Positions 1-64,000 of a stretch of DNA of 64,000 nucleotides are shown in pieces. The DNA comes from Flavisolibacter nicotianae. Its GTDB lineage: Bacteria; Bacteroidota; Bacteroidia; Chitinophagales; Chitinophagaceae. The notes under the pieces are model-generated. The model saw only the letters and a list, made by a program, of their open reading frames with translations. It was not told the origin of the DNA and did no database searches. Position 1 is the stretch's first letter; each line of letters begins with the position of its first letter. Both the position numbers and the translations under genes were made by a program. The stretch lies in the NCBI RefSeq assembly GCF_003628535.1, contig NZ_RBCI01000002.1, forward strand, positions 248,001-312,000, written 5' to 3'.

Positions 1-623
1 GTGCTCCCGCTTTTTTTGCGCAGGCACAGCTTACCGATTTGCAAAAACTGGCCGACAGCCACACGCCTCGCTTTGGCGTAAAAGTGGGTACTAACTGGTC
101 TTATCTTTCCGGCAGTGCCGACGGGTTTACGGCCAATAACAAAACCGGTTTCATGGTCAGTGCGTTTTATTCGCCGGCTTCTCACACGGGACGCGGCTTT
201 CGTTCGGAACTGGTCTTTTCCCGCCAGGGTTACAGCTTCGATGATGGCGGCAAGAACACCAGTGTGCTGAACGACTACGTTTACCTGCCCCAGTTGGCCA
301 CCTTTGGCATTGGCAAATTTTTCCAGTTGCAGGCCGGCGCCCAGGTTGGCTTTTTGTTGAATTCGAAAATGAGCGGCGCCAAAGACAGCACCACCACGGG
401 ACTGATGAACCGCATCGACTACGGCTTTGCTGCTGGCGTGGAATTGAACCCGGTAAAAGGCGTGTTGATCGGGGGCCGTTACAACCTCGGATTGGGTAAA
501 TTATACAAGCAGTACGAGCAGGGCGGCAGCACCACGCCCATGCCCTTCCCGCTGCCATTTAACCCCGATAAAACCGATATGAAAAACGGTGTGGTGCAGC
601 TGTTTATCGGTTACCGTTTTTAA
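1..623 (+). CDS. Outer-membrane beta-barrel protein, PorT-like (5' end cut by window)
   Basis: The frame is open from the first bases of the window, so the true start lies upstream. The first visible residues (APAFFAQAQ) look like the end of a signal peptide with an Ala-rich cleavage site. About 200 residues of mature protein follow. They have the alternating pattern of an 8-stranded barrel: FGVKVGTNWSYLSG near the start, repeated Gly/aromatic strands (LQAGAQVGFLL, GVLIGGRYNLGLG) and a terminal strand VVQLFIGYRF ending in aromatic-Arg-Phe, typical of Bacteroidota outer-membrane barrels of the PorT/OMP_b-brl_2 type. The specific role is unknown; membership in the broad family is inferred from pattern, not from a search. 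A strong terminator follows the stop codon. Confidence 0.75.
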   Translation, partial: APAFFAQAQLTDLQKLADSHTPRFGVKVGTNWSYLSGSADGFTANNKTGFMVSAFYSPASHTGRGFRSELVFSRQGYSFDDGGKNTSVLNDYVYLPQLATFGIGKFFQLQAGAQVGFLLNSKMSGAKDSTTTGLMNRIDYGFAAGVELNPVKGVLIGGRYNLGLGKLYKQYEQGGSTTPMPFPLPFNPDKTDMKNGVVQLFIGYRF

Positions 624-647
624 ACCCGTTATTTCACTTCTGGACCA

Positions 648-672
648 ACCCTCCTTTGCGGAGGGTTTTTTT
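648..672 (+). terminator. Intrinsic terminator after the barrel gene
   Basis: A 6-7 bp stem (CCCTCC / GGAGGG) with a 5-base loop is followed by seven T residues, 25 bases after the stop codon at 623. The rest of the gap up to the next gene shows nothing else I can name. Confidence 0.85.
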
Positions 673-916
673 ATTTGGTACCTGCCGCCGGAAAAGAATA
701 TGTTCTTCCACTTCGATGATTTTGCCGGGAAACACAGGCGGTCACAACGCAAGAAGAAGAGCACCAATCATTTTCAACAAGGCGGTGAAAGATCCAATTT
801 GTTTCGCTATCTTTCAGAGACCGATCTTCTTTCAGCACTACTGCTTACCTGATACCGTTTATTCTTCCCCGAAGACAGCCTTCGCAATTATTTTTTTAAC
901 CTAAACCGAAATGACC

Positions 917-1489
917 ATGAAAAAGGTTTTTTACGTTTTGCTTCTGCTGCTATGCGCTGCTTTTTTCACACAACTCCACGCACAGGTTCATTTGAAGGCC
1001 GTGGCACCTCCCGGTGACCTTGGCGGACAGATCATCGGAGACTCAAAACAAAAAGGACATGAAAACGAAATCGAGGTGCTCTCGTACAGCCAGGGTGTTG
1101 CGGGCTGCACACCCAACCTTTCGAGGGGCGGCCTGAATGCCTGCAGGGCATCGGTTGGCAGCCTGAATTTCATGATGCAGTTTAACCCGGGACTGAACCA
1201 GTTGCGCTCCATGGTCCTTTCCGGCAGGCGCCTGCAAACGGCTGATTTTGTTTTTGAAAAAGCGGCTGGTGATCAGAAAATGGTTTACTACAAAATCCAC
1301 ATGGAAGATATTGCTGTTGTGGCCGTGCAGGAAAGCGGCAGCAGCGAACTACCCATGGTTTCGGTGGAATTTGCCGCAGCCCGCATTGCCTGGGCCATTT
1401 ATGCGCAAGACCAAACCGGCCAGACAAAGCTGGTGAACAAGGTCGGGTTTAATGTTGCGACCAACACGTTCTGGTCCTACAGTTTTTGA
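917..1489 (+). CDS. Exported Hcp-family (T6SS tube protein-like) protein
   Basis: This is a 190-residue protein with a clear Sec signal peptide (residues 1-22, hydrophobic VLLLLLCAAFF, cleavage after LHA). The mature part resembles the Hcp/DUF796 fold: KGHENEIEVLSYSQG near the start, a central SLNFMMQFNPG strand, YYKIHMEDI, and a closing SVEFAAARIAW strand, in the order of Hcp1 proteins. Hcp normally forms the inner tube of a type VI secretion machine and is made in the cytoplasm without a signal, so the leader is odd. No other T6SS gene is visible. The downstream T9SS-tailed gene starts 47 bases later and is probably co-transcribed. ATG 917 is preferred to the in-frame ATG at 911 because it gives a standard MKK leader. 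It may be a secreted structural homologue rather than a T6SS part. Confidence 0.7.
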   Translation: MKKVFYVLLLLLCAAFFTQLHAQVHLKAVAPPGDLGGQIIGDSKQKGHENEIEVLSYSQGVAGCTPNLSRGGLNACRASVGSLNFMMQFNPGLNQLRSMVLSGRRLQTADFVFEKAAGDQKMVYYKIHMEDIAVVAVQESGSSELPMVSVEFAAARIAWAIYAQDQTGQTKLVNKVGFNVATNTFWSYSF

Positions 1490-1536
1490 GCGCAATGCCG
1501 GCGTTTTATTTCACGCTGACTTCTAAAACATTTCAG

Positions 1537-2340
1537 ATGAAAACATTGAAACAACTTGCCTTGCTGGCCCTCTTTTTCCCAGCGGCTTGCCTGCATGCGC
1601 AACAGGCGAAGCAAACAGCAAAGGCTGTACGCGACCTGCCCTTTGCACAATCGATTCCCCGGCTCCGGCAGGCGTCCGATCTGATTGAGAGGGCAACCAT
1701 TCCCGCCATTAAAAAACCGGTCGTTGTTCACCTTGATCTTGCGGCAGAAATAAAAACGATAAAGGATGAATGTCCTTACCTGCTGGCGCAACAGCCAACG
1801 CTGCAACTTTCCGGAGAAAGAACCGACAACCGGTCGGTCAATCTGGAATGGGAAACAACCAATGGCTGGAACAATTATTCATTTCTGCTCGAACGTTCGC
1901 TGGACGATACCCTGCATTTTGAAACCGTCAATTCGGTTTGGGCAAAACCTGTTGCCGGCATTAAAGACTGGTACCGCCAGCCCGACGAAAATGCCTACAA
2001 CAAGATCTCGTATTACCGGGTGCAACTGCAGCTTCGCGACGGCAATTGGCTCTATTCGAACATCGCCCCGGTGAAAGGATATGCAACCGGCCTGCTGAAA
2101 CTTTATCCCAACCCCGGTTCCGGTCCTGTGGTCATGACGCTTTACAGCGAAAAGGAAGGCGACGCTGTTGTCAAAACCTTCGATGCTGCAGGCAAACTGG
2201 CTGTTCAGCAAACCGAAGCGGTGGTGGCGGGATTCAATACAAGGGAATTGAACGTCTCGCGGCTGGCCGGTGGATTTTACACGGTGAAAGTGTTTCTGCC
2301 GGATAAAACGGAACAATCGGCACGCCTGGTCAGACAGTAG
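1537..2340 (+). CDS. T9SS type A sorting-domain protein with a fibronectin-like domain
   Basis: 267 residues. Signal peptide with cleavage near CLHAQQ. The middle part (SVNLEWETTNGWNNYSFLLE ... YYRVQLQLRDG) is the Ig/FnIII-like segment that often precedes Bacteroidota sorting tails. The last ~75 residues, starting LLKLYPNPGSG and ending GGFYTVKVFLPD...ARLVRQ, are a textbook Por_Secre_tail, so the protein should cross the outer membrane by T9SS and be cell-surface attached or released. No catalytic domain is evident. The ATG at 1537 is chosen over the TTG at 1486 because only it begins a signal peptide. It sits directly behind the exported Hcp-like gene, and the two may act together at the cell surface (inference). 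Confidence 0.85.
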   Translation: MKTLKQLALLALFFPAACLHAQQAKQTAKAVRDLPFAQSIPRLRQASDLIERATIPAIKKPVVVHLDLAAEIKTIKDECPYLLAQQPTLQLSGERTDNRSVNLEWETTNGWNNYSFLLERSLDDTLHFETVNSVWAKPVAGIKDWYRQPDENAYNKISYYRVQLQLRDGNWLYSNIAPVKGYATGLLKLYPNPGSGPVVMTLYSEKEGDAVVKTFDAAGKLAVQQTEAVVAGFNTRELNVSRLAGGFYTVKVFLPDKTEQSARLVRQ

Positions 2341-2541
2341 GGACGGCAGACGGGAGACGTCAAACGTCAAATGAAAGGGGAAATAAAAGTCGTTTTAACA
2401 GGTGGCTGCCCCCTTTGCTTGTACTTGCGTTCGTCCGGGGGCGTTGCAGCATGAAGTTGGTTTTTACGTACAGGGCGGGCTCTCTCCATCTCGCGAACGG
2501 CTGTCTCCCGTTTGGCGTCTCACGTCTCACATCTCACGGTC
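2341..2541. repeat. Heptamer-unit inverted repeat, locus 1
   Basis: Left arm 2341-2377 and right arm 2503-2541 are approximate inverted copies. Each arm reads as tandem degenerate 7-mers (right arm: TCTCCCG, TTTGGCG, TCTCACG, TCTCACA, TCTCACG; left arm on the minus strand: TTTGACG, TTTGACG, TCTCCCG, TCTGCCG). It lies between two convergent genes and starts immediately after the stop at 2340. Confidence 0.7.
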
Positions 2542-2584
2542 CTTAGTCCTCCTTACAGGACCTGTGGTGATGGGCAAACCATTA

Positions 2585-3988
2585 TTACGCGGGGAAATAA
2601 ATTTCAAACGTGGTTCCCTGGTTCACTTCACTGTGCGCCTGGATAATGCCGTGGTGATTGTCCACTACTTTTTTGCAGATGGTTAAACCAATGCCGGTGC
2701 CCTTGTAGCCCTGGCCTGTATGCAGCCGTTGAAACAGGCGGAAAACGCGGTCGGCATGCGACTGTTCGAAGCCTAGTCCATTGTCACTGAAAAGCAGCTT
2801 GACGTAGCGCTTGCTGGTCTTGTGTTCCGGTATGCCAATTTCGGCCACGTTCACCAGCGTACTGTCGATGGTAATGACGGGTGGTGTTTTTTCCTTTTTG
2901 TACTTCAGCGAATTGCTAAGCAGGTTTTTGAAAAGCTGCTTGATCTGGAAGGGCAGGCCTTTGATCACCGGCAGGTTGGCAAACCGGATTTCGGCACCTG
3001 TTTCCACAATTTCTTCATCGAGGTTTTGCACCACTTCCGTGACGATCTGATTGAGATCCACTTCCTCGAATTTCTTTTCGCTGCTGCTCGTGTGCGAATA
3101 ATACAGAAGATCGTTGAGCAGGTTTTGCATACGGTCTGCCGACTGCTTGATCTTTTCAAAATGCACCTTGTTTTCCCTGTATGGCACCTCTTCGTCATTC
3201 TGCTCGATCATCGACGTATAGGTGAGGATTTTTCGCAGCGGTTCCTTCAGGTCGTGGCTGGCAATGTAGGTAAAGGAGTCCAGCTCTTTGTTGGACAGTT
3301 CCAGTTGATGGTTTTTCTGTTTAAGCTTGTTGTTCAGTTTTTTGAGGCGCACCAGGAGCTTTTGCGTCCGCTTCAGGTAGCGGCTGTTTTTTTCGTAAGA
3401 GAACACCAGGATCACCACGGCAAAAACAATCAGCAGGATAGCATAAAAAGGTGTGAGGAATGTATACCTGCGGTTTTCCTGCTCGCGGTTGCGGTGCCAT
3501 TCGTCGGCATGTACTTCAATGCCCTGCACGTAGTGCCGGATGCTATCCATGGTGGCTTTGGTTCGCCGCAGCAGCATCTGTTTCAGTGCCGGTGTGAGAC
3601 TGGGATCGTCAAATTGTGAAAACAGGTGAGTGAACGTGCCGAAGCGAACAGCGACAAAGGTTTGCAGCGCATTGAACCCCGGGCGTTCGTTCGGACCCGT
3701 CAATGCTTCGATGTCGTTCAGCAGGTTTTTGGAGCGGGCATAAGCGCCGTAATACGGGTCGAGAAAAAGCGAATCTTTTGTCAGCAAAAAACCACGCTGC
3801 GCCGTTTCGGTGTCGATCAGGGAACCGAGTAATTGTTCCAGTTTTATTTTCAGCAAATTGGTACGATTGATCTCCCGCTGCGATTCCAGAAGGAAGTGAA
3901 TCTGTTGGTACAACAGGGCTGAAAGTGCCAACAGCGCAAGGGCTGTAAGAAGGAAAATGCGTTTTGCGGTTTTGCCGGATAACTGCAT
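2585..3988 (-). CDS. CHASE3-type membrane sensor histidine kinase
   Basis: 467 residues. TM1 is at ~11-28 and TM2 at ~179-198, enclosing a ~150-residue periplasmic helical sensor with the CHASE3 signature (LIDTETAQRGFLLT at ~57-70). A coiled segment (RLKKLNNKLKQKNHQLELSN) leads to the dimerisation/phosphoacceptor site SFTYIASHDLKEPLRK, with His245 as the likely phosphorylated residue. The ATPase part has an N box (FKNLLSNSLKY), G1 (FSDNGLGF) and G2 (GTGIGLTI). This is the cyanobacterial-phytochrome/HWE-like layout common in Bacteroidota, where kinases often lack an adjacent response regulator; none is adjacent here. The signal sensed is unknown. It is transcribed divergently from the DUF2911 gene at 4276. 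Confidence 0.9.
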   Translation of the reverse strand: MQLSGKTAKRIFLLTALALLALSALLYQQIHFLLESQREINRTNLLKIKLEQLLGSLIDTETAQRGFLLTKDSLFLDPYYGAYARSKNLLNDIEALTGPNERPGFNALQTFVAVRFGTFTHLFSQFDDPSLTPALKQMLLRRTKATMDSIRHYVQGIEVHADEWHRNREQENRRYTFLTPFYAILLIVFAVVILVFSYEKNSRYLKRTQKLLVRLKKLNNKLKQKNHQLELSNKELDSFTYIASHDLKEPLRKILTYTSMIEQNDEEVPYRENKVHFEKIKQSADRMQNLLNDLLYYSHTSSSEKKFEEVDLNQIVTEVVQNLDEEIVETGAEIRFANLPVIKGLPFQIKQLFKNLLSNSLKYKKEKTPPVITIDSTLVNVAEIGIPEHKTSKRYVKLLFSDNGLGFEQSHADRVFRLFQRLHTGQGYKGTGIGLTICKKVVDNHHGIIQAHSEVNQGTTFEIYFPA

Positions 3989-4275
3989 GATGGTTTTTGG
4001 ATTTGGATGAATGCTTGTTGCCTAAGAACAAAAAACAAATCGTCATTCCATACACCACCGGTAACAGGGTATTCCACGATTCTTAAGCAGGGCGCAAAGA
4101 ACAAAAATGGTTCCAAATTCTTTTCCCGAATACAAGGCGGCGGATTCCTGTTCGATGGTTGATGATCGACGTTCGGCGGCAAGGATTTTTGCGGATAGCC
4201 CCAAAACCAGTCAACAAAAGCCTTGCGGTTTGCAACAGATTGTGAATATCTTTAAGCTTATCAAAATAGAAATTT

Positions 4276-4806
4276 ATGAGAAACAAACTTCTGGGCCTTT
4301 CTCTTGGTCTTGCGATTTTTACCACGTTTGCAGCCTGCGCACAGGGCGATAAGAGCAACCGTCCCAGTCCGCCTGCAACGGCCACGGGAAAAATCGGTAA
4401 CGCCACCATCACGATCAACTACAGCAGTCCTTCCGTTCGCGGTCGCAAGATCTGGGGCGAGCTGGTGCCCTACAACAAAGCCTGGCGGGCCGGCGCCAAC
4501 GAGGCAACCACGTTTGAAACAAGCCAGGCAATTAAAGTGGAAGGCAAAGACCTCCCGGCCGGCAAATACACCCTTTTTGCCGTTCCCGGCGAAAACGAGT
4601 GGCAGTTCATTTTCAACAGCGAAACGGGGCAGTGGGGTATCAAGCGCACAGGTGAGGCCAATTTCGACGCGGCTAAAAACGTGTTGACGGTTTCGGTAAA
4701 ACCCAAGGCGTCTTCAACCATGAACGAAAAGCTGCTCTACCAGGTTACCGGGCAGGGCTTTGTGCTGAAATGGGATCGCCTCGAGGTGCCGGTCAGCATC
4801 AGGTAA
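4276..4806 (+). CDS. DUF2911 exported protein (paralogue 1)
   Basis: 176 residues with an N-terminal signal. The sequence TTFAACAQG could be a lipobox (Cys21) or a signal peptidase I site just after it. The body matches DUF2911 as known from many Bacteroidota proteins: TITINYSSPSVRGRKIWG, LVPYNKAWRAGANEATTFE, LPAGKYTLFAVPGE and WQFIFNSETGQWG. The family's biochemical role is not established. A second, diverged member lies at 44620-45222 in this window. A possible -7 box (TATCTTTA) lies about 25 bases upstream of the ATG. The gene stands alone and ends in a terminator. Confidence 0.85.
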   Translation: MRNKLLGLSLGLAIFTTFAACAQGDKSNRPSPPATATGKIGNATITINYSSPSVRGRKIWGELVPYNKAWRAGANEATTFETSQAIKVEGKDLPAGKYTLFAVPGENEWQFIFNSETGQWGIKRTGEANFDAAKNVLTVSVKPKASSTMNEKLLYQVTGQGFVLKWDRLEVPVSIR

Positions 4807-4833
4807 AAAACGTTGCAAATTATTTTTTTGATC

Positions 4834-4857
4834 AAGTCTCCGGGAGGAGACTTTTTT
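4834..4857 (+). terminator. Intrinsic terminator after DUF2911 gene
   Basis: Stem AAGTCTCC / GGAGACTT with a 4-base loop followed by a T run, 27 bases after the stop codon. Confidence 0.85.
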
Positions 4858-4951
4858 GTTTTCCGGTGCCGCCGCCGGTTTGCCTTCACAGGCACAATTT
4901 GTGTTGACACAATACAAGACAAACAATTTGTAGACTGTAAAAAATTTGTAT

Positions 4952-5188
4952 ATGGCAGAACTTCATGTGCAAACGAAAAAAAACAATACGTCGAATTCGA
5001 TGTGGATCTGGATCGTACTGGCCCTGGTTATTGCGGGAGCGGTGATTTATTATCTCGTCAGTCGCAACAAAGCCGGTACGAACACGGCAGCGCCGGCCAA
5101 CACGACAGGTGCCATTGAACCGTCGGCCAATCCATTAAGTATCGAAAACATCCTGCAACAGCAAAACGCAGCGATGTACTTCTGTTAA
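4952..5188 (+). CDS. Small single-pass membrane protein, unknown function
   Basis: 78 residues starting at ATG 4952 (an upstream in-frame TTG at 4946 is less likely). A short polar N-terminus (MAELHVQTKKNNTSNS) is followed by one transmembrane helix at ~18-37 (MWIWIVLALVIAGAVIYYLV) with SRNK on its far side. The tail is Ala/Thr/Asn-rich and ends in Cys. I recognise no family. It lies 50 bases upstream of the PRC-barrel gene on the same strand, so the two are likely co-transcribed and could form a membrane-anchored pair (inference). Confidence 0.6.
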   Translation: MAELHVQTKKNNTSNSMWIWIVLALVIAGAVIYYLVSRNKAGTNTAAPANTTGAIEPSANPLSIENILQQQNAAMYFC

Positions 5189-5238
5189 GAACACATTTGA
5201 TAACCGAAAGCAGTGCTTTCAAAAACGACGAACAGATT

Positions 5239-6048
5239 ATGGATACGATGAAACACAGGCGTCTCCAGGAACTGGACCACTCCGATTTTGAACTGGTGAA
5301 AGGCGACCCCGACATCCGCGGCTGGGACGTGAAAAACGTCACGGGCCAAAAGATCGGTGAAGTGGAAGAGTTGATCGTGGATGCGCAAAAGAAAAAAGTG
5401 CGGTATATGGTAGTCGACCTCGACGATAACGAGCTGAAGCTGGAACACCGTAAAGTGTTGATCCCGATCGGCCTGGCAGAACTGCACAAAGAAGATGACG
5501 ATGTGCTGCTGCCCGCCGTCACCATTGACCAGTTAGGGGCCCTGCCTGCTTACGATAAAGACAGTCTCGACGAAGAGACCGAGCGGCGGGTCTGTAACTC
5601 GCTGGGCCGTGACACGCAGGCACTGGCCAGCCGCATCATGGCAGCAGAAGAGCGGCCGCAGGTTGCAAAGACAGCGGAACACGACAAGGCTCCTGCTACA
5701 AGCCAGGACGATTTTTACCAGCACGATTATTTCCACGACGACAATTTGTACAAACACCGCCTGCACGAAACAACGGCGGCAAAAACTAAGGAAGAATCCG
5801 AGTACGAAAAAGGCCTGCGGCTCTGGGAGATGCGCAGCGAAGGGGGCATCATAGCCGGCAGTGAGGCAAAGCAAAAAGAGCGGGAGGTGAATGAAGAAGC
5901 CCACCTCGAAAAAGTGCGCAACCGGCGCAAATCGTACGAAGAGCGGCGCGGCTACCCCGAACGGGAGCGGCAACGCGACGAGACCGATTATCGAAAAGAC
6001 AACACGATCATTGGCAGGATTCGCGACGAAGGATTGCGGGATGCCTAA
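5239..6048 (+). CDS. PRC-barrel domain protein
   Basis: 269 residues. Residues ~18-95 form a PRC-barrel: IRGWDVKNVTGQKIGEVEEL, then KVRYMVVDLD and KVLIPIGLAEL, the order seen in photosynthetic reaction-centre H-subunit-like and RimM-like barrels. The second half is strongly charged and low in hydrophobics (FYQHDYFHDDNLYKHRLHE, then Glu/Arg-rich segments to the end) and has no recognised domain. There is no signal peptide, so it is probably cytoplasmic. PRC-barrel proteins of this type are often linked to stress responses in soil bacteria; that role is only inferred. ATG 5239 is chosen over 5197 because the extra residues do not belong to the domain; ATG 5248 is also possible. Confidence 0.8.
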   Translation: MDTMKHRRLQELDHSDFELVKGDPDIRGWDVKNVTGQKIGEVEELIVDAQKKKVRYMVVDLDDNELKLEHRKVLIPIGLAELHKEDDDVLLPAVTIDQLGALPAYDKDSLDEETERRVCNSLGRDTQALASRIMAAEERPQVAKTAEHDKAPATSQDDFYQHDYFHDDNLYKHRLHETTAAKTKEESEYEKGLRLWEMRSEGGIIAGSEAKQKEREVNEEAHLEKVRNRRKSYEERRGYPERERQRDETDYRKDNTIIGRIRDEGLRDA

Positions 6049-6084
6049 ACAAAAGCGGTAGCACTGTCTGCCGCTTTTGTTTTG
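6049..6084 (+). terminator. Intrinsic terminator after PRC-barrel gene
   Basis: Stem ACAAAAGCGG / CCGCTTTTGT directly after the stop codon, followed by TTTG. The stem is long and perfect, so it probably works in both directions. Confidence 0.85.
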
Positions 6085-6189
6085 AATACAAGAAAAGCGG
6101 TGCGGATTTTTTTGCACGACGGGTTCGTAAAACCTGCAGTCAATTTTATTTGCTGACGTACATCAATGGCATTTAACCATACCCCGCAC

Positions 6190-6197
6190 TACCTTTG
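6190..6197 (+). promoter_or_regulatory. Bacteroidota -7 box (TACCTTTG) for the alcohol dehydrogenase gene
   Basis: TACCTTTG fits the TAnnTTTG consensus of the Bacteroidota primary sigma factor and lies 20 bases upstream of ATG 6218. The -33 element is weak (TGG near 6167). Confidence 0.5.
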
Positions 6198-6217
6198 CCC
6201 GTTTAACCCTTGATTGT

Positions 6218-7261
6218 ATGAGCAGAATAAAAGCCTTCGCAGCCTACGACGCTGCTTCTCCTTTACGTGATTATGAAATCAGCCGCCGCGAACCGGGTCC
6301 ACACGATGTGCAAATCGATATTTTATACTGTGGCGTGTGTCACTCCGACCTGCACCAGGTGCGCAACGAATGGGGCGGTACCGTTTACCCACTGGTTCCC
6401 GGTCACGAGATCGTGGGCCGTGTGTCGGCCGTTGGCAGCGATGTCACCCGGTTCAAAGTCGGCGACCTGGCCGGTGTGGGCTGCATGGTAGACAGTTGCC
6501 GCGAATGCCCCAAATGCAAAAAAGGGCTGGAGCAATATTGCGACAACGGCTTCACCGGTACCTACAATTCTTTCGAACGCAATGGCAAAACCCTTACCTA
6601 TGGCGGCTACAGCAAGGTGATCGTCACGACGGAAGATTTTGTGCTGAATATATCCGGCAAACTGGACCTGAAAGCCGTGGCGCCCCTTCTCTGTGCGGGC
6701 ATCACCACCTATTCGCCGCTGCGCCACTGGAAGGTGGGCAAGGGCCACAAAGTCGGTGTGCTGGGCCTTGGCGGATTGGGACACATGGCCGTGAAGTTCG
6801 CCGTTTCGTTTGGGGCGGAAGTAACCATGCTTTCGCACTCCCCCTCGAAGCAGAAAGATGCCGAACGCCTCGGCGCCCATCGCTTTGCCCTGACCTCCGA
6901 CAGCGAGACGCTGAAAAGCCTCGCCGGGTATTTTGATTTTATCATCGATACCGTGTCGGCACCGCACGATTACAATGTTTACCTCAACCTGCTCGATACG
7001 AACGGTGTGTTGATCTGCGTGGGAGCGCCACCCGACCCTGCGCAGGTAGCAGCCTTCAACCTCATTATGGAACGGCGCAGCATTGCCGGTTCGCTCATCG
7101 GCGGCATTCCCGAAACACAGGAAATGCTCGACTACTGTGCAGAGCACAACATTGTTTCCGATGTGGAGATGATCGCGATGCAGGATGTGAACGAGGCCTA
7201 CGAACGCATGCTCAAAGGCGACGTGAAATATCGCTTCGTGATCGACATGGCGACATTGTAA
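6218..7261 (+). CDS. Zinc-dependent NAD(P)-alcohol dehydrogenase, YahK/cinnamyl-alcohol type
   Basis: 347 residues, the usual length for this medium-chain dehydrogenase subgroup. Catalytic zinc ligands are visible in YCGVCHSDLH (Cys, near residue 40) and PGHEIVGRV (His-Glu). The structural zinc site is the four-Cys set in DSCRECPKCKKGLEQYC. The Rossmann motif is GVLGLGGLGHMAVKFA, and no acidic residue clearly follows it at the NAD-selecting position, which suits NADPH use. It should reduce aldehydes to alcohols in the cytoplasm. It is monocistronic, with its own -7 box and terminator. Substrate assignment is only to the YahK/CAD subfamily. Confidence 0.9.
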   Translation: MSRIKAFAAYDAASPLRDYEISRREPGPHDVQIDILYCGVCHSDLHQVRNEWGGTVYPLVPGHEIVGRVSAVGSDVTRFKVGDLAGVGCMVDSCRECPKCKKGLEQYCDNGFTGTYNSFERNGKTLTYGGYSKVIVTTEDFVLNISGKLDLKAVAPLLCAGITTYSPLRHWKVGKGHKVGVLGLGGLGHMAVKFAVSFGAEVTMLSHSPSKQKDAERLGAHRFALTSDSETLKSLAGYFDFIIDTVSAPHDYNVYLNLLDTNGVLICVGAPPDPAQVAAFNLIMERRSIAGSLIGGIPETQEMLDYCAEHNIVSDVEMIAMQDVNEAYERMLKGDVKYRFVIDMATL

Positions 7262-7280
7262 GTATTTTTCTTTGCTGTGA

Positions 7281-7309
7281 AAGCTGCACCGCACCGGTGC
7301 AGCTTTTTT
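7281..7309 (+). terminator. Intrinsic terminator after alcohol dehydrogenase
   Basis: Perfect stem AAGCTGCACC / GGTGCAGCTT followed by six T residues, 20 bases after the stop. Confidence 0.9.
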
Positions 7310-7327
7310 GTTTGTGGCAATGGGAGC

Positions 7328-7440
7328 CGTCAGCCATTTGCGATTCGCTGTCAGTTGTCAGCCAATAGTTATCAAATCTCCATGACTGCTTACTACCTAC
7401 TGTCAACTGTCAACTGTCCATTGCCGAATGCTAACTGCAA
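7328..7440. repeat. Heptamer-unit inverted repeat, locus 2 (longest)
   Basis: About 110 bp of degenerate 7-mers. The right half contains the exact tandem CTGTCAA CTGTCAA followed by CTGTCCA, TTGCCGA, ATGCTAA. The left half contains the inverse phrase (GTCAGTT GTCAGCC). Arms 7328-7380 and 7381-7440 can pair. It sits between two same-strand genes, after the terminator at 7281 and before the TIR operon. Confidence 0.7.
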
Positions 7441-7530
7441 TCCATCCCTATTGAAAATTGGCGTAACTTTTCTCTTGCCAATCGACTGCACTCGTGGAAA
7501 CGCATGTTACATCACGTTAAAACCTGTTTT

Positions 7531-8712
7531 ATGCGCCACAAAACAGCTTACTGCCTTGCCCTGCTGCTTTCACTGTTTTTTGGTTTTGCCTCTGTTGCGC
7601 AGGCCGTCGCCGGCGTAACCGTGGGATCATCACGCCAGATCAGAACAACCAAAAGCGGGAACAAAGTGGATGTGCTGAAAACCGAGTTGCTTCGGTTCAA
7701 CATTTGCCCGACACGCGGTACACTGGATCTGCTTGAAAAGCTCAACCCGCAATTAAAAACCGATACCTCCGTTGCGGAAGGAACTTCCGTTATACTGCCC
7801 CTGCTCAACGATGTGGACGATGCCGTGCAGCAGAAAATGACGGCCTTCCTGGCAGATGATAACGCGGTGAGCAAAACAGGGAATGCCCTGTTGCTGAAAA
7901 ACAGCAAGGCCCTGCGCACCGTTCTTACGCCCTGGCTGAAAAACCGGCCGGATTCCAGCCCGTGGATGATCGAATTACGCGACATCAATTTGCTCTTGCA
8001 AAAAATAACGGGGCAAAAAACGCCTGTGCTCCGGAAGTATCACACCGATATTCTCAACAGCGAAATCGAGCGGTTCACCCGTTACCTTTCCGGTCAGCCG
8101 GCGAAGCGTCCGCCGGTGGGCTTCGATACAGCTTATGTCCGTTCGTTCCGGGATTATTTTTACCAGGTTGCCGGGCCTTATTATTCCGTTTTGCCATCCA
8201 TGGGAATGCGGTCAATGCGAACAGGCGGTTCGGGACTTGCCGCGGTCAAGCCGGCTCGCTTTCTTTTTAACGGGCACCTGCCCGACGATGCGGCTACCGC
8301 TGTAGATGTATGGATTCATGTACTGGTGCCCGTCCTTATGCAAAGCAAGTTCAAATACATCGATTCGATGAATCAATACTGGGTGTATTGCCTGAGTCAA
8401 TTTCAATTCGATAACCTGAACCAGAAGCTGGCAGCAATGACTCCTACGGAGAAAAGAACCCTGGCGGTGGACAGGCTCCGAACGTTCATTACCGTTGCCG
8501 ACCTGGAACGGGTAAGGGCTCTTTGCCCTTCGCCGGCTTCGGTGACGGCCAAGCGCATCGACACCCGGTTTGCTTACCATTTTATCGTGGTTTCGCTGAA
8601 CAAAAAAAACATTCTCATTCACGACTGGCTCGACCTGGCAAAGTATTCTTTTCAATTGCAGGACGGGAAATATGGCCTGGGCCTGTATCAAAACATTAAC
8701 TGGGCTCCATGA
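7531..8712 (+). CDS. Exported protein with LysM-like segment, partner of the TIR protein
   Basis: 393 residues. The signal peptide is MRHKTAYCLALLLSLFFGFA with cleavage near SVAQA; ATG 7531 is preferred, though ATG 7504 would add nine residues. Residues ~52-91 (LLRFNICPTRGTLDLLEKLNPQ...VAEGTSVILP) have the pattern of a LysM carbohydrate-binding repeat: a start strand, two helices and a closing Gly-Thr-x-Val-x-LP strand. The remaining 300 residues, rich in aromatics (YFYQVAGPYYSVLPS, WVYCLSQFQFDNL), match nothing I know. The stop overlaps the start of the TIR gene (ATGA), so the two are translationally coupled. A periplasmic sensor or wall-binding role is inference. Confidence 0.6.
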   Translation: MRHKTAYCLALLLSLFFGFASVAQAVAGVTVGSSRQIRTTKSGNKVDVLKTELLRFNICPTRGTLDLLEKLNPQLKTDTSVAEGTSVILPLLNDVDDAVQQKMTAFLADDNAVSKTGNALLLKNSKALRTVLTPWLKNRPDSSPWMIELRDINLLLQKITGQKTPVLRKYHTDILNSEIERFTRYLSGQPAKRPPVGFDTAYVRSFRDYFYQVAGPYYSVLPSMGMRSMRTGGSGLAAVKPARFLFNGHLPDDAATAVDVWIHVLVPVLMQSKFKYIDSMNQYWVYCLSQFQFDNLNQKLAAMTPTEKRTLAVDRLRTFITVADLERVRALCPSPASVTAKRIDTRFAYHFIVVSLNKKNILIHDWLDLAKYSFQLQDGKYGLGLYQNINWAP

Positions 8713-9815
8713 GTCGACCACGCAATTTCAAACTGCGCCTGCTGCTGGTATCTTTTGCCGTTACGGTGGCGCTTTCGTTTTTGGCCCGCCTGTTTGCGCC
8801 GGCCGGTTTAATCAGTTGGCGGGAAACAGCTGCTGCCGCACTGGTTTCACTGCTTGTGTTTCATGGCCTCACCGTCTTCTTCGAAAACAAAAGCAGGAAG
8901 GTGGTTGTGCGATACCTTTTGCTGGCGCTCCTGGTTCTTTCTTCCGGCATTTATTTTTACGCGGCCAAAACCCTCCTGTGTGACGATGTCGTTGTCGGCA
9001 CAACGTTGAGCGAAGACTTTGCCAACGAACGAAGCCTCGCCATGAACCAGGGGCGCACCAAATGCGACATCTTCGGCTACGTAGCCGAATCGGACCCGCG
9101 GCGGATCTGGACGGATGTGGATGATTCCAACCTGAAGCTGCGGGTTTCGTACGTTGCTTTCGTGGTTTTCCTGATCGCCTTTTTCACGCATCTGACAGAA
9201 GAGATTTTGCGGCGCAGCCTGTTCAAAGACAGCAGTGGTTTTTTGGAGGATGGCGATGCCGTTTTTATTTCCTACAACCACGGGAATGCGGCAGAGGCTA
9301 TGCAGGTAAGAAATGAGCTGGTCAAAAACGGCATCAAAACCATCATCGATACCGAATCGATGCCGGCCGGCTACGCGATTGAAAAATTCATTGCGGAGTC
9401 CATTCAACAGTCACAGGTTATTTTATCGATTGTGTCGGAAGAAAGCATTCTTTCCGGGTGGGTGGCAACGGAAACCATCAACACGTTTTTTCTCCAGTTG
9501 TTCGACACGGACAAAAAGTTTATCGCCTGCTACCTCGACGAATCGTTTCTGAAGGACGATTTTCCGGAAAAAGCCTACGCCGCCATTGATGCAAAACTGG
9601 AAGCCATCAATCAAAAAATTGATGCGGGCAACCGGATAATGGTCAACCGCAGCGACCTCACAGATCAAAAAGACCGGCTGTTCAAACTCCGGCAAAATTT
9701 AGCTGATATTCTGCGTCGGCTAAAGGCCTCTAAATGCATCGATATCCGTGGTGAAAAATTCCGCGAAAATGTACCGCCACTGGTAAAAGAGATCAAGGCG
9801 GTGCTTGAGGCGTAA
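8709..9815 (+). CDS. Membrane-anchored TIR-domain protein
   Basis: 368 residues. Four hydrophobic helices come first (~10-30, 36-58, 67-89, 146-163), with a ~55-residue loop between TM3 and TM4 (contains DPRRIW at ~130). A cytoplasmic TIR domain follows at ~182-280: DAVFISYNHGN (strand A), TIIDTESMPAG, SQVILSIVSEESILSGWVATE. Glu255 in the W-x3-E context is at the position of the catalytic Glu of NAD-cleaving TIR domains. The tail is helical and ends with IRGEKF...PPLVKEIKAVLEA. In bacteria such proteins often deplete NAD as immunity effectors; here that is inferred. It overlaps the exported LysM-like gene by 4 bases. Confidence 0.8.
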   Translation: MSRPRNFKLRLLLVSFAVTVALSFLARLFAPAGLISWRETAAAALVSLLVFHGLTVFFENKSRKVVVRYLLLALLVLSSGIYFYAAKTLLCDDVVVGTTLSEDFANERSLAMNQGRTKCDIFGYVAESDPRRIWTDVDDSNLKLRVSYVAFVVFLIAFFTHLTEEILRRSLFKDSSGFLEDGDAVFISYNHGNAAEAMQVRNELVKNGIKTIIDTESMPAGYAIEKFIAESIQQSQVILSIVSEESILSGWVATETINTFFLQLFDTDKKFIACYLDESFLKDDFPEKAYAAIDAKLEAINQKIDAGNRIMVNRSDLTDQKDRLFKLRQNLADILRRLKASKCIDIRGEKFRENVPPLVKEIKAVLEA

Positions 9816-9817
9816 AG

Positions 9818-9876
9818 AGCAGTCAGCAATCGGCAATTGAATTTCCCCGACTGCTGACTGCCAACAACTGCCTGTT
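9818..9876. repeat. Heptamer-unit inverted repeat, locus 3
   Basis: GCAGTCAGCA near 9820 pairs with TGCTGACTGC near 9853; 7-base spacing of related words (GCAGTCA, GCAATCG, GCAATTG; GACTGCT, GACTGCC). It fills the gap between convergent stops at 9815 and 9892 and may serve as a two-way terminator. Confidence 0.65.
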
Positions 9877-9891
9877 TTCTTTTTACGACGA

Positions 9892-11238
9892 TTATTTGTC
9901 GTACGGAACCACGGTAGTGTTGTCTTTCACACCCAGGTCCGTCCACAACGTCGTGGCCATTTCGGCTAGTTGTGCCGACATGCCGGCCAGCGTGTTGATC
10001 TGTGCCCGCTGGTCCGGCGGCATTTTTTCATCACCCGCAAAATGCGCCATGGCGCCGTTGCGCAGAAGGGGCGATGCAAAGGCTGCAAGATCCGGCGGCA
10101 CACCAAGGCGGTTGGTGAGGTAATACTGGAAATACCCGTCCAGGTGCTGGCTCAGGAAGGCAGCTGAATAATCTGTAAAGCTCATGTCGCCGGGAAGCGT
10201 CGTGGCGATGCTTTGCACGGTGTTGGTCCTGATCTCCAGTTTTTTGTTCTTGACCGTCACGATCCGGTAGGGACTTGGTGGTGTGACGAGCGAGCCGGTT
10301 TCGATGTCGTAGAGTTGCTTCCCATCCTGCACGTAACCTGTAATGTCATTGGCGTGGTAGTGGCCTGTGAAAATGATTCGCAAGCCGGCGTCCATCAGTT
10401 GCTTCACCCGTGTTTGCCAGTTGTCGACCACATAGCCCGGATCGAGTTGCGTTTGTCCGGAATAGTGCTCAACCAGGTTGTGGTGCATTAAGCCAAATAC
10501 GGTTACGCCTTGCTGCTTTGCCTGTGCCAGTTTTTCCAGTGCCCAGGTCATGGTCGCGTCTTTGATCCGGCCGTCTGCCTTGTCGCCTTCAGGCCCGTAG
10601 GTCTCGTATTCGCTGGCATCGATGGAAAGAATCCACAGGTCGTTGTACGGCTTCGCCAGGTAGCTGAGCGAGGCCGGGTCCCGGTCTGTCTGATCGTAGC
10701 CAAAGTTTTTGTAAATGGTGGTAAAGTCGGCCACCTGCGTTCGCGGAAGCTGCGTGTAACCGGCACCGTCGTATTGCACGGCTTTGGCATTGTTGATATC
10801 GTGGTTGCCGGGGATCACGAACACCTTTGTTCCGCGGAGGCGAAGCTGATCGAGGTAGCCAGCAACAGCCTGGTGACTGACCAGTTCACCGTCTTTTGTC
10901 AGGTCGCCCGGAACAAGAAGAAGATCGGGTTGCAGGGTTTTTAAGTCGGAAACCACCTGTTGAAAAATCCAGGAGCTGAATTGCACCAGTTTGGGATCCT
11001 GGGCAAGGTAGTCCTGGAACGGAGCCTGGTTTTCGGCGCCGTTTCGCAGGAGCGACGGGTCCATGTAGTGGATGTCGGACACTACGGCGATCTTGATATG
11101 CGGGCCACCCTCGCCGGTTAACACCTTGCCCCCAGCGGCACTGATAGTGGAAGAAGGTTGCGGTTCAATGATCTCCTTCTTGCAGGAGAAGGCCAGGATG
11201 CTGAGGCAGATCATCCAAAGCCAGCGTTTTTTTGTCAT
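9892..11238 (-). CDS. Lipoprotein metallophosphoesterase (calcineurin-like)
   Basis: 448 residues from ATG 11238 (an upstream ATG at 11262 would spoil the leader). The lipobox LSILAFSC puts Cys19 as the lipidated residue. All metallophosphoesterase signatures are present: VVSDIHYMD (D-x-H), LLVPGDLTKDGE (GD), VIPGNHDINN (GNHD), LMHHN and TGHYHANDI (GHxH). The family cleaves phosphomono- or diesters with a two-metal centre, and this subgroup resembles exported 3',5'-cyclic-nucleotide phosphodiesterase/acid phosphatases. The C-terminal ~110 residues (FTDYSAAFLSQHLDGYFQYY...) are an extra helical region. Likely located at the outer or inner membrane facing the periplasm. It stands alone and is convergent with the TIR operon. 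Confidence 0.85.
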   Translation of the reverse strand: MTKKRWLWMICLSILAFSCKKEIIEPQPSSTISAAGGKVLTGEGGPHIKIAVVSDIHYMDPSLLRNGAENQAPFQDYLAQDPKLVQFSSWIFQQVVSDLKTLQPDLLLVPGDLTKDGELVSHQAVAGYLDQLRLRGTKVFVIPGNHDINNAKAVQYDGAGYTQLPRTQVADFTTIYKNFGYDQTDRDPASLSYLAKPYNDLWILSIDASEYETYGPEGDKADGRIKDATMTWALEKLAQAKQQGVTVFGLMHHNLVEHYSGQTQLDPGYVVDNWQTRVKQLMDAGLRIIFTGHYHANDITGYVQDGKQLYDIETGSLVTPPSPYRIVTVKNKKLEIRTNTVQSIATTLPGDMSFTDYSAAFLSQHLDGYFQYYLTNRLGVPPDLAAFASPLLRNGAMAHFAGDEKMPPDQRAQINTLAGMSAQLAEMATTLWTDLGVKDNTTVVPYDK

Positions 11239-11706
11239 AAAAGGAAGTTTTGAGATGAACATTTAGGCCGTGCTTTACCGGGCGGCCATCGCCGGAATGC
11301 AGTGGTGCGGAAGCGCAACGAAACCTGTCTTCAAAAGGGATTTTGTTTTGCCGGGCAATGAATGGTTGGCGGTACCGTCTCCTGCACAGGACAAGCAGTT
11401 CGATTTTGGTTGCTGCGCCCTGCAAGGACTGCCGTGAATCGTGGTAACGGGTTGCCAGGGCTACAAACATAGATTGGGGAGATGCCTGGCACAATGACCG
11501 CTGTCAGCTAACCGGCTGATGAAAAAACGGTGCCGTAAAGCCCAGCCGGAAGCAGGGAGAGGGAAACCGAAAAACAACTACTGGTTACTGTTAACCCGTT
11601 GCGGTCTCCGTATGTATTCGCATTGGATTACGTGCTTTTACGAGGGGCTTTTGCTTTGTTTTTTTGCACGCCGTGTCTTTACTTTGCGGCATCCTAATCC
11701 GATCCT
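11239..11706. other. Long intergenic region between divergent genes
   Basis: About 470 bases between the divergent starts at 11238 and 11707. I see no credible gene. A 63-residue frame at 11519-11710 lacks a signal, a domain and family-like composition. The only functional element I can support is the promoter at 11655-11686. Confidence 0.5.
11655..11686 (+). promoter_or_regulatory. Bacteroidota-type promoter for the beta-helix gene
   Basis: TTTG at 11655-11658, a 20-base spacer, then TTACTTTG at 11679-11686. This is the right spacing for TTTG-N19-21-TAnnTTTG with one mismatch in the -7 box. Start codon at 11707. Confidence 0.6.
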
Positions 11707-13974
11707 ATGAAGAAACATCTTGCAAAGCAGGCGTTGCTACTGCTTTCTGTCTTTACCCTTTCGAAAGGGTATGCTAACCAACTAACCGTTTGCAACAGCA
11801 GTTGCGACTACTCCACAATCAGCAGTGCTGTGGCAGCCGCCGGAAATGGCGACACCATCCTGCTAAAAGGACAAATCACCGAAGCTGGTATTACGATTTC
11901 AAAAAACCTCACGTTCATTGGCGAAGCAATGGCATCAACCATCGTGCAGGGAAGTGAAGTGCGGGGCACGGCTGTGCACCGGGTTTTTTACATCACCAAT
12001 GGTGCTAACGTCACGTTTCGCGATCTCACCGTTCAGCACGGGCGGGAAGGAATGCCCGACCCGGCCAATGCCGGTGCTGCCGGTGGCGCCTTTTTGATTG
12101 ATGGCAGCGGTACCACGCTGACCCTCGTGAATGTAACGGTAAAGAATAACGACAATGCTATTTCCGGTGGTGCCGGTGGTGCCATCGGCCTGTTTGGCTC
12201 TGCCACCAACCTGAATGTTTACAACTGCCGGGTAGAAGGAAACACCTCGCTGGGATCGGCCGGCGCTTTCTACCTCACCGCCACAAACGGCGCTGTCACG
12301 GCCAAGAATACGGTGTTCGACAACAACACCGCGGGAGGCGGATCGGGCGGCGCTATTTTCCTGGGCAGCACCATTCTCTCGTCGTTTGCCAACTGCACAT
12401 TTTGCAACAACACGGCCAGCGGGACCGGCAACGGCGGAGCCGTTTACGGAAACGGTGTAGCGCCAGAGTTTACGAATTGCACTTTCAATAACAATACGGC
12501 TACTAACCAGGGCGGCGCCTTGCGGATTGGACCGGCCACACTAACCAATTGTACGTTTTTCCAGAACAGGGCTTCGGGCCAGGGTGGTGCAATCTACCGG
12601 GGCGGCATCAGCGGCGGCACCTTGTCGATCGTGAATTGCACGATCTACAACAACACGGGAGAAACTGGCGGCGGACTTTGTTACAACACATCAACCGGCG
12701 CGATCAACCTTGTGAACAGTGTGCTGGCCGCCAATACCGGCAGCGACCTGTTTGCCAGCAATTCTTCCAACCTTGGTGTCAATCAAAAAAACTATGTGGC
12801 GGGCAACAGCTTTGCCGCCGGCTCGGCCGACTTCGACTATACCAGCGGCGCGCTGAACATTTCTTCCGCACTGGTACCCAACGGGGGCTTAACGCCAACA
12901 CTGGCCGTTGGCGCCGGCAGCGTGTTGATCAACAGCGGCGTCTCGTCGGTGAGCGACGTTACCGTTTTGCAAAAAGACCAGCGCAATTTCGACCGTGCCG
13001 GCATCGTCGATATCGGTGCTTACGAAACATCGGGCAGTGAAGGCGTCTCCATTTCGTACATGCCGTTAGCGAATACCAGTTCGGTTGCCAGCCGTTCTTT
13101 ACGTACCACCATCTCCGATGAAACCAATGGGATACCGACGTCGGGTTCCTATGTTCCGCAGATCTATTACAAAAAGAATAATGGTAGCTGGTACAATTCT
13201 GCCGGAACGCTTTCGTCCGGGAACAGCACCAGCGGCACTTGGGATTTCACCATCAACTATGCCTACTTGGGCGGTGTAACCAGCGGCGATGTGATCAGCT
13301 ATTTTATCACGGCACAGGACAACGCCACGGGATCGTATGCCAAATCGAACCTGAGTGGCCTGGTGGCCGCCGATGTACTCACGGTAAGTACGGTGCCAAA
13401 CACCCCCGAGACCTACACGATTAGTGGTGCTACGCTTCCCATCAGGCTTCTGCGTTTTGCTGCCAGCCGGCAGGGCAACAACGATGCCCTTGTGTCATGG
13501 GACGTTTCGGAAGATCCCGACGCCGAATCGTACGAGGTCCTGCGCAGCAGCAATGTGGCAAACCTTCAAACGGTAGCAACACTTGCCGCGAAGGGCTTGT
13601 CGTCCTATTCATTCACCGACAGGAACCAGGCGGGAACGGTGTATTACCAGTTGAAAATGTTGACGGATGACGGGAAGGCCCGCTACAGCCAGGTGGTCAG
13701 CGTAAGTTTTGGCCGGAATGCAGCGGTGCAACTGCTGCCCAATTTTGTGACGGCCGGACGTGCCACGCTGGCGATCACTGCGCCATCCGCCGGCAAAGCC
13801 GAATACATTCTCGTCGATGTGGCCGGAAGACAGGTGCAGCGCAAACAATTGGCACTGACAACCGGGAGCAACAGCTTTACACTGCCGCTTGAAGCACTGG
13901 GCAACGGGCAATACTTCCTGCAGGTACAACTGGAGCCGGGTAAGGTGCAAACGCTTCCGTTGATCAAACAATAA
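11707..13974 (+). CDS. T9SS-secreted right-handed beta-helix protein (choice-of-anchor Q type)
   Basis: 755 residues. Signal peptide ending near GYA (residue ~23). Residues ~25-430 form a parallel beta-helix: an opening YSTISSAVAAAGNGDTILL motif, then Gly-Gly-Ala repeats (AGAAGGAFLI, GGAGGAIGLF, GSGGAIFLG, GNGGAVYGN, GQGGAIYRG) with NCTF/NNTA rungs. It closes with RAGIVDIGAYE, the usual end of choice-of-anchor Q domains. An Ig-like segment and a FnIII-like domain (LVSWDVSEDPDAESYEVLR) lead to a C-terminal sorting tail ending GNGQYFLQVQLEPGK. Likely a cell-surface or secreted carbohydrate-binding or adhesin-like protein; no lyase catalytic residues are recognisable. A promoter at 11655 and a terminator at 13993 make it a single-gene unit. 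Confidence 0.85.
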   Translation: MKKHLAKQALLLLSVFTLSKGYANQLTVCNSSCDYSTISSAVAAAGNGDTILLKGQITEAGITISKNLTFIGEAMASTIVQGSEVRGTAVHRVFYITNGANVTFRDLTVQHGREGMPDPANAGAAGGAFLIDGSGTTLTLVNVTVKNNDNAISGGAGGAIGLFGSATNLNVYNCRVEGNTSLGSAGAFYLTATNGAVTAKNTVFDNNTAGGGSGGAIFLGSTILSSFANCTFCNNTASGTGNGGAVYGNGVAPEFTNCTFNNNTATNQGGALRIGPATLTNCTFFQNRASGQGGAIYRGGISGGTLSIVNCTIYNNTGETGGGLCYNTSTGAINLVNSVLAANTGSDLFASNSSNLGVNQKNYVAGNSFAAGSADFDYTSGALNISSALVPNGGLTPTLAVGAGSVLINSGVSSVSDVTVLQKDQRNFDRAGIVDIGAYETSGSEGVSISYMPLANTSSVASRSLRTTISDETNGIPTSGSYVPQIYYKKNNGSWYNSAGTLSSGNSTSGTWDFTINYAYLGGVTSGDVISYFITAQDNATGSYAKSNLSGLVAADVLTVSTVPNTPETYTISGATLPIRLLRFAASRQGNNDALVSWDVSEDPDAESYEVLRSSNVANLQTVATLAAKGLSSYSFTDRNQAGTVYYQLKMLTDDGKARYSQVVSVSFGRNAAVQLLPNFVTAGRATLAITAPSAGKAEYILVDVAGRQVQRKQLALTTGSNSFTLPLEALGNGQYFLQVQLEPGKVQTLPLIKQ

Positions 13975-13992
13975 GGTGGAAAAATGAATGAA

Positions 13993-14020
13993 AGCCCTGC
14001 AGCACATGCGGGGTTTTTTT
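13993..14020 (+). terminator. Intrinsic terminator after beta-helix gene
   Basis: Stem CCCTGCA / TGCGGGG followed by seven T residues, about 20 bases past the stop codon. Confidence 0.8.
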
Positions 14021-14122
14021 ATTGGCGGGTGAAGGACGTTTCTGCAGGATAAAAATCTTTTAGGCTGTCTTCCTTCTTTTTGTAGTTTCCGTTTCACTGG
14101 CTAGCCAGTTGTACACAAGTAA

Positions 14123-14884
14123 ATGAGAACCCTGCTGACAATATTGATTCTTTCTGCCTTGACATGCAAAGGGCAGAATACTACGACTGACGTAAAAAAC
14201 TCTCAAACATTCAAAAGCTTCTATTCTGCAATCAGGCATCAGTTTATTCTTATTGACAGTTTACGGGAAGCCAACTACGATTCAGTTGAGGCGGCAAACG
14301 ACAAATTGGTTCAAATTATCAAGTCATACAAAGCAGCCATATTCAATTTTCCAGATACGCTTGACTATGACCTGATTTACCTGGCCAAGTCTTCTGATAA
14401 GAAGTTGGCATTACTATCATGGGACACAAGGACAGGCGGAACTCTCATTGCGTTTACGACGATGGCCATCTTTAAAACACCACAAGCAATACGGACCAAA
14501 ATGCTTGCCGATACCACTAATGAGACTATGCCTTACACGTACATGCACTATAACTCCATACATACTATCACTACTGCTGACGCAAAAAATATTTATTTGG
14601 CCTGGGGTAACGGACAAGGTTCCACAGCACTGCCTTGGCAGGAATTACGAACATTTTCTATTACAGAAAATCAGCTAACAGAGCCAGAAATTTTTCCTGA
14701 TAAGACTTCTAGTGTCTATGTTGAATTTGACTTACATGCTTTTAAAGACGACCAAAAAGTGCCAGTCATCAGAATAAAAAACAGCGGCAAAACATTTCAG
14801 GTTCCAATTGAAGGAGAAAGACAGGGCTTTTCAGGAAAATACAAAACTTATATTTTTAATGGAAAGGTGTTTACAGCAAAATGA
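14123..14884 (+). CDS. A+T-rich orphan exported protein
   Basis: 253 residues with a short signal peptide (MRTLLTILILSALTCKGQN; a lipobox-like ALTC is also possible). No domain is recognised. Residues 30-80 are helical (FYSAIRHQFILIDSLREAN), and the rest alternates strand-like segments (LALLSWDTRTGGTLIAF, NIYLAWGNGQGSTALPW, VPVIRIKNSGKTFQVPI). Codon use and base composition are clearly more A+T-rich than every neighbour (ATA, AAA and TTA are frequent), which suggests recent acquisition. A perfect 12-bp palindrome (CTGGCTAGCCAG, 14097-14108) lies just upstream of the start, and a short hairpin (TGCCG/CGGCA, 14908-14921) just after the stop. Function unknown. Confidence 0.65.
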   Translation: MRTLLTILILSALTCKGQNTTTDVKNSQTFKSFYSAIRHQFILIDSLREANYDSVEAANDKLVQIIKSYKAAIFNFPDTLDYDLIYLAKSSDKKLALLSWDTRTGGTLIAFTTMAIFKTPQAIRTKMLADTTNETMPYTYMHYNSIHTITTADAKNIYLAWGNGQGSTALPWQELRTFSITENQLTEPEIFPDKTSSVYVEFDLHAFKDDQKVPVIRIKNSGKTFQVPIEGERQGFSGKYKTYIFNGKVFTAK

Positions 14885-15044
14885 TTTGCAAGCATACAGC
14901 AGTATTTGCCGGAATACGGCAGGCGGATAGACGATAAACAACATGAATTCCCTTTAACTTTAAAACATAGGCTAAGCTGATGTGGGATAAATATTCGTAC
15001 TTCGGTCAGCTCTAAAACGTGAACAACAAGCTAAATCAACCAAT

Positions 15045-16691
15045 TTGAAACGAAAAGACTTTCTGCAAATGACAACAATGGGACTCGGTGCCCTGATGCT
15101 CCCGGACTACCTGTTTAGTAAGCCGGTAGATGCGGCCCGGTTCCTCGACAGCGGCATCGACACCAAAGCCAAAAAAGAGCTGGCAGATGCGGCGCTGGCC
15201 CGCGCCAAAAAGAGCGGTGCCACCTACGCCGATGTACGCATCGGCCGCTACCTCACACAGTCTGTCACAACACGGGAAGCGAAAGTGCAAAACATCGCCA
15301 ACAACGAATCGTTCGGCGTGGGCATTCGTGTCATCGCCAACGGCACCTGGGGATTTGCCGCTACCAATGAGGTGACAAAGGAAGGCGTGCAAAAATGTGC
15401 CGACAGGGCCGTGCTGCTGGCAAAAGCCAACGCCAGGCTGCAAAAGGAGCCTGTAAAGCTGGCACCCCAAAAAGGCCTGGGCGAACGCTCCTGGAAGACT
15501 CCCATCGAAATCAATGCGTTTAAAATTCCGGTGAAAGAGAAGGTCGACCTGTTGATGAAAGTAAACAGCGAAGCCCTGAAAGCCGGTGCGAATTTTATCA
15601 ACTCTGCACTCTTCTTCGCCAACGAACAAAAATATTTTGCGTCCACCGATGGCTCGTACATCGACCAGGACATTCACCGCCTGTGGCCCACGTTTACAGT
15701 AACCGTAGTGGACAAGCAAACAGGCAAATTCAAAACCCGTGATGCCCTGAGCGCACCCATGGGCATGGGCTACGAATACCTGACACCGAAAGCGTCGGAA
15801 AAAATCGCCGGTCCACAGGGCTTGGTCCTGTACCGTTATGCCTACGATATGGTGGAAGACGCCGTGCAGGCCGCCAGGCAGGCCAAGGAAAAGCACACGG
15901 CAAAAAGCGTAAAGCCGGGTGAATACGACCTGGTGCTCGATCCCAATCACCTCGGACTGACCATTCACGAATCGGTGGGACACCCGCTGGAACTGGACCG
16001 CGTACTGGGTTACGAAGCCAACTATGCAGGCACCTCGTTTTGCACGCTCGACAAATGGAAATCCGGCAACTTCAATTTCGGCAGCAAGATCGTCAACATC
16101 GTTGCCGACCGCAAACAGCCACATTTTTTAAACACCGTTGGCTACGACGATGAAGGCGTTCCCGCCAAAGAATGGGACCTTATAAAGGACGGCATCTTGG
16201 TCAATTACCAGGCAACAAGAGACCAGGTGCAACTGCTGGGGCAAACCGAGTCACACGGCTGCAGTTATGCCGATAACTGGGGCAGCGTTCAGTTCCAGCG
16301 CATGCCCAATGTGTCCCTTCGCCCGGGCCGCGAACAACTGAGTGTGGAAGACATGATCAAAGGCGTGGAGAAAGGCATTTACATCCTGGGACGCGGATCG
16401 TATTCCATCGACCAGCAACGCTACAACTTCCAGTTTGGCGGGCAGGTGTTTTACGAAATCGAAAACGGGAAGATCACCGGCATGCTGGACGACGTAGCCT
16501 ACCAAAGCAACACACAGCATTTCTGGAACCAGTGCGTGCAGATCTGCGACGAAAAGGACTACCGCTGCTTCGGCACCTTTTTCGACGGCAAGGGACAACC
16601 CGGCCAGGTGAGTGCCGTATCGCACGGCTGCAGCACCAGCCGCTTTGCAAAGATCAATGTCTTGAACACCAATTCTTCTAAAACTGCTTAA
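15045..16691 (+). CDS. tldD: TldD-family metallopeptidase with Tat-like leader
   Basis: 548 residues from TTG 15045. The leader (KRKDFLQMTTMGLGALMLP) resembles the shortened Tat signals of Bacteroidota, whereas the ATG at 15069 would cut it off. The TldD/PmbA body follows. The zinc-site motif is HESVGH (His308, Glu309, His313) inside LTIHESVGHPLELDR. The C-terminal part has the TldD pattern (DDVAYQSNTQHFWNQCVQIC, then GKGQPGQVSAVSHGCSTSRF). TldD pairs with TldE to form a protease that trims peptides, for example in microcin and RiPP maturation. The partner gene starts 9 bases downstream. A leader on TldD would place the complex outside the cytoplasm, which is unusual compared with E. coli. 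Confidence 0.9.
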   Translation: MKRKDFLQMTTMGLGALMLPDYLFSKPVDAARFLDSGIDTKAKKELADAALARAKKSGATYADVRIGRYLTQSVTTREAKVQNIANNESFGVGIRVIANGTWGFAATNEVTKEGVQKCADRAVLLAKANARLQKEPVKLAPQKGLGERSWKTPIEINAFKIPVKEKVDLLMKVNSEALKAGANFINSALFFANEQKYFASTDGSYIDQDIHRLWPTFTVTVVDKQTGKFKTRDALSAPMGMGYEYLTPKASEKIAGPQGLVLYRYAYDMVEDAVQAARQAKEKHTAKSVKPGEYDLVLDPNHLGLTIHESVGHPLELDRVLGYEANYAGTSFCTLDKWKSGNFNFGSKIVNIVADRKQPHFLNTVGYDDEGVPAKEWDLIKDGILVNYQATRDQVQLLGQTESHGCSYADNWGSVQFQRMPNVSLRPGREQLSVEDMIKGVEKGIYILGRGSYSIDQQRYNFQFGGQVFYEIENGKITGMLDDVAYQSNTQHFWNQCVQICDEKDYRCFGTFFDGKGQPGQVSAVSHGCSTSRFAKINVLNTNSSKTA

Positions 16692-16700
16692 TCTGAAAAG

Positions 16701-18017
16701 ATGTCAATGTTGAACGAACAGGAAGCTAAAAAGCTGCTCGATAAAATTCTTTCTTACGCAAAAGCCGATGAAGTAAGTGTGACCATCACCGGCAGCCGCG
16801 TAGGTAACATCCGCTATGCACGCAACACGGTTTCGACCAACGGCGAAACCGACAATCTTTCCTTTGCGGTGACATCTGTTTACGGCAAGCGTTCCGGCAC
16901 CGCCACCGGAAACGAATTCGATGATGCCGCCCTGGAAAGAACCGTACGCCGTTCCGAAGAAATCGCCCAGCTGGCGCCGGAAAGCCCGGAGTTCATGACT
17001 GCTCTTCCGCCCCAGCATTACCAACAGGGAATGAACTATTCCGAAAACACAGGCCGCATCGATCCAGTATTTCGCGTTGACGCCGCGCTGGCCAGCATCC
17101 AGGAATGCGTGAAGAACAAAGCCACTGCAGCCGGCTACCTGGAGGACACCACGTCCTTTAAAGCGATTGGCAACAACAAGGGGTTGTTTGGCTATAACAA
17201 AGAGACGTCCGGCGAGTTTACCGTAACGGCGCGAACGGCCGATGAAAAAGGTTCGGGCTACGGCGTGAGCTATTTTACCGATGCGGCAAAACTCGATACG
17301 AAAGGCGCCACGGAAGTGGCCGTGAAAAAGGCGCTTGCCTGGAAAGATCCAAAAGAGCTGAAGCCAGAGAGGATGACCGTGGTGCTGGAGCCGCAGGCAG
17401 CTTACGACCTGCTGTCGCTGCTGGTTAACGCCATGGATGCCCGCAGTGCCGACGAGGGCAGAAGTTATTTTGGAAAACGCGGTGGCGGCAATCGCATCGG
17501 CAGTCAGTTGTTCCAGGATAAGGTGACGATCTTTTCCGATCCGTTTAACGCAGAGAATCCATCAAGCCCGTTTTTTGCCGATGGCCGTCCGCAGCAAAAA
17601 GTGACCTGGGTGGAAAACGGCGTGCTGAAAGCATTGCCTTATTCTCGTTACTGGGCCGCACAAAAAGGCGTGGACGCCGTGCCGCCGCCGGAAGGCTTCA
17701 TCATGCAGGGTTCCGGCCAGTCGCTGGATGACCTGATCAAAGCAACGGACAAAGGCGTGCTGGTCACCCGTTTTTACTATATCCGCCTGGTGGACCCGCA
17801 AACGCTGGTGTTTACGGGACTGACCCGCGACGGGACGTTTTCCATTGAAAACGGCGAGATTAAAAACGGGATCAAGAATTTCCGTTTCAACGAAAGCCCT
17901 GCCGCCATGCTGGCAAACCTGGAAGCGGTGGGTAAGCCGGTACGCATTCAGAACAGCATGGTGCCGCCGATGCGGATCAGGGATTTCAATTTTACCTCGT
18001 TGTCGGATGCTGTCTAA
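16701..18017 (+). CDS. tldE: TldE/PmbA-family subunit
   Basis: 438 residues without a signal peptide. The N-terminal domain shows the PmbA pattern (VTITGSRVGNIRYARNTVST, then SFAVTSVYGKRSGTATGNEF), and the C-terminal domain includes PERMTVVLEPQAAYDLLSLL, FMQGSGQSLDDLI and GLTRDGTFSIENGEI. The HExxxH motif is absent, as expected for the non-catalytic partner of TldD. The 9-base gap after tldD indicates one transcript. If TldD is Tat-exported, TldE would have to ride with it as a folded complex (inference); otherwise both are cytoplasmic. No peptide precursor gene is evident nearby. Confidence 0.9.
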   Translation: MSMLNEQEAKKLLDKILSYAKADEVSVTITGSRVGNIRYARNTVSTNGETDNLSFAVTSVYGKRSGTATGNEFDDAALERTVRRSEEIAQLAPESPEFMTALPPQHYQQGMNYSENTGRIDPVFRVDAALASIQECVKNKATAAGYLEDTTSFKAIGNNKGLFGYNKETSGEFTVTARTADEKGSGYGVSYFTDAAKLDTKGATEVAVKKALAWKDPKELKPERMTVVLEPQAAYDLLSLLVNAMDARSADEGRSYFGKRGGGNRIGSQLFQDKVTIFSDPFNAENPSSPFFADGRPQQKVTWVENGVLKALPYSRYWAAQKGVDAVPPPEGFIMQGSGQSLDDLIKATDKGVLVTRFYYIRLVDPQTLVFTGLTRDGTFSIENGEIKNGIKNFRFNESPAAMLANLEAVGKPVRIQNSMVPPMRIRDFNFTSLSDAV

Positions 18018-18091
18018 AGCGGAAGGAGGAAACCTGCCCTTGCCGGTTTCGCCGATCCCCCGTTATCTTGTCGCCGCCAAAACAAATTGCC

Positions 18092-18523
18092 ATGCAGGAA
18101 TCTCTTTTTCCTTCAACAGTTACACAGAAATTATATAACGAACGGGCTATTCTGATCGGCACCTTCGTTGGTGGTCCGCTGGCCGGCGGCTACCTGCTCG
18201 CACGGAACTTTGCTGCACTGAACCAACCCGGCAGAGCCGGGAAAACATGGATGGCAACCATTGGCGTGTTGCTCCTGCTCATTGCTTCGTCCTTCATTCC
18301 CCTGGCAGACAAGATACCGCCTGTTGTATACGGTTTTGCGCTTGGATGGACAGCCCATTTTGTCGCAAGAAAATACCAGGGAAGCAACCTTGCGCTACAC
18401 CGGGAGAACGGAGGCCAATTTTACAGCACGTGGCGTGCAGTTTTCACAGGAGTTGTTTCCCTGCTGCTCCTGGTTGGATTTGTACTGGGACTTTTTTATT
18501 TGCAAGACCAATTAGCCGGTTAA
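18092..18523 (+). CDS. Small three-helix membrane protein, unknown function
   Basis: 143 residues from ATG 18092 (an earlier in-frame ATG at 18068 falls in the upstream untranslated region). Hydrophobic segments: ILIGTFVGGPLAGGYLLA, WMATIGVLLLLIASSFIPL with PVVYGFALGWTAHFVA, and VFTGVVSLLLLVGFVLGLF. Between the last two is an amphipathic stretch (RKYQGSNLALHRENGGQFY). I know no family for it. It is 10 bases upstream of the NTF2-like gene, so probably in one operon with it. Confidence 0.6.
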   Translation: MQESLFPSTVTQKLYNERAILIGTFVGGPLAGGYLLARNFAALNQPGRAGKTWMATIGVLLLLIASSFIPLADKIPPVVYGFALGWTAHFVARKYQGSNLALHRENGGQFYSTWRAVFTGVVSLLLLVGFVLGLFYLQDQLAG

Positions 18524-18533
18524 AAAAAACGCG

Positions 18534-18920
18534 ATGACACAGGAACAAATCAGTGAACACATTATTGCCAAAGAAAAAGAATGGATGGAGGCGTGGATCA
18601 TGAAAGACGAACACGTGTTCAACATCCTCTTATCCGACGATTTTCTCTTAAGCAGTGCCCGCGGACATTTCATGACCAAAAAAGAATGGATCAGCGGTGC
18701 AATGGGTGCATATACCTGTGAGAGCTTCGACTGGAAGGAGATCAGGGTACGGGTGTATGGCAATACCGCCGTGGTAAATGCGCTTGCAAAGCAGCGGGCC
18801 AAAGTGGGAGAGAGCGACTGGAGCGGCCGGTTCATGCTCACCGATGTGTGGGTGTTGCAAAACAACGAATGGAGGGTCGTGGCCCGGCAGGGAACAGGGC
18901 CGTTGCCGGTGGAGGAATAA
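18534..18920 (+). CDS. NTF2-like/SnoaL-fold (DUF4440) protein
   Basis: 128 residues, the typical length of the cone-shaped NTF2 fold. The start (ISEHIIAKEKEWMEAWIMKD), the LLSDDFLLSSARGHFMTKKEW segment, the RVYGNTAVVNALAKQRAKV strand and the closing VWVLQNNEWRVVARQGT are characteristic of DUF4440 ketosteroid-isomerase-like proteins. No catalytic residues can be assigned, and the function (small-molecule binding or isomerase-like) is unknown. Cytoplasmic; directly behind the small membrane protein. Confidence 0.8.
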   Translation: MTQEQISEHIIAKEKEWMEAWIMKDEHVFNILLSDDFLLSSARGHFMTKKEWISGAMGAYTCESFDWKEIRVRVYGNTAVVNALAKQRAKVGESDWSGRFMLTDVWVLQNNEWRVVARQGTGPLPVEE

Positions 18921-18950
18921 TGCCATCTTAAAAATGATGTATAGAATTTA

Positions 18951-19022
18951 GCAAGCAGTAGGCCGTATGCAGTTGGCAGTCGGATTGCCCCTTGCCTGTT
19001 GCTTCCTGCCGACTTGTTCCTA
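18951..19022. repeat. Heptamer-unit inverted repeat, locus 4
   Basis: Left part GCAAGCA GTAGGCC GTATGCA GTTGGCA GTCGGAT; right part TGCCTGT TGCTTCC TGCCGAC TTGTTCC. The halves are partly complementary (GGCAGTCGG against CCTGCCGAC). It lies at the beginning of a 430-base gap (18921-19352) that otherwise holds no gene I can support. Confidence 0.6.
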
Positions 19023-19352
19023 CTCGAACCATCCAGTTGAAAATAGTTTTCTTGCGGGCTGCCTTTCCGGCGCCAGCCGGTCTTTTCTCCAGCAGCCCCT
19101 GCGGGATTGGTCGAAATTGTTTTTATTTTTTTTTGCCTTGCGGTGTGAAGTCTGTCGCAGGCGGGTTAATTTAGCACTGTATCGCCCCCTGTGCAGCCGC
19201 ACGGGAACTTTTGCCTCGGTTTTATTTCAATGCATTTTATGGGTCAACGCCGGCCGCCGGCGTGTTCCGCTTGTCCGGTACGTGTACACGGGCAAGACCG
19301 GTTCGACATAATTGGAAAGATTCATTTTTCGCCAACGCAAAATCTGAAAGCC

Positions 19353-19601
19353 ATGAGACTGTCTGATTTTCTCCTGTTAACCGAAGACCAAAAAAAATGG
19401 ACTGTTCTGCACCAGGGTGTGCTCATTGGAAAACGGAGCAGCGCCAATTGCAGCGTCTTTCTTTTCCAGGTCAATCATTTTTACGCGGAAATGTTTTGCA
19501 ACCGGCATAATAAAGCCGTCGAAGAATACCGTGTATTTGCAGGAACGGCAGCCTTGCATCCGTACCTGGAGTCGATACCACTGGACGATCTGTTCCGCTA
19601 G
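19353..19601 (+). CDS. Small conserved cytoplasmic protein, unknown function
   Basis: 82 residues from ATG 19353; the longer frame starting at 19191 runs through non-coding-looking sequence. MRLSDFLLLTEDQKKWTVLHQGVLIGKR, then SVFLFQVNHFYAEMFCNRHN and VEEYRVFAGTAALHPYLESI, matches my recollection of a short protein common in Chitinophagaceae (roughly 70-85 residues, start M-x-L-S-E/D-F). Its role is not known. It is one compact alpha+beta unit without membrane segments or a signal. Confidence 0.65.
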   Translation: MRLSDFLLLTEDQKKWTVLHQGVLIGKRSSANCSVFLFQVNHFYAEMFCNRHNKAVEEYRVFAGTAALHPYLESIPLDDLFR

Positions 19602-19910
19602 GGTAACGCACCGTTTTGCCTGCCGGGTAATGCCGTTGCAACAAAGCGAAGGTTGCGGGTTGCGCATGGAATGTTTGCTGTCAACGCGGCAGGAAGGAGT
19701 GTGCGCTATTCGCTGCTGGAGATTTCGGACTTTCCGTCGGAGGCAGACAATCCCTCGCTTTAATACGCCCATGGCTGCTGCGTTTACCGAAAAACCATCC
19801 CAAACTATTTAGCAAAAACCTACATTTGTTTCATCGCCTGTAACGCGGAAGACCCACGCATGTGGGATGCGGAAAAGAAAAAGAGGGGACCTCCGAAACA
19901 ATCAATCGAC
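19602..19910. other. Intergenic stretch with possible -7 box upstream of the helicase gene
   Basis: No gene seen. TACATTTG at 19821-19828 fits the Bacteroidota -7 consensus, but no clear -33 TTTG lies 19-21 bases before it. Pieces CCTGCCG (near 19618) and CGGCAGG (near 19688) are complementary but far apart. Confidence 0.35.
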
Positions 19911-22900
19911 ATGACGCAAAAAGAAAAGCTACTCCAGAAATTTACCGAAGAATACAATCGTCTCAACGAACAGCAACGCACAGCCGTTGACCAGATCGAA
20001 GGGCCGGTGATGGTGATTGCCGGACCGGGCACAGGGAAAACACAGATCCTGAGTGCACGCATCGGGAAAATCCTGCTCACCGACGTGGGCACGGAACCCG
20101 GCAACATTCTTTGCCTCACTTATACCGACTCGGGGGCCGTGGCCATGCGGCGGCGGCTGCTGGGTTTTATCGGTCCCGATGCCCACCGTGTCAACATTGC
20201 CACGTTCCATGCGTTTTGCAACGATGTAATCCAGGACAACCTGGGCCTGTTTGAAAAAACAGCGCTTGACCCGATTTCCGACCTGGAGCGCATTGAGCTG
20301 ATGAAGGAACTGATCGATGCATTTCCCAAAGACCACCCGCTGAAGCGTTACCGCGGCGATGTGTATTTCGAGATGACCAGCCTGCAAAGCCTCTTCAGCC
20401 TGATGAAGCGGGAAGGATGGACGGCTGATTTTATCTGCGGGAAAATTGATGCCTACCTCGATGACCTGCAGTACCGCGAGGAGTACATCTGCAAGCGGGC
20501 CACCAAAGAGTTTAAAAAAGGTGATGTACGCTGGGACAAGATCGCGGAACAAAAGGAAAAAATGGAAAAGCTGCGGGCCGCCTGCGGCGAGTTTACAAGG
20601 TTCCAGCAAATGATGCGCAGCCGCAACCGCTACGATTTCGACGACATGATCAACTGGGTGATCAATGCCTTTGAAACCGACGAAGACCTGCTGCGCAATT
20701 ACCAGGAGCAATTTCAGTATATCCTTGTGGATGAATACCAGGATACATCGGGCAGCCAGAACAAGCTGGTACAGTTGCTCATCAACTACTGGGACAAGCC
20801 CAACGTTTTTGTGGTGGGCGACGACGACCAAAGTATCTACCGTTTCCAGGGCGCCAACGTGGAGAACATGATGGAGTTTGCCACGGCGTATGAAAAGGAT
20901 TTATTGAAAGTGGTGCTGGTGAACAACTACCGTTCGACACAGCACATTCTCGATATCTCCAAAACACTCATTGATAACAACGAGGAACGGTTGGTGAAGA
21001 AGATCGACGGCCTGAGTAAAGAACTCATCGCCAGGAATGCGGAGCTGTCATCAGTCATCTCTCATCCGCCATCCATTCTTGAATACGAAACGCAACGCGA
21101 CGAAATGATCGGCACGGTGCTGAAGATCGAAGAGCTGACCCAAAAAGGTGTGCCCGGTAACAGCATTGGTGTGATTTATCGCGAAAACAAATACGGTGAT
21201 GAGCTGGTGAACTACCTGCGCCTGAAAGGCATTCCGTACTACAGCAAACGCAGTCTCAACATCCTCGACCAGCCGGTGATTCAGCAGCTACTGCTGGTGC
21301 TGAATTATCTCTGCGCCGAACACGATATCCCGTACAGCGGCGATGAAATGTTGTTTGAGATCCTGCATTTTGAATGGTTTCAAATTCCGTCCATTGAAAT
21401 TGCCAAGGCCAGCATGCGGGTGTCGGAGCTGAATTATAAAGGACAGAAAACATCGCTGCGCCGGTGGCTTTGCGAAGAAGCTTCACGGCCGCAGATCGAC
21501 CTTTTCGATACCGGCCTGCAAAGCGGGTTGAAAGAAGCCAGCGCAGTGATGGAAGGGCTCATCAAAGCCGTCTCGAACGAAACCGTGCAAACACTGTTGG
21601 AGAAGGTGGTTCGCGAAGCAGGCTTTCTTTCCTACATCGTTCACAACGAAGAAAAAAACAGGTTGCTGCAGTATCTCACCGGCTTTTACGATCACGTGAA
21701 GGAAGAGACGCGGCGCCACCCGCTGCTGCCGCTGCAGGAGTTCATGAACCGCATTGAGCTGATGCGCAAAGAAGGACTTGTTCTTCCGCTGGTACAGGTG
21801 AGCGGCAACGAAAAAGGCGTGAACCTGATGACGGCACACGGCTCCAAGGGACTGGAATATGACTACGTTTTTTTTGTTGGCAACGCATCGAATTGCTGGG
21901 AGAAAAAGCGCAAGCCATTCAGTGGCTTTTCGTTTCCCGATACACTGTTTGCCACGGGTGCCAAAGGCAACGACACGGAAGAACTGCGCCGCCTGTTTTA
22001 TGTGGCGCTTACCCGGGCTAAACGGCAACTGTACATTTCCTACGCCAATTATACCAACGAAGGCAAGCAACTCGAAGCAACGATGTTTCTTGCCGAGATC
22101 CAGATGGAGCATAACCTGCCGCTGCAAAAAGTGCCGGCAGACGAAAGCCGGCTAGCGGAATTCAGCGTGCTGCAGTTCCAGCAGTCTCCGGCGCCGGAAG
22201 TGGCGCACCTGGACGATGAAATCGTAGACCGCGTGGTGCAGAATTTCGGCATGAGCGTGTCGTCGCTGAATGCCTACCTGAAATGCCCGCTGGGTTTTTA
22301 CTACCAGAACATCGTTCGCATTCCATCGCCCCGCAACGAAGCCATGGAGTTTGGCTCGGCCGTGCACTTTGCACTGGAAAGCCTGTTCAACAAAATGAAA
22401 AAGACAGAGGTCTTTCCGGTGCTGGACGATTTTCTCCAGGACTTTACCTGGTACCTGAAACGTCACCGCGAAAGCTTTACCAAGGAGCAGTTTGCACGGC
22501 GGCTGGAGTATGGACTGGAAATCCTGAAAAATTATTACAACACCTATGTCACCCAATGGAACAAGGTGGTGGTAGTGGAGCTGAACATGCGCAACCAGAT
22601 GCTGGATGAGATCCCGCTTCGCGGCGTGATCGACAAGATCGAGTTCAACGGGAAAGAAGCGACGGTGATTGATTACAAGACCGGCGATCCCGAAAAATGT
22701 TCCGACAAACTGGCCCGTCCCGGCAAGGAGCCCAACGGCGGCGACTACTGGCGGCAGGCGGTGTTTTACAAAATTCTTTTGGACCTCTACCCCAAAGACT
22801 GGAACGTGACCAGTATTGAATTCGATTTTGTTGAACCGGACAAAAAGAAAACCTATCGCAAGGAAAAAGTTTCTGTTTCTTCCATCGATATCGACCTGGT

Positions 22901-23072
22901 CAAACAACAGATCAGGGAGGTGTGGTTAAAGATCCAGCGCAAAGATTTTTACACCGGTTGCGGCAAAGACGATTGCCACTGGTGCAATTTTGTAAAGACC
23001 AACAAACTGGCCATTGCCCTGCACGAACTTAAGGAGGAAGAGGAAGTGAGACGGTTTATGCGAGCCGTGTAA
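19911..23072 (+). CDS. UvrD/PcrA-like helicase fused to an Fe-S PD-(D/E)XK nuclease
   Basis: 1053 residues. The Q motif is LNEQQRTAV and Walker A is GPGTGKT (38-44). Motif II is VDEYQDTS (Asp274-Glu275) and motif III is VVGDDDQSIYRFQGA. Later helicase motifs are NLMTAHGSKGLEYDYVF and RRLFYVALTRAK. From ~790 there is a RecB/AddB-type nuclease: LKCPLGFYYQN (Cys792), GVIDKIEF (Asp908), IDYKTG (Asp921, Lys923), and GCGKDDCHWC (Cys1017, 1022, 1025), making the four-Cys Fe-S cluster known from AddB and Cas4. It should unwind and cut DNA ends in repair. ATG 19911 is chosen because the domain begins there; ATG 19860 is in frame. No AddA-like partner gene is nearby. Confidence 0.9.
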   Translation: MTQKEKLLQKFTEEYNRLNEQQRTAVDQIEGPVMVIAGPGTGKTQILSARIGKILLTDVGTEPGNILCLTYTDSGAVAMRRRLLGFIGPDAHRVNIATFHAFCNDVIQDNLGLFEKTALDPISDLERIELMKELIDAFPKDHPLKRYRGDVYFEMTSLQSLFSLMKREGWTADFICGKIDAYLDDLQYREEYICKRATKEFKKGDVRWDKIAEQKEKMEKLRAACGEFTRFQQMMRSRNRYDFDDMINWVINAFETDEDLLRNYQEQFQYILVDEYQDTSGSQNKLVQLLINYWDKPNVFVVGDDDQSIYRFQGANVENMMEFATAYEKDLLKVVLVNNYRSTQHILDISKTLIDNNEERLVKKIDGLSKELIARNAELSSVISHPPSILEYETQRDEMIGTVLKIEELTQKGVPGNSIGVIYRENKYGDELVNYLRLKGIPYYSKRSLNILDQPVIQQLLLVLNYLCAEHDIPYSGDEMLFEILHFEWFQIPSIEIAKASMRVSELNYKGQKTSLRRWLCEEASRPQIDLFDTGLQSGLKEASAVMEGLIKAVSNETVQTLLEKVVREAGFLSYIVHNEEKNRLLQYLTGFYDHVKEETRRHPLLPLQEFMNRIELMRKEGLVLPLVQVSGNEKGVNLMTAHGSKGLEYDYVFFVGNASNCWEKKRKPFSGFSFPDTLFATGAKGNDTEELRRLFYVALTRAKRQLYISYANYTNEGKQLEATMFLAEIQMEHNLPLQKVPADESRLAEFSVLQFQQSPAPEVAHLDDEIVDRVVQNFGMSVSSLNAYLKCPLGFYYQNIVRIPSPRNEAMEFGSAVHFALESLFNKMKKTEVFPVLDDFLQDFTWYLKRHRESFTKEQFARRLEYGLEILKNYYNTYVTQWNKVVVVELNMRNQMLDEIPLRGVIDKIEFNGKEATVIDYKTGDPEKCSDKLARPGKEPNGGDYWRQAVFYKILLDLYPKDWNVTSIEFDFVEPDKKKTYRKEKVSVSSIDIDLVKQQIREVWLKIQRKDFYTGCGKDDCHWCNFVKTNKLAIALHELKEEEEVRRFMRAV

Positions 23073-23109
23073 AACCGCATCCCGGGCCTTGGCCCCTCGA
23101 TCCCCTAAA

Positions 23110-23436
23110 GGCCTCCCCAAACCCCTCCAGGGAGGGGCTTACAACCGCACAGACCCTTGCTTTTGTACGATACTTCAAAGCCTCCATCATACTTTAAGGT
23201 GGAGGCTTTTTGCTGCCGTTGGGCGTCCTCGCCAACGGCTTTCTTTTTGCCCCGGCGGGGCATCGTGTTAATAGAAAGAGAGAGTAGTAAAGAGAACGAA
23301 GCTCCGTAGGAGCGGAATAAATTTTATGGTGCCGGCGACAAAATATCTATGAAGCTCCCGTTGCGTCGCACTCTTCAGCGTTCGGAACGCAGCCGGGCAA
23401 AAAAGAATTCCATCCCTCGAAGGGATGGAATTCTTC
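23110..23436 (+). repeat. Modular convergent-gene repeat, copy A
   Basis: A chain of hairpin modules in order: GGCCTCCCCAAACCCC... (23110); AGCCTCC / GGAGGCTTTTT terminator-like (23178-23212); GCCGTTGG / CCAACGGC; GCCCCGGCGGGGC followed by ATCGTGTTAATAGAAA; GCTCCGTAGGAGCG; and CCATCCCTCGAAGGGATGG (23411-23429). The same modules in the same order occur at 55157-55501 (minus strand) and most of them at 49503-49836 (minus strand). Here the element follows the helicase gene and faces the convergent gene ending at 23509. Confidence 0.85.
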
Positions 23437-23508
23437 TGCAAACAAACGCATCTTGCATAAGCCGGTCCTGTGCGTAGCAGTCCCTTCTGCTTGAGGAGAG
23501 GGTAAGGT

Positions 23509-24171
23509 TTATTGCTTTGTCGTTCGCATCTCGTCCAGTTTTCTTCTCTCGGCTTCGATGGTTGCCTGCTGGGTTACCTGTGTTTCTTTGTTCTTGCGAA
23601 GCTCTTCCTGCAGGCCGGCGATTTTTTTATTCAGGTCCCTTTCTTCTTCCTGCAGGTTCTGGAGTTTTTTCTCTGCCTTCTTCACGGTTTCATCCTGCGT
23701 CTGTACATCAAGCGTGTGTTTGTATGTTGCCGTTTCGGAGGTAAAGCCGTTCAAAAATTTTTGGGCGGCCGTGTACACGGCAGGGTCCGTGGCATCGCTC
23801 ACAAAATTTTCTGCGCCTTTGCTGGTGAGGAGGTACATGACCGACTGGTTGTCGCCCTTGCTGCCGCGGCGGTCGACTTTAAAATAAAGGTCGACCAACT
23901 GCAGGTTGTCGCCCTTCAGCGCCACACCTTTGAAGGCGTAAAAGCCATTCACTTTGTTTTGCTTCCAAAACAGCGAGCCTTTGCTCTCCGGCTCAAAGCC
24001 AATTTCTTTGAGCTTGGTGAGAATAGTGCCCTCGGCCACCTCCGCGCTGTACGGCAGGTAAAGCATCAGGGCCTGCTGGTTTGCTTTTGCGAATTTAACC
24101 GACGTGCTGACGGACTGCGCAGAGGCATGCAGGCCGAAGAAAAACAGTGCAGCAGAAAGGATGGTTTTCAT
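23509..24171 (-). CDS. Exported protein with C-terminal coiled coil, unknown function
   Basis: 220 residues. Signal peptide MKTILSAALFFFGLHASAQ. A mixed alpha/beta domain (~20-145) includes FAKANQQALMLYLPYSAEVAEG, GSLFWKQNKVNGFYAFKGV and DLYFKVDRRGSKGDNQSVMYLL. It leads into a long charged coiled coil (~165-220: KKAEKKLQNLQEEERDLNKK and onward). This organisation is common among uncharacterised periplasmic proteins of Bacteroidota. Nothing indicates an enzyme. A periplasmic structural or regulatory role is only a guess. The gene stands alone with copy A of the modular repeat just beyond its stop codon. Confidence 0.7.
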   Translation of the reverse strand: MKTILSAALFFFGLHASAQSVSTSVKFAKANQQALMLYLPYSAEVAEGTILTKLKEIGFEPESKGSLFWKQNKVNGFYAFKGVALKGDNLQLVDLYFKVDRRGSKGDNQSVMYLLTSKGAENFVSDATDPAVYTAAQKFLNGFTSETATYKHTLDVQTQDETVKKAEKKLQNLQEEERDLNKKIAGLQEELRKNKETQVTQQATIEAERRKLDEMRTTKQ

Positions 24172-24348
24172 CTATCGTTTTTGCCCTAAATATAATTGCT
24201 GTTCTCTTTTTTCGCGACGTATTTAACAAGCGTTATATCGGCGGTAAAAAACCGTCCCGATCACCGCAATAGATGCTGAAAGGCGCCTGTGGACCATTGC
24301 ATCCGAAATGCGGGACGTCCACTTACCTTTAGCAAATCAATCTTGTGT

Positions 24349-24858
24349 ATGACCAAAGAAACACTTCTCGCCGAACTGGAGCAAACCACCCAAGCTCTTT
24401 GCGACCTTCTGCTTTGCTTTACACCGGAGAGCTTTCATCAAAAGCCTTCCGGAAGCGGGTGGTCGGCCGCACAGGTGGCCGATCACCTGGTGAAGGTGTA
24501 TGCGTCCACAAACGGGGCGCTGCACAGCGAATCCATTCCCACCAACCGTCCACCCGATGAAAAAATTGCGTTGCTGCGACGGGCAATGGAAGACACCGGC
24601 ACCAAACGGGTAGCACCCGAACGAGTACAGCCGTCCGAACAGGGCGGTGATCCTTCCACGCTTGCCAGCCAACTGCAGGCGCAAGAAGAGGCCTTGCGTA
24701 AAGCCATCGCCGTGGCCGATCTAACGGAAGCCTGTACCCAATACCGGCATCCGTCGCTGGGCACGATGACAAAAATGGAATGGGTGGCGTTCAACAACTA
24801 TCACACGCAACGCCACATCAAACAACTACAGCGCTTTCTTGGAAATGTACTTGCATAA
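24349..24858 (+). CDS. DinB-superfamily protein
   Basis: 169 residues from ATG 24349, preceded by a TACCTTTA box about 25 bases upstream. A four-helix bundle with the DinB pattern: SGWSAAQVADHLVKVY (His46) and, near the end, NNYHTQRHIKQL (His152 and His156). These form the three-His divalent metal site of the DinB/YfiT family. Family members are metal-dependent thiol transferases (for example bacillithiol transferases) or stress proteins; the particular substrate is not evident. Cytoplasmic, single gene, convergent with the S9 peptidase gene and sharing a two-way terminator with it. Confidence 0.85.
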   Translation: MTKETLLAELEQTTQALCDLLLCFTPESFHQKPSGSGWSAAQVADHLVKVYASTNGALHSESIPTNRPPDEKIALLRRAMEDTGTKRVAPERVQPSEQGGDPSTLASQLQAQEEALRKAIAVADLTEACTQYRHPSLGTMTKMEWVAFNNYHTQRHIKQLQRFLGNVLA

Positions 24859-24889
24859 AAAAAGGTGACGGGAGAACGTCACCTTTTTT
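24858..24889. terminator. Two-way intrinsic terminator
   Basis: Stem AAAAGGTGACG / CGTCACCTTTT, with A residues before and T residues after, centred between the convergent stop codons at 24858 and 24908. Confidence 0.9.
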
Positions 24890-24907
24890 GCGTTTGGTTC
24901 GCGGGCT

Positions 24908-27271
24908 TTATTTCTTTAGCGTGGTCTCAAACAGTTTAAAGACACGCTTGTATTCATCCGTCCAACTGCTTGGCTCTACAAAGCCGTGGTCTTCCAGCGG
25001 GTAAGGGGCCAGTTCCCAGTTGTCCTTGTGCAATTCGATGAGGCGTTGCGTAAGCCGAACGATATCCTGGAAGTGCACATTCACATCCACCATGCCGTGG
25101 CACATCAGCAGGTTGCCTTTCAGTCCCTCCGCATAGTAAATTGGCGAGCTGCGTTTGTAGGCGAGACTGTCGTTGTAGGGTTCGTTGAGGATGTTTGACG
25201 TGTAGCCATGATTGTAATGTGCCCAGTCGGTTACCGAACGAAGCGCCGCTCCCGAGTGAAACACGTCGGGCTGTGTAAACATGGCCATCAGCGTCATAAA
25301 GCCACCGTACGAGCCGCCGTAGATGCCGATGTTTTTCGGGTTGACACCGTGTTTTTCTACAAGGTATTTCACGCCGTCCACCTGGTCGCTCAGGTCTTTT
25401 CCGCCCATGTGGCGGTAGATGCCTGTGCGCCAGTCGCGGCCGTAGCCGGCACTGCCGCGGTAGTCGATATCGAGCACCGTGTAGCCATTATCGGCAAGCA
25501 GGTTGTTGAACATGTATTCGCGCTGGTAAGTGCTCCACCATTTGTGTACGTTTTGCAAATAACCGGCACCGTGCACGAAAATCACCGCGGGCCTGGACGG
25601 GTGCGGATTGGACGGTTTGTAAAGCCTTGCATAAACCTGTGCGCCATCACTGGCAGTAAAAGTGACGATCTCGGGATCCCGCCATGCATAGGATTTGAAC
25701 TCGTCGGATTGCGCAAGGTTGGTTAGCTGGTGCCATTTCCTTCCCGGCTTTGCTTCCTGCAGGTACAATTCCCAGGGCTTGTTGGAATACGAATACCGGA
25801 TGGCAAGCCATTTCTCATCCGGCGAAAGTGCAACATCGTTGTTACCGGTTTGCGTGGTCAGCCGTTCCGGTTTACCGCCGCTCACCGGCAGGCGGTAATA
25901 CTGCATATCGCCGGGGTGCGGCTCGTTGCTGTTGAAATAAAAATAGGTTTTGTCCCTGGAGAGATGCAGGTTCGAGACCTCAAATTTGCCGCTGGTGAGT
26001 GGCGTGGTTTCGCCTGTTTCAACATTGGTTTTGTAAATGTGCGAATAGCCGGTCTTCTCACTTTGGTAGGCAAGCATGTTGTTAGTAATCCAGTACAGGG
26101 ATACCGGAAAATCACCAACACCGGGGCCCGCCACCCAGGCTTCATCACGCTGGCGGTCGATCGTTTTTAATTTGCCAGTGACAGGATCCAGCAGGACAAT
26201 CCAGCGATCCTTGTTGTCGGTGGAACGAATGTCGACAGCCAGGGCGGTCCCGTCTTCGTTCCATTCCAGGCTGCGAAAGCCAACGGTCCGGGCCAGCGGC
26301 TTTTTTTTCGCCGTGTCTTTTGCGGGATAGTCTTTCACATAATCCGGCATGTCGGTAATGCCGGGCAGGTTGTCGGTTTTAACCTGGTAAACGGTGTCTT
26401 TTTCACGATCAAAAAGATAAAGCTCCGTGGCACTCAGCGGCGCACCCACTTTTGTGCGTCCGGGGATGTCGGTGGTAAAACCCGTTTCGGTAACATAATT
26501 GGGAATGATGCTGTTCTTTGCATTGGCTGCCGGCCGGTTGAGGCGATAGGCAACAAAGCGGCCATTGGCGGAAATTGCCGGGGCGAACAAATTTTTTTCT
26601 TCGAGATAAATAGTGCGGAGCTCTTTTGGCTTCAGGCGCTTGTTGATGGCATCCGTTGAGTCTTTCTTTTGCTTTCGCTCACGCACCACTTCCGACATAG
26701 CAATTGCTTCCTGCTGCAGCCATTTTTCCTGGGTGTTCTGCACGGGTTCTTTGGGTGCGGTGCCGCGTTGAAAATTAGTGAGCTGTGTTGTCTGTCCTGT
26801 GGCGATATCCCAGGCGTAAAGATTTTGTGTCCGGCTGTAAACAAGTTTTGAATCGTTGTCGATCCACTGGGGCGACGATTCGCTTTCGGTGGTGTGGGTG
26901 ATGCGCCGCTCTTTGTGGGTTTTGGCATCAGCATAAAACAAATCGCCGTCGAGGGTATAGGCATAGGCTGTCTTGTGCTTGTTGTACACGATGCTGTTCA
27001 GCGAGGGGATGCGTTGCCGCATTTCGTAGCCCGCTTTTTTAGGCGTTCTGTCGGTAAGGGTGATGTAGTAAACCGAGTCCGATTCGCTGTTCGTGGGGTT
27101 CCAGCTAAAGAAAAGAAACCGGCCATCGGCACTCCAGTACGCGTTCGACGGCGATGTGCCGATCCACTTTTGGTCACGCATGATTTTTTCCACCGTGAGC
27201 GGTGAAAGACCCTGTGCCGAAAGGCAATGGGTCAACAAAAACAACAGGGCAAGGGAAACAATTTTCTTCAT
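24908..27271 (-). CDS. S9-family (prolyl oligopeptidase/DPP IV-like) exported peptidase
   Basis: 787 residues from ATG 27271 (signal peptide MKKIVSLALLFLLTHCLSAQ); the frame extends upstream without coding sense. A beta-propeller occupies ~30-550 with repeated WSADGRFLFFSW-like blades (IDNDSKLVYSR, ISANGRFVAYR, DEKWLAIRYSY). The alpha/beta hydrolase domain contains the nucleophile GIYGGSYGGFM (Ser654), an Asp in GMVDVNVHFQD and a His in LEDHGFV. Likely cleaves peptides, often after proline or at dipeptide ends, in the periplasm. It is divergent from a second exported peptidase gene (27368) with a 96-base gap, suggesting joint peptide-scavenging regulation. Confidence 0.9.
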   Translation of the reverse strand: MKKIVSLALLFLLTHCLSAQGLSPLTVEKIMRDQKWIGTSPSNAYWSADGRFLFFSWNPTNSESDSVYYITLTDRTPKKAGYEMRQRIPSLNSIVYNKHKTAYAYTLDGDLFYADAKTHKERRITHTTESESSPQWIDNDSKLVYSRTQNLYAWDIATGQTTQLTNFQRGTAPKEPVQNTQEKWLQQEAIAMSEVVRERKQKKDSTDAINKRLKPKELRTIYLEEKNLFAPAISANGRFVAYRLNRPAANAKNSIIPNYVTETGFTTDIPGRTKVGAPLSATELYLFDREKDTVYQVKTDNLPGITDMPDYVKDYPAKDTAKKKPLARTVGFRSLEWNEDGTALAVDIRSTDNKDRWIVLLDPVTGKLKTIDRQRDEAWVAGPGVGDFPVSLYWITNNMLAYQSEKTGYSHIYKTNVETGETTPLTSGKFEVSNLHLSRDKTYFYFNSNEPHPGDMQYYRLPVSGGKPERLTTQTGNNDVALSPDEKWLAIRYSYSNKPWELYLQEAKPGRKWHQLTNLAQSDEFKSYAWRDPEIVTFTASDGAQVYARLYKPSNPHPSRPAVIFVHGAGYLQNVHKWWSTYQREYMFNNLLADNGYTVLDIDYRGSAGYGRDWRTGIYRHMGGKDLSDQVDGVKYLVEKHGVNPKNIGIYGGSYGGFMTLMAMFTQPDVFHSGAALRSVTDWAHYNHGYTSNILNEPYNDSLAYKRSSPIYYAEGLKGNLLMCHGMVDVNVHFQDIVRLTQRLIELHKDNWELAPYPLEDHGFVEPSSWTDEYKRVFKLFETTLKK

Positions 27272-27367
27272 TCGAATGACTGATTGAAATGGTGAGTTGA
27301 AATCCCTAAAAATAAAAAGATTCAGGGTTGAAAGTTCTACATTCGGTTTTTTAAATCCTGTTACAGC

Positions 27368-28927
27368 ATGAAACATATTGCGACCGTTTTTCTTTTCTTT
27401 CTTTTCGCACCGGCACAACACCTGCTTGCACAAAACAGGGACTCCGTGATGGTGCAGCAGATTGTTCGCGAAGCGACCACCAACTCGCAACTACAGCCCC
27501 TGGCGCACCAGTTGCTCGACGGCATTGGTCCGCGGCTGGTGGGCAGTCCCAAAATGAAACAGGCCAACGACTGGGCCGTGTCCACCTATCAAAGCTGGGG
27601 TATCCCCGCCCGTAATGAGCAATGGGGCGAATGGCGCGGTTGGGAACGCAGCATCAGCCATATCGATATGGTGGCACCCTGGGTAAAAAGCCTCGAAGGA
27701 ACGCAACTTGCCTGGAGTCCTTCTACGAAGGGCAAAAGCATTGCGGCCGAAACCATCCTGCTCCCCGAGGTTGCCGACTCGCTGGCTTTTGTGGCCTGGC
27801 TGCCGTCGGTAAAGGGAAAATTCGTGCTGATCTCCATGCCGCAGCCGACCGGGAGACCTGACTATAACTGGCAGGAGTTTGCCACCAAGGAATCGTTTGA
27901 GAAAATGAAAAAGGAAAGGGCTGATCAAACCGAAGCCTGGCGCAAACGCCTCCAACGCTTTGGCTATACAGGCCGCGGTGCCCTGCCCAAAGCACTGGAA
28001 ACGGCCGGTGCCGCCGGCATCGTGATGAGCAACTGGAGCAATGGCTTTGGCGTGAACAAGATCTTCAGTGCGTCTACCAAAAAAATACCGACCGTTGACC
28101 TGTCACTGGAAGATTACGGCCTGCTCTATCGCCTCACCGAATCCGGACAAAAACCGAAGATCAGCGTGCAGGTCGATTCGAAGGAACTGGGTGTGGTGCC
28201 CACCTTCAACACCCTCGCAGAAATCAAAGGAACAGAGAAGCCCGATGAATACGTGATCCTTTCGGCACACTTCGATTCCTGGGATGGCGGTACCGGCGCT
28301 ACCGACAACGGCACGGGAACACTGACGATGATGGAAGCCATGCGGATTTTGAAAAAAGTCTACCCCAACCCCAAACGCACCATCCTGGTGGGTCACTGGA
28401 GCAGCGAAGAACAGGGGCTGAACGGATCGCGGGCTTTTGTGGAAGACCACCCGGACATCGTGCAAAAGGTGCAGGCAGTCTTCAACCAGGACAACGGTAC
28501 AGGACGGGTGGTTAACCTGTCCGGCCAGGGTTTTTTAAACGCCTACGACTACATCAACCGCTGGTTGTCGCGGGTGCCCGACAGCATCCGCAGCCAGGTT
28601 CAAACCTCCTTTCCCGGCGTGCCGGGTGGCGGCGGGTCCGATTTCGCTTCTTTCGTGGCCGTGGGTGCACCGGCCTTTTCGCTGAGTTCTCTCAACTGGT
28701 CGTACGGCACATACACCTGGCACACCAACCGCGATACCTACGATAAAATCGTATGGGATGATCTTCGCAGCAATGCCATCCTGACCGCCATTCTTGCTTA
28801 TATGGCCAGCGAAGATCCGCAAACCACGTCGCGGGAAAAAAGTTTGCTCCCTGTTAATCCGCGCACTGGCGAACGCACAGCATGGCCGAAGCAGGCAAAG
28901 GCTACCCGCAAGGGAGGACTGGATTAA
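27368..28927 (+). CDS. M28-family zinc aminopeptidase, carboxypeptidase Q-like
   Basis: 519 residues. Signal peptide with cleavage near HLLAQ. The N-terminal part is followed by an inserted PA-like region (~120-260) and then the catalytic domain. Zinc-site elements visible in order: ILSAHFDSWDGGTGATDNGTG (His and bridging Asp), HWSSEEQGLNGSRAF (Glu-Glu, catalytic base and ligand), AVFNQDNGTGRV (Asp), and TYTWHTNRDTYDK (His). All five expected positions are filled, so it should be an active co-catalytic zinc exopeptidase in the periplasm. It is divergent from the S9 peptidase gene and ends in a terminator at 28999. Confidence 0.9.
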   Translation: MKHIATVFLFFLFAPAQHLLAQNRDSVMVQQIVREATTNSQLQPLAHQLLDGIGPRLVGSPKMKQANDWAVSTYQSWGIPARNEQWGEWRGWERSISHIDMVAPWVKSLEGTQLAWSPSTKGKSIAAETILLPEVADSLAFVAWLPSVKGKFVLISMPQPTGRPDYNWQEFATKESFEKMKKERADQTEAWRKRLQRFGYTGRGALPKALETAGAAGIVMSNWSNGFGVNKIFSASTKKIPTVDLSLEDYGLLYRLTESGQKPKISVQVDSKELGVVPTFNTLAEIKGTEKPDEYVILSAHFDSWDGGTGATDNGTGTLTMMEAMRILKKVYPNPKRTILVGHWSSEEQGLNGSRAFVEDHPDIVQKVQAVFNQDNGTGRVVNLSGQGFLNAYDYINRWLSRVPDSIRSQVQTSFPGVPGGGGSDFASFVAVGAPAFSLSSLNWSYGTYTWHTNRDTYDKIVWDDLRSNAILTAILAYMASEDPQTTSREKSLLPVNPRTGERTAWPKQAKATRKGGLD

Positions 28928-28978
28928 TGAGTAACGAGTAATGAATAGAGCAATCTCTAATTCACTATTCAACGTTGG
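28926..28978. repeat. Heptamer-unit inverted repeat, locus 5
   Basis: GAATAG near 28943 pairs with CTATTC near 28965 inside 7-mers GTAACGA GTAATGA ATAGAGC and CTCTAAT TCACTAT TCAACGT. It begins at the stop codon of the M28 gene and precedes its terminator. Confidence 0.6.
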
Positions 28979-28998
28979 GGATTATTTCTATCATACGA

Positions 28999-29036
28999 CA
29001 GCTACCCGTGATTGTTCCGGGTAGCTGTTTTAATTT
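28999..29036 (+). terminator. Intrinsic terminator after M28 peptidase gene
   Basis: Stem CAGCTACCCG / CGGGTAGCTG, 8-base loop, then TTTTAATTT. Confidence 0.8.
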
Positions 29037-29047
29037 CGGGAACTGTT

Positions 29048-29818
<771 letters not shown>

Positions 29819-29833
29819 CTGTAACGAGCAACC

Positions 29834-30226
29834 ATGAAAATTTGCCGCATCAAAGAAACCTGTATCTACGTAACCGATCTTGATCGGACAAAAGCGTTTT
29901 ATGCCGGTAAGCTCGGTCTTCCGGTTATTTCCGTTGTGCCCGATCGTCACATTTTTTTCAGGGCCGGCGAGTCGGTGCTGCTTTGTTTCATCGCGTCCAA
30001 AACAGAGCAGGAAGGCGAACTGCCGCCGCACGGGGCAAGAGGTAGCATTCACTTTGCTTTCGAAGTTAGCGGGGAGGACTATCCCGCCGTTTTGCAAAAC
30101 ATAAAACAGGCAGGCATCACCGTTTTACACGAGCATACCTGGAAACAAACCCTGCGTTCGTTTTACTTTCACGACCCCGATGGCAACCTGGTAGAAGTGT
30201 TGGAAGAAGGTCTTTGGGATGAATAG
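29834..30226 (+). CDS. VOC-fold (glyoxalase/bleomycin-resistance/dioxygenase) protein
   Basis: 130 residues, one vicinal-oxygen-chelate unit of two beta-alpha-beta-beta-beta modules. The start is IKETCIYVTDLDRTKAFYAGKLGLPV; the middle strand SIHFAFEVSG carries the expected metal-ligand His. The second module ends with SFYFHDPDGNLVEVLE, where Glu is the usual last ligand. Such proteins act as glyoxalase-like isomerases, dioxygenases or resistance proteins; no finer assignment is possible. Co-transcribed with the SDR gene ahead of it. Confidence 0.85.
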   Translation: MKICRIKETCIYVTDLDRTKAFYAGKLGLPVISVVPDRHIFFRAGESVLLCFIASKTEQEGELPPHGARGSIHFAFEVSGEDYPAVLQNIKQAGITVLHEHTWKQTLRSFYFHDPDGNLVEVLEEGLWDE

Positions 30227-30240
30227 CGTTTTCACTCCGA

Positions 30241-30312
30241 TGCCGGATAGCAGGATATGGGGCTATTTTCTGTCAACAATATCTCAATATTCCAATCTCC
30301 CAATATCCTGCC
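30241..30312. repeat. Heptamer-unit inverted repeat, locus 6
   Basis: GCAGGATATGGGG (30250-30262) pairs with CCCAATATCCTGCC (near 30299-30312). The right part reads as 7-mers TCTCAAT ATTCCAA TCTCCCA ATATCCT. Located between same-strand genes ending at 30226 and starting at 30440. Confidence 0.65.
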
Positions 30313-30439
30313 ATGAAACTGAAACCGGGCTAAATCCTCCGGCCGGCGAAATTTCTTCTGTTATAGCCGCACTTTCTTCTGCCGAAACCTGTTTCTTTGC
30401 TGATCGGTAAAACGTTTCACCAGACCCCCTTTAGACTTT

Positions 30440-30922
30440 ATGGCATTACTTGAAAAGCATTTGTTCGTCGACGAATCCACGATACCCGGTGCAGGAAAAG
30501 GCCTTTTTACCTCGGTTGCTATCCCCAAAGGAACCCGGATCGTTGAGTACAAGGGCCGGCGAACGACCTGGAAAGACGTGAAGGACGACAGCACCAACTA
30601 TTACATTTATACCATCACCCGCAACAACGTGATCGATGCTCAGAAAACCCTGTCTGCGCTTGCACGCTATGCCAACGATGCCCGTGGCCTCGTCCGGGTA
30701 AAGGGTCTTACCAACAACTGTGTTTATGTAAACGACGATGGACGTGCCTACATTGAGGCGGTTAAAAACATTCCGGCCGGTGCCGAAATTTTTGTGGACT
30801 ATACCCAGGATTACTGGAAGGTGCTGAAGGAAAATATCCGTGCCGAGAAAGAAGCGGCAAAAAAAGCGCAGAAAAAAGCGCCTGTTAAAAAGAAAGCAAC
30901 GGCGGGAAAGAAGGCAGCTTAG
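30440..30922 (+). CDS. SET-domain protein with histone-H1-like Lys/Ala tail
   Basis: 160 residues. The SET domain occupies ~8-135: STIPGAGKGLFTSVAIPKGT (SAM-binding GxG segment), RIVEYKGRRTTW, ARYANDARGLVRVKGLTNNC (the position of the NHS/NHxC motif, here N-D instead of N-H) and PAGAEIFVDYTQDYW (the GEEI-x-DY motif with the catalytic-pocket Tyr). SET proteins methylate lysines with S-adenosylmethionine. The last ~25 residues (KKAQKKAPVKKKATAGKKAA) resemble a histone H1 or Hc1 tail, which would bind DNA. A nucleoid-associated lysine methyltransferase is the inference; the missing His may alter activity. Single gene. Confidence 0.85.
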   Translation: MALLEKHLFVDESTIPGAGKGLFTSVAIPKGTRIVEYKGRRTTWKDVKDDSTNYYIYTITRNNVIDAQKTLSALARYANDARGLVRVKGLTNNCVYVNDDGRAYIEAVKNIPAGAEIFVDYTQDYWKVLKENIRAEKEAAKKAQKKAPVKKKATAGKKAA

Positions 30923-31000
30923 TGGCAGGCGGGACTTGTCAAACGTCAAATGTGAAACTGTGGACTCTTTAGCCTGCGATGTACTCACGTTTCACCGGTT
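30923..31000. repeat. Heptamer-unit inverted repeat, locus 7
   Basis: Minus-strand reading of 30931-30960: TTTCACA TTTGACG TTTGACA. Partner phrase ACTCACG TTTCACC at about 30983-30996. It begins at the stop codon of the SET gene. Confidence 0.6.
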
Positions 31001-31084
31001 TATGTTCTGCCCTGCCAGCGGATTGCTATATGATAATTGGTCGCCTGTTTTGAAAATCAAACTTTTTAAAGACGCAGGCATGAT

Positions 31085-31140
31085 CGTGAATCGGTTATTG
31101 GATCTTCACTATTGCTAATTGCTTACTGTAAATTACCTGC
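31085..31140. repeat. Heptamer-unit repeat, locus 8 (single arm)
   Basis: Seven consecutive related 7-mers: TGAATCG GTTATTG GATCTTC ACTATTG CTAATTG CTTACTG TAAATTA. No convincing inverted arm is seen, though locus 7 lies 85 bases away. Confidence 0.5.
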
Positions 31141-31175
31141 ACGCCATTATCCGAATCATTCGGTTTAAAAAATTA

Positions 31176-33572
31176 TCAGTCGTTCAACGTTGCCTTTTTT
31201 CGCGGGTCGCTCTGGCTTGGGGCCTCTTCCAGTTGAACGGGAACCCGTATGGCTTTTAACCCGCTGATCGACTGCAATTCTTCCACCTCCAGTAATTCGA
31301 TTGTGCCCTGGACCAACGCCTGTGTTTTCAGGTAATCGATGTACTGCATGTATTCCTTGGCTTCGTCGTCGTGCGAATACACGATGGCAATGGTGCCCGG
31401 CTGGGTCAGGCGTTCGTTGGTGCCTTTGATCAGGGCTTTGTCAATTCGCTTTTTGAGAATTTCATAGTGCGCATGGTGTACGCCGTCCACATCGAATTTG
31501 CGTTCGGCATTGCGGAACCGAATCGAGATGGGCTCGTTGTACACCAACACCAGTTGCGTGGTTTGCAGCGGCAGGTGAAGGCTGGCACTCATGCGGTGCA
31601 CCTGCCTGGCCGCTTCTGCCAGAAAGGTGAGTTGCCACAGCCGCAAATTTTTCAGGTGCACCGCATGGTATTCCCTGCTTGGAACGATGGACTGGCCGAT
31701 ATAGAGGTTGAAATCCACGCCGTCTGTTACAAACCGCTCGAAGTAATGCGGATACAGCGTTTGCATCGTTTCTTCTTCCTGCTCCAGGAAATGCACGATG
31801 CTGTTGTTGATCATGGTCACACTCTCTTCAAACTTCTGGCGGCTTTCGTTCAGCAGGCGAAGCGGGTTGTCGGTCCGGCGGAAATACTCCTCGATCTCCG
31901 GGGTAAAATCCGGTGCCACCTTGGCCAGGTACTGAAACAATTCGACCACTTCGGTTCGGAGGAACTGCTGGATAACCTGTTCGTCGGCGGCAAACAGGTA
32001 ATTGGCAATGCTGCCCGTATAAGCATTGCTGCGGGTCTTTATTTCTTGTATCAGCGGATAGTTGAGTTGGTCCTGTACGCTGGTCAGCAGGTTGTTCACC
32101 CACTGGAGTTGCTGCAACAGGTCTTCCTGGATGGCCCGGTTTCGTTCGCCGGACGAATTTTTTATGTCGATGGCACCGTACAACGGGTAGACCTGTTCGA
32201 AAACCACCGACTCCATTTTGGCTGCGTCGCCGCTGTGTTGCTGCAGCAGGTAGCGGATGGCCGCGTTGTTGAATTTCCATTCTACCGACGACTGCACGGC
32301 CGTGAAATGTTCTTTCACCAGGGCCGTGATCCTGTTCTGCACCTGCTGGCGGTATTGCTGCATGGCTGTTTGCAGGATTTCGCGAACGTGTTCCAGTTGA
32401 CGAAGCATGGTCTTCTCAATCAGCCTTCCTTTGCTGGTAACAATTTCCAGGCTGCCAATTACCTTTCCATCGTTGTAGAGGGCAGTGAGCAGGGCACTTT
32501 GCCACCCGTCGTTTTCGAGTTGCCGGTCCACCAGGTTGCCGTTGCCTTTTTCCCTGCGAACGTCCTGGTCATGCCAGTGGCGGGCCCGCCAAAAATAATT
32601 CGGACGTTTTTCCAGCGCCTGGGCCAGGTGTTGCGAAAACGCGATGACGTCGCCGGTATCGCGAATGGTGCGCAGTAAAATGCTCGCAAAATTCACCGTC
32701 GGCAATTCCACTTCGTTGTTCGCATCATAAAACGCCGTAAAGCCGATGTCGGCTTCCTCCAGCCGGAGCAGGTAGCGAATCTGCTGCTTTAGTTCGTGGA
32801 GCGACTGCGGGTTTTCGAGGCTGTCGCCTTTTTGCAAAATGTTCCGGATGTTGTTGACCGTTTCCCGTTCGGATACTTCGCGGATGCGGGTGATGACAAG
32901 GCCTTCGAACAGGAAGCGGTCCAGCGGTAACAAGGTGGCGAGTTCGGGATATTTCACCAGGTCGCGTACATGGTGGCATTCCAACAAAAAATCTTCGGGC
33001 AGGGGCGGGATGTCGTGCGAGGTGGAAATGTCGATGAAGCGGGAATCCCATTCCAGTTCGAAATAGTTGTGGATGTTGTGTTCCCGCTCGGGGTAGGCAC
33101 AAAGGAAAGCCTGTCCGCCGATCAGCTCAATATCGTACCATTTTTTTAAAATGAGTTTGTAGGCAAGATTGACCTTAGCAAAGGCGATGTTTTTTTCCAC
33201 CTGCGGATCCAGCGGCAGCACGTAGTTGTCGTTGCTATCCAGGTAGGTCTGCCGGAAGAACAACGACGCGTAAATCACTTTGCTTGAGAAGGGCATGGCC
33301 ACGGCGTTGAGTTCTTTTTCTTTGCTGAAGCCGGCCGGGAAAATCGTGGTCATGGCTTCTTCGATCAGCGACTGGTGTGGCGTCAGCGCGGCATAGTCAC
33401 TGATAGGCTGCAGCAATTCGGGAACCGCACAAAACTTCCGGTACAGGTCCGCGCAGATACGGGCCGCCACGGTGTCGCTGCCTTCGCTGGCTTCTTTCCA
33501 TAACCGCAACAGGGGCTGAAAAGAAACACAGCTTCGCAATAGTGAAAGTTGATTGTAGATCGTCCCGGTCAT
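31176..33572 (-). CDS. Large cytoplasmic GAF-like protein, unknown function
   Basis: 798 residues, no signal peptide and no membrane helix. Residues ~285-400 (LLRLEEADIGFTAFYDANNE ... WQSALLTALYNDGKVIGSLEIVTSKG) resemble a GAF domain. The segments around it are helical, with a long alpha-helical C-terminal half (EEYFRRTDNPLRLLNESRQKFEESVTMIN). Near the end is VDGVHHAHYEILKKRIDKALIKG followed by TIAIVYSHDDEAKEYMQYI and a closing LEEAPSQSDPRKK. I recall similar ~790-residue GAF-annotated proteins in Chitinophagaceae but know no function. No kinase, cyclase or phosphodiesterase motif follows the GAF part. The start 33572 is the only one before the conserved-looking N-terminus. Confidence 0.6.
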   Translation of the reverse strand: MTGTIYNQLSLLRSCVSFQPLLRLWKEASEGSDTVAARICADLYRKFCAVPELLQPISDYAALTPHQSLIEEAMTTIFPAGFSKEKELNAVAMPFSSKVIYASLFFRQTYLDSNDNYVLPLDPQVEKNIAFAKVNLAYKLILKKWYDIELIGGQAFLCAYPEREHNIHNYFELEWDSRFIDISTSHDIPPLPEDFLLECHHVRDLVKYPELATLLPLDRFLFEGLVITRIREVSERETVNNIRNILQKGDSLENPQSLHELKQQIRYLLRLEEADIGFTAFYDANNEVELPTVNFASILLRTIRDTGDVIAFSQHLAQALEKRPNYFWRARHWHDQDVRREKGNGNLVDRQLENDGWQSALLTALYNDGKVIGSLEIVTSKGRLIEKTMLRQLEHVREILQTAMQQYRQQVQNRITALVKEHFTAVQSSVEWKFNNAAIRYLLQQHSGDAAKMESVVFEQVYPLYGAIDIKNSSGERNRAIQEDLLQQLQWVNNLLTSVQDQLNYPLIQEIKTRSNAYTGSIANYLFAADEQVIQQFLRTEVVELFQYLAKVAPDFTPEIEEYFRRTDNPLRLLNESRQKFEESVTMINNSIVHFLEQEEETMQTLYPHYFERFVTDGVDFNLYIGQSIVPSREYHAVHLKNLRLWQLTFLAEAARQVHRMSASLHLPLQTTQLVLVYNEPISIRFRNAERKFDVDGVHHAHYEILKKRIDKALIKGTNERLTQPGTIAIVYSHDDEAKEYMQYIDYLKTQALVQGTIELLEVEELQSISGLKAIRVPVQLEEAPSQSDPRKKATLND

Positions 33573-33875
33573 TGGCGGCTAAAAGGTGCTGACATAAATG
33601 TAAGATTTTTAATGTGATGCTGCGTGCCGCGGTTGGCAAGGGCATAATGCCTTCACGAAAGCTTTGCGGTGTTTTTTTGCTAAACCATTCTTCAGCAGAG
33701 GGATGCATTCTCCGTCCGGAAAGCCTGTAAGGCTTGCCTGTTCGTAACTGCCGAACTCCAAACGTAGAGAAATACGAGGGGGCTGAAAGGCGAAACAGCG
33801 GCTGCACAGACAGCTTTGCACAAATGGACAGCGGTTTGCTATTCCATGCGGTCTGTTGCCCACACGAAAACCATT

Positions 33876-35708
33876 TTACAGGAACATGCGCTCCAGTTGG
33901 TTTTTGCTGAACTCGACATAGGTGGGACGTCCCGAGGGTGTGGCATTGGGTTGCCGGCAGGCAAACAGGTCTTCTGTCAATTGGTTCATTTCCTTTTCAG
34001 TCAGCACCGTGCCGGGCTTGATGGCTTGCTGCCAAGCCACAGTGCGAAGCAGCATTTCCCGACGCGGCAGTTTCAGTTCGCTGCTGAAGTGCTTGTAATG
34101 TTCCAGGATGCTCTCCAGGGCCGCCTTTTCGTTGCCGGCAAGGAGATCGGCCGGTGTACCCTGGATCACAAAGCTGCTTCGTCCAAACGGCTCGATGGTG
34201 TAACCCAGCTTTTGCAGGTCGGGCAGGAGTTCTGCCAGTAAAACGACGTCCTGCGGCGCCAGTTCCACCGACACGGGGAACAGGCTGTTTTGCGTGGCCA
34301 CGGCCCTTCCCAATGTAGCTGCTTCGAAGCGTTCGTAAAGGATGCGTTCGTGCGCTGCCTGCTGGTGAACGAGGTAAAACTTTTCTGCCGTTGGCAACAA
34401 AATAAACGTGTTGAAAACCTGCGTGGGAGAACCGGTGGTGAGCGTCGCCTGTTGGTGCGTGGTGAGCTGTGTTGGCTCGGGCATCGCGGTTTCTTCCAAT
34501 TGCATCAATTGTTTTGTGAGTGACACAAAACCGGAAGATTCGTTCTTCACCGTGGCCCATTCACCACCCACGATCCGGTGTGCCTGGTTGGCCTCGGTAA
34601 ATGTTTGAAATATGGTGGACGACCGTGTCGCCGACTGTTCTCTTTCGGTAAAGGGCTTTTGCACGGCATCCAGTCCCTGGATGGACGCGTCAAGCTCAAA
34701 GTCGAGCGTGGGAGTGATGCTGAACTGCGCCAGCGAATGTTTTACGGCCGCCTGCACAAAAGCATACACGATCTTTTCGTCCTCGAATTTGATTTCCTGC
34801 TTGGTCGGGTGCACGTTTACGTCCACCTGCGTTGGGTCGAGGTCGATGAACAACACGTAGGCAGGGAACGAATCGCTGGAGATAAGGTCCTGGTAAGCCT
34901 GCATGATGGCATGGTGCAGGTAGGCGCTCCGGATAAAGCGGTTGTTGACAAAAAAGTACTGGTCGCCCCTTGTTTTCTTGGCAGTTTCGGGCTTGCCGAT
35001 AAAGCCGTGCACATTGAGGTAGTCCGTGTTTTCTTTTACCGAGACCAGTTTAGCGCTGTAGTTGTTTCCCAGCAGTTGTACGATGCGCTGCTTCAGGCTT
35101 CCGGCTTCGAGGTGGAAAAGCTGCTGGCCGTTGCTGGTCAGCGAGAAAAAGATGTTGGGGAAGGCCAGCGCCACCCGGATAAATTCATCGATTACGTGGC
35201 GCATTTCGGCCGCGTTGCTTTTTAAAAAGTTCCGTCGTGCCGGCACGTTGAAGAAAAGGTTCTTCATGCAAATGCTGGTGCCCACGGGGGCGGCCACGGG
35301 TGTTTGCTTTTTTACGAGGCTGTTCTCGATTTCGATGCAGGTGCCCACTTCATCCTGTTCCCGCCGGGTGCGCAGCTCCACCTGTGCCACGGCTGCAATG
35401 GAGGCAAGCGCCTCGCCGCGGAATCCCATGGTGCGAATGTGAAAAAGGTCGTCGATGTTCCTGATTTTGGACGTGGCATGCCGCTCAAAGCACATGCGGG
35501 CATCGGTCTCGCTCATGCCGGCGCCGTTGTCCACCACCTGGATCAGGGCTTTGCCCGCATCGTTCAGGAACAGTTTGATTTCGGTCGCACCGGCGTCCAC
35601 CGCGTTTTCCAGGAGTTCTTTCACGGCGCTTGCAGGGCGCTGGATGACCTCGCCGGCAGCGATCTGGTTGGCAATGTTGTCGGGAAGAAGTACAATTCGA
35701 TCAGCCAC
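33876..35708 (-). CDS. mutL: DNA mismatch repair protein MutL
   Basis: 610 residues. The GHKL ATPase core is complete: IANQIAAGEVIQRPASAVKE, ENAVDAGATEI (Glu/Asn), VDNGAGM, FERHATSKI and GFRGEALASIA. The transducer domain follows to ~330, then a linker and a C-terminal dimerisation domain. In that domain the endonuclease motifs are altered: DQHAxxE reads HQQAAHE (His448, Gln450, Glu454), and CPHGRP reads TPSGRP (590-595). Several metal ligands are therefore missing, so the protein should be a clamp/coordinator without nicking activity. No MutH-like gene is seen here. It couples MutS mismatch recognition to repair. Single gene on the minus strand. Confidence 0.93.
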   Translation of the reverse strand: MADRIVLLPDNIANQIAAGEVIQRPASAVKELLENAVDAGATEIKLFLNDAGKALIQVVDNGAGMSETDARMCFERHATSKIRNIDDLFHIRTMGFRGEALASIAAVAQVELRTRREQDEVGTCIEIENSLVKKQTPVAAPVGTSICMKNLFFNVPARRNFLKSNAAEMRHVIDEFIRVALAFPNIFFSLTSNGQQLFHLEAGSLKQRIVQLLGNNYSAKLVSVKENTDYLNVHGFIGKPETAKKTRGDQYFFVNNRFIRSAYLHHAIMQAYQDLISSDSFPAYVLFIDLDPTQVDVNVHPTKQEIKFEDEKIVYAFVQAAVKHSLAQFSITPTLDFELDASIQGLDAVQKPFTEREQSATRSSTIFQTFTEANQAHRIVGGEWATVKNESSGFVSLTKQLMQLEETAMPEPTQLTTHQQATLTTGSPTQVFNTFILLPTAEKFYLVHQQAAHERILYERFEAATLGRAVATQNSLFPVSVELAPQDVVLLAELLPDLQKLGYTIEPFGRSSFVIQGTPADLLAGNEKAALESILEHYKHFSSELKLPRREMLLRTVAWQQAIKPGTVLTEKEMNQLTEDLFACRQPNATPSGRPTYVEFSKNQLERMFL

Positions 35709-35847
35709 AATTATCTCGTCTTATGTTTCAAAAATACAGGTTGGGTGCGGATTTGGAAAGAATAGGGAAGAATCCTTAGTGGCGAAAGGTTTTTCCACAA
35801 ATGCTTTTGCATTTGCGGACCCATGCCTAATTTGCCCATCCAATCCA

Positions 35848-36462
35848 ATGAAAAAACCAATGAAACACCTGTTCTACGGTGCTGCAGCCTTGCTGCTGTT
35901 TTGCACCGCCTGTCAAAAACAATCACTGACAGAAAATTTATCAACACCGGCCAGCGCCAACCCGTTGCCCGGCTCCGTGCAATACACCATACCCAAAGGC
36001 GGGCACTACGCCACCAACAACAATTACAAGCCGGTTGACCTGAGCGAACTGCGGTTCACGGTTCGCTTCGACAGTTCCTGCGTGTACCAGACCGCAGATC
36101 AGGCCAACCAGTGGGACATTAACAAACTCTATGGCTTTGCCGATAACAACGCCAACCACCAGGAGTTCAGTGCCCGGATTGGCTGGCGCTGGAGCGAAGG
36201 CGCCCTGCGCCTGTTTGCCTATACCTACAACAAGGCCGTTCGCGACTCGAAGGAACTCGCGGTTATCCCGGTTGGCCAGGATGTGCATTGCGCCATCAAA
36301 GTGGCGAAGGATCGCTATGTTTTTTCGGTGGACGAAAAAAGCGAAACCATGCCGCGGTTAAGCACCACGGCAACCGCACAGGGCTACCAGTTGTATCCCT
36401 ATTTCGGCGGGGACGAAGTGGCGCCGCACGACGTGCGGATCTGGATCAGGGAGGAGAAGTGA
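35848..36462 (+). CDS. Lipoprotein of unknown function
   Basis: 204 residues with leader MKKPMKHLFYGAAALLLFCTAC; Cys22 is the predicted lipidated residue. The mature part is beta-rich: LSELRFTVRFDSSCVYQTAD, QWDINKLYGFAD, SARIGWRWSEGALRLFAYTYN, IPVGQDVHCAIKV, YQLYPYFGGDEVAPHDVRIWI. The pattern suggests a jelly-roll/concanavalin-like sandwich (inference). No catalytic motif is seen. The ATG at 35860 is an alternative start. A TAATTTG box lies ~20 bases upstream of ATG 35848. A frameshifted relic of the same coding sequence lies at 39083-39265, on the other side of the next gene. A terminator follows. Confidence 0.75.
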   Translation: MKKPMKHLFYGAAALLLFCTACQKQSLTENLSTPASANPLPGSVQYTIPKGGHYATNNNYKPVDLSELRFTVRFDSSCVYQTADQANQWDINKLYGFADNNANHQEFSARIGWRWSEGALRLFAYTYNKAVRDSKELAVIPVGQDVHCAIKVAKDRYVFSVDEKSETMPRLSTTATAQGYQLYPYFGGDEVAPHDVRIWIREEK

Positions 36463-36542
36463 GCACCGTGCTTTCAGCGGAAAGTCAATTATTGGGAATT
36501 GCTTTTTTGTTCAGAATCATCTGCTAAATTCGGACACCTGCA

Positions 36543-36566
36543 TAGCGACTGAACAGTCGCTTTTAG
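36543..36566 (+). terminator. Probable terminator after the lipoprotein gene
   Basis: Stem AGCGACT / AGTCGCT with a 4-base loop and a short TTTT run, just before the convergent stop at 36570. Confidence 0.6.
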
Positions 36567-36569
36567 CCG

Positions 36570-39005
36570 TTATTTATTCGTGAGCGGAAGAGTCTTGTAA
36601 ACCAGGTCTCCGTTTTCCGTAATGCCGGTTATCGTCACCTCGTAATGTCCCGGAATATCGTTGGTGAAAAACGGAAAGGTGAATTGACCCGTTGCCAATT
36701 CGTTGCCGTTCCAGTACAAGTCAAAACGCCGGTCAACAAAAGAAGGATTGTTACTGCTTTTTTGGTTGTAACTGACCAATGGGAACAGGGCTGGTTTAGC
36801 ATACCCTTGCCGGTAGAACTTATACACATTGCCCTCAGTGGTTACGAAGTCCTGGTGAATTTTGCTGGACGAATGAATGTGAATGACACCCGTTCCGCCT
36901 CTTAGTCCGTACATACTGGCGTCGGAACCTTTTAGCACTTCGATGAAATCAATTTCTCTTGGGTTCAACGTATTTAAAAACTGAATGACAGGGCTGGAGG
37001 CTGCACCTTCTCCGGCGGGCAATGACACCTGGACGCCATCCATGAACACGAGCGGTTCGGAACTGGCTGTTACACCGGCAAAACGGTCAGGGCCATAAAA
37101 CACAACAAAGCCATTGATGATTTGAACACCCGGCATACGCAACAATCCGATACCGATATTTCCCATGCCCAATTTCACTAACTGTTCAGACGTCAGGACG
37201 GACCCTGTTGAAGAAATTCTTCGTGCATCCTCCGCATATGGCTTGCTTTGTGATTGTAAACTGACGGGGGTTAACCACCCGGTTCCTCCCGCAACCAGTG
37301 TCGTATCGGCGTGCTGCCGTAAAAATGCTGCTCTTTGTGTCGGCGAAACAATCACCCGTTGTTTTAAGAAAGCCGGTGTTTGAAACGGTGGAAAAGAAGT
37401 GGCCTCCAGCTCAATCCTTGGCTTTTCCACTTTGTTTTTTGTGGCATTCACCTGGATCATAAACTGTGTGCTGTCCATGTATGCTGAAAGCGGAAACGAA
37501 AACTGGCCGGCAGCATCTGTGGTATCCATTGCAAAAATGCCATTGCCCGCCTTAGACAGAAGGGTAAGGACCTCGTTCGGCACGGGGCTGCCCTGGGCAG
37601 TGAGTAACCGTCCGTTGATATCGAAGAAACGCTCCGTAACGGAGGTCGCTGTTTGACCGGGTTCCATTTTTCGATTCTTGTAAAAAGGCCGGCTGCTCAG
37701 TAACAGCAAATCAATATCCTCTTCCGATAACGTCGTCAGGTGTGCCAGGTCCCAGTTTGTAATGCCTGTTTCAATCGCTTTCTGAACAAGTGAATTACCC
37801 ATCAACGCTTCCGGGGCAATCACAGCATCACTGTTGCTGACGGCCACCGTCAATGATGCCGTGACCGGCCGGTTGTCAGTTGTGGAAACAGTTGTTGAAA
37901 GAGTGGCCTGAGTTCTCCTGGCGTAGGTGGGTTTATCCAAACTTGCTGCCACATTCAAATTCCCCTCTTTCACATAATAACGCCGCTCACTCAAAAGGTT
38001 GAAATTCTGATCAAACAAAAGAAAAGTGGTTATTCCCTTTGGTAAAACAGTCGTTTGTATATCGGTTTCATACGAACCATACCCGATGCTTGCAAAGCAT
38101 AAACTATCCCTTGCCACACCCAACAGATAGGTCACTGCATCTTTCCGGTAAATCGAGTCTTCCAAAATCGTTCTTAGTTTGAGCGTTTTACCGGAAACAC
38201 CGGCAACCGATAATTGTCCTGCATAGCGATTGAATGATGGAAGCGGGAAGGTGTACTCCTTTTCTTTGTACGTAAGAACAGCTTTGTATTTCCTGTGGAA
38301 GTAAGGAAAAAAATCCGCCTTTGTAAGTCCGAATTTGTTCGCGGTAAACGTTGCAACAACGGTATCGCGGCTGTCTTTGATCGACCCGCTCAAGGGTAAG
38401 GGGTTGCCATTTTTGTCGTGTAAATAAAGGCCCAGTGTTGTGTTCAACCCGGTTACAAGCGAGCCTCCTTCCGGGAACATTTCAATGCTCACCTGCTGTT
38501 CGCCGGCAGCGCTGTTCAGTGATTTAGTAGCGACACGAACAGGCGCCGGGTTGACCAAGTTGATGATATACACAGGTGCCACAGCGGCGTTTTGCGGCTC
38601 ACCATTGCTGATGGAACTGGTATAGGCTCTTACCCAATAATTGCCGGTGGGAAGCGCTTCGGGCAAAACCAGTTTGCCATCTGTTTGCTGCCCGCGGGCA
38701 TTTAAAATCGACCTTGTCCAAACGCTGTCCTTTTCATCTACCAGATCAATCAACAGGGATCCGGACTGCGTGCTTATTTTCTCGGAAAAGGAATGAACCA
38801 AAAAAGCCCGGAACCATACCGCTTCGCCAGAGGCATAAATGGTTTTGTTGGTTGTCAGGTACGCTTTTTCGCTCTTGTCGGCCTTTATCTTTTTCAAGAA
38901 TGTACCGGAAAAGGCATCCAGTGCATCCACGTTACTTTGCTGGCAAAAGGCAGTGCTGCCGTATAGCAGTAAAGGCAACAGGTAAACGTTCAACTTCAGT
39001 TTCAT
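36570..39005 (-). CDS. Exported macroglobulin-like protein with TonB plug domain
   Basis: 811 residues from ATG 39005 (signal peptide to ~STAFCQQ). N-terminal MG2-like beta domain: EKAYLTTNKTIYASGEAVWFRAF and GKLVLPEALPTGNYWVRAYTSS. Further beta domains follow, including a carboxypeptidase-regulatory-like stretch. At ~620-740 a TonB receptor plug-like segment appears: LTSEQLVKLGMGNIGIGLLR, then PLVFMDGVQV, NPREIDFIEVLKGSDASMYG and LRGGTGVIHIHSS. No 22-strand barrel follows; the protein ends with another beta domain. Similar proteins are annotated as plug-domain or carboxypeptidase-regulatory proteins in Bacteroidota and presumably act at the outer membrane. Mechanism unknown. Neighbours are unrelated lipoprotein sequences. 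Confidence 0.8.
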   Translation of the reverse strand: MKLKLNVYLLPLLLYGSTAFCQQSNVDALDAFSGTFLKKIKADKSEKAYLTTNKTIYASGEAVWFRAFLVHSFSEKISTQSGSLLIDLVDEKDSVWTRSILNARGQQTDGKLVLPEALPTGNYWVRAYTSSISNGEPQNAAVAPVYIINLVNPAPVRVATKSLNSAAGEQQVSIEMFPEGGSLVTGLNTTLGLYLHDKNGNPLPLSGSIKDSRDTVVATFTANKFGLTKADFFPYFHRKYKAVLTYKEKEYTFPLPSFNRYAGQLSVAGVSGKTLKLRTILEDSIYRKDAVTYLLGVARDSLCFASIGYGSYETDIQTTVLPKGITTFLLFDQNFNLLSERRYYVKEGNLNVAASLDKPTYARRTQATLSTTVSTTDNRPVTASLTVAVSNSDAVIAPEALMGNSLVQKAIETGITNWDLAHLTTLSEEDIDLLLLSSRPFYKNRKMEPGQTATSVTERFFDINGRLLTAQGSPVPNEVLTLLSKAGNGIFAMDTTDAAGQFSFPLSAYMDSTQFMIQVNATKNKVEKPRIELEATSFPPFQTPAFLKQRVIVSPTQRAAFLRQHADTTLVAGGTGWLTPVSLQSQSKPYAEDARRISSTGSVLTSEQLVKLGMGNIGIGLLRMPGVQIINGFVVFYGPDRFAGVTASSEPLVFMDGVQVSLPAGEGAASSPVIQFLNTLNPREIDFIEVLKGSDASMYGLRGGTGVIHIHSSSKIHQDFVTTEGNVYKFYRQGYAKPALFPLVSYNQKSSNNPSFVDRRFDLYWNGNELATGQFTFPFFTNDIPGHYEVTITGITENGDLVYKTLPLTNK

Positions 39006-39082
39006 ATAGCAAATTGTAAAGGATAGCAAAAGAGCATAAGGTAAAGAAAAATCCCTATAGGTTAAAGCAACCAGGCGATTGT

Positions 39083-39265
39083 TTGAAAACCTCTACCGGG
39101 AAGGCAAAGCTTTTCTACCAGGTGCGCTCCGTCGGACTGGAGCCCAGCGACGTTGTGCTTACCGGAGCTGCCGGTCAGCGACCTGCTCTTCGTGATGCCC
39201 GTTTCCCTATTTGCCACGGATCCGCCAACCAGTGGGGCATCAACAAGCTTTACGGATTTTTTTGA
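39083..39265 (+). pseudogene. Frameshifted relic of the 35848 lipoprotein family
   Basis: The end of this stretch encodes ANQWGINKLYGF, nearly identical to ANQWDINKLYGF in the lipoprotein gene (36103-36138), and the DNA matches closely (CCAACCAGTGGG shared, then GCATCAACAAG against ACATTAACAAA). Just upstream, a different frame reads PVSDLLFVMPV and FATD, resembling PVDLSELRFTVRFDS...TAD. One base missing near 39223 (CCGCC for CAGGCC) explains the frame change. There is no start, no signal peptide and a stop right after the match, so it is a decayed partial duplicate. The remaining gap to 39349 shows nothing else. Confidence 0.55.
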
Positions 39266-39349
39266 AGCACCGGGTACGAAGGCCTGAAGGATAAAAAAGC
39301 GCCTCCTGCCACTTTGTATCCTGGAGTCGGAGTGGTTCAGCGCATTCCC

Positions 39350-39357
39350 TACTTTTG
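39350..39357 (+). promoter_or_regulatory. Bacteroidota -7 box (TACTTTTG) for rpiB
   Basis: TACTTTTG is a perfect TAnnTTTG match 13 bases upstream of ATG 39371. The -33 region is not clear. Confidence 0.55.
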
Positions 39358-39370
39358 CACAAATTTCAAA

Positions 39371-39829
39371 ATGATGGACGCTGTGTTTGATTTTTCGAAA
39401 CCCGTCGCGATCGGCTCCGACCATGCCGGCTTTGAATACAAAGCAGGAATCGTTGCGTTTCTGCAGGAAAAAGGCCTGGCTGTAAAAGATGTTGGTACGC
39501 ATTCTTCCGAGTCGACCGACTATCCCGACTATGCCCACCCGGTGGCCGAAGCTGTGGAGAGCGGCGAAGCGGCCGTGGGTATTCTCGTTTGCGGCAGTGC
39601 CAACGGTGTGGCTATCACGGCCAACAAACACCAGGGCGTACGGGCCGCCATTTGCTGGCTTCCGGAGATTGCCTCGCTTGCCCGCCAGCACAACAATGCC
39701 AACATTATTTGCCTGCCCGCACGGTTTGTATCACCTGCCGATTCAAAAATAATGGTGGCAACTTTCCTGGAAACTGCGTTCGAAGGTGGCCGCCACCAGA
39801 ACCGGGTAAGTAAAATTGCCTGTATGTAA
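39371..39829 (+). CDS. rpiB: Ribose-5-phosphate isomerase B
   Basis: 152 residues, the normal RpiB/LacAB length. The start of the fold IGSDHAGFEYK carries the conserved Asp-His. The phosphate-loop/active-site segment ILVCGSANGVAITANKH has the catalytic Cys (usually CGTGxG; here CGSANG, a common variant). NANIICLPARFV and the C-terminal FEGGRHQNRVSKI (His-x-x-Arg) complete the site. It interconverts ribose-5-phosphate and ribulose-5-phosphate in the pentose phosphate pathway, in the cytoplasm. ATG 39371 is immediately preceded by a strong -7 box, which argues against the earlier in-frame start at 39314. Confidence 0.93.
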   Translation: MMDAVFDFSKPVAIGSDHAGFEYKAGIVAFLQEKGLAVKDVGTHSSESTDYPDYAHPVAEAVESGEAAVGILVCGSANGVAITANKHQGVRAAICWLPEIASLARQHNNANIICLPARFVSPADSKIMVATFLETAFEGGRHQNRVSKIACM

Positions 39830-39889
39830 CGCCGTTTTTCTAACCCTAATTAACATCTTACATCCACAACAAAACTTCAAATTCGCCGC

Positions 39890-41350
39890 ATGAAACAACT
39901 AGCGATCCTGCTGCTCCTCGGCAGCACTACACAGGTCTTTGCGCAAAAGGTGGCCAAGCCCGATGCGTTTGCAAAGACCATCACGGCCGCCGATGCCAAA
40001 AAGCATCTTTACACGCTGGCCTCTCCCGATATGGAAGGCCGCGAAACCGGTACTGCAGGCCAGCGCAAGGCTGCCGCCTACATCGAGAATTATTTTCAGC
40101 AACTGGGTCTCCAGCCCGGGAGCAGCACCGGCTACCAGCAGCCTTACACCCTTTACCAAGATACGCTGCTGGGGGCTACGGTGGAAGTGAACGGCAAAGC
40201 CTTCGAACTGGACAAGGACTTCGCACCCGGCTTTAACAACATCCAGGCGACCCTGAAACTGGGCGAAGTGGTGGTGATGGGTGCCGGTGCCGCCGACTCG
40301 CTGAAAGGTGCCGACCTTGCCGGCAGAGTGGTGATGGTGATTGGCAATGCCAACATGCCCTTCTTTTTACAACTGGCCAAAAAAGGCCCTGCTGCCATTC
40401 TCTCCGTTAGTCCCAACTTTCCATCCAGCCGTCCCACCAGCCGCAAGGGACGTGCAGGCATCCATGGCTTCCGCAACGCCATTGCGCCGCAGCAGTATGT
40501 CATTTCCGAAAATGTAGCCAAAGCCATTGCCGGCCCCGTATACGACGCGGTGAAAGCAGCCGGTAATTCGGTGCAACTGGCGAAAGCAGAAGTGTTGCTG
40601 GAAACAAAGAAAGCCCCGATCAATGGCACGGCCAGCAATGTAGTGGCCATGCTGCCCGGCACCGACCTGAAAGACGAGTACGTGGTGATCAGCGCACACT
40701 ACGACCACGTGGGTATCGTAAATGGCAAGCTGCATCCCGGCGCCGACGACGATGGCTCGGGTACGGTAGGCGTGCTGGAAATTGCAGAAGCATTTGCCAA
40801 GGCCAAAAAAGAAGGCAAAGGGCCACGGCGCTCGATTGTGTTCCTGGCCAACAGCGGCGAAGAAAAAGGGCTGCTCGGATCGGAATACTACAGCGATCAT
40901 CCGCTGTTCCCGCTTGATAAAACAACCGTTGACCTGAACATCGACATGATCGGCCGCAGCGACCCGGATCGTGCCAAAGGCGACTCTACCAACTATGTTT
41001 ACGTGGTAGGCGACGACAAGGTGAGCTCAGACCTGAAACCGATCAGCGAAGGGCAGAACAAGAAATACCTGAACATGGAGCTCGACTACAAATACAACGA
41101 TCCCAACGACAAGGAGCGCATTTACTACCGCAGCGACCATTACAATTTTGCCCGCTACGGTGTGCCCATCATTTTTTATTACGATGGCATGCTTCGCCCC
41201 GATTATCACAAACCAACCGATACGCCGGACAAGATCAACTACGACCTGTTGCGGAAAAGAGCGCAACTGGTTTTCTATACCGCCTGGGAAATGGCCAACC
41301 GGAACGCGATGTTGAAACGCGACCTGCCGCTGCCAACCGCCGGACGCTAA
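39890..41350 (+). CDS. M28-family exported zinc peptidase
   Basis: 486 residues. Signal peptide MKQLAILLLLGSTTQVFAQ. The domain opens with ITAADAKKHLYTLASPDMEGRETGTAGQRKAA, the usual start of exported M28 peptidases, and has an inserted PA-like domain (~100-230). Zinc ligands: VVISAHYDHVG (His), PGADDDGSGT (bridging Asp), NSGEEKGLLGSEYY (Glu-Glu), DLNIDMIGRSDPD (Asp) and RPDYHKPTDTPDKI (His). All are present. It should remove N-terminal residues from peptides in the periplasm. It is 60 bases downstream of rpiB, on the same strand; transcription may continue from there. A terminator follows. Confidence 0.9.
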   Translation: MKQLAILLLLGSTTQVFAQKVAKPDAFAKTITAADAKKHLYTLASPDMEGRETGTAGQRKAAAYIENYFQQLGLQPGSSTGYQQPYTLYQDTLLGATVEVNGKAFELDKDFAPGFNNIQATLKLGEVVVMGAGAADSLKGADLAGRVVMVIGNANMPFFLQLAKKGPAAILSVSPNFPSSRPTSRKGRAGIHGFRNAIAPQQYVISENVAKAIAGPVYDAVKAAGNSVQLAKAEVLLETKKAPINGTASNVVAMLPGTDLKDEYVVISAHYDHVGIVNGKLHPGADDDGSGTVGVLEIAEAFAKAKKEGKGPRRSIVFLANSGEEKGLLGSEYYSDHPLFPLDKTTVDLNIDMIGRSDPDRAKGDSTNYVYVVGDDKVSSDLKPISEGQNKKYLNMELDYKYNDPNDKERIYYRSDHYNFARYGVPIIFYYDGMLRPDYHKPTDTPDKINYDLLRKRAQLVFYTAWEMANRNAMLKRDLPLPTAGR

Positions 41351-41355
41351 AAACA

Positions 41356-41388
41356 AAAAGCGACTTCACTCTGAAGTCGCTTTTTTGT
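41356..41388 (+). terminator. Intrinsic terminator after M28 peptidase gene
   Basis: Stem AAAAGCGACTTCA / TGAAGTCGCTTTT followed by TTG; perfect and T-rich. Confidence 0.92.
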
Positions 41389-41412
41389 TGAAGACATGGC
41401 ACGAAACCGTGG

Positions 41413-41447
41413 CGTGGATAATGAATAATGAATTGTAAGAGTTGCAT
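41413..41447. repeat. Heptamer-like repeat, locus 9 (weak)
   Basis: GGATAAT GAATAAT GAATTGT AAGAGTT shows 7-base spacing of related words like locus 5, but no second arm. Upstream of the Uma2 gene. Confidence 0.35.
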
Positions 41448-41557
41448 GTCGTTTCTTTCAATTAGACAGCGGTACTCTGAATCGCTTTAGCTGCATGAAA
41501 CTCCGTTTCATGGCAAGTGAAAGGTTCCTTTTTCTTTTATTCTTACCTTCGAATGAG

Positions 41558-42097
41558 ATGTCAAATGCAGTCAAAATATTGCCACACTACACATACGATG
41601 ATTACGTGCAATGGGAGGGAAAGTGGGAGCTCATTGACGGTATTCCGCATGCCATGAGCCCTGCGCCGACGCCGAGGCACCAGGTGATTGCCGTGAATCT
41701 TTCGGCAGAATTTCGCGTCGCACTGAAACGATGCAAGTATTGCAAGGTTTCGCAGCCGGTTGACTACAAGGTGGCAGAGGACACGATTCTGCAGCCTGAT
41801 ATGTTGATTATTTGCGGGGACACTTCCAAGGCTTACCTCGACTTTCCACCTGCTTTGGTAGCAGAAATCTTATCGCCTTCTACAGCGTTAAAAGACAGGC
41901 ACGGAAAATTTGCCCTTTATGAGCAGCAAAAAGTACCTTATTACATCATCATCTCTCCTGATTCAAACGAAGCAGAGGTGTATGTGCTGGAAGAGAGCAG
42001 TTATGTCTTAAAACAAAAAGGAAACGCTTTCACCTACTCCTTCTCGCTCGAGAAGGATTGTTCTGCAACGATTGATTTTTCCGAGATCTGGAAATAG
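41558..42097 (+). CDS. Uma2-family (DUF820) putative endonuclease
   Basis: 179 residues from ATG 41558 (the frame opens at 41495, but those 21 residues are not part of the fold). Uma2 signatures: WELIDGIPHAMSPAPTPRHQ, LQPDMLIICGD (Asp of the PD motif), PALVAEILSPST (E-x-L), DRHGKFALYEQQKVPYYIII (Lys/Tyr segment) and AEVYVL. This is a PD-(D/E)XK nuclease fold widespread in cyanobacteria and other environmental bacteria. A DNA-cutting function has been proposed for the family from structure, but the biological role is unclear. Single gene; a heptamer inverted repeat follows its stop. Confidence 0.85.
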   Translation: MSNAVKILPHYTYDDYVQWEGKWELIDGIPHAMSPAPTPRHQVIAVNLSAEFRVALKRCKYCKVSQPVDYKVAEDTILQPDMLIICGDTSKAYLDFPPALVAEILSPSTALKDRHGKFALYEQQKVPYYIIISPDSNEAEVYVLEESSYVLKQKGNAFTYSFSLEKDCSATIDFSEIWK

Positions 42098-42102
42098 GAG
42101 CG

Positions 42103-42186
42103 GAGACCTGAAACGATAAACGTGAAACAGGAGTGCATTCTAAGGTAAAATGTCTCCAGTTTCACGTCTCACATTTGTCGTTTTGC
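42103..42186. repeat. Heptamer-unit inverted repeat, locus 10
   Basis: Left arm on the minus strand reads TTTCACG TTTATCG TTTCAGG; right arm (42158-42180) reads TTTCACG TCTCACA TTTGTCG. GAAACAGGAG near 42124 pairs with CTCCAGTTTC near 42154. Between convergent stops at 42097 and 42196. Confidence 0.75.
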
Positions 42187-42195
42187 TTTCCTTGC

Positions 42196-43170
42196 CTACC
42201 AGCCGAGGATATAGGCAAACACGAGCGGCGCAACAATCGTGGCGTCGCTTTCGATGATGTATTTCGGTGTGTGGATATCAAGCTTGCCCCAGGTGATTTT
42301 TTCATTGGGGTGCGCCCCGGAATACGAACCGTACGAGGTGGTGGAATCGGAGATCTGGCAGAAATAACTCCAGAACGGGATTTCGTGCATCTCGAGGTCC
42401 TGGTACATCATCGGTACAACGCAAATGGGGAAGTCGCCGGCAATGCCGCCGCCCACCTGGAAGAAGCCAATGCCCTTGCCGCTGCTGTTGTCTTTGTAAT
42501 AGTTGGCCAGCCACACCATGTATTCAATCCCGCTTTTCATCGTGCTGGCGTTGATCTCGCCTTTGTACACATACGACGCAAAGATGTTTCCCATCGTGCT
42601 GTCTTCCCATCCGCCGACAACGATCGGCAGGTTTTTCTCGGCCGCTGCAATCATCCAACTGTCTTTCGGGTCGATCTGGTAATCGTCTTTCATCACGCCG
42701 CTCAGGAGCAGTTTGTACATAAACTCGTGGGGGAAGTACCGTTCGCCTTTCTCGTCGGCCTCTTTCCAGATCTTGTGGATGTGGCGCTGAATCCGGCGGA
42801 AGGCTTCTTCTTCCGGGATGCAGGTATCGGTGACGCGGTTTAGCCCTCTTTCCAGCAAATCCCATTCTTGCTGCGGTGTCAAATCGCGCCAGTGGGGGAT
42901 GCGTTCGTAATGGTTGTGGGCCACCAGGTTCATGATGTCTTCTTCGAGGTTGGCACCCGTGCACGAGATGATGTGTATTTTATCCTGGCGGATCATTTCG
43001 GCCAGGGAAATGCCCAGTTCGGCCGTGCTCATGGCACCGGCCAGCGTAACCATCATCTTGCCGCCTTCGGTCAGGTGCAGTTCGTATCCTTTTGCCGCAT
43101 CCACCAGGGCCGCCGCGTTGAAATGGCGGTAGTGATGGGTGATAAATTGCGAAACGGGTCCTTTGTTCAT
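42196..43170 (-). CDS. Deoxyhypusine synthase-family protein
   Basis: 324 residues covering the whole DHS fold. MMVTLAGAMSTAELGISLAEMI and HIISCTGANLEEDIMNLVAH form the NAD-binding start. LPIVVGGWEDSTMGNIF and GIGFFQVGGGIAGDFPI follow, and the active-site lysine segment is ITWGKLDIHTPKYIIESDAT, with Lys296 matching the Lys that forms the enzyme-butylamine adduct. Eukaryotic and archaeal DHS modifies eIF5A/aIF5A, which bacteria lack, so this homologue probably works on free polyamines, as the DHS-derived homospermidine synthase of plants does (inference). An arginase-family gene lies 6.7 kb away on the same strand. No SpeA/SpeB-type gene is adjacent. Confidence 0.85.
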   Translation of the reverse strand: MNKGPVSQFITHHYRHFNAAALVDAAKGYELHLTEGGKMMVTLAGAMSTAELGISLAEMIRQDKIHIISCTGANLEEDIMNLVAHNHYERIPHWRDLTPQQEWDLLERGLNRVTDTCIPEEEAFRRIQRHIHKIWKEADEKGERYFPHEFMYKLLLSGVMKDDYQIDPKDSWMIAAAEKNLPIVVGGWEDSTMGNIFASYVYKGEINASTMKSGIEYMVWLANYYKDNSSGKGIGFFQVGGGIAGDFPICVVPMMYQDLEMHEIPFWSYFCQISDSTTSYGSYSGAHPNEKITWGKLDIHTPKYIIESDATIVAPLVFAYILGW

Positions 43171-43278
43171 TGCCTTTCCATTTTAGGCGGCAAATGTAGG
43201 CCAAAAAAAAATCCCGCCTTTGTGTAGACACACGCTGCGGGACAGTTTACACACCAAAACTAACGAGTTGATCCGTGA

Positions 43279-43350
43279 GGCAGAATTCGGCTAAACGCCA
43301 AAGACTTTTTTGTTTCGTGTTTGACGTTTCTCGTTTGCCATTTCTTGCCT
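43279..43350. repeat. Heptamer-unit inverted repeat, locus 11
   Basis: Right arm TTTCGTG TTTGACG TTTCTCG TTTGCCA TTTCTTG (43313-43347). Left arm near 43280-43302 reads TTTGGCG TTTAGCC on the minus strand. It sits in a ~180-base gap between two minus-strand genes. Confidence 0.6.
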
Positions 43351-43789
43351 AGGACTTGCGAACTTTTTTATACGTCATCCAGGAATTGCCGATCGATTTC
43401 AAGGTGATTTTTGTATCACCGTTTTCCACGGTGGCAAAATAGGATGTGCCGTTTTCGTCCGACATTTCAAACAGGTCGGAGATCCAGTAGCTGTCGTAAG
43501 ATTTTTTCAGGTTGGCCTGCAAGGTAACGGGCAACTGTACGGGTGAAATGTTCTTGGTAGCGGCTACCAGGTTGGCGTTGACATCGTAGTAAGCAGTTAC
43601 GTACTGGCCGCTCATGGTGAAGTCGGCTTTGTAGTACGTGCCGCAATCTTTCCACTGCACATCGGCAGCGTGTTTGAAGGATGCATTGAACGAGTTGACC
43701 ACGGCAGCAGACAATTTAATGTCCTGCGCATTGGTGTCGATGGAACCGGTCGATAAAAGAGCGGTTAAGGCGATCAGAAGAAGTTTCAT
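43349..43789 (-). CDS. Small exported protein, PepSY-like/DUF2874 pattern
   Basis: 146 residues. Signal peptide MKLLLIALTALLSTGSIDTNAQ. The mature part has two BLIP/PepSY-like repeats: VVNSFNASFKHAADVQWKDC...YKADFTMSGQYVTAYYDVNA and LQANLKKSYDSYWISDLFEM...TSYFATVENGDTKITLKS. This helix-then-antiparallel-sheet arrangement is the DUF2874 family found in many Bacteroidota. The role is not established (protein interaction or inhibitor-like folds are known for related structures). Single gene. Confidence 0.75.
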   Translation of the reverse strand: MKLLLIALTALLSTGSIDTNAQDIKLSAAVVNSFNASFKHAADVQWKDCGTYYKADFTMSGQYVTAYYDVNANLVAATKNISPVQLPVTLQANLKKSYDSYWISDLFEMSDENGTSYFATVENGDTKITLKSIGNSWMTYKKVRKS

Positions 43790-43972
43790 AACAATGGTTT
43801 TACTGGTTTATGAATGTTGTTTTTGTCGTCGGTTGTTCTATCAATGTGACGAAACAAAAGTAGATTGGGTTACATCCGTCGGCAAGCGAATTGTGACGAC
43901 CGGAACGTCCTGTTAAGCCTCTTAACAATGGTTGCAAAATTGTTAAGTCGTATGAATTGTACTTTTATCGGG

Positions 43973-44569
43973 ATGAACTACCTCGCCCATGCGTATCTGT
44001 CGTTCAACAGGCCTTCCGTGCTTGTTGGAAATATGATCGCCGACTTTGTAAAAGGGCGGCAGAAATTAGGATATACGGCAGCGGTCCAGCAGGGAATCGA
44101 GTTGCACAGGGCCATCGACAACCTTACCGATACGCATGCTGCCACTGCAAAAGCAAAAGAGATTTTCCGCCCTCACTATCGTTTGTACAGTGGGCCCATC
44201 GTCGATATCGTTTACGACCATTACCTCGCCACCGACGAAACGGTTTTTTCCGACCCGTCTTTGCTGGCATTTACAACTGGTGTTTATCAAACACTGGAAG
44301 ACGAAGCCGTGCACCTGCCGCTTCGTTTTTTGCCGGTGCTTACCTACATGAAGCAGGAGAACTGGTTGTATCATTACCGTACACCCGATGGCATCCGCAA
44401 GAGCCTGCGCGGACTGGTGCGGCGGGCCAGCTTCATCCGCGACAGTGAAACGGCCTTTGCGCTTTTTCTTGCCCACTACGCAGAATTGAAGCAGTGCTAC
44501 GAAGCCCTTTTTCCCGATGTTAAACAAATGGCAAAACAGGCACTGGACAGACTTTCTCCCGAATTTTAA
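43973..44569 (+). CDS. Acyl carrier protein phosphodiesterase-like (DUF479)
   Basis: 198 residues from ATG 43973; a TACTTTTA box lies just before it, ruling against the upstream in-frame starts. Family signatures: MNYLAHAYLSF (His), VLVGNMIADFVKG (Asn/Asp), IELHRAIDNLTDTH (His/Asp), FRPHYRLYSGPIVDIVYDHYLA (His/Asp). These His/Asp positions form the metal site of AcpH, a distant HD-like hydrolase. AcpH removes the 4'-phosphopantetheine arm from acyl carrier protein. The E. coli enzyme is of similar length (193 residues). Cytoplasmic; single gene. Confidence 0.85.
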   Translation: MNYLAHAYLSFNRPSVLVGNMIADFVKGRQKLGYTAAVQQGIELHRAIDNLTDTHAATAKAKEIFRPHYRLYSGPIVDIVYDHYLATDETVFSDPSLLAFTTGVYQTLEDEAVHLPLRFLPVLTYMKQENWLYHYRTPDGIRKSLRGLVRRASFIRDSETAFALFLAHYAELKQCYEALFPDVKQMAKQALDRLSPEF

Positions 44570-44570
44570 G

Positions 44571-44600
44571 GTTGATAAACGTGGCCGATAGTTAGCTTTG
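44571..44600 (+). promoter_or_regulatory. Bacteroidota-type promoter for the second DUF2911 gene
   Basis: GTTG at 44571-44574, an 18-base spacer, and TAGCTTTG at 44593-44600, a perfect TAnnTTTG box, 20 bases before ATG 44620. Confidence 0.6.
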
Positions 44601-44619
44601 TCGCCTAAAATCCACTCGA

Positions 44620-45222
44620 ATGAATAAAATCCTATTCTGTTGCCTTTTGCTGCTTGCGCAAGTGGGTTTTGCGCAAACATCCGTGAACACAACGACAACT
44701 GGTCAAACGTCTCCTGCGTTTAAATTGCCGGTGCTCGACAAGTCGCCCATGGACATGAGTTACTATCCCGCCAATTATCCCGTGCTGCGCATCCAGGACA
44801 AAGCAAATGAGCCATTGGTGGCCCGGGTGATTTACAGCCGTCCGCAAAAAGAAGGAAGAACCATTTTTGGTGGCCTGGTCGAATACGGGCAGGTGTGGCG
44901 ACTGGGTGCCAACGAAGCAACAGAACTGGAGCTGTACCGCGATGTAAAGGTGAAGGATAAGAAATTGCCGAAAGGCCGTTACACCTTGTATGCGATACCG
45001 ACGGAGACCCAGTGGACCATCATCTTCAACAAAGACACGGACATCTGGGGCGCTTTCAAGTACGACCAGAAAAAAGACGTGCTGCGGGTGGATGTGCCGG
45101 TGCAAAAAAGTCCAACGGTGGTTGAACCATTTACTCTTTCGTTTAACAAATCGACCAACGGCGCGGATATGATCATGGCCTGGGATGAAGCCATGGTGAC
45201 AGTGCCGTTCTCGTTTAAATAA
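44620..45222 (+). CDS. DUF2911 exported protein (paralogue 2)
   Basis: 200 residues. Signal peptide MNKILFCCLLLLAQVGFAQ. A longer N-terminal stretch (to residue ~65, with PMDMSYYPANYPV) precedes the DUF2911 core: ARVIYSRPQKEGRTIFGGLV, YGQVWRLGANEATELELY, LPKGRYTLYAIPTETQWTII and TDIWGAFKYDQKKDVLRV. It parallels the member at 4276 segment by segment (NKAWRAGANEATTFE there, GQVWRLGANEATELE here) but is clearly diverged. Periplasmic or surface protein of unknown role. Promoter and terminator on both sides indicate a single-gene unit. Confidence 0.85.
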   Translation: MNKILFCCLLLLAQVGFAQTSVNTTTTGQTSPAFKLPVLDKSPMDMSYYPANYPVLRIQDKANEPLVARVIYSRPQKEGRTIFGGLVEYGQVWRLGANEATELELYRDVKVKDKKLPKGRYTLYAIPTETQWTIIFNKDTDIWGAFKYDQKKDVLRVDVPVQKSPTVVEPFTLSFNKSTNGADMIMAWDEAMVTVPFSFK

Positions 45223-45240
45223 ATTGTTTTTTAAAGTGCA

Positions 45241-45272
45241 GCGTCCTGCCAGGCGGCGGGACGTTTTATTTT
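45241..45272 (+). terminator. Intrinsic terminator after DUF2911 paralogue 2
   Basis: Stem GCGTCCTGCC / GGCGGGACG(T) with a short loop and TTTTATTTT after it. Confidence 0.8.
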
Positions 45273-45389
45273 CTGACGGATGGCACCGGTAAATACAGAT
45301 GGCTGTGTTCTGTGTACATCCGGGCATCTGAGAAAGTCCATTGCTTTAATCTGGTCCTAATTTCGCAGGTGACAGGTAAATCATAAACG

Positions 45390-45977
45390 ATGACGATCAG
45401 GCAAACGATTTTGAAATGGCTTTATCCGCTGTTGATGTGGGGACGAAAAAAAAGCACGGGAGATAAACTGTTGCACAATGAAAACAAAACAGCAGCGCCG
45501 GTTTCCTTTTATTCGCTCTCTGCAGTGCTCAACAACGGCCGGCCGCTTTCCTTCGAATCCTTGAAGGGGAAAAAAGTGCTGCTGGTCAACACGGCCAGCG
45601 ACTGCGGCTATACTGCCCAATATGCAGACCTGCAACAATTGTATGCGCTGGCCAAAAACAATCTTGCGATCATCGCATTCCCCGCGAATGATTTTAAAGC
45701 ACAGGAAACAGGAAGCGATGCGGAAATTGCCCGCTTTTGTTCCGTCAATTATGGCGTGGAATTTCCCCTCGCCCAAAAAGCCGTTGTGGTGAAAAACAAT
45801 GCGCAGCACCCCGTTTATCGATGGCTCACCACTCCTTCGCTGAACGGCTGGAACAGCCAGGCGCCAACCTGGAATTTTTCCAAATACCTGATCAACGAAG
45901 AAGGCCTGCTGACGCATTTTTTCGATCCGGCTGTTTCTCCTTTGGACCCGGTTGTGCGAAACGCTATCCGCGGATAA
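45390..45977 (+). CDS. Glutathione peroxidase-family thiol peroxidase
   Basis: 195 residues. A hydrophobic N-terminus (ILKWLYPLLMWG) may anchor it in the membrane. The Gpx core starts near residue 38: SFYSLSAVLNNGRPLSFESLKGKKVLL, then LVNTASDCGYTAQYADLQ with peroxidatic Cys72 (a Cys, not selenocysteine), IIAFPANDFKAQETG and TWNFSKYLINEEGLL with the conserved Trp-Asn. Two usual residues differ: the second Cys of FPCNQF is Ala99 and the tetrad Gln is Asp101. It reduces peroxides, probably with thioredoxin as donor as in most bacterial Gpx. It heads a run of four same-strand genes. Confidence 0.88.
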   Translation: MTIRQTILKWLYPLLMWGRKKSTGDKLLHNENKTAAPVSFYSLSAVLNNGRPLSFESLKGKKVLLVNTASDCGYTAQYADLQQLYALAKNNLAIIAFPANDFKAQETGSDAEIARFCSVNYGVEFPLAQKAVVVKNNAQHPVYRWLTTPSLNGWNSQAPTWNFSKYLINEEGLLTHFFDPAVSPLDPVVRNAIRG

Positions 45978-46015
45978 ACTGGCACCGCATTCAATAGAAC
46001 AAACAAAACAAATAC

Positions 46016-46249
46016 ATGAGCACAAGCGATTGGATTGGCACAGTTGGCGTATTCCTGATTCTGGTTGCCTATTTCTGTAGTACATTTCGGTGGATGTCGT
46101 CGCAGAGCCGCGTCTTTTTTGCCCTGAACACCATTGGGGCGGCCATGACCTGCTTTGCCTCGTACCTGATTCAATACTGGCCGTTTTTTGTGCTCGAAGG
46201 CACCTGGACAATTGTATCGTTTATCGGATGGATCAAGGCAAAAGAATGA
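46016..46249 (+). CDS. Small membrane protein, CBU_0592 type
   Basis: 77 residues with three hydrophobic segments: WIGTVGVFLILVAYFCSTF, VFFALNTIGAAMTCFASYL and WPFFVLEGTWTIVSFIGWI. The spacing and the closing WTIVSFIGWI-K pattern fit the short CBU_0592-type membrane family. Function unknown. It lies 38 bases behind the peroxidase gene, and its stop overlaps the start of the hydrolase gene (ATGA at 46246-46249), so it is translationally coupled to it. Confidence 0.75.
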   Translation: MSTSDWIGTVGVFLILVAYFCSTFRWMSSQSRVFFALNTIGAAMTCFASYLIQYWPFFVLEGTWTIVSFIGWIKAKE

Positions 46250-46890
46250 ATGTGTATTTTATCAGCGGATTGGGCGCCGACAGGCAGGCGTTTGAAAAAA
46301 TCAGGCTTCCGGAGCGCTACCGTATTCATCACCTGGACTGGATCAAAAACGAAAAGAACGAAAGCCTGGAAAGCTACGCCAGGCGATTGGCAGCACATGT
46401 CGATACCAGCCGTCCGTTTGCCCTGGTAGGCCTGTCGATGGGCGGAATGATTGCCACCGCCATGACGCAATATATCCGTCCCGCAAAAACGATCCTGATC
46501 TCCAGCCTGGGGTCGCCGGCCGAATTTCCCCCGCTGCTGAAGTTTGCCCGCCTGACCCACATCCACCGGATCATCCCGGCTTTCCTGTTCAACCATCCCA
46601 ATGTGTTTGCCCATTTTTTCTTTGGGGCCAAAAGCAAAAACGAAAAGCGCATCATGGACTACATCATCACCCGCTCCGATGCCCGGTTTGTGAAATGGAG
46701 TATCGGCGCCATTCTCAACTGGAACGGCAAGGCAAGGCCACACCATCTTTATCATATCCACGGCGAAAAAGACAAGATCCTGCCCATCCATTATACACGG
46801 CCCACTGCCGTGGTGAAAAACGGTTCGCACTTCATGGTGTGGACAAAAGCTGCGGAAGTTTCCCGCCTGCTGGCCGCGGCCCTTGCCTGA
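46246..46890 (+). CDS. Alpha/beta hydrolase
   Basis: 214 residues from ATG 46246. It begins directly with the first strand (MNVYFISGLGADRQAFEKIRLP, oxyanion-hole region). The nucleophile elbow is LVGLSMGGMIA (GLSMGG, Ser) and the acid is in HHLYHIHGEKDKILP. The catalytic His is in VVKNGSHFMVWTKA, close to the C-terminus. All three catalytic residues are therefore present. No leader is seen, so it is cytoplasmic. Substrate unknown; esterase- or lipase-like. It overlaps the small membrane protein gene by 4 bases, which suggests a joint function at the membrane (inference). Confidence 0.85.
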   Translation: MNVYFISGLGADRQAFEKIRLPERYRIHHLDWIKNEKNESLESYARRLAAHVDTSRPFALVGLSMGGMIATAMTQYIRPAKTILISSLGSPAEFPPLLKFARLTHIHRIIPAFLFNHPNVFAHFFFGAKSKNEKRIMDYIITRSDARFVKWSIGAILNWNGKARPHHLYHIHGEKDKILPIHYTRPTAVVKNGSHFMVWTKAAEVSRLLAAALA

Positions 46891-46926
46891 AGCGGCGCAA
46901 GCCGTTCGTGCCTCGCTAATCTTTCC

Positions 46927-46934
46927 TACTTTTG
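46927..46934 (+). promoter_or_regulatory. Bacteroidota -7 box (TACTTTTG) for psd
   Basis: Perfect TAnnTTTG match 12 bases upstream of ATG 46947; no strong -33 element seen. Confidence 0.5.
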
Positions 46935-46946
46935 CTGACTGTTATT

Positions 46947-47603
46947 ATGAAAATTCACAAAGAAGGTTTCGGATCCATTTTGGTTGCCGCTGTTGTTGCC
47001 GCCCTCGTCATTGTACCGACGGTGCTGTTCGTCTTGCCATCTTACCCCGTTCTCGGCTGGCTGACAATTGCCGTGATCATTGCATTGTTCCTGTTTATCA
47101 TTTCATTTTTCCGCATTCCTGCCCGCTCCCATGCAAGCGGCGACGACCTGATCGTTGCCCCCTGCGATGGAACCGTGGTGGTGATTGAAGAAGTGGATGC
47201 TGATGAATATTTCACCGACCGCCGCCTGCAGCTTTCCATTTTTATGAGCCCGCTGAATGTGCACGTGAACCGCAACCCGGTGAGCGGCGATGTGATGTAC
47301 AGTCAATACCACAAGGGAAAATACCTGGTTGCCTGGCATCCCAAATCATCTACCGAGAATGAGCGCCACTCGGTGGTGTACAAGCAGGACGGAAAGGAAA
47401 TGCTGGTGAAGCAGATCGCCGGTGCGCTGGCCAAACGCATTGTCAATTACCTGAAGCCCGGCGACAAAGTAGAGATGGGCGAGGAGATGGGCTTTATCAA
47501 GTTTGGCTCCCGTGTGGACCTCCTGTTGCCGCTTGGTACAAAGATCGACGTGAAGATCAACCAGAAGGTGAAAGGCGGTGTAACGGTGCTGGGAAAATGG
47601 TAA
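46947..47603 (+). CDS. psd: Phosphatidylserine decarboxylase, short (PSD-A/archaetidylserine) type
   Basis: 218 residues from ATG 46947. Two N-terminal membrane helices (ILVAAVVAALVIVPTVLFVLP and WLTIAVIIALFLFIISFF) are followed by the decarboxylase domain: LIVAPCDGTVVVIEEVD, LSIFMSPLNVHVNRNPVSG (with the catalytic His of NVHVNR), and GFIKFGSRVDLLLPLG. The Gly-Ser in FGSRVD is the self-cleavage site that yields the pyruvoyl group. It converts phosphatidylserine to phosphatidylethanolamine, the main lipid of the phylum, on the cytoplasmic membrane. The short length without the proteobacterial N-terminal domain is normal for Bacteroidota. Confidence 0.93.
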   Translation: MKIHKEGFGSILVAAVVAALVIVPTVLFVLPSYPVLGWLTIAVIIALFLFIISFFRIPARSHASGDDLIVAPCDGTVVVIEEVDADEYFTDRRLQLSIFMSPLNVHVNRNPVSGDVMYSQYHKGKYLVAWHPKSSTENERHSVVYKQDGKEMLVKQIAGALAKRIVNYLKPGDKVEMGEEMGFIKFGSRVDLLLPLGTKIDVKINQKVKGGVTVLGKW

Positions 47604-47649
47604 GCAGAGCGGATTAAATTTCCTACCTTACTTATTCAAATAACGGGTT

Positions 47650-47817
47650 ATGAAAAAATACTTACTCGTTTTTATTGCGCTTTTCCTCACAGCCGCCGTG
47701 GTGACTGCCACGGTGCTGAACAGCAGCAAAAAAGTCAATGCCAAAAAAGAGGCCCGGAAAGAATGCACGTACAAACGTTCGCATTGTTCGCGGTCGCTGT
47801 CGGTAGCCTGCTATTGA
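47650..47817 (+). CDS. 55-residue exported Cys-containing peptide, unknown function
   Basis: ATG 47650 to TGA 47815-47817. Lys-Lys then one hydrophobic segment (YLLVFIALFLTAAVVTATVL), which is a signal peptide or anchor. A short basic part follows (KKVNAKKEARKECTYKRSHC), ending in SRSLSVACY, with three Cys (39, 46, 54). A terminator just 4 bases beyond the stop supports a real gene end. No family recognised. It begins 46 bases after psd on the same strand and probably shares its transcript. Confidence 0.55.
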   Translation: MKKYLLVFIALFLTAAVVTATVLNSSKKVNAKKEARKECTYKRSHCSRSLSVACY

Positions 47818-47821
47818 CATG

Positions 47822-47850
47822 AAGTCCCGCTGCCGGCGGGACTTTTTGTT
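47822..47850 (+). terminator. Intrinsic terminator ending the psd transcript
   Basis: Stem AAGTCCCGC / GCGGGACTT with a 5-base loop and T-rich tail. Confidence 0.9.
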
Positions 47851-47948
47851 TTACAGCAAAATGGTATTCGGCAGATAAAGCAGGTGCGCAAGCACCTTTT
47901 TAATTTTTTGCCTGTGCACAAAATCCCATCTTTTTTTGCCGGAATATT

Positions 47949-48644
47949 TTACAGCAAATCTTTCAGTTCATTCAAATGGTAAATGGTGTAGGTGGGCTGA
48001 ATGTCCTGCGCCACGCGGTTGTAGTTGACATGCACGGCATCCATGCCCACGGTAAAGGCGCCTGCAATATCCACATCCAGGGTGTCGCCGATCATCAGGC
48101 TTTCTTCCACGGCGGCGCCGGTCAGGTTCAACGCGTACTCGAAAATTTCTTTTTGGGGTTTGAGGCTGTTGCTTCCTTCCGATGTGACAACCACTTTAAA
48201 AAAAGGCGCAAGGCCGGAGCTTTGCAGCTTGGCATGCTGGGTTTCTTCAAAGCCATTGGTGATGAGGTGCAGACGGTAGCCTTTTTCTTCCAGGTAGCGC
48301 AGCACCTCGATGGTGTCGGGAAAAAGTATGGTGCGGGTGGGCAGCAGTTGCAAAAACAGTTCATTCATCTGCTGTGCCAGCTCTTCATCGTCGATATTGA
48401 AATCGAGCAGGGATAGCCACATGCGCTTGAGGCGCAGCTCGTCCTGCCGGATGTTGCCCGTGCGGTATGCGGCCCATAACCGGTCGTTGTGTGCCAGGTA
48501 ATTTCGATAGAAGAGATCAAAATCGTGAATGCCTTTCTCCGGCAGGTGCAGGTCAACGTGCAGTTGTTGCAACGTCATGCGGGCATTGGCGTCAAAATCC
48601 CAAAGTGTATGATCGAGGTCGAAAAACAGGTGTTTGTATCTCAA
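47949..48644 (-). CDS. yjjG: YjjG-family HAD nucleotidase (noncanonical pyrimidine nucleotidase)
   Basis: 231 residues, usual YjjG length. HAD motif I is FFDLDHTLWDFD (Asp nucleophile, with the Trp-Asp-Phe characteristic of YjjG). The helical cap includes FYRNYLAHNDRLWAAYRTG. Motif II is LITNGFEETQ, motif III SLKPQKEIF (Lys), and motif IV MIGDTLDVDIAGA. It dephosphorylates nucleoside monophosphates, with a house-cleaning role against unusual pyrimidines. Cytoplasmic. Divergent from the SDR gene at 48744 across a heptamer inverted repeat. Confidence 0.9.
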   Translation of the reverse strand: MRYKHLFFDLDHTLWDFDANARMTLQQLHVDLHLPEKGIHDFDLFYRNYLAHNDRLWAAYRTGNIRQDELRLKRMWLSLLDFNIDDEELAQQMNELFLQLLPTRTILFPDTIEVLRYLEEKGYRLHLITNGFEETQHAKLQSSGLAPFFKVVVTSEGSNSLKPQKEIFEYALNLTGAAVEESLMIGDTLDVDIAGAFTVGMDAVHVNYNRVAQDIQPTYTIYHLNELKDLL

Positions 48645-48647
48645 AAT

Positions 48648-48721
48648 AAAAATTCAAAAGTCAAAAGTAATAAGTCATCCTGGTTAAGATGCTTTTTGAA
48701 TTTTTACTTTTGCCTTTTTCA
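48648..48721. repeat. Heptamer-unit inverted repeat, locus 12, containing a -7 box
   Basis: Left part AAATTCA AAAGTCA AAAGTAA TAAGTCA (about 48650-48678); right part TTTTTGA ATTTTTA CTTTTGC CTTTTTC (48693-48720). The arms pair over most of their length. TACTTTTG at 48705-48712, a perfect -7 box, is inside the right arm. It lies between the divergent genes starting at 48644 and 48744. Confidence 0.7.
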
Positions 48722-48743
48722 AACAAACTAAACCCTTGCCAAT

Positions 48744-49445
48744 ATGAATGCCGTCATTACCGGTGCGTCCCGCGGAATTGGAAAAGCCCTGGCCCAAATC
48801 TTTGCCCTGCATGGCTACAATTTGTTTCTCTGTTCCAAAACCGAAAGCCATTTGCTGGCAACCATCGAAGAACTCAAGGCGGCTTTCCCTGCTGTTTCCA
48901 TTGATGGCAAGGCGCTCGACCTGGGACAAAAAACCGGCGCCAAGCTATTTGGTGAATGGGTGCTGAACAATACCGATTCGGTTGATGTGCTCATCAACAA
49001 CACCGGTACGTTTATCCAGGGCAATGTCTCCGACGAGCCCGACGGCGCCCTGGAGGAAATGCTGGGCGTCAATCTTTTTAGTGCCTACCATACCACACGG
49101 GCCATCCTCCCAAAAATGAAGGCGCAAAAAAGCGGGCATATTTTTACGATCTGTTCCATTGCCAGCCTCGCGGCCTATCCCGGCGGCGGCGCCTACGGCA
49201 TCAGCAAATATGCCTTGCTTGGCTTTACCCGCAACTTGCGGGCAGAACTGAAAGAGCACGGCATTAAAGTAACGGCCGTCATTCCCGGTGCCGTGTACAC
49301 CGACAGTTGGAAAGGCAGTGGTGTGGCCGAAAGCCGGATCATGGAAACGGAGGATATTACAAAAATGATCTTTGCCGCCACGCAACTTTCGCCCCAGGCG
49401 GTCGTGGAAGATATTGTGCTTCGTCCGCAACTGGGAGACCTGTAG
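48744..49445 (+). CDS. SDR-family oxidoreductase
   Basis: 233 residues. MNAVITGASRGIGKALAQIF (cofactor-binding Gly motif), VLINNTGTF (NNTG in place of NNAG, with Thr), IFTICSIASLAA (Ser) and YGISKYALLGF (YxxxK). The C-terminal part ETEDITKMIFAATQLSPQAVVEDIVLRPQLGDL is typical of the 3-oxoacyl-reductase-like SDRs of Bacteroidota. NAD(P)-dependent reductase of unknown substrate. The -7 box lies within the upstream heptamer repeat; a modular repeat follows the gene. Confidence 0.87.
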   Translation: MNAVITGASRGIGKALAQIFALHGYNLFLCSKTESHLLATIEELKAAFPAVSIDGKALDLGQKTGAKLFGEWVLNNTDSVDVLINNTGTFIQGNVSDEPDGALEEMLGVNLFSAYHTTRAILPKMKAQKSGHIFTICSIASLAAYPGGGAYGISKYALLGFTRNLRAELKEHGIKVTAVIPGAVYTDSWKGSGVAESRIMETEDITKMIFAATQLSPQAVVEDIVLRPQLGDL

Positions 49446-49502
49446 TGTCAAGGGGGAATCAGCTACAGGCAATGGAGCGGGGCTGGATTGCTTAGAACTT
49501 AT

Positions 49503-49836
49503 TTCAAATTGAAACGTTGTCAGGAATGGATGGCGCCCCTGACCAGCAATGTTCAGAACGGACAAGTGTGCGACGCAACGGAAGTCAAATAGATATTCTG
49601 TTGCTGGTAACAAAAAAATATGTCGCTCCTGCGGAGCTAAGTTGTCTCTTCTATGAACTTTTTCTATTAACACGATGCCCCTCCGGGGCAAGAGGGAAAA
49701 GCCGTTGGCAGGAACGCCCAACGGCAGCAAAAGCCTCCATCAAAATGACTGATGGAGGCTTCGTTGTATCGTGCAAAGGCAAGGATCTGTGTTTGGCGCT
49801 CCCTCTCCTTGAGGAGAGGGCCGGGGTGAGGTGTCA
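49503..49836 (-). repeat. Modular convergent-gene repeat, copy B
   Basis: Read on the minus strand: CCCTCTCC / GGAGAGGG module (49801-49820), AGCCTCCATC / GATGGAGGCTT (49731-49761), GCCGTTGGGCG / GCCAACGGC, GCCCCGGAGGGGCATCG with TGTTAATAGAAA, and GCTCCGCAGGAGCG, with GACTTCCGTTGCGTCGCAC beyond. Same module order as copies A and C, but the first module differs and the CCATCCCTCGAAGGG hairpin is reduced to a trace. It lies between convergent stops at 49445 and 49834. Confidence 0.8.
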
Positions 49837-50961
49837 CGGCCTTTCCTGGGCCCGCAGCCAGCGTTCGGGAAGCTCGTTGTTGCCGGCGGCCAGGTAGTCC
49901 TTGTACGAGCAGGCAATGAACTGCTTGTCGGGCAACTGCATCCACCAGCGGCCGGTTTTTTTACTTTGCAAAAACACGGTATCCACTTCCGAGAGGGCCA
50001 GGTGAAACTCGTTGAACAAATCCCTTTCCTCCAGCTTGGCTTCCCGCTTGTTGCGGCTAAAGCCGTCGAGAAAATACCAGAGCATCTGGCTGATTTGTTT
50101 GGCCGTCAGGTGCTCCACGTCCTGCTCCGGACGATAGCCGTAAAGGCCAATGCTGGTGAGGTTGGGACTCATGCCGGCGTATTGCATCAACACACAGGCC
50201 TCCTCGCCGTTCAGGCCATTGGGGGTAACATGGTTGGCGGGTGCAAACGACCGGGCAATGGCCGAAATGTCGAACGACATGATGCTGCAGTTACGGATCA
50301 CCGGCTCCATTTCTTCGATGTGTTCTTTTACCGTGCCCACCCGGAAACAATCAAAGCGCAGCTTGTCCATGGTTTCCAACATGCGGGGATGCACATAGTA
50401 GCTTTGAAAGCCGATGTGGTTGTAGTGCTGCATGAAGTTGGGCTCGGCCGTCAGCAGCTCCATCAAAAAATTCTCGGCACGGAAGGGTGACTCCAGGTTG
50501 ATGTCGATCAGGGCATCCACGCCAACGGCATCGATGGCTTTTTTGTCTTCGGCAAAGGCATGGTACTGTGCCAGCGTAAGGTCGTGTGAACCGCCCAGCA
50601 CGATCACCGTTTTATTCGCCTGCTGCAGTTCGTGGATCACCATCTTCAGCGCCGCGTACGTATCGGTGTTGGCTTTTCCTGTTTTCACATCGCCGATGTC
50701 GGCCAGGCGAACATCCTGGTGCCAGTAAAAAAGATTGTAAAACTCGCTGCGAATGGAAAGCGGCGCCCCACTCGGGTGCAGCAGGGCCGCACCCCGCTGG
50801 TCGGTACAACCCACCAGCACAACGTCCACATCATCCAGGTCCGGGAACTCTTCATCGTACACTTTAATGGCCTTGCCCACCTGGCCCTCTTTGTAACCCG
50901 CATCGCCACTGATCTCGGAGCGGTTCACAGGATTTAGAAAATCTAAAATTGAATCGTACAT
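49834..50961 (-). CDS. Arginase-family protein with altered metal site
   Basis: 375 residues from ATG 50961 (a TTG at 50979 lies within a repeat). The ureohydrolase fold is recognisable: VDVVLVGCTDQRGA, TVIVLGGSHDLTLAQYHA (His ligand), DALIDINLE where arginases have DAHxD, and SIMSFDISAIARSFAP where they have SFDxDxxDP. Two of the usual six metal-ligand positions therefore look replaced (the His of DAH by Leu, the second Asp of SFDxD by Ser). Bacteroidota homologues are often named formimidoylglutamase or arginase, and this substitution pattern may be general there. Activity is uncertain: it may be catalytically changed or inactive. Single gene; a repeat at each end. Confidence 0.75.
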   Translation of the reverse strand: MYDSILDFLNPVNRSEISGDAGYKEGQVGKAIKVYDEEFPDLDDVDVVLVGCTDQRGAALLHPSGAPLSIRSEFYNLFYWHQDVRLADIGDVKTGKANTDTYAALKMVIHELQQANKTVIVLGGSHDLTLAQYHAFAEDKKAIDAVGVDALIDINLESPFRAENFLMELLTAEPNFMQHYNHIGFQSYYVHPRMLETMDKLRFDCFRVGTVKEHIEEMEPVIRNCSIMSFDISAIARSFAPANHVTPNGLNGEEACVLMQYAGMSPNLTSIGLYGYRPEQDVEHLTAKQISQMLWYFLDGFSRNKREAKLEERDLFNEFHLALSEVDTVFLQSKKTGRWWMQLPDKQFIACSYKDYLAAGNNELPERWLRAQERP

Positions 50962-50971
50962 GCTCTGCTTT

Positions 50972-51069
50972 TTGGTCAAACGTCAGATATCAGACGTGAA
51001 ACATTGGAAGCCGCGAAGGTAAAGTGAACTCCTTTTCACATTTTATATTTCACGTTTGCCGTTTCACTT
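50972..51069. repeat. Heptamer-unit inverted repeat, locus 13
   Basis: Minus-strand reading of the left arm: TTTCACG TCTGATA TCTGACG TTTGACC. Right arm: TTTCACA TTTTATA TTTCACG TTTGCCG TTTCACT. The right arm runs into the stop codon of the GH13 gene at 51064-51066, and the left arm abuts the arginase-family start. Confidence 0.75.
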
Positions 51070-52449
51070 GTTCACATACACGGCATAGCCCCAGGGCTCG
51101 ATGCCAAAACCTTTGTCGACCGGTTCCTTATCGCCTTTGAACACGTTGTTCCATTCTTTCTCGGAGGGCTGGTCTGTCCAGGTAAAGTTTTGCGGATTCC
51201 GGGACAGGTTGAGCACCACCAGCACTTTGTTGCCCCCCTTTTCCCGCTCAAACGCGTAGACCGCTTTGTCGTTGCTGGTGTGCAGTTTTTTGAACGAGGC
51301 GTCAACGGCCAGGGCCGGGTTTTGCTTTCGCAGGTTGAGCAGGGTTTTGTAAAAGCCGGCCCTTCCCAGTTTGCTGAAAGTGATGGTGTCCTTATAAAAA
51401 AAGCTCACGCTGTCGAGAAAGGGTTCTTCCTGTCCGCTGTACACCAGGGGAACGGTGTGCGCCATGGTTTGCGAAAACACGGCAAAGGGTGCATGCGAGG
51501 CGCCGGGCATGGTGGCGTAGTCGGCCTTGTTCCAGCTATTCTCATCGTGGTTGCTGGTAAAGTACATGGGAATGGCATTGGCCGGGTAGGCCGTGTCGTA
51601 TTTGGCTTTGATGGTGTCCAGTGACAGGGCCGTTTTTTTACCGGCTGCTACATCCACCATGGTGTGAAAAGCCTCCCAGGGATAAAAGGCATCGAAGCCG
51701 TTTTGCAGCAGGTAAGGCTTGTCGCCTTCGGCGAGGAAGAACAGATTGGCCTTGGCGTTTTTTAACTGCGACGTGCACTTCTTCCAAAAATCTCCCGGAA
51801 CGTTCCAGGCCACGTCGCAGCGAAACCCGTCCACATCCGATTCGGTGATCCAGTATTTCATCGCAGCGATCATGCTATCCTGCATCACAGGGTTTTTGTA
51901 ATCCAGCTGGCGTACGTCGTCCCAGTCGAAGGCCACCGCCGGCTTGCCCGCGCTGTCTTTCACAAAAAAATCGGGATGTGCCGTCAGCCAGCGATGATCG
52001 GCGCCGGTGTGGTTGGGCACCCAGTCGATGATGACCTTGAAGCCCATGTCGTGTGCTTTTTTGACAAGGGCTTTCCAGTCGTCCATAGTACCGAATTCCG
52101 GGTTGATTGCGTCATAGTCGGACACGGCATAGTAGCTGCCCAGTGCTCCTTTGCGGGCTGTTTTGGAAATGGGATTGAGGGGCATGAACCACAGGGTTTG
52201 CACACCCATATCTTTCAGGCGTTGCAGCGAGGGTTCAAAGGCCCTGAACGTTCCTTCGGGGGTATACTGCCGAACATTGACCTCGTAAATATTTCCCTGT
52301 GCAATCCAGGCCGGGTGACCGTCCACACGGGCTGCCGAATCGCCGCCTTGCCCGGCCGAGTCGATGCCCGCTGTATGAGTGTTGGAGCTGTTGGTGCAGG
52401 AAGCCAAAAAAACGGCAGTGAAAGCCAGGACGAAAAGCACATGTCGCAT
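51064..52449 (-). CDS. GH13 (alpha-amylase family) lipoprotein
   Basis: 461 residues; lipobox FLASC puts Cys18 as the lipidated residue. A short low-complexity linker leads to the (beta/alpha)8 barrel: IYEVNVRQYTPEGTF, GVQTLWFMPLNPI, GFKVIIDWVPNHTG (region I), DGFRCDVAW (region II, nucleophile Asp), FFLAEGDK (region III, acid Glu) and FTSNHDENSW (region IV, Asp). All three catalytic acids are present. A C-terminal beta domain follows (GNKVLVVLNLSRNPQNF). It should cleave or transfer alpha-glucans at the cell surface or in the periplasm. No SusCD genes are adjacent. Confidence 0.9.
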   Translation of the reverse strand: MRHVLFVLAFTAVFLASCTNSSNTHTAGIDSAGQGGDSAARVDGHPAWIAQGNIYEVNVRQYTPEGTFRAFEPSLQRLKDMGVQTLWFMPLNPISKTARKGALGSYYAVSDYDAINPEFGTMDDWKALVKKAHDMGFKVIIDWVPNHTGADHRWLTAHPDFFVKDSAGKPAVAFDWDDVRQLDYKNPVMQDSMIAAMKYWITESDVDGFRCDVAWNVPGDFWKKCTSQLKNAKANLFFLAEGDKPYLLQNGFDAFYPWEAFHTMVDVAAGKKTALSLDTIKAKYDTAYPANAIPMYFTSNHDENSWNKADYATMPGASHAPFAVFSQTMAHTVPLVYSGQEEPFLDSVSFFYKDTITFSKLGRAGFYKTLLNLRKQNPALAVDASFKKLHTSNDKAVYAFEREKGGNKVLVVLNLSRNPQNFTWTDQPSEKEWNNVFKGDKEPVDKGFGIEPWGYAVYVNK

Positions 52450-52526
52450 AACGTGGAGTTTGCGCTAAAATAGGCAAAAGCACTTTGCCCGAGCCTTGGC
52501 ACCTGGCTGCTTGACCAACCGATCCT

Positions 52527-52555
52527 AAAAAAGCCGGTCTTTCAACCGGCCCTTT
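52527..52555 (-). terminator. Intrinsic terminator of the UshA-like gene
   Basis: On the minus strand: stem GCCGGT / ACCGGC with a 6-base loop, followed by six T residues, just beyond the stop codon at 52570. Confidence 0.8.
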
Positions 52556-52569
52556 TCGAAAACAGTTTT

Positions 52570-54129
52570 TCAGGGATTCAAAAACCGGCTGCTGTTCTTT
52601 TGCAGGTATTGCACCAGGGCGAGGCGAACATCGGTGCGGGGATCGGTTTTGCCCGAAGCGGCCGGGTATACTTTCACCACGTCCGGGTTTTTGGGCTGGA
52701 GAAAATCCATATTGGCCTCCTTGCCGGAGAGCAAAAATTCGGGCATAGCCACATGGTAAATTTTCCCGGCATCAATGGCTTTGCCGTTGAGCAGCCAGGC
52801 GTTGGTGTTTTGATCGAACTGCAGGTTTTCGTTGTAGTGCAAAAAGCCGCCGATGCCTTTGTTGGCCCGCCCCGCTTCCAGCAGGCGAATCACCAGGCTG
52901 CCTTTCAGGTCGGCTTCGCTGATGGCACCGCCAAAAGGCAGGCTGCGCAAAATATCGTACTGCGAAACGGGCAGTTGCACCACGTCGTCCACCCGAATGG
53001 AGCCGCCGTTGAGGACAACAACATCCGCCTGCGGTACAGCCTCTTTCATGGCAGCGACAATAAGACGCGTTAAGTTGGTTGAATGACTGCGCACTTCCGT
53101 TTCTCTTCCTTCCAGCGGTTCGCCTTTGCTGATCACAACGGCTTTGGCATCGAATCCCAGCGAGCTGTAATTTTCTTCGGCAATGCGGTTCCACTTCTGC
53201 ACCACGTCGTTGGTGGCGCTGTCGAGCGGCATTGTTTCGTTGAGTGCCACCAGGCTTGTTTTGACGTTGTGCTTTTTCTTTTTGGTATTGACCTGCAGGG
53301 TCACTACGTAGGCATTCTTGGCATTGGCCAGCGCCTTGGTGATGGGCAGCTTGCCGATCCGGGCAAAGCGGCCGTCGTGTTCGTGTCCACCGATGATGGC
53401 GGCAAGGCCCGGTAGCTCTCTTGCCAGCCGTTCGTCTTCTTCCATCGACTGGTGGGTGATGGCTACCACGGCATCAACGGAATCTTTCAGGCGGTTGTAC
53501 GCTTCTTTTGCTGCCTGCAGGGGATCGGTATAACTTACATAGTCGGCTTTGTTAAATGGAAGGGTAACCGCCAGGAGGCCGATCCTTGCCTTTGTACCGT
53601 CGGCATCGGTTAACTGCAGGATGCGGGTGGTGGGAAAGGCACCGGTGCCGTTTTTCACAAAAGGAGCAGTGCCATTGCCGGTCTTATGAAATGAATTGGT
53701 AGAGATCCATTGAAAGCGGGATTCGTTGATCCGGTCCTGCAGTTCGGCTTCCCTGATGTCGAATTCGTGGTTGCCAAACATGGCGATGTCAAGTCCTGCC
53801 GTGTTCAGCGCATCCACCATCTGCCGGCCGCGAACGGCCTTGCCCTGGTATTGCAGGCTGTTGTACACAGAGGGACTCAGGAAGTCACCGGCGATCACGA
53901 GGAAGGTGTTGCTGTTTTGTTGCCTGTATTGTTTTTTCAGCGTGGCCACACGGGCAATACCGCCCTCACGGCCACCGCTCAACGGTGCAATTTCATACAC
54001 ATCATTGATCTGCAGAAAGGTCATCGTGAGTTTGTGGTCGTCTTTTCCTTTGCCGTTGGGTTGGGTTGTTTTACAGGCGGAAAGCGTGAACAGGAGCACT
54101 ACTGTAAAAAGAGTAGAGAAGGATTTCAT
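52570..54129 (-). CDS. UshA-like 5'-nucleotidase/metallophosphatase lipoprotein
   Basis: 519 residues; lipobox LFTLSAC (Cys19). N-terminal metallophosphatase: FLQINDVYEIAPL (D-V-Y at the D-x-H position), FLVIAGDFLSP (GD), IAMFGNHEFDI (GNHE), VVAITHQSMEED (His) and AIIGGHEHDG (GHEH). C-terminal 5'-nucleotidase domain from ~350: SHSTNLTRLIVAAMKEAVPQADVVVLNGGSIR contains the substrate-binding NGGSIR; then LPFGGAISEADLKG and YHVAMPEFLLSG. Length and order agree with exported 5'-nucleotidases, which remove phosphate from nucleotides outside the cytoplasmic membrane. Single gene with its own terminator. Confidence 0.9.
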   Translation of the reverse strand: MKSFSTLFTVVLLFTLSACKTTQPNGKGKDDHKLTMTFLQINDVYEIAPLSGGREGGIARVATLKKQYRQQNSNTFLVIAGDFLSPSVYNSLQYQGKAVRGRQMVDALNTAGLDIAMFGNHEFDIREAELQDRINESRFQWISTNSFHKTGNGTAPFVKNGTGAFPTTRILQLTDADGTKARIGLLAVTLPFNKADYVSYTDPLQAAKEAYNRLKDSVDAVVAITHQSMEEDERLARELPGLAAIIGGHEHDGRFARIGKLPITKALANAKNAYVVTLQVNTKKKKHNVKTSLVALNETMPLDSATNDVVQKWNRIAEENYSSLGFDAKAVVISKGEPLEGRETEVRSHSTNLTRLIVAAMKEAVPQADVVVLNGGSIRVDDVVQLPVSQYDILRSLPFGGAISEADLKGSLVIRLLEAGRANKGIGGFLHYNENLQFDQNTNAWLLNGKAIDAGKIYHVAMPEFLLSGKEANMDFLQPKNPDVVKVYPAASGKTDPRTDVRLALVQYLQKNSSRFLNP

Positions 54130-54261
54130 TGTTGGGAAAGTTGAAACGCAAAGTAAAGTCTATTTCCTGTTGTGAACGGAAGCGTCGCGTTGCCGCATTC
54201 ACTATTTCCCTTTCGTGGTACGGCACATTTTTTTTACCTGACTTGATATAAAACTTATTCT

Positions 54262-55113
54262 ATGCGTTTGCAAGGCGAACAGGAAAGCGGGAACGTAGAA
54301 GATCGCCGCGGGATCGGCGGTGGCGGAATTGCTGTAGGCGGGGGCATTATCGGCGTGATTGTCTTGTTGTTTAATTTATTTACCGGCGGTAATGTCGATC
54401 CATCGCAACTGCCGATCAATACCGGCCAACAGACACGGCAATTGTCACCGGAAGAAAAGGCCGAACAGGACAAGCTGGCGAGCTTCTCAAAAAAGGTATT
54501 GCACACGACGGAGACCGTTTGGCAGAAAGTATTGCCGGAGCAAGCCAATATCAATTACCAGGATCCTACGCTGGTGCTTTTTACCGATGCGGTGCAATCG
54601 GCCTGCGGCAATGCCAGCAGCGCAACCGGGCCGTTTTACTGTCCCGGCGATGCCAAGCTTTATGTTGACCTGTCTTTTTTTGATGAACTGAGCAACCGTT
54701 TTGGTGCGTCGGGTGATTTTGCCATGGCCTATGTGATTGCGCATGAAGTGGGACACCATATCCAAAACCTTCTTGGCACTTCGGAGAAGATGGCACAGTT
54801 ACGGCAGCAGGTGTCGGAAGGTGAGTACAACAAGTATTCCGTGAAACTGGAACTGCAGGCCGACTACTACGCCGGTGTGTGGGCTCACTATATACAGGGC
54901 CAGGGTTTGCTCGAAGCCGGTGATATTGAAGAAGCGCTAACGGCCGCCAACGCCATTGGTGACGACCGCCTGCAAAAGCAGGCAAGAGGTTATGTGGTGC
55001 CGGAGTCGTTTACCCACGGCACATCGGCGCAGCGGATGTACTGGCTTAAAAAAGGCTACCAGTCCGGCGACCTGCGGCAGGGCGACACGTTCAATGATCC
55101 AAGCCTGAAGTAA
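54262..55113 (+). CDS. Neutral zinc metallopeptidase, YpfJ/KPN_02809 type
   Basis: 283 residues. Short cytoplasmic N-terminus (MRLQGEQESGNVEDRRG), a Gly-rich stretch and one transmembrane helix (IIGVIVLLFNLF, ~30-42). The soluble domain contains SACGNASSATGPFYCPGDAKLYVDLSFF, the zinc motif YVIAHEVGHHIQNLLG (HExxH, extended to HEVGHH) and a downstream Glu in ELQADYYAGVWAH as third ligand. The pair of Cys in SACGN/FYCPG is typical. Widely conserved, with unclear substrate. Single gene; convergent with korA across copy C of the modular repeat. Confidence 0.9.
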   Translation: MRLQGEQESGNVEDRRGIGGGGIAVGGGIIGVIVLLFNLFTGGNVDPSQLPINTGQQTRQLSPEEKAEQDKLASFSKKVLHTTETVWQKVLPEQANINYQDPTLVLFTDAVQSACGNASSATGPFYCPGDAKLYVDLSFFDELSNRFGASGDFAMAYVIAHEVGHHIQNLLGTSEKMAQLRQQVSEGEYNKYSVKLELQADYYAGVWAHYIQGQGLLEAGDIEEALTAANAIGDDRLQKQARGYVVPESFTHGTSAQRMYWLKKGYQSGDLRQGDTFNDPSLK

Positions 55114-55156
55114 CGGCCAACACACAAAGCCTGCTTTAGCAAGGTGTATTTTCATA

Positions 55157-55501
55157 GAGAAGGATGCCATCCCTCGAAGGGATGGCATCCTTCTTTGTTC
55201 CGTTACGTTCTGAACGTTGAACGGAGCCCTTCCTTCGTCAGGATAAACTGTGCAACGGAAGCCTCATGGCTATTGTGTCGCTGATACCATAAAATGTGGC
55301 GCTCCTTCGCAGCTTTGTAATCTCTACACTTTTTTTCTATTTACACATTGCCCCGCCGGGGCAAAAGGAAAAAGCCGTTTTCAAGGGCGCCAACGGCAGC
55401 AAAAGCCTCCACCTTAAAGTATAATGGAGGCTTTGAAGTATTGTGCAAAAGCAAGGGTCTGTGCGATGGAAAGCCCCTCCCTGGAGGGGTTTGGGGAGGC
55501 C
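55157..55501 (-). repeat. Modular convergent-gene repeat, copy C
   Basis: Minus-strand order: GGCCTCCCCAAACCCC (from 55501), AGCCTCCATTATAC...GGAGGCTTTT, GCCGTTGGCGCCC...AACGGC, GCCCCGGCGGGGCAATGTG with TAAATAGAAA, GCTGCGAAGGAGCG, and CCATCCCTCGAAGGGATGG flanked by AGAAGGATG / CATCCTTCT (55158-55193). It is the closest relative of copy A. It lies 3 bases beyond the korA stop and 43 bases beyond the YpfJ-like stop. Confidence 0.85.
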
Positions 55502-55504
55502 GTT

Positions 55505-57370
55505 TTAAGATAGCGATGCCGTGAGGTGCAAATGCTTTTTGATTTCTTCTGTCAGTTCTGTTTTTGTGATGGGTACACCCATGATCTTATTATAGGCTTT
55601 GGCATCCACCAGGTACTGGTCGCGGATGATCTTCACCAGTTGCCCGTTGTTGATCTCGGGAATCAGCACGGTTTTGTAGCGCCTCAGCATATCGCCCAGG
55701 TTGCGGGGGAAGGGCCGCACATAGCGCAGGTGCGCATGGGCCACGCTGTGGCCTTGCTGCAGCAATTCTTCCACGGCTGTTTTGATCACGCCATAGGTGG
55801 AGCCCCATCCCAGCACCAGCACATCGCCTTCTTCGGGGCCGTTGTCCAGTGTTTGTTCGGGAATGTTGTAAGCGATCTTGTCTACTTTCTCCTGGCGAAT
55901 CTTTACCATCAGCTGGTGGTTCTCCGGGTCGTAGCTTACGTTGCCCGTAATATTTTCTTTTTCCAGTCCGCCGATGCGGTGCTCCAGTCCGGCCGTGCCG
56001 GGCAGGGCCCAGGGGCGAACGCCATTTTCGTTGCGCTGGTAGGGCTGGAATTTGGCTTCGTTGTGTCCCAGTTCCGTTTTGAATTCCACATGGATCGGCG
56101 GCAGGTTTTCCGAGCTGGGATACTGCCAGGGCTCGGCCCCGTTGGCAATGTAGCCATCGCTCAAAAAGATCACCGGTGTCATGTGCTCTACCGAGATGCG
56201 CACCGCTTCGTACACGGCCTCAAAGCAATCGCTGGGCGTGGAGGCGGCCACCACGGGCATCGGGCTTTCGCCGTTCCGTCCGTAGTATGCCTGCAGAAGG
56301 TCGCTTTGTTCCGTTTTTGTCGGCAGACCCGTTGACGGGCCACCGCGCTGCACATCCACGATCAGCAGCGGAATCTCCAGCATCATGGCCAGTCCCATGG
56401 CTTCGCTTTTCAGCGCCATACCCGGCCCGGACGTCGTGGTCACACCCAGGAGGCCGCCATAGCTGGCGCCGATGGCCGAGGTGATGGCCGCAATCTCGTC
56501 TTCGGCCTGGAAGGTCTTGACCCCAAAATTTTTGTGCTTGCTCAGTTCATGCAAAATGTCGGAAGCCGGCGTGATGGGATAAGTGCCCAGGAAAAGCTGC
56601 AAGCCACTTTTTACCGACGCGGCGATCAACCCATAGGCCAATGCCTGGTTGCCCATGATGCTGCGGTAGGAGCCGGCTTTGATCTTTGCTTTTTCAACCT
56701 TGTATTGCGTGGTGAACGTTTCGGTGGTATCGCCGTAATTGTAACCGGCCCGCAGCACCTTCAGGTTGCTTTCGAGAATCTCCGGTTTTTTACCGAATTT
56801 TTCCTGCAGGAATTTTTCGGTGTTGGCCATGTCGCGGTCGTACATCCAGTACAAAAAGCCCAGGACGAACATGTTTTTTGCCCGGTCTTTTTCCTTGGTG
56901 CCCATCTGGAAATCCTTCAGGGCTTCACGGGTCATTTTGGTCACGTCCATTTTAATGACCTCGTAATTGTCCAGCGAATTGTCCTCGATCGGGTTGACGC
57001 CGTCGGGGTAATTGGCAAGGCGCAGGTTCTTGGTGTCGAAGCCATCGGTGTTGACGATGATCTTTCCGCCTTTTTTCAGGTTTTTCAGGTTGGTTTTCAG
57101 TGCCGCGGCGTTCATGGCCACCAGCACATCCCAATGGTCGCCGGGAGTATGAATGCTCTCACTGGAAAAACGAAGCTGGTAGCCGCTCACCCCGGGCAGT
57201 GTGCCCTGCGGCGCCCTGATCTCGGCGGGGAAATCGGGAAAGGTGGAAAGGTCGGCACCCAAAAGCGCCGTGTTGTTGGTGAATTGTGTACCGGTGAGCT
57301 GCATGCCATCACCACTGTCACCGGCGAATTTTATTACGACGTCCTGGAGGACTTCCTGTTTGCGATTCAT
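55505..57370 (-). CDS. korA: 2-oxoacid:ferredoxin oxidoreductase, fused gamma-alpha subunit (KorA-like)
   Basis: 621 residues, the size of the fused form. The gamma domain comes first (VVIKFAGDSGDGMQLTGTQF, then TFPDFPAEIRAPQGTLPGVSGYQ). The alpha domain starts near 240: LFLGTYPITPASDILHELSKH, FQAEDEIAAITSAIGASYGG and TTTSGPGMALKSEAMGLA. The C-terminal TKL-like part includes VLVLGWGSTYGVIKTAVEEL and HAHLRYVRPFPRNLGDML. With a KorB subunit (thiamine diphosphate and Fe-S) it would oxidise 2-oxoglutarate to succinyl-CoA and reduce ferredoxin in the TCA cycle. KorB is usually the next gene, but here the repeat and a convergent gene follow. 2-oxoglutarate specificity is inferred from similarity. 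Confidence 0.9.
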   Translation of the reverse strand: MNRKQEVLQDVVIKFAGDSGDGMQLTGTQFTNNTALLGADLSTFPDFPAEIRAPQGTLPGVSGYQLRFSSESIHTPGDHWDVLVAMNAAALKTNLKNLKKGGKIIVNTDGFDTKNLRLANYPDGVNPIEDNSLDNYEVIKMDVTKMTREALKDFQMGTKEKDRAKNMFVLGFLYWMYDRDMANTEKFLQEKFGKKPEILESNLKVLRAGYNYGDTTETFTTQYKVEKAKIKAGSYRSIMGNQALAYGLIAASVKSGLQLFLGTYPITPASDILHELSKHKNFGVKTFQAEDEIAAITSAIGASYGGLLGVTTTSGPGMALKSEAMGLAMMLEIPLLIVDVQRGGPSTGLPTKTEQSDLLQAYYGRNGESPMPVVAASTPSDCFEAVYEAVRISVEHMTPVIFLSDGYIANGAEPWQYPSSENLPPIHVEFKTELGHNEAKFQPYQRNENGVRPWALPGTAGLEHRIGGLEKENITGNVSYDPENHQLMVKIRQEKVDKIAYNIPEQTLDNGPEEGDVLVLGWGSTYGVIKTAVEELLQQGHSVAHAHLRYVRPFPRNLGDMLRRYKTVLIPEINNGQLVKIIRDQYLVDAKAYNKIMGVPITKTELTEEIKKHLHLTASLS

Positions 57371-57466
57371 CGGGCAAAAATAGTTTAGTTTGAAGTTAGG
57401 GATTTGTCATTTATCGTTAAGGTTTTTAACTTCCTTTGTCGATGGCCTGTATTCCTCTGTTTGCGT

Positions 57467-57934
57467 ATGGGAAAAGTGGCCGGTGGAATGAACGGGGGAC
57501 TTGCAGACTCTAAAACCACCGGTTTGAAAAAAGTCATTTTGGTCCTGATTTGTCTTTTTGCTTTTTCTGCAGCATAAAGCCAGGGTTCAGATACTACCCG
57601 TTTTCCTTCCAGGGAGCAATTGTTAAATAAAAGCTGGGCACAAAAGAGCGTGGGGTGGTTTATGGTTGGAACGGGAATTCCTGTGGCACTCGCCTGTCTT
57701 TACTTTCTTACGTTTCCTGATGATGCTCTTTCGGAAAAAGGCCTGGTGGGTGCGATATTGGCAGGGAGCACCGGTTATACGATCGTCAGGATTAATCTCA
57801 TCAACAAAGGGGCACGAAACAAAGCCAAAGCTGCTACCTTGAGCCTGGACCTTCAAAATATGTCGTTTCCTTCCTTTTCCGGAAATAAGGCCCGTCTGCA
57901 GCCAGTGCTCTCCTTCCATTTCAAACTGGCATAA
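57467..57934 (+). pseudogene. Exported membrane protein gene interrupted by an in-frame stop
   Basis: One reading frame runs from ATG 57467 to TAA 57932-57934 with a single TAA at 57575-57577. Before the stop there is a good signal peptide (LKKVILVLICLFAFSAA). After it comes SQGSDTTRFPSREQLLNKSW, then two hydrophobic stretches (VGWFMVGTGIPVALACLYFL and LVGAILAGSTGYTIV) and a beta-like tail (LQPVLSFHFKLA). This matches the layout of small exported Bacteroidota proteins in which a signal peptide ending in AQ is followed by LLxKS and two helices. One C-to-T change (CAA to TAA, Gln at the cleavage site) would explain it. A downstream start (TTG 57620) would lose the signal. Sequencing error is possible. 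Confidence 0.6.
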
Positions 57935-57968
57935 CACGGCGTTGTTTGCCGCCCTTGCCTTTGCCGGG

Positions 57969-60065
57969 TTAGCGCTTCTGAAAAGGCAAACTTTCTGTTT
58001 TTCCATTGCAACGCAATTCCAGCAAATAGGTGCCGTTGGGCAAGGCGTGCACGTCGATTGCAAAAGCGGTGTTGTCTTTGACTACTTCATTTTGCTGTCT
58101 CACGATCCTTCCGGCTGCATCAACGATTCGTAGGGTAGCCGTTCCGTTCCCTGTAAAAGACTGGATGTACAACTGCCCTGTTGTGGGATTGGGAAAGAGT
58201 TGCAATGCTTTTGTTGTTTCACTTCTTTTTACTGCAACGGTACGACTGTAGGTGAAGGCCCCGTCGTTATCGTTCATTTTCAGTCGGTAAAAGCTGGTGC
58301 CGGTAAGCGGGTTGGCATCGGTGAACGAATACGATTTCGGCCCTGTACTGTTGCCGGCCGCAGGCACGGAGTCAATGTTTGTAAAATTGATGCCGTTGGT
58401 GCCTCGTTCAATGATAAATGCCTGCGTGTTTAGTTCGTTTGCCGTTTGCCAGACAAGGTAATTTGCAGCGCTTTGTTGCGTAACAGAAAATTGCAGTAGC
58501 GTAAGAGGTAAAGGCCCAGAAGAAGCTTCGTTGAACTTGGAGATAAACACAGCAGCATTGCCGGTACCCGCTGTGAGAATAAAGGTGGCTGGACCGGGAT
58601 CTAAATCTGCTGCGACAGCAAATTCCCCGGTTGCATAAATATTACCAAACGCATCCAATATTAGGGCTGTTCCAAAGTCTGACGAGGTACCACCCATATT
58701 TTTAGCCCAGCGGAAATTTCCCGCAGAATCAAGTTTGGAAACGAAAATATCATAATGACCACTAACACCATTCGGAGTTTCAAATGCCGTAAGCAAGTAG
58801 GTGCCTGGGCCAGGATCAAAGTCTTCTGTGTCAACAAAACTTCCTGTCAAGTAAATATTTGCCGATTGATCCAGGGTGATTGACCGGCCGTTTTCATAGC
58901 TAAAACCACCGGTGGCTTTAGCCCATACAAGGTGCCCATTGTTGTCCAACTTTAAAACAAACATGGCACTGTTTCCCATTGTCGTCAAATAAACATGACT
59001 GCCAAACGGGTCGAAGTCAACCGTGCCTTGAAACCGTCCGGTCACAAACGCATTTCCAGCTTGATCAACGGCCAGCGAACATCCAAATTCATCCGAGGCA
59101 CCGCCAAATCCTCTTGCCCATACAAGGCTGCCAGCGCTATTCAACTTGAAAACGAAAATGTCACTCGTAGGGCTAACCCCGGCCATTGAACCATAAGCGA
59201 CAAGCCCAAAATCGGTTGTTCCATTAAAGCCCCCCGTTGTATAGCTGTTGCCAGCAGAATCGACGGCAATCGAATAGCTCATATCATACGAGCGGCCGCC
59301 AGTGCGAATTGCCCAGACGAAATTGCCTGCCGTATCAAGTTTGGAAACAAAAACATCCGGGCCGCCGCGAGACTGCAGGTAGGACGTGCCCTGGTTGGGA
59401 TTAAAATCAACGCTTTCTGTAAAGTGACCCGTTGTATAAATGTACCCTGATCCATCCAATGCAATGGCAGCACCGCCATCGTCGAGGGGGCCGCCTATTT
59501 TTTTTGCCCAAACAAAATTTCCTGCGGAGTCCAGCTTCAGAATAAAAATGTCACCCGAGCCGGCAGAAATAAGATTGTAGCTATCTGCTCCCGGATTAAA
59601 GTCAACGGTATCGGCAAATTTTCCCGTGAGGTAGGCGTTTCCTAAAGGATCGACAGCTAAATCAAAGGCAAAGTCGCCATTGTGTGCATTTTGCATATAA
59701 TCAGAAGTCGTGTCCTTGCCACCAATCTGTTTGGCCCATAGGAGGTTGCCGGAAGAATCCAGTTTGGCGATGAACGCATCGGCAAATCCGGCAGCGGTAA
59801 GAGTGAACGTTCGGGGGCCGGGATCCACGTCCATCGTACCGGAGAAATAACCGCTTACGTAGACGTTTCCAAATGAGTCGGCACCGATGGATTTGCTAAA
59901 TTCCTGGCCTGTTGCATTCAATTGCTTTGCCCAGTGGAAATTGGGTTGTGGATAACATACGGTCGTGCCAAGCACCAGGATGGTGAGAATGAACAGGCGT
60001 GTTAGCGGAAGGGCTGCAGAATGCGATTGGGGAACATCCTGTTGAACGGTTCGATGATTTTTCAT
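57969..60065 (-). CDS. SBBP-repeat protein with T9SS sorting tail
   Basis: 698 residues. Long basic N-region, then the signal peptide core LFILTILVLGTTVCYPQ. The body consists of about nine SBBP/beta-propeller-type repeats of ~50-55 residues. Each reads like SFGNVYVSGYFSGTMDVDPG...DAFIAKLDSSGNLLWAKQIGG, where the repeated DxxGNxYxTG and KLDSAGNFVWAK phrases stand out. A FnIII-like stretch (NYLVWQTANELNTQAFIIE) and a C-terminal tail (ALQLFPNPTTGQLYIQSF ... LPNGTYLLELRCNG) follow, the latter a type A T9SS signal. Likely secreted or surface-bound; no catalytic function visible. Single gene. Confidence 0.88.
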   Translation of the reverse strand: MKNHRTVQQDVPQSHSAALPLTRLFILTILVLGTTVCYPQPNFHWAKQLNATGQEFSKSIGADSFGNVYVSGYFSGTMDVDPGPRTFTLTAAGFADAFIAKLDSSGNLLWAKQIGGKDTTSDYMQNAHNGDFAFDLAVDPLGNAYLTGKFADTVDFNPGADSYNLISAGSGDIFILKLDSAGNFVWAKKIGGPLDDGGAAIALDGSGYIYTTGHFTESVDFNPNQGTSYLQSRGGPDVFVSKLDTAGNFVWAIRTGGRSYDMSYSIAVDSAGNSYTTGGFNGTTDFGLVAYGSMAGVSPTSDIFVFKLNSAGSLVWARGFGGASDEFGCSLAVDQAGNAFVTGRFQGTVDFDPFGSHVYLTTMGNSAMFVLKLDNNGHLVWAKATGGFSYENGRSITLDQSANIYLTGSFVDTEDFDPGPGTYLLTAFETPNGVSGHYDIFVSKLDSAGNFRWAKNMGGTSSDFGTALILDAFGNIYATGEFAVAADLDPGPATFILTAGTGNAAVFISKFNEASSGPLPLTLLQFSVTQQSAANYLVWQTANELNTQAFIIERGTNGINFTNIDSVPAAGNSTGPKSYSFTDANPLTGTSFYRLKMNDNDGAFTYSRTVAVKRSETTKALQLFPNPTTGQLYIQSFTGNGTATLRIVDAAGRIVRQQNEVVKDNTAFAIDVHALPNGTYLLELRCNGKTESLPFQKR

Positions 60066-60293
60066 ATTTCATGTTTAGATATGAGAAAATCCATTTCATT
60101 CAGGTGCCGGCAGAGGCTTTGGCATCAGAGAATTTGCCTGTTAAAACAACGAAAAGAGAAATGGATAAACGATGAGTACCGTCAAGCGAATCGGTGACAG
60201 TGGTTACAGGGACTGTTTTTCCAAAAAGGATGAAGCGGAATGATCGTGGGCAGGAATGAGGGCGCCGTTTGGCGTGTACGGGTTGCAAAAAGC

Positions 60294-62567
60294 TTACAAC
60301 TCACCTTTCTGCTCCAAACGCTGTATTCGTTCGCGGACCTTTGCTTTCTCTGCCTGTACGTTGGCAACGATATCCTGGAATTCTTTGTCGTGCCAGAGGT
60401 TTTCGAAGAGTGGGTCTCGCAAAATGTAGTAAGGCGCTCCCCAGCCCCAAACAGAGTTATTGGAAGACGGCTCTTTTAATATTTCGTAAGCAGCCTTTTT
60501 GTTTCCCAGGAAAGCATACACACCCGCTAGGTCATACTCTTTAATTGGATGTCCTTTTGCTTTTTCATCTTCTTTGTACTTGTTGAGTGAACTATTCATC
60601 CATTTCGCTGCCTCTTCTTTTCTGCCCACTTTCCATAAGGCCACCGCATAGCGATGCGCATTGGGATGGTTGGAGAACGATCCGAAGACCTTTTCGTAAA
60701 GAGTAACGGCTTTGGTACAGTCATTCTTCAAATAGCAGTACGCCTCTCCTGCAAAGTAAAGTGCATTGCTGCTGCTGTCCTGCTTCAGGTACTCATAGGC
60801 ATATTTGATGACTTCTTCACCGGTCCCCACCCGCATCAGTATTCTTGCCATGTCTAGAAATCCGCGGGCTTTTGCAACGGCATTCACATCCTGGTCAATG
60901 GCTTTTTGGGCATAATGTTTTGCCTTTTCAAAGTCGAGAATATTCTGATAAACAAATGATAAAAGGCCATAAACTTCTGGTGTCGTAATGGATTGAGGAT
61001 CTAAGCGGAGCGCTTTTTTTAGGTAATGCAATGATTTCTCAACTGTATTATCTGAGTGGACGTAATATTCCGCTAAATGAAGGTTGGCTTCAAAATGATT
61101 GGGATTAAGGGTAATTGCCTTTTCCAAATAGCTCAACTGCCGGTCTTTCTTTCCTGTAAAGTCATAATATTCGCTGAGCAAAACCATGGGATCAACTGCA
61201 TTATTGTCTATTGTCAGCGCCTTTTCACACGGAGCAGCAACCGAGTCGGGAAGCTGCTGTTTATTTATTTTTTTCTTCAAACTATTTATATAGACTTTTT
61301 CCCAGTAAGCTTTTGCTTTTAACGTGTAAGCTTCGGCAAGGTTCGAATCAATGGCAAGCGCCTGCCTGCACAACGACTGGATTTTGTTGTAGTCTGACTC
61401 AAGCTGCGGTAACGTATAGGCATATTTTACAAAATTGGTCTGTGCCTCGTAATAAAGATCCAGCGCTCTTTGGTTGGTAGAAGGCACACGAGCCAAGCGA
61501 CCTTCCACCTCAGGCGCAATCTTTACCTTCAGCGCACTGGCGATTTCGCTGGCGATGTTTTCCTGCAAGCTGAATACATCGTCCAACTCGCTGGTAAAGC
61601 TGTCTGCCCAGATTTGCTGGTCGGCCTTTGCATCAATCAATTCGGTGGTGATCTTCACCTTGTTGCCAACACGCTGCACGCTGCCTGCCAGGATGTACGA
61701 TACACCCAGTTCATCAGCGATGTTGCCGGTTGTCTTTTTACTGTCCCGGTATTGCTCCACCGACTGACGGGAGATGACATGAAAAGACCTGACCTGCGAG
61801 AGGTTGTTCAGCACCGCTTCCATCATGCCGTTGCAGAAGAACTCGTTTTCGCCTTTTTGCAAACTCTCGTTGTGGAAAGGCAAAATGGCAATGGCCTTTG
61901 TGGCCGTGTTGGCAGCCAGCACCGAAGGCGCGAATTTTTTGAAGAAGAAAAACGAAGCGGTACCGATCACTAATACAAGTCCCAGCCAGCGAAGCGCAGA
62001 TGGAATCCGTTTTGTGCTGTTTGGTGCACGACCCTTACCCTGCAATGTTTCGTTTTGCGGAACGCTGATTCCTTCATTGCTAACGGCATAAATCGCCACC
62101 GGTTCTTTTACGTTCTTTAGCAAGAAACGTCCCAGGCAAACCGCTTGGATGTCTTTATGATTTTTGATGTCGTCGTACACTTTTGCCGAAAGAAAAATGC
62201 CGCCCGGAACAGCAAAGGACTCGATCCGCGAAGCAATGTTCACACCATCGCCATAGACGTCCGATTCATCCACCATTACGTCGCCGGCATGAATGCCAAT
62301 GCGCAGCGGCACGCTGGGTTCTTCTCGCATCTGCTGCTGTACGGCCACCGCCGCTCTTGCCGCTTCGATGGAACTGGAAAAGATACAGAGAGCTCCATCA
62401 CCCATCATCTTCTGGATGCGGCCACCGTGTGCTGCGGTTTCCTGTTGCAGGATGTGTTCAAACTTGTTGCGGATTTGCAGGGCCTGTTCCTCGTCTTCCT
62501 GCATCAGTGTGGTATAGCCCATGATGTCGGCAAACACAATGGCTACAAGTTGGCGGCTGGAGGACAT
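60294..62567 (-). CDS. Class III nucleotidyl cyclase with TolB-like domain and TPRs
   Basis: 757 residues from ATG 62567. Cyclase domain (~5-165): FADIMGYTT with metal Asp14, KMMGDGALCIF with base-recognition Lys53 and metal Asp57, and DGVNIASRIES with Asn110 and Arg114. All catalytic positions are filled, so adenylate cyclase activity is likely. One membrane helix (~192-209) follows. Then comes a periplasmic FlgO/TolB-like domain (AIAILPFHNESLQKGENEFF, YILAGSVQRVGNKVKITTEL, IWADSFTSELDDVFSLQENI), and from ~330 about ten TPR helices (AITLNPNHFEANLHLAEYYV and others). It may sense peptides or proteins outside and make cAMP inside (inference). The ORF extends upstream, but ATG 62567 precedes the domain directly. 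Confidence 0.88.
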   Translation of the reverse strand: MSSSRQLVAIVFADIMGYTTLMQEDEEQALQIRNKFEHILQQETAAHGGRIQKMMGDGALCIFSSSIEAARAAVAVQQQMREEPSVPLRIGIHAGDVMVDESDVYGDGVNIASRIESFAVPGGIFLSAKVYDDIKNHKDIQAVCLGRFLLKNVKEPVAIYAVSNEGISVPQNETLQGKGRAPNSTKRIPSALRWLGLVLVIGTASFFFFKKFAPSVLAANTATKAIAILPFHNESLQKGENEFFCNGMMEAVLNNLSQVRSFHVISRQSVEQYRDSKKTTGNIADELGVSYILAGSVQRVGNKVKITTELIDAKADQQIWADSFTSELDDVFSLQENIASEIASALKVKIAPEVEGRLARVPSTNQRALDLYYEAQTNFVKYAYTLPQLESDYNKIQSLCRQALAIDSNLAEAYTLKAKAYWEKVYINSLKKKINKQQLPDSVAAPCEKALTIDNNAVDPMVLLSEYYDFTGKKDRQLSYLEKAITLNPNHFEANLHLAEYYVHSDNTVEKSLHYLKKALRLDPQSITTPEVYGLLSFVYQNILDFEKAKHYAQKAIDQDVNAVAKARGFLDMARILMRVGTGEEVIKYAYEYLKQDSSSNALYFAGEAYCYLKNDCTKAVTLYEKVFGSFSNHPNAHRYAVALWKVGRKEEAAKWMNSSLNKYKEDEKAKGHPIKEYDLAGVYAFLGNKKAAYEILKEPSSNNSVWGWGAPYYILRDPLFENLWHDKEFQDIVANVQAEKAKVRERIQRLEQKGEL

Positions 62568-62739
62568 AAAGAAGGTTGTCCTTTGTAAGTTACGGTTTTT
62601 GGGTTGCAATAGCTACATGAAACGGCGATGCTATTGATGACCAATGCAGCATTATTCCACTGCTAACTTTTGGGGAAAGTTGTTGTTTGAAACGTTGTGG
62701 ACAGGCGCAGGGAACCTGCTCAATATCCGGATCTATGCC

Positions 62740-63447
62740 TCACTCAGCGTATTTGTACCCAACCCCTCTCACCGAGTGAAAATATTTCGGCGTACGGCTG
62801 TCTTCTTCAAAATACTTGCGGAAGCTTAAGATGAAGTTGTCGATCGTTCGGGTAGTTGGATAAACATTATAGCCCCATACCGCCTGCAGGATTTTTTCTC
62901 GCGGCACCACTTCGTTTTTGTTTTCGATAAGCAGTTTCAGGAGCATGGCTTCTTTCTTGCTCAGGTCTATTTTTTCGCCACGGGCCGTTACTGCCTGTTG
63001 CGCTTTAAAGTCCACCGTGTTGCCACCAAAGCTATAGGTTTCGCCGACGGTGGACGTTTTTTGCAGGCGCTTGTTTTTCTCAATCAGCTTTTGCACACGA
63101 AGCAGCAGCTCTTCCAGGTTGAAAGGCTTGGTGAGATAATCGTCCGCGCCTTTTTTCAGTCCGGTAACCCTGTCGGCGCCGGTATCTTTAGCGCTCAGGA
63201 TCAGGATGGGCACTTCGGTGTTGGTGAGGCGGATGTTTTGCGTCACGCTGAAGCCGTCCACTTCGGGTAGCATGACATCGAGGATGATCAGGTCGAAGTA
63301 TTCGTTTTGCACTGCTTTCATGGCCTGCAGGCCGTCAAAAGCGGAGGTCACCTGGTAGCCCTGTAACTCAAGGTTCATCTTCAGGCTTTCGTGAAGGTTT
63401 TCTTCGTCTTCTACCAAAAGAACGGAGGGTTTGTTGGGATCGATCAT
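62740..63447 (-). CDS. OmpR-family response regulator
   Basis: 235 residues. Receiver domain: VLLVEDEENLHESL (acidic pair), LIILDVMLPEVDGF with phospho-acceptor Asp57, ILILSAKDTGADRVTG and YLTKPFNLEELLLRV (Lys of KPF). C-terminal winged helix: LSKKEAMLLKLLIENKNEVVPREKILQAVWG, then TRTIDNFILSFRKYFEEDSR and FHSVRGVGYKYAE. It regulates transcription after phosphorylation. Its start overlaps the stop of the upstream kinase gene by 4 bases (63444-63447), so the two form a cognate pair. Target genes are not evident. Confidence 0.93.
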   Translation of the reverse strand: MIDPNKPSVLLVEDEENLHESLKMNLELQGYQVTSAFDGLQAMKAVQNEYFDLIILDVMLPEVDGFSVTQNIRLTNTEVPILILSAKDTGADRVTGLKKGADDYLTKPFNLEELLLRVQKLIEKNKRLQKTSTVGETYSFGGNTVDFKAQQAVTARGEKIDLSKKEAMLLKLLIENKNEVVPREKILQAVWGYNVYPTTRTIDNFILSFRKYFEEDSRTPKYFHSVRGVGYKYAE

Positions 63448-64000
63448 AATTGAGCGTTCAATTGAACTATAAATTTACTTCCTGTCGGCTGATTGTCTTT
63501 CACAACAATCTCGCCGCCGTGGTCTTTGACGATTTTGCGACAGATGTAGAGTCCAAGCCCGGTGCCTTGCGTTTTGCGGGTTTCTTCGTTGCCGATTCGA
63601 TAGAACTTTTCAAACACCGCTTTCTTTTCTTCGTCCGGAATGCCGGCCCCTTCGTCTGCCACTTCCAGTGAAATGAGGTTGCCGCTTGTTGTGAGGGAAA
63701 GCGTAATGGGCTTATCCCTGGGCGAATACTTGTTGGCGTTTTCGAGCAGGTTGCTCAGCAAAAGTTTTAGCAGCATGGCGTCGCCACGGGTATCCACGTC
63801 TTCCTGGATAAAAGTGCGCAGTTCCCTGCTCGTGTAGCGGGCTCCAAAATTTTTTACCACGTCCTTCACCAGGTCCGAAAGGTCCAGTTCTTCTTTCGAA
63901 AAGCGGTAGGCATTGCCTTCGAGCTGCGACGAGATGAGGATGTTGTTGATCAGCGTATCGAGGCGCAGGGTTTCCTGCAGGGTCATCTGCACCAGCTTTT
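63444..64000 (-). CDS. Sensor histidine kinase, C-terminal part (runs off the window)
   Basis: The last ~185 residues are visible. Open frame continues to the window edge (KLVQMTLQETLRL at the junction), so the sensor part and the phospho-His lie beyond. Visible: the second dimerisation helix (LINNILISSQLEG), N box LLSNLLENANKYSP, G1 VADEGAGIPDEEK, F box FEKFYRIGNEETRKTQ and G2 GTGLGLYICRKIVKDHGG. A complete HATPase domain closes with GSKFIVQLNAQL. It is the partner of the downstream OmpR-type regulator, with which it overlaps by 4 bases. Confidence 0.92.
   Translation of the reverse strand, partial: KLVQMTLQETLRLDTLINNILISSQLEGNAYRFSKEELDLSDLVKDVVKNFGARYTSRELRTFIQEDVDTRGDAMLLKLLLSNLLENANKYSPRDKPITLSLTTSGNLISLEVADEGAGIPDEEKKAVFEKFYRIGNEETRKTQGTGLGLYICRKIVKDHGGEIVVKDNQPTGSKFIVQLNAQL

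What the first reader, a model, noticed from the sequence alone, without database searches (positions are those of the whole stretch)
2341..51069. A family of intergenic inverted repeats built from degenerate 7-bp units at about a dozen gene junctions
At least eleven gaps (2341, 7328, 9818, 18951, 28926, 30241, 30923, 42103, 43279, 48648, 50972; weaker at 31085 and 41413) hold sequences that read as tandem imperfect heptamers, usually as two inverted arms. Examples are TTTCACG TCTCACA TTTGTCG, CTGTCAA CTGTCAA CTGTCCA, and TCTCAAT ATTCCAA TCTCCCA. Three word families recur: TTTCACG-like, CTGTCAA/GCAGTCA-like and AATGAATA/TATTG-like. Most begin within a few bases of a stop codon. The 7-bp period does not match a codon, a helix turn or a normal terminator, and each copy differs in sequence while keeping the period and the symmetry. 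That suggests an element maintained by copying, slippage or selection on RNA structure. Heptanucleotide short tandem repeats (STRR) are known from filamentous cyanobacteria; I know of no description in this phylum.
Basis: partly seen in the sequence, partly recalled or inferred. Interest (0 to 1): 0.75.

Follow-up and report, generated by a model that had tools for sequence, protein, structure and literature searches.

The report
Dispersed hairpin repeats of 7-bp units
Many gaps between genes in this bacterium hold a mirror-image pair of short repeated 7- or 8-letter words; these look like small dispersed elements that differ between sister species, and similar word arrays turn up in many unrelated bacterial groups.

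Summary
The core observation is real. In 440 kb of the genome, intergenic period-7 clusters number 55 against 3.2 in shuffles, period 8 17 against 3.3. In four congeners 50 of 92 array loci carry the same word inverted in the same gap, against 43 of 552 cross-locus controls. Loops are homologous between loci in at least two word families. Of 143 orthologous gaps of two congeners, 33 have arrays in both and 19 in one only; 15 gaps carry inverted arms in both species but with different words. Best reading: dispersed non-autonomous palindromic elements whose arms are tandem 7/8-mers. The mobiliser is unknown: RAYT transposases, integron integrase and loss of SbcD were tested and not supported. 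Known relatives: inverted GGGAATC heptamers of Xanthomonas, cyanobacterial heptamers, TAACTGA repeats. New here: many coexisting word families, 8-bp units, conserved loop cores, word turnover with matched arms, one word family seen in many phyla.

The parts
2341..2540 (.). Element, A-type words (CGTCAAA/CGTGAGA); left array 2341-2377, right array 2508-2540, long loop
   Evidence: whole gap: period p=0.005, IR p=0.016
7325..7427 (.). Heptamer arrays CTGTCAA/TTGTCAG type (7325-7345, 7389-7427); no heptamer inverted partner found
   Evidence: period p=0.005; Nostoc csR1.1 is a similar word
9816..9861 (.). Element, GCAGTCA/GCAATCG words; arms 9819-9833 and 9847-9861
   Evidence: period p=0.005, IR p=0.016
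18949..19022 (.). Probable degenerate element, GCAGTAG/GCAGTTG words; arms 18949-18978 and 18993-19022 at 67% match
   Evidence: on a trimmed stretch (period p=0.027, IR p=0.01); not significant on the whole 939-bp gap
28928..28950 (.). Array AATGAGTAACGAGTAATG; no significant inverted partner
   Evidence: period p=0.045 on the whole gap
30245..30314 (.). Element, 8-bp ATATTGG words; arms 30247-30267 and 30294-30314; loop resembles those of three other loci of the genome
   Evidence: period p=0.015, IR p=0.016
30936..30996 (.). A-type array with the A-family loop core; right arm reduced
   Evidence: model R1, a training member; period p=0.010; IR not significant
41412..41439 (.). Single array ATAATGA; no partner
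   Evidence: trimmed (period p=0.017); whole gap p=0.075
42111..42173 (.). Element, A-type words, with the A-family loop core on the minus strand
   Evidence: (model R1, a training member), 78 on a trimmed stretch (period p=0.017, IR p=0.01); in the whole 845-bp gap another hairpin scores higher
43270..43339 (.). Degenerate A-type element (GTTTGACGTTTCTCGTTTGCC)
   Evidence: E=0.015, not a training member; not significant
48645..48721 (.). Element, AGTCAAA words; arms 48648-48679 and 48688-48719, in a divergent gap as called here
   Evidence: period p=0.005, IR p=0.016
50974..51058 (.). Element, A-type words; arms 50977-51001 and 51034-51058
   Evidence: E=0.017, not a training member; period p=0.035, IR p=0.016

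Best explanation
The loci are copies of several families of dispersed, non-autonomous, palindromic intergenic elements. One element is two inverted arms around a loop; each arm is a tandem run of degenerate 7- or 8-bp units of one word family, usually purine-rich in the 5' arm on either strand, and in some families a short family-specific core lies between the arms. SHOWN: genome-wide excess, inverted same-word arms within a locus, homologous cores between some loci and species, lineage-specific abundance of word families, presence/absence differences and word change at orthologous gaps. INFERRED: whole elements are occasionally copied to new gaps in trans by an unidentified function; afterwards each locus evolves by loss and gain of 7/8-bp units and by copying of one arm from the other (template switching on a hairpin during replication), which keeps both arms in one word family. 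They survive where they do little harm, most often in convergent gaps and least in divergent ones. A specific function is not shown.
For: Period and inverted-arm excess. Loop homology: 26 of 105 pairs of A-family loops score at least 9 vs 1.95 shuffled, max 5; with six bases trimmed from each end 25 pairs at 7 or more vs 6.95, max 13; four loci of the own genome with ATATTGG-like words share a core close to GGTAACAGAAAATATCCC, and a GTGAGTG-family loop is shared by one locus each of G021 and G006. Word sharing between four congeners: 88 identical cross-genome pairs vs 8.1 scrambled, max 17 of 500. Copy number differs by lineage: GTSARTG 21-mers G021 104, G024 76, G006 43, G000 4, G003 0 (reversed control 17, 16, 2, 0, 0); GTSARAC 15-mers 96 in G024 to 0 in 9 of 18 congeners. 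Unit order: GAG-GAA-CAG is 9 of 26 triplets in G021, but 1 of 12 in G006 (no test of significance, overlapping windows counted). One clean indel of a complete element, about 85 bp, between G006 and G021. 19 of 52 array-bearing orthologous gaps have arrays in one species only (in some the other species has a decayed array below threshold). 15 orthologous gaps have inverted arms in both species with different words. Occupancy of gaps up to 500 bp: convergent 26 of 118, tandem 54 of 380, divergent 12 of 115.
Against: No mobiliser found: Y1/RAYT genes do not track A-array abundance and are not flanked by arrays. No target-site duplication could be defined; the one clean indel could be a deletion. 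45 of 60 inverted elements had no detectable loop relative in the sample, and two of the five loop clusters (3 and 2 members) join unlike words and are probably spurious. Within the A family, the arms of one locus match each other no better than arms of other loci (16.96 vs 16.80), so arm-to-arm copying is not visible there, nor for the 11 same-word orthologues (15.41 vs 15.23). Outside the A family, words are not shared across phyla above scrambled words (6 vs 10.5 of 178; 3 vs 1.8 of 32).
Confidence: 0.45

Rival explanations
1. Purely local mutation: 7/8-bp replication slippage makes arrays from chance seeds and hairpin template switching makes the second arm; nothing is copied between loci.
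For: Unit-number and word differences at orthologous gaps; at gap offset 273066 of the joined G021:C22 stretch, 5 double changes, all complementary (4 of 4 with G006 as reference); 7 and 8 bp and their multiples are the enriched periods.
Against: Homologous loop cores at several loci and in two species; vocabulary shared among congeners.
Confidence: 0.22
2. Functional hairpins kept by selection: bidirectional transcript ends, mRNA 3' protection or a protein/RNA binding site.
For: 21 and 23 of 26 A elements fold with z below -3 on the two strands (30 mononucleotide shuffles each); complementary double changes 22 vs 4.8 expected in 674 paired positions, both directions pooled; some orthologous elements well conserved (38534 at 0.93; 381138 arms nearly identical with a diverged loop).
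Against: Not nearer stop codons than random; terminator-like structures as common without arrays as with: convergent 28 of 81 vs 7 of 26, tandem 37 of 298 vs 4 of 53, divergent 3 of 99 vs 1 of 12; present in divergent gaps; array columns of 26 retained elements 0.82 identical vs 0.77 beside them and 0.79 in array-free gaps (lenient alignment, retained set chosen by array identity, so biased upward); 130 one-sided changes (32 leaving G-T) vs 22 complementary, against 64 (13) vs 25 in ordinary hairpins; A words absent from 9 of 18 congeners.
Confidence: 0.22
3. REPINs moved by RAYT (Y1) transposases.
For: Two inverted repeats around a variable spacer in gaps; Y1_Tnp genes in 14 of 18 congeners.
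Against: 20 Y1 loci (68 kb, some with weak Y1 matches) hold 4 arrays (0.06/kb) vs 0.13-0.33/kb in the four sampled genomes; G011, G019 and G022 have 7, 5 and 6 Y1 matches and no A arrays, G005 none and 2.
Confidence: 0.04
4. Chance or base composition.
For: Applies to 31085 and perhaps 43279 and 18951.
Against: and reversed-pattern controls (0 in 14 of 15 genomes, 58 in G026).
Confidence: 0.01

Closest known systems
GGGAATC heptamer repeats of Xanthomonas, many as inverted pairs (PMC4692102; passages read)
   Same: Heptamer tandem arrays, mostly intergenic; 70 and 75 inverted pairs in two species; 83% kept in the same gene context with length changes; fewer between divergent than convergent genes.
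   Different: One G-rich word able to form G-quadruplexes; here many word families coexist, 8-bp units occur, some loops have family cores, and words change between species at the same gap.
Cyanobacterial STRR / GGGGA(T/C)T heptamer repeats (STRR recalled; passages in PMC4692102 and PMC2408588)
   Same: Degenerate intergenic heptamers, several words in one genome (ttgtcagttgtcagttgtca 44 times in Nostoc 7120).
   Different: Only a few paired (inverted) repeats reported for the GGGGA(T/C)T set in Nostoc.
TAACTGA direct repeats (MacGregor 2015, PMC4679880; abstract and passages)
   Same: Heptamers in gaps; Beggiatoaceae, cyanobacteria, five Bacteroidetes.
   Different: Direct repeats of one fixed word, in the main genome mostly just upstream of starts; one-base variants rarely repeated; one 'indirect' repeat in that genome.
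REPINs (Bertels and Rainey 2011, PMC3116915; passages)
   Same: Dispersed inverted doublets around a spacer, extragenic, proposed non-autonomous.
   Different: REP units are not heptamer arrays (as recalled); RAYT association, central to REPINs, not met here.

Membership tests
Inverted heptamer repeats (Xanthomonas type) | Tandem 7-bp units over-represented in gaps | tested here: met
   55 vs 3.2
Inverted heptamer repeats (Xanthomonas type) | Paired arrays in opposite orientation | tested here: met
   50 of 92 vs 43 of 552
Inverted heptamer repeats (Xanthomonas type) | G-tract unit able to form quadruplex | tested here: not met
   read by eye from the word list: the commonest words have at most short G runs (a few, such as GTTTGGG, have three); no quadruplex test was run
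TAACTGA direct repeats | The word TAACTGA, direct orientation, near-invariant | tested here: not met
   not among the 70 heptamer words of the sampled stretches of four congeners; arrays degenerate and inverted
REPIN/RAYT | Two inverted units with spacer forming a hairpin | tested here: met
REPIN/RAYT | Cognate RAYT gene next to copies of the repeat | tested here: not met
   4 arrays in 20 Y1 loci, below background; two of them in one G021 locus (L231)
MITE | Terminal inverted repeats | tested here: met
   with variable arm length
MITE | Target-site duplication | tested here: inconclusive
   one clean indel, no duplication seen by eye; the other gaps looked too diverged
MITE | Parent insertion sequence with the same ends | not tested
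   only Y1 transposases were checked
Integron attC sites | Integron integrase in the genome | tested here: not met
   1 of 18 congeners over cut-off (G004), not the window's genome
Rfam RNA families | Match at gathering score | tested here: not met
   window 0 matches; in 20 A loci 6 matches, none at the gathering score (plant microRNA and plastid hairpin models)

The most novel reading that the evidence does not exclude
A general class of bacterial selfish or quasi-selfish DNA, not REPIN and not IS-derived: palindromic elements whose arms are self-renewing 7/8-bp arrays, present in many phyla, spreading by a replication- or repair-linked copying process with no dedicated transposase, and drifting through word space while arm-to-arm copying keeps the palindrome.
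Probability: 0.3. Interest if true: 0.8.

Novelty: new variant of a known kind. Interest (0 to 1): 0.6.

Why it matters
Between a tenth and a quarter of the gaps in the sampled stretches carry such arrays (57 of 313, 25 of 235, 74 of 273, 59 of 263), so they shape intergenic evolution. Heptamer repeats have been noted separately in cyanobacteria, Xanthomonas and Beggiatoaceae; word change with matched arms at orthologous gaps gives a way to test how they arise, and one word family in many phyla asks whether one process makes them.

Tried and rejected
RAYT/Y1 transposase as mobiliser: counts do not follow A arrays and the genes are not flanked by arrays. Loss of the hairpin nuclease SbcD as permissive cause: SbcD_C found in 0 of 18 congeners, and TIGR00619 over cut-off in 120 of 395 Bacteroidota, none of them among the 12 genomes with A arrays; but array-rich G025, G026 and G029 of other phyla have it (array-rich G027, G031, G032 and G035 have none over cut-off), and congeners without A arrays lack it too; dropped. 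Integron attC. Known RNA. RNAalifold on the core alignment found no consensus structure, so R1 is a sequence-only model. Attachment to stop codons and replacement of terminators. Cross-phylum shared vocabulary: holds only for the A words, which were the search key; an even Bacteroidota sample shows the three-unit A pattern in only 12 of 395 genomes. C-G unit switching by a special mutation: the C-G share of changes is 0.09 inside and outside arrays of retained elements. Single-linkage clustering of words (118 of 120 in one cluster) is uninformative at that word density. Limits: the gene caller is a simple hexamer script; one search used stretches trimmed by me, repeats it on whole gaps; the 'vertical-like' rule is lenient; one search counts each gap in both directions; cores were oriented by eye, so the objective test is; the inverted arrays were read by eye, without shuffles. 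Two sequences were left out of the alignment (win50972, L212).
Full report
WHAT WAS CHECKED. The window is G000:C2:248001-312000 of a 6.09-Mb, 70-contig genome, Bacteroidota by inference from Por secretion-tail domains. I took 440 kb of that contig including the window, 400 kb of congener G003, and 561 and 506 kb of congeners G021 and G006, and called genes with a simple hexamer script.

THE OBSERVATION. Against 20 dinucleotide shuffles, the gaps of the own genome have 55 clusters with at least 11 of 14 matches at lag 7 (expected 3.2, s.d. 1.9), 17 at lag 8 (3.3) and 30 at lag 14 (2.5); genes show 13 at lag 7, beside 11, 5, 5 and 9 at lags 5, 8, 10 and 11. G003 has 16 at lag 7 and 16 at lag 8, each against about 4. 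New stretches of G021 and G006, not used to set the rule, give 86 and 47 arrays at lag 7, 34 and 35 at lag 8, and 3 to 12 at the other lags from 4 to 15 that are not multiples of 7 or 8 (no shuffles). So the period is 7 or 8, not 7 alone. 57 of 313 gaps (own), 25 of 235 (G003), 74 of 273 (G021) and 59 of 263 (G006) hold arrays. 31085 fails.

ARMS. For 92 array loci (gaps up to 500 bp, four genomes), the same word in opposite orientation (11 of 14 or better) is found elsewhere in the same gap in 50, in the same orientation in 2; in gaps of other array loci the rates are 43 of 552 and about 7%. The 5' arm is the purine-rich one in 43 of 50. Array gaps are 26 of 118 convergent, 54 of 380 tandem and 12 of 115 divergent ones.

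LOOPS ARE NOT ALL RANDOM. Of 26 A-family elements (GTSARAC words) found by pattern, 9 have a loop of 29-32 bp, with the rough pattern AGAGNCTTT...AAGTTCACT. An orientation-free test on the 15 loops of 25-50 bp gave 26 of 105 pairs at score 9 or more, 1.95 in shuffles, at most 5; trimmed by six bases at each end, 25 pairs at 7 or more vs 6.95, at most 13. Four own-genome loci with ATATTGG-like words, among them window 30241, share a core close to GGTAACAGAAAATATCCC, and a GTGAGTG-family loop recurs between G021 and G006; 45 of 60 elements had no detectable loop relative in the sample. A sequence model of the A core finds window 30943-30996 and 42113-42173 (both training members) and, weakly, 43270-43327 and 50990-51044, which were not. 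Some loops instead enclose what looks like an ordinary terminator (sequences).

TURNOVER BETWEEN SPECIES. Over 143 orthologous gaps of G021 and G006, 33 have arrays in both, 14 only in G021, 5 only in G006 and 91 in neither; a first set of 41 gaps gave 7, 2, 5 and 27. Some of the one-sided cases have a decayed array in the other species. In 26 gaps where both species have an inverted element, arms match better within a species than across (14.92 vs 12.33, Wilcoxon p=0.003). The difference comes from the 15 gaps whose words differ (14.57 vs 10.20; 14 up, 0 down, 1 tie); the 11 with the same words show none (15.41 vs 15.23). Because both elements of a gap were chosen for matched arms, this contrast is partly built in; what it does show is that 15 gaps carry matched arms in both species on different words, by joint change or by replacement of the whole element. 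Gap offset 273066 shows joint change at base level: five complementary double changes, left GATAAGGTGATAA to GAAAATGTGAAAA with the partner arm changed to match. Overall 22 complementary double changes were counted where 4.8 were expected, in 674 paired positions with both directions pooled, but 130 one-sided ones; ordinary hairpins in array-free gaps give 25 vs 3.0 expected and 64 one-sided. After removing 26 retained elements, 7 gaps of 117 are occupied in both species, 2.9 expected with length matching, p=0.007. One complete element of about 85 bp is a clean indel. Word families differ in abundance by lineage. The unit order GAG-GAA-CAG recurs in G021 (9 of 26 triplets) but not in G006 (1 of 12), which hints that arms are copied as blocks; no significance test was made.

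OTHER PHYLA. 15 genomes behind these loci hold 2 to 725 copies of the two-unit pattern; the reversed pattern gives 0 in 14 of 15 and 58 in G026. Stretches taken without regard to repeats show, by eye, other 7-bp inverted arrays in G025, G026, G029 and G031 (Desulfobacterota and Chloroflexota by record title); those of G032 and G035 show no lag-7 excess over other lags. The caution: these genomes were chosen by the A words, and other words are not shared with our genus above scrambled controls. Architecture, more than vocabulary, is what recurs.

MECHANISM. I favour dispersal of whole palindromic elements plus in-place renewal of arms. Dispersal rests on cores, shared vocabulary and lineage-specific abundance; renewal on word change with matched arms. 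Copying in trans and hairpin template switching are inferred. Within the A family, arms of one locus match no better than arms of different loci, which gives no support to arm-to-arm copying there. Positional and terminator tests do not support a 3'-end role, and array columns of retained elements are about as diverged as the rest of the gap (0.82, 0.77; array-free gaps 0.79).

KNOWN OR NEW. Inverted heptamer pairs are in print for Xanthomonas (PMC4692102, passages), direct heptamers for Beggiatoaceae, cyanobacteria and five Bacteroidetes (PMC4679880, abstract and passages), and several heptamer words for Nostoc (PMC2408588, passages). Among the rows listed by seven library searches I saw no paper on inverted heptamer elements in Bacteroidota or across phyla; the lists were cut at 3-20 rows and the library lacks most subscription journals. 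I therefore file it as a new variant of a known kind.

Noticed in passing
window 23073-23508, 49446-49833, 55114-55504 (and own contig 402333-402815): A second dispersed intergenic repeat, matching over about 170-390 bp at 75-81% identity, three of the four copies in convergent gaps, with internal hairpins; not built of heptamers.
   Followed up: no
L166-L174 (G021), gaps 60883-61850 and 88567-89437 of the joined stretch; L175-L180 (G006), gap 95765-97182 of the joined stretch: Another dispersed intergenic repeat of about 400 bp around a hairpin like TTTTCCACCTTTT...AAAAGGTGGAGCC, 73-75% identical between copies.
   Followed up: no
18 congeneric genomes: No SbcD C-terminal domain (PF12320) detected in any of 18 congeners, although the control Bacteroides genome has it.
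   Followed up: partly
L200 18286 and 18975 (Thermoanaerobaculia G035): Two nearly identical copies of a whole A-word element about 700 bp apart, differing towards the end of the pyrimidine arm.
   Followed up: no
window 8709-9815: A TIR-domain protein (PF13676) downstream of a 402-aa protein with no Pfam match.
   Followed up: no
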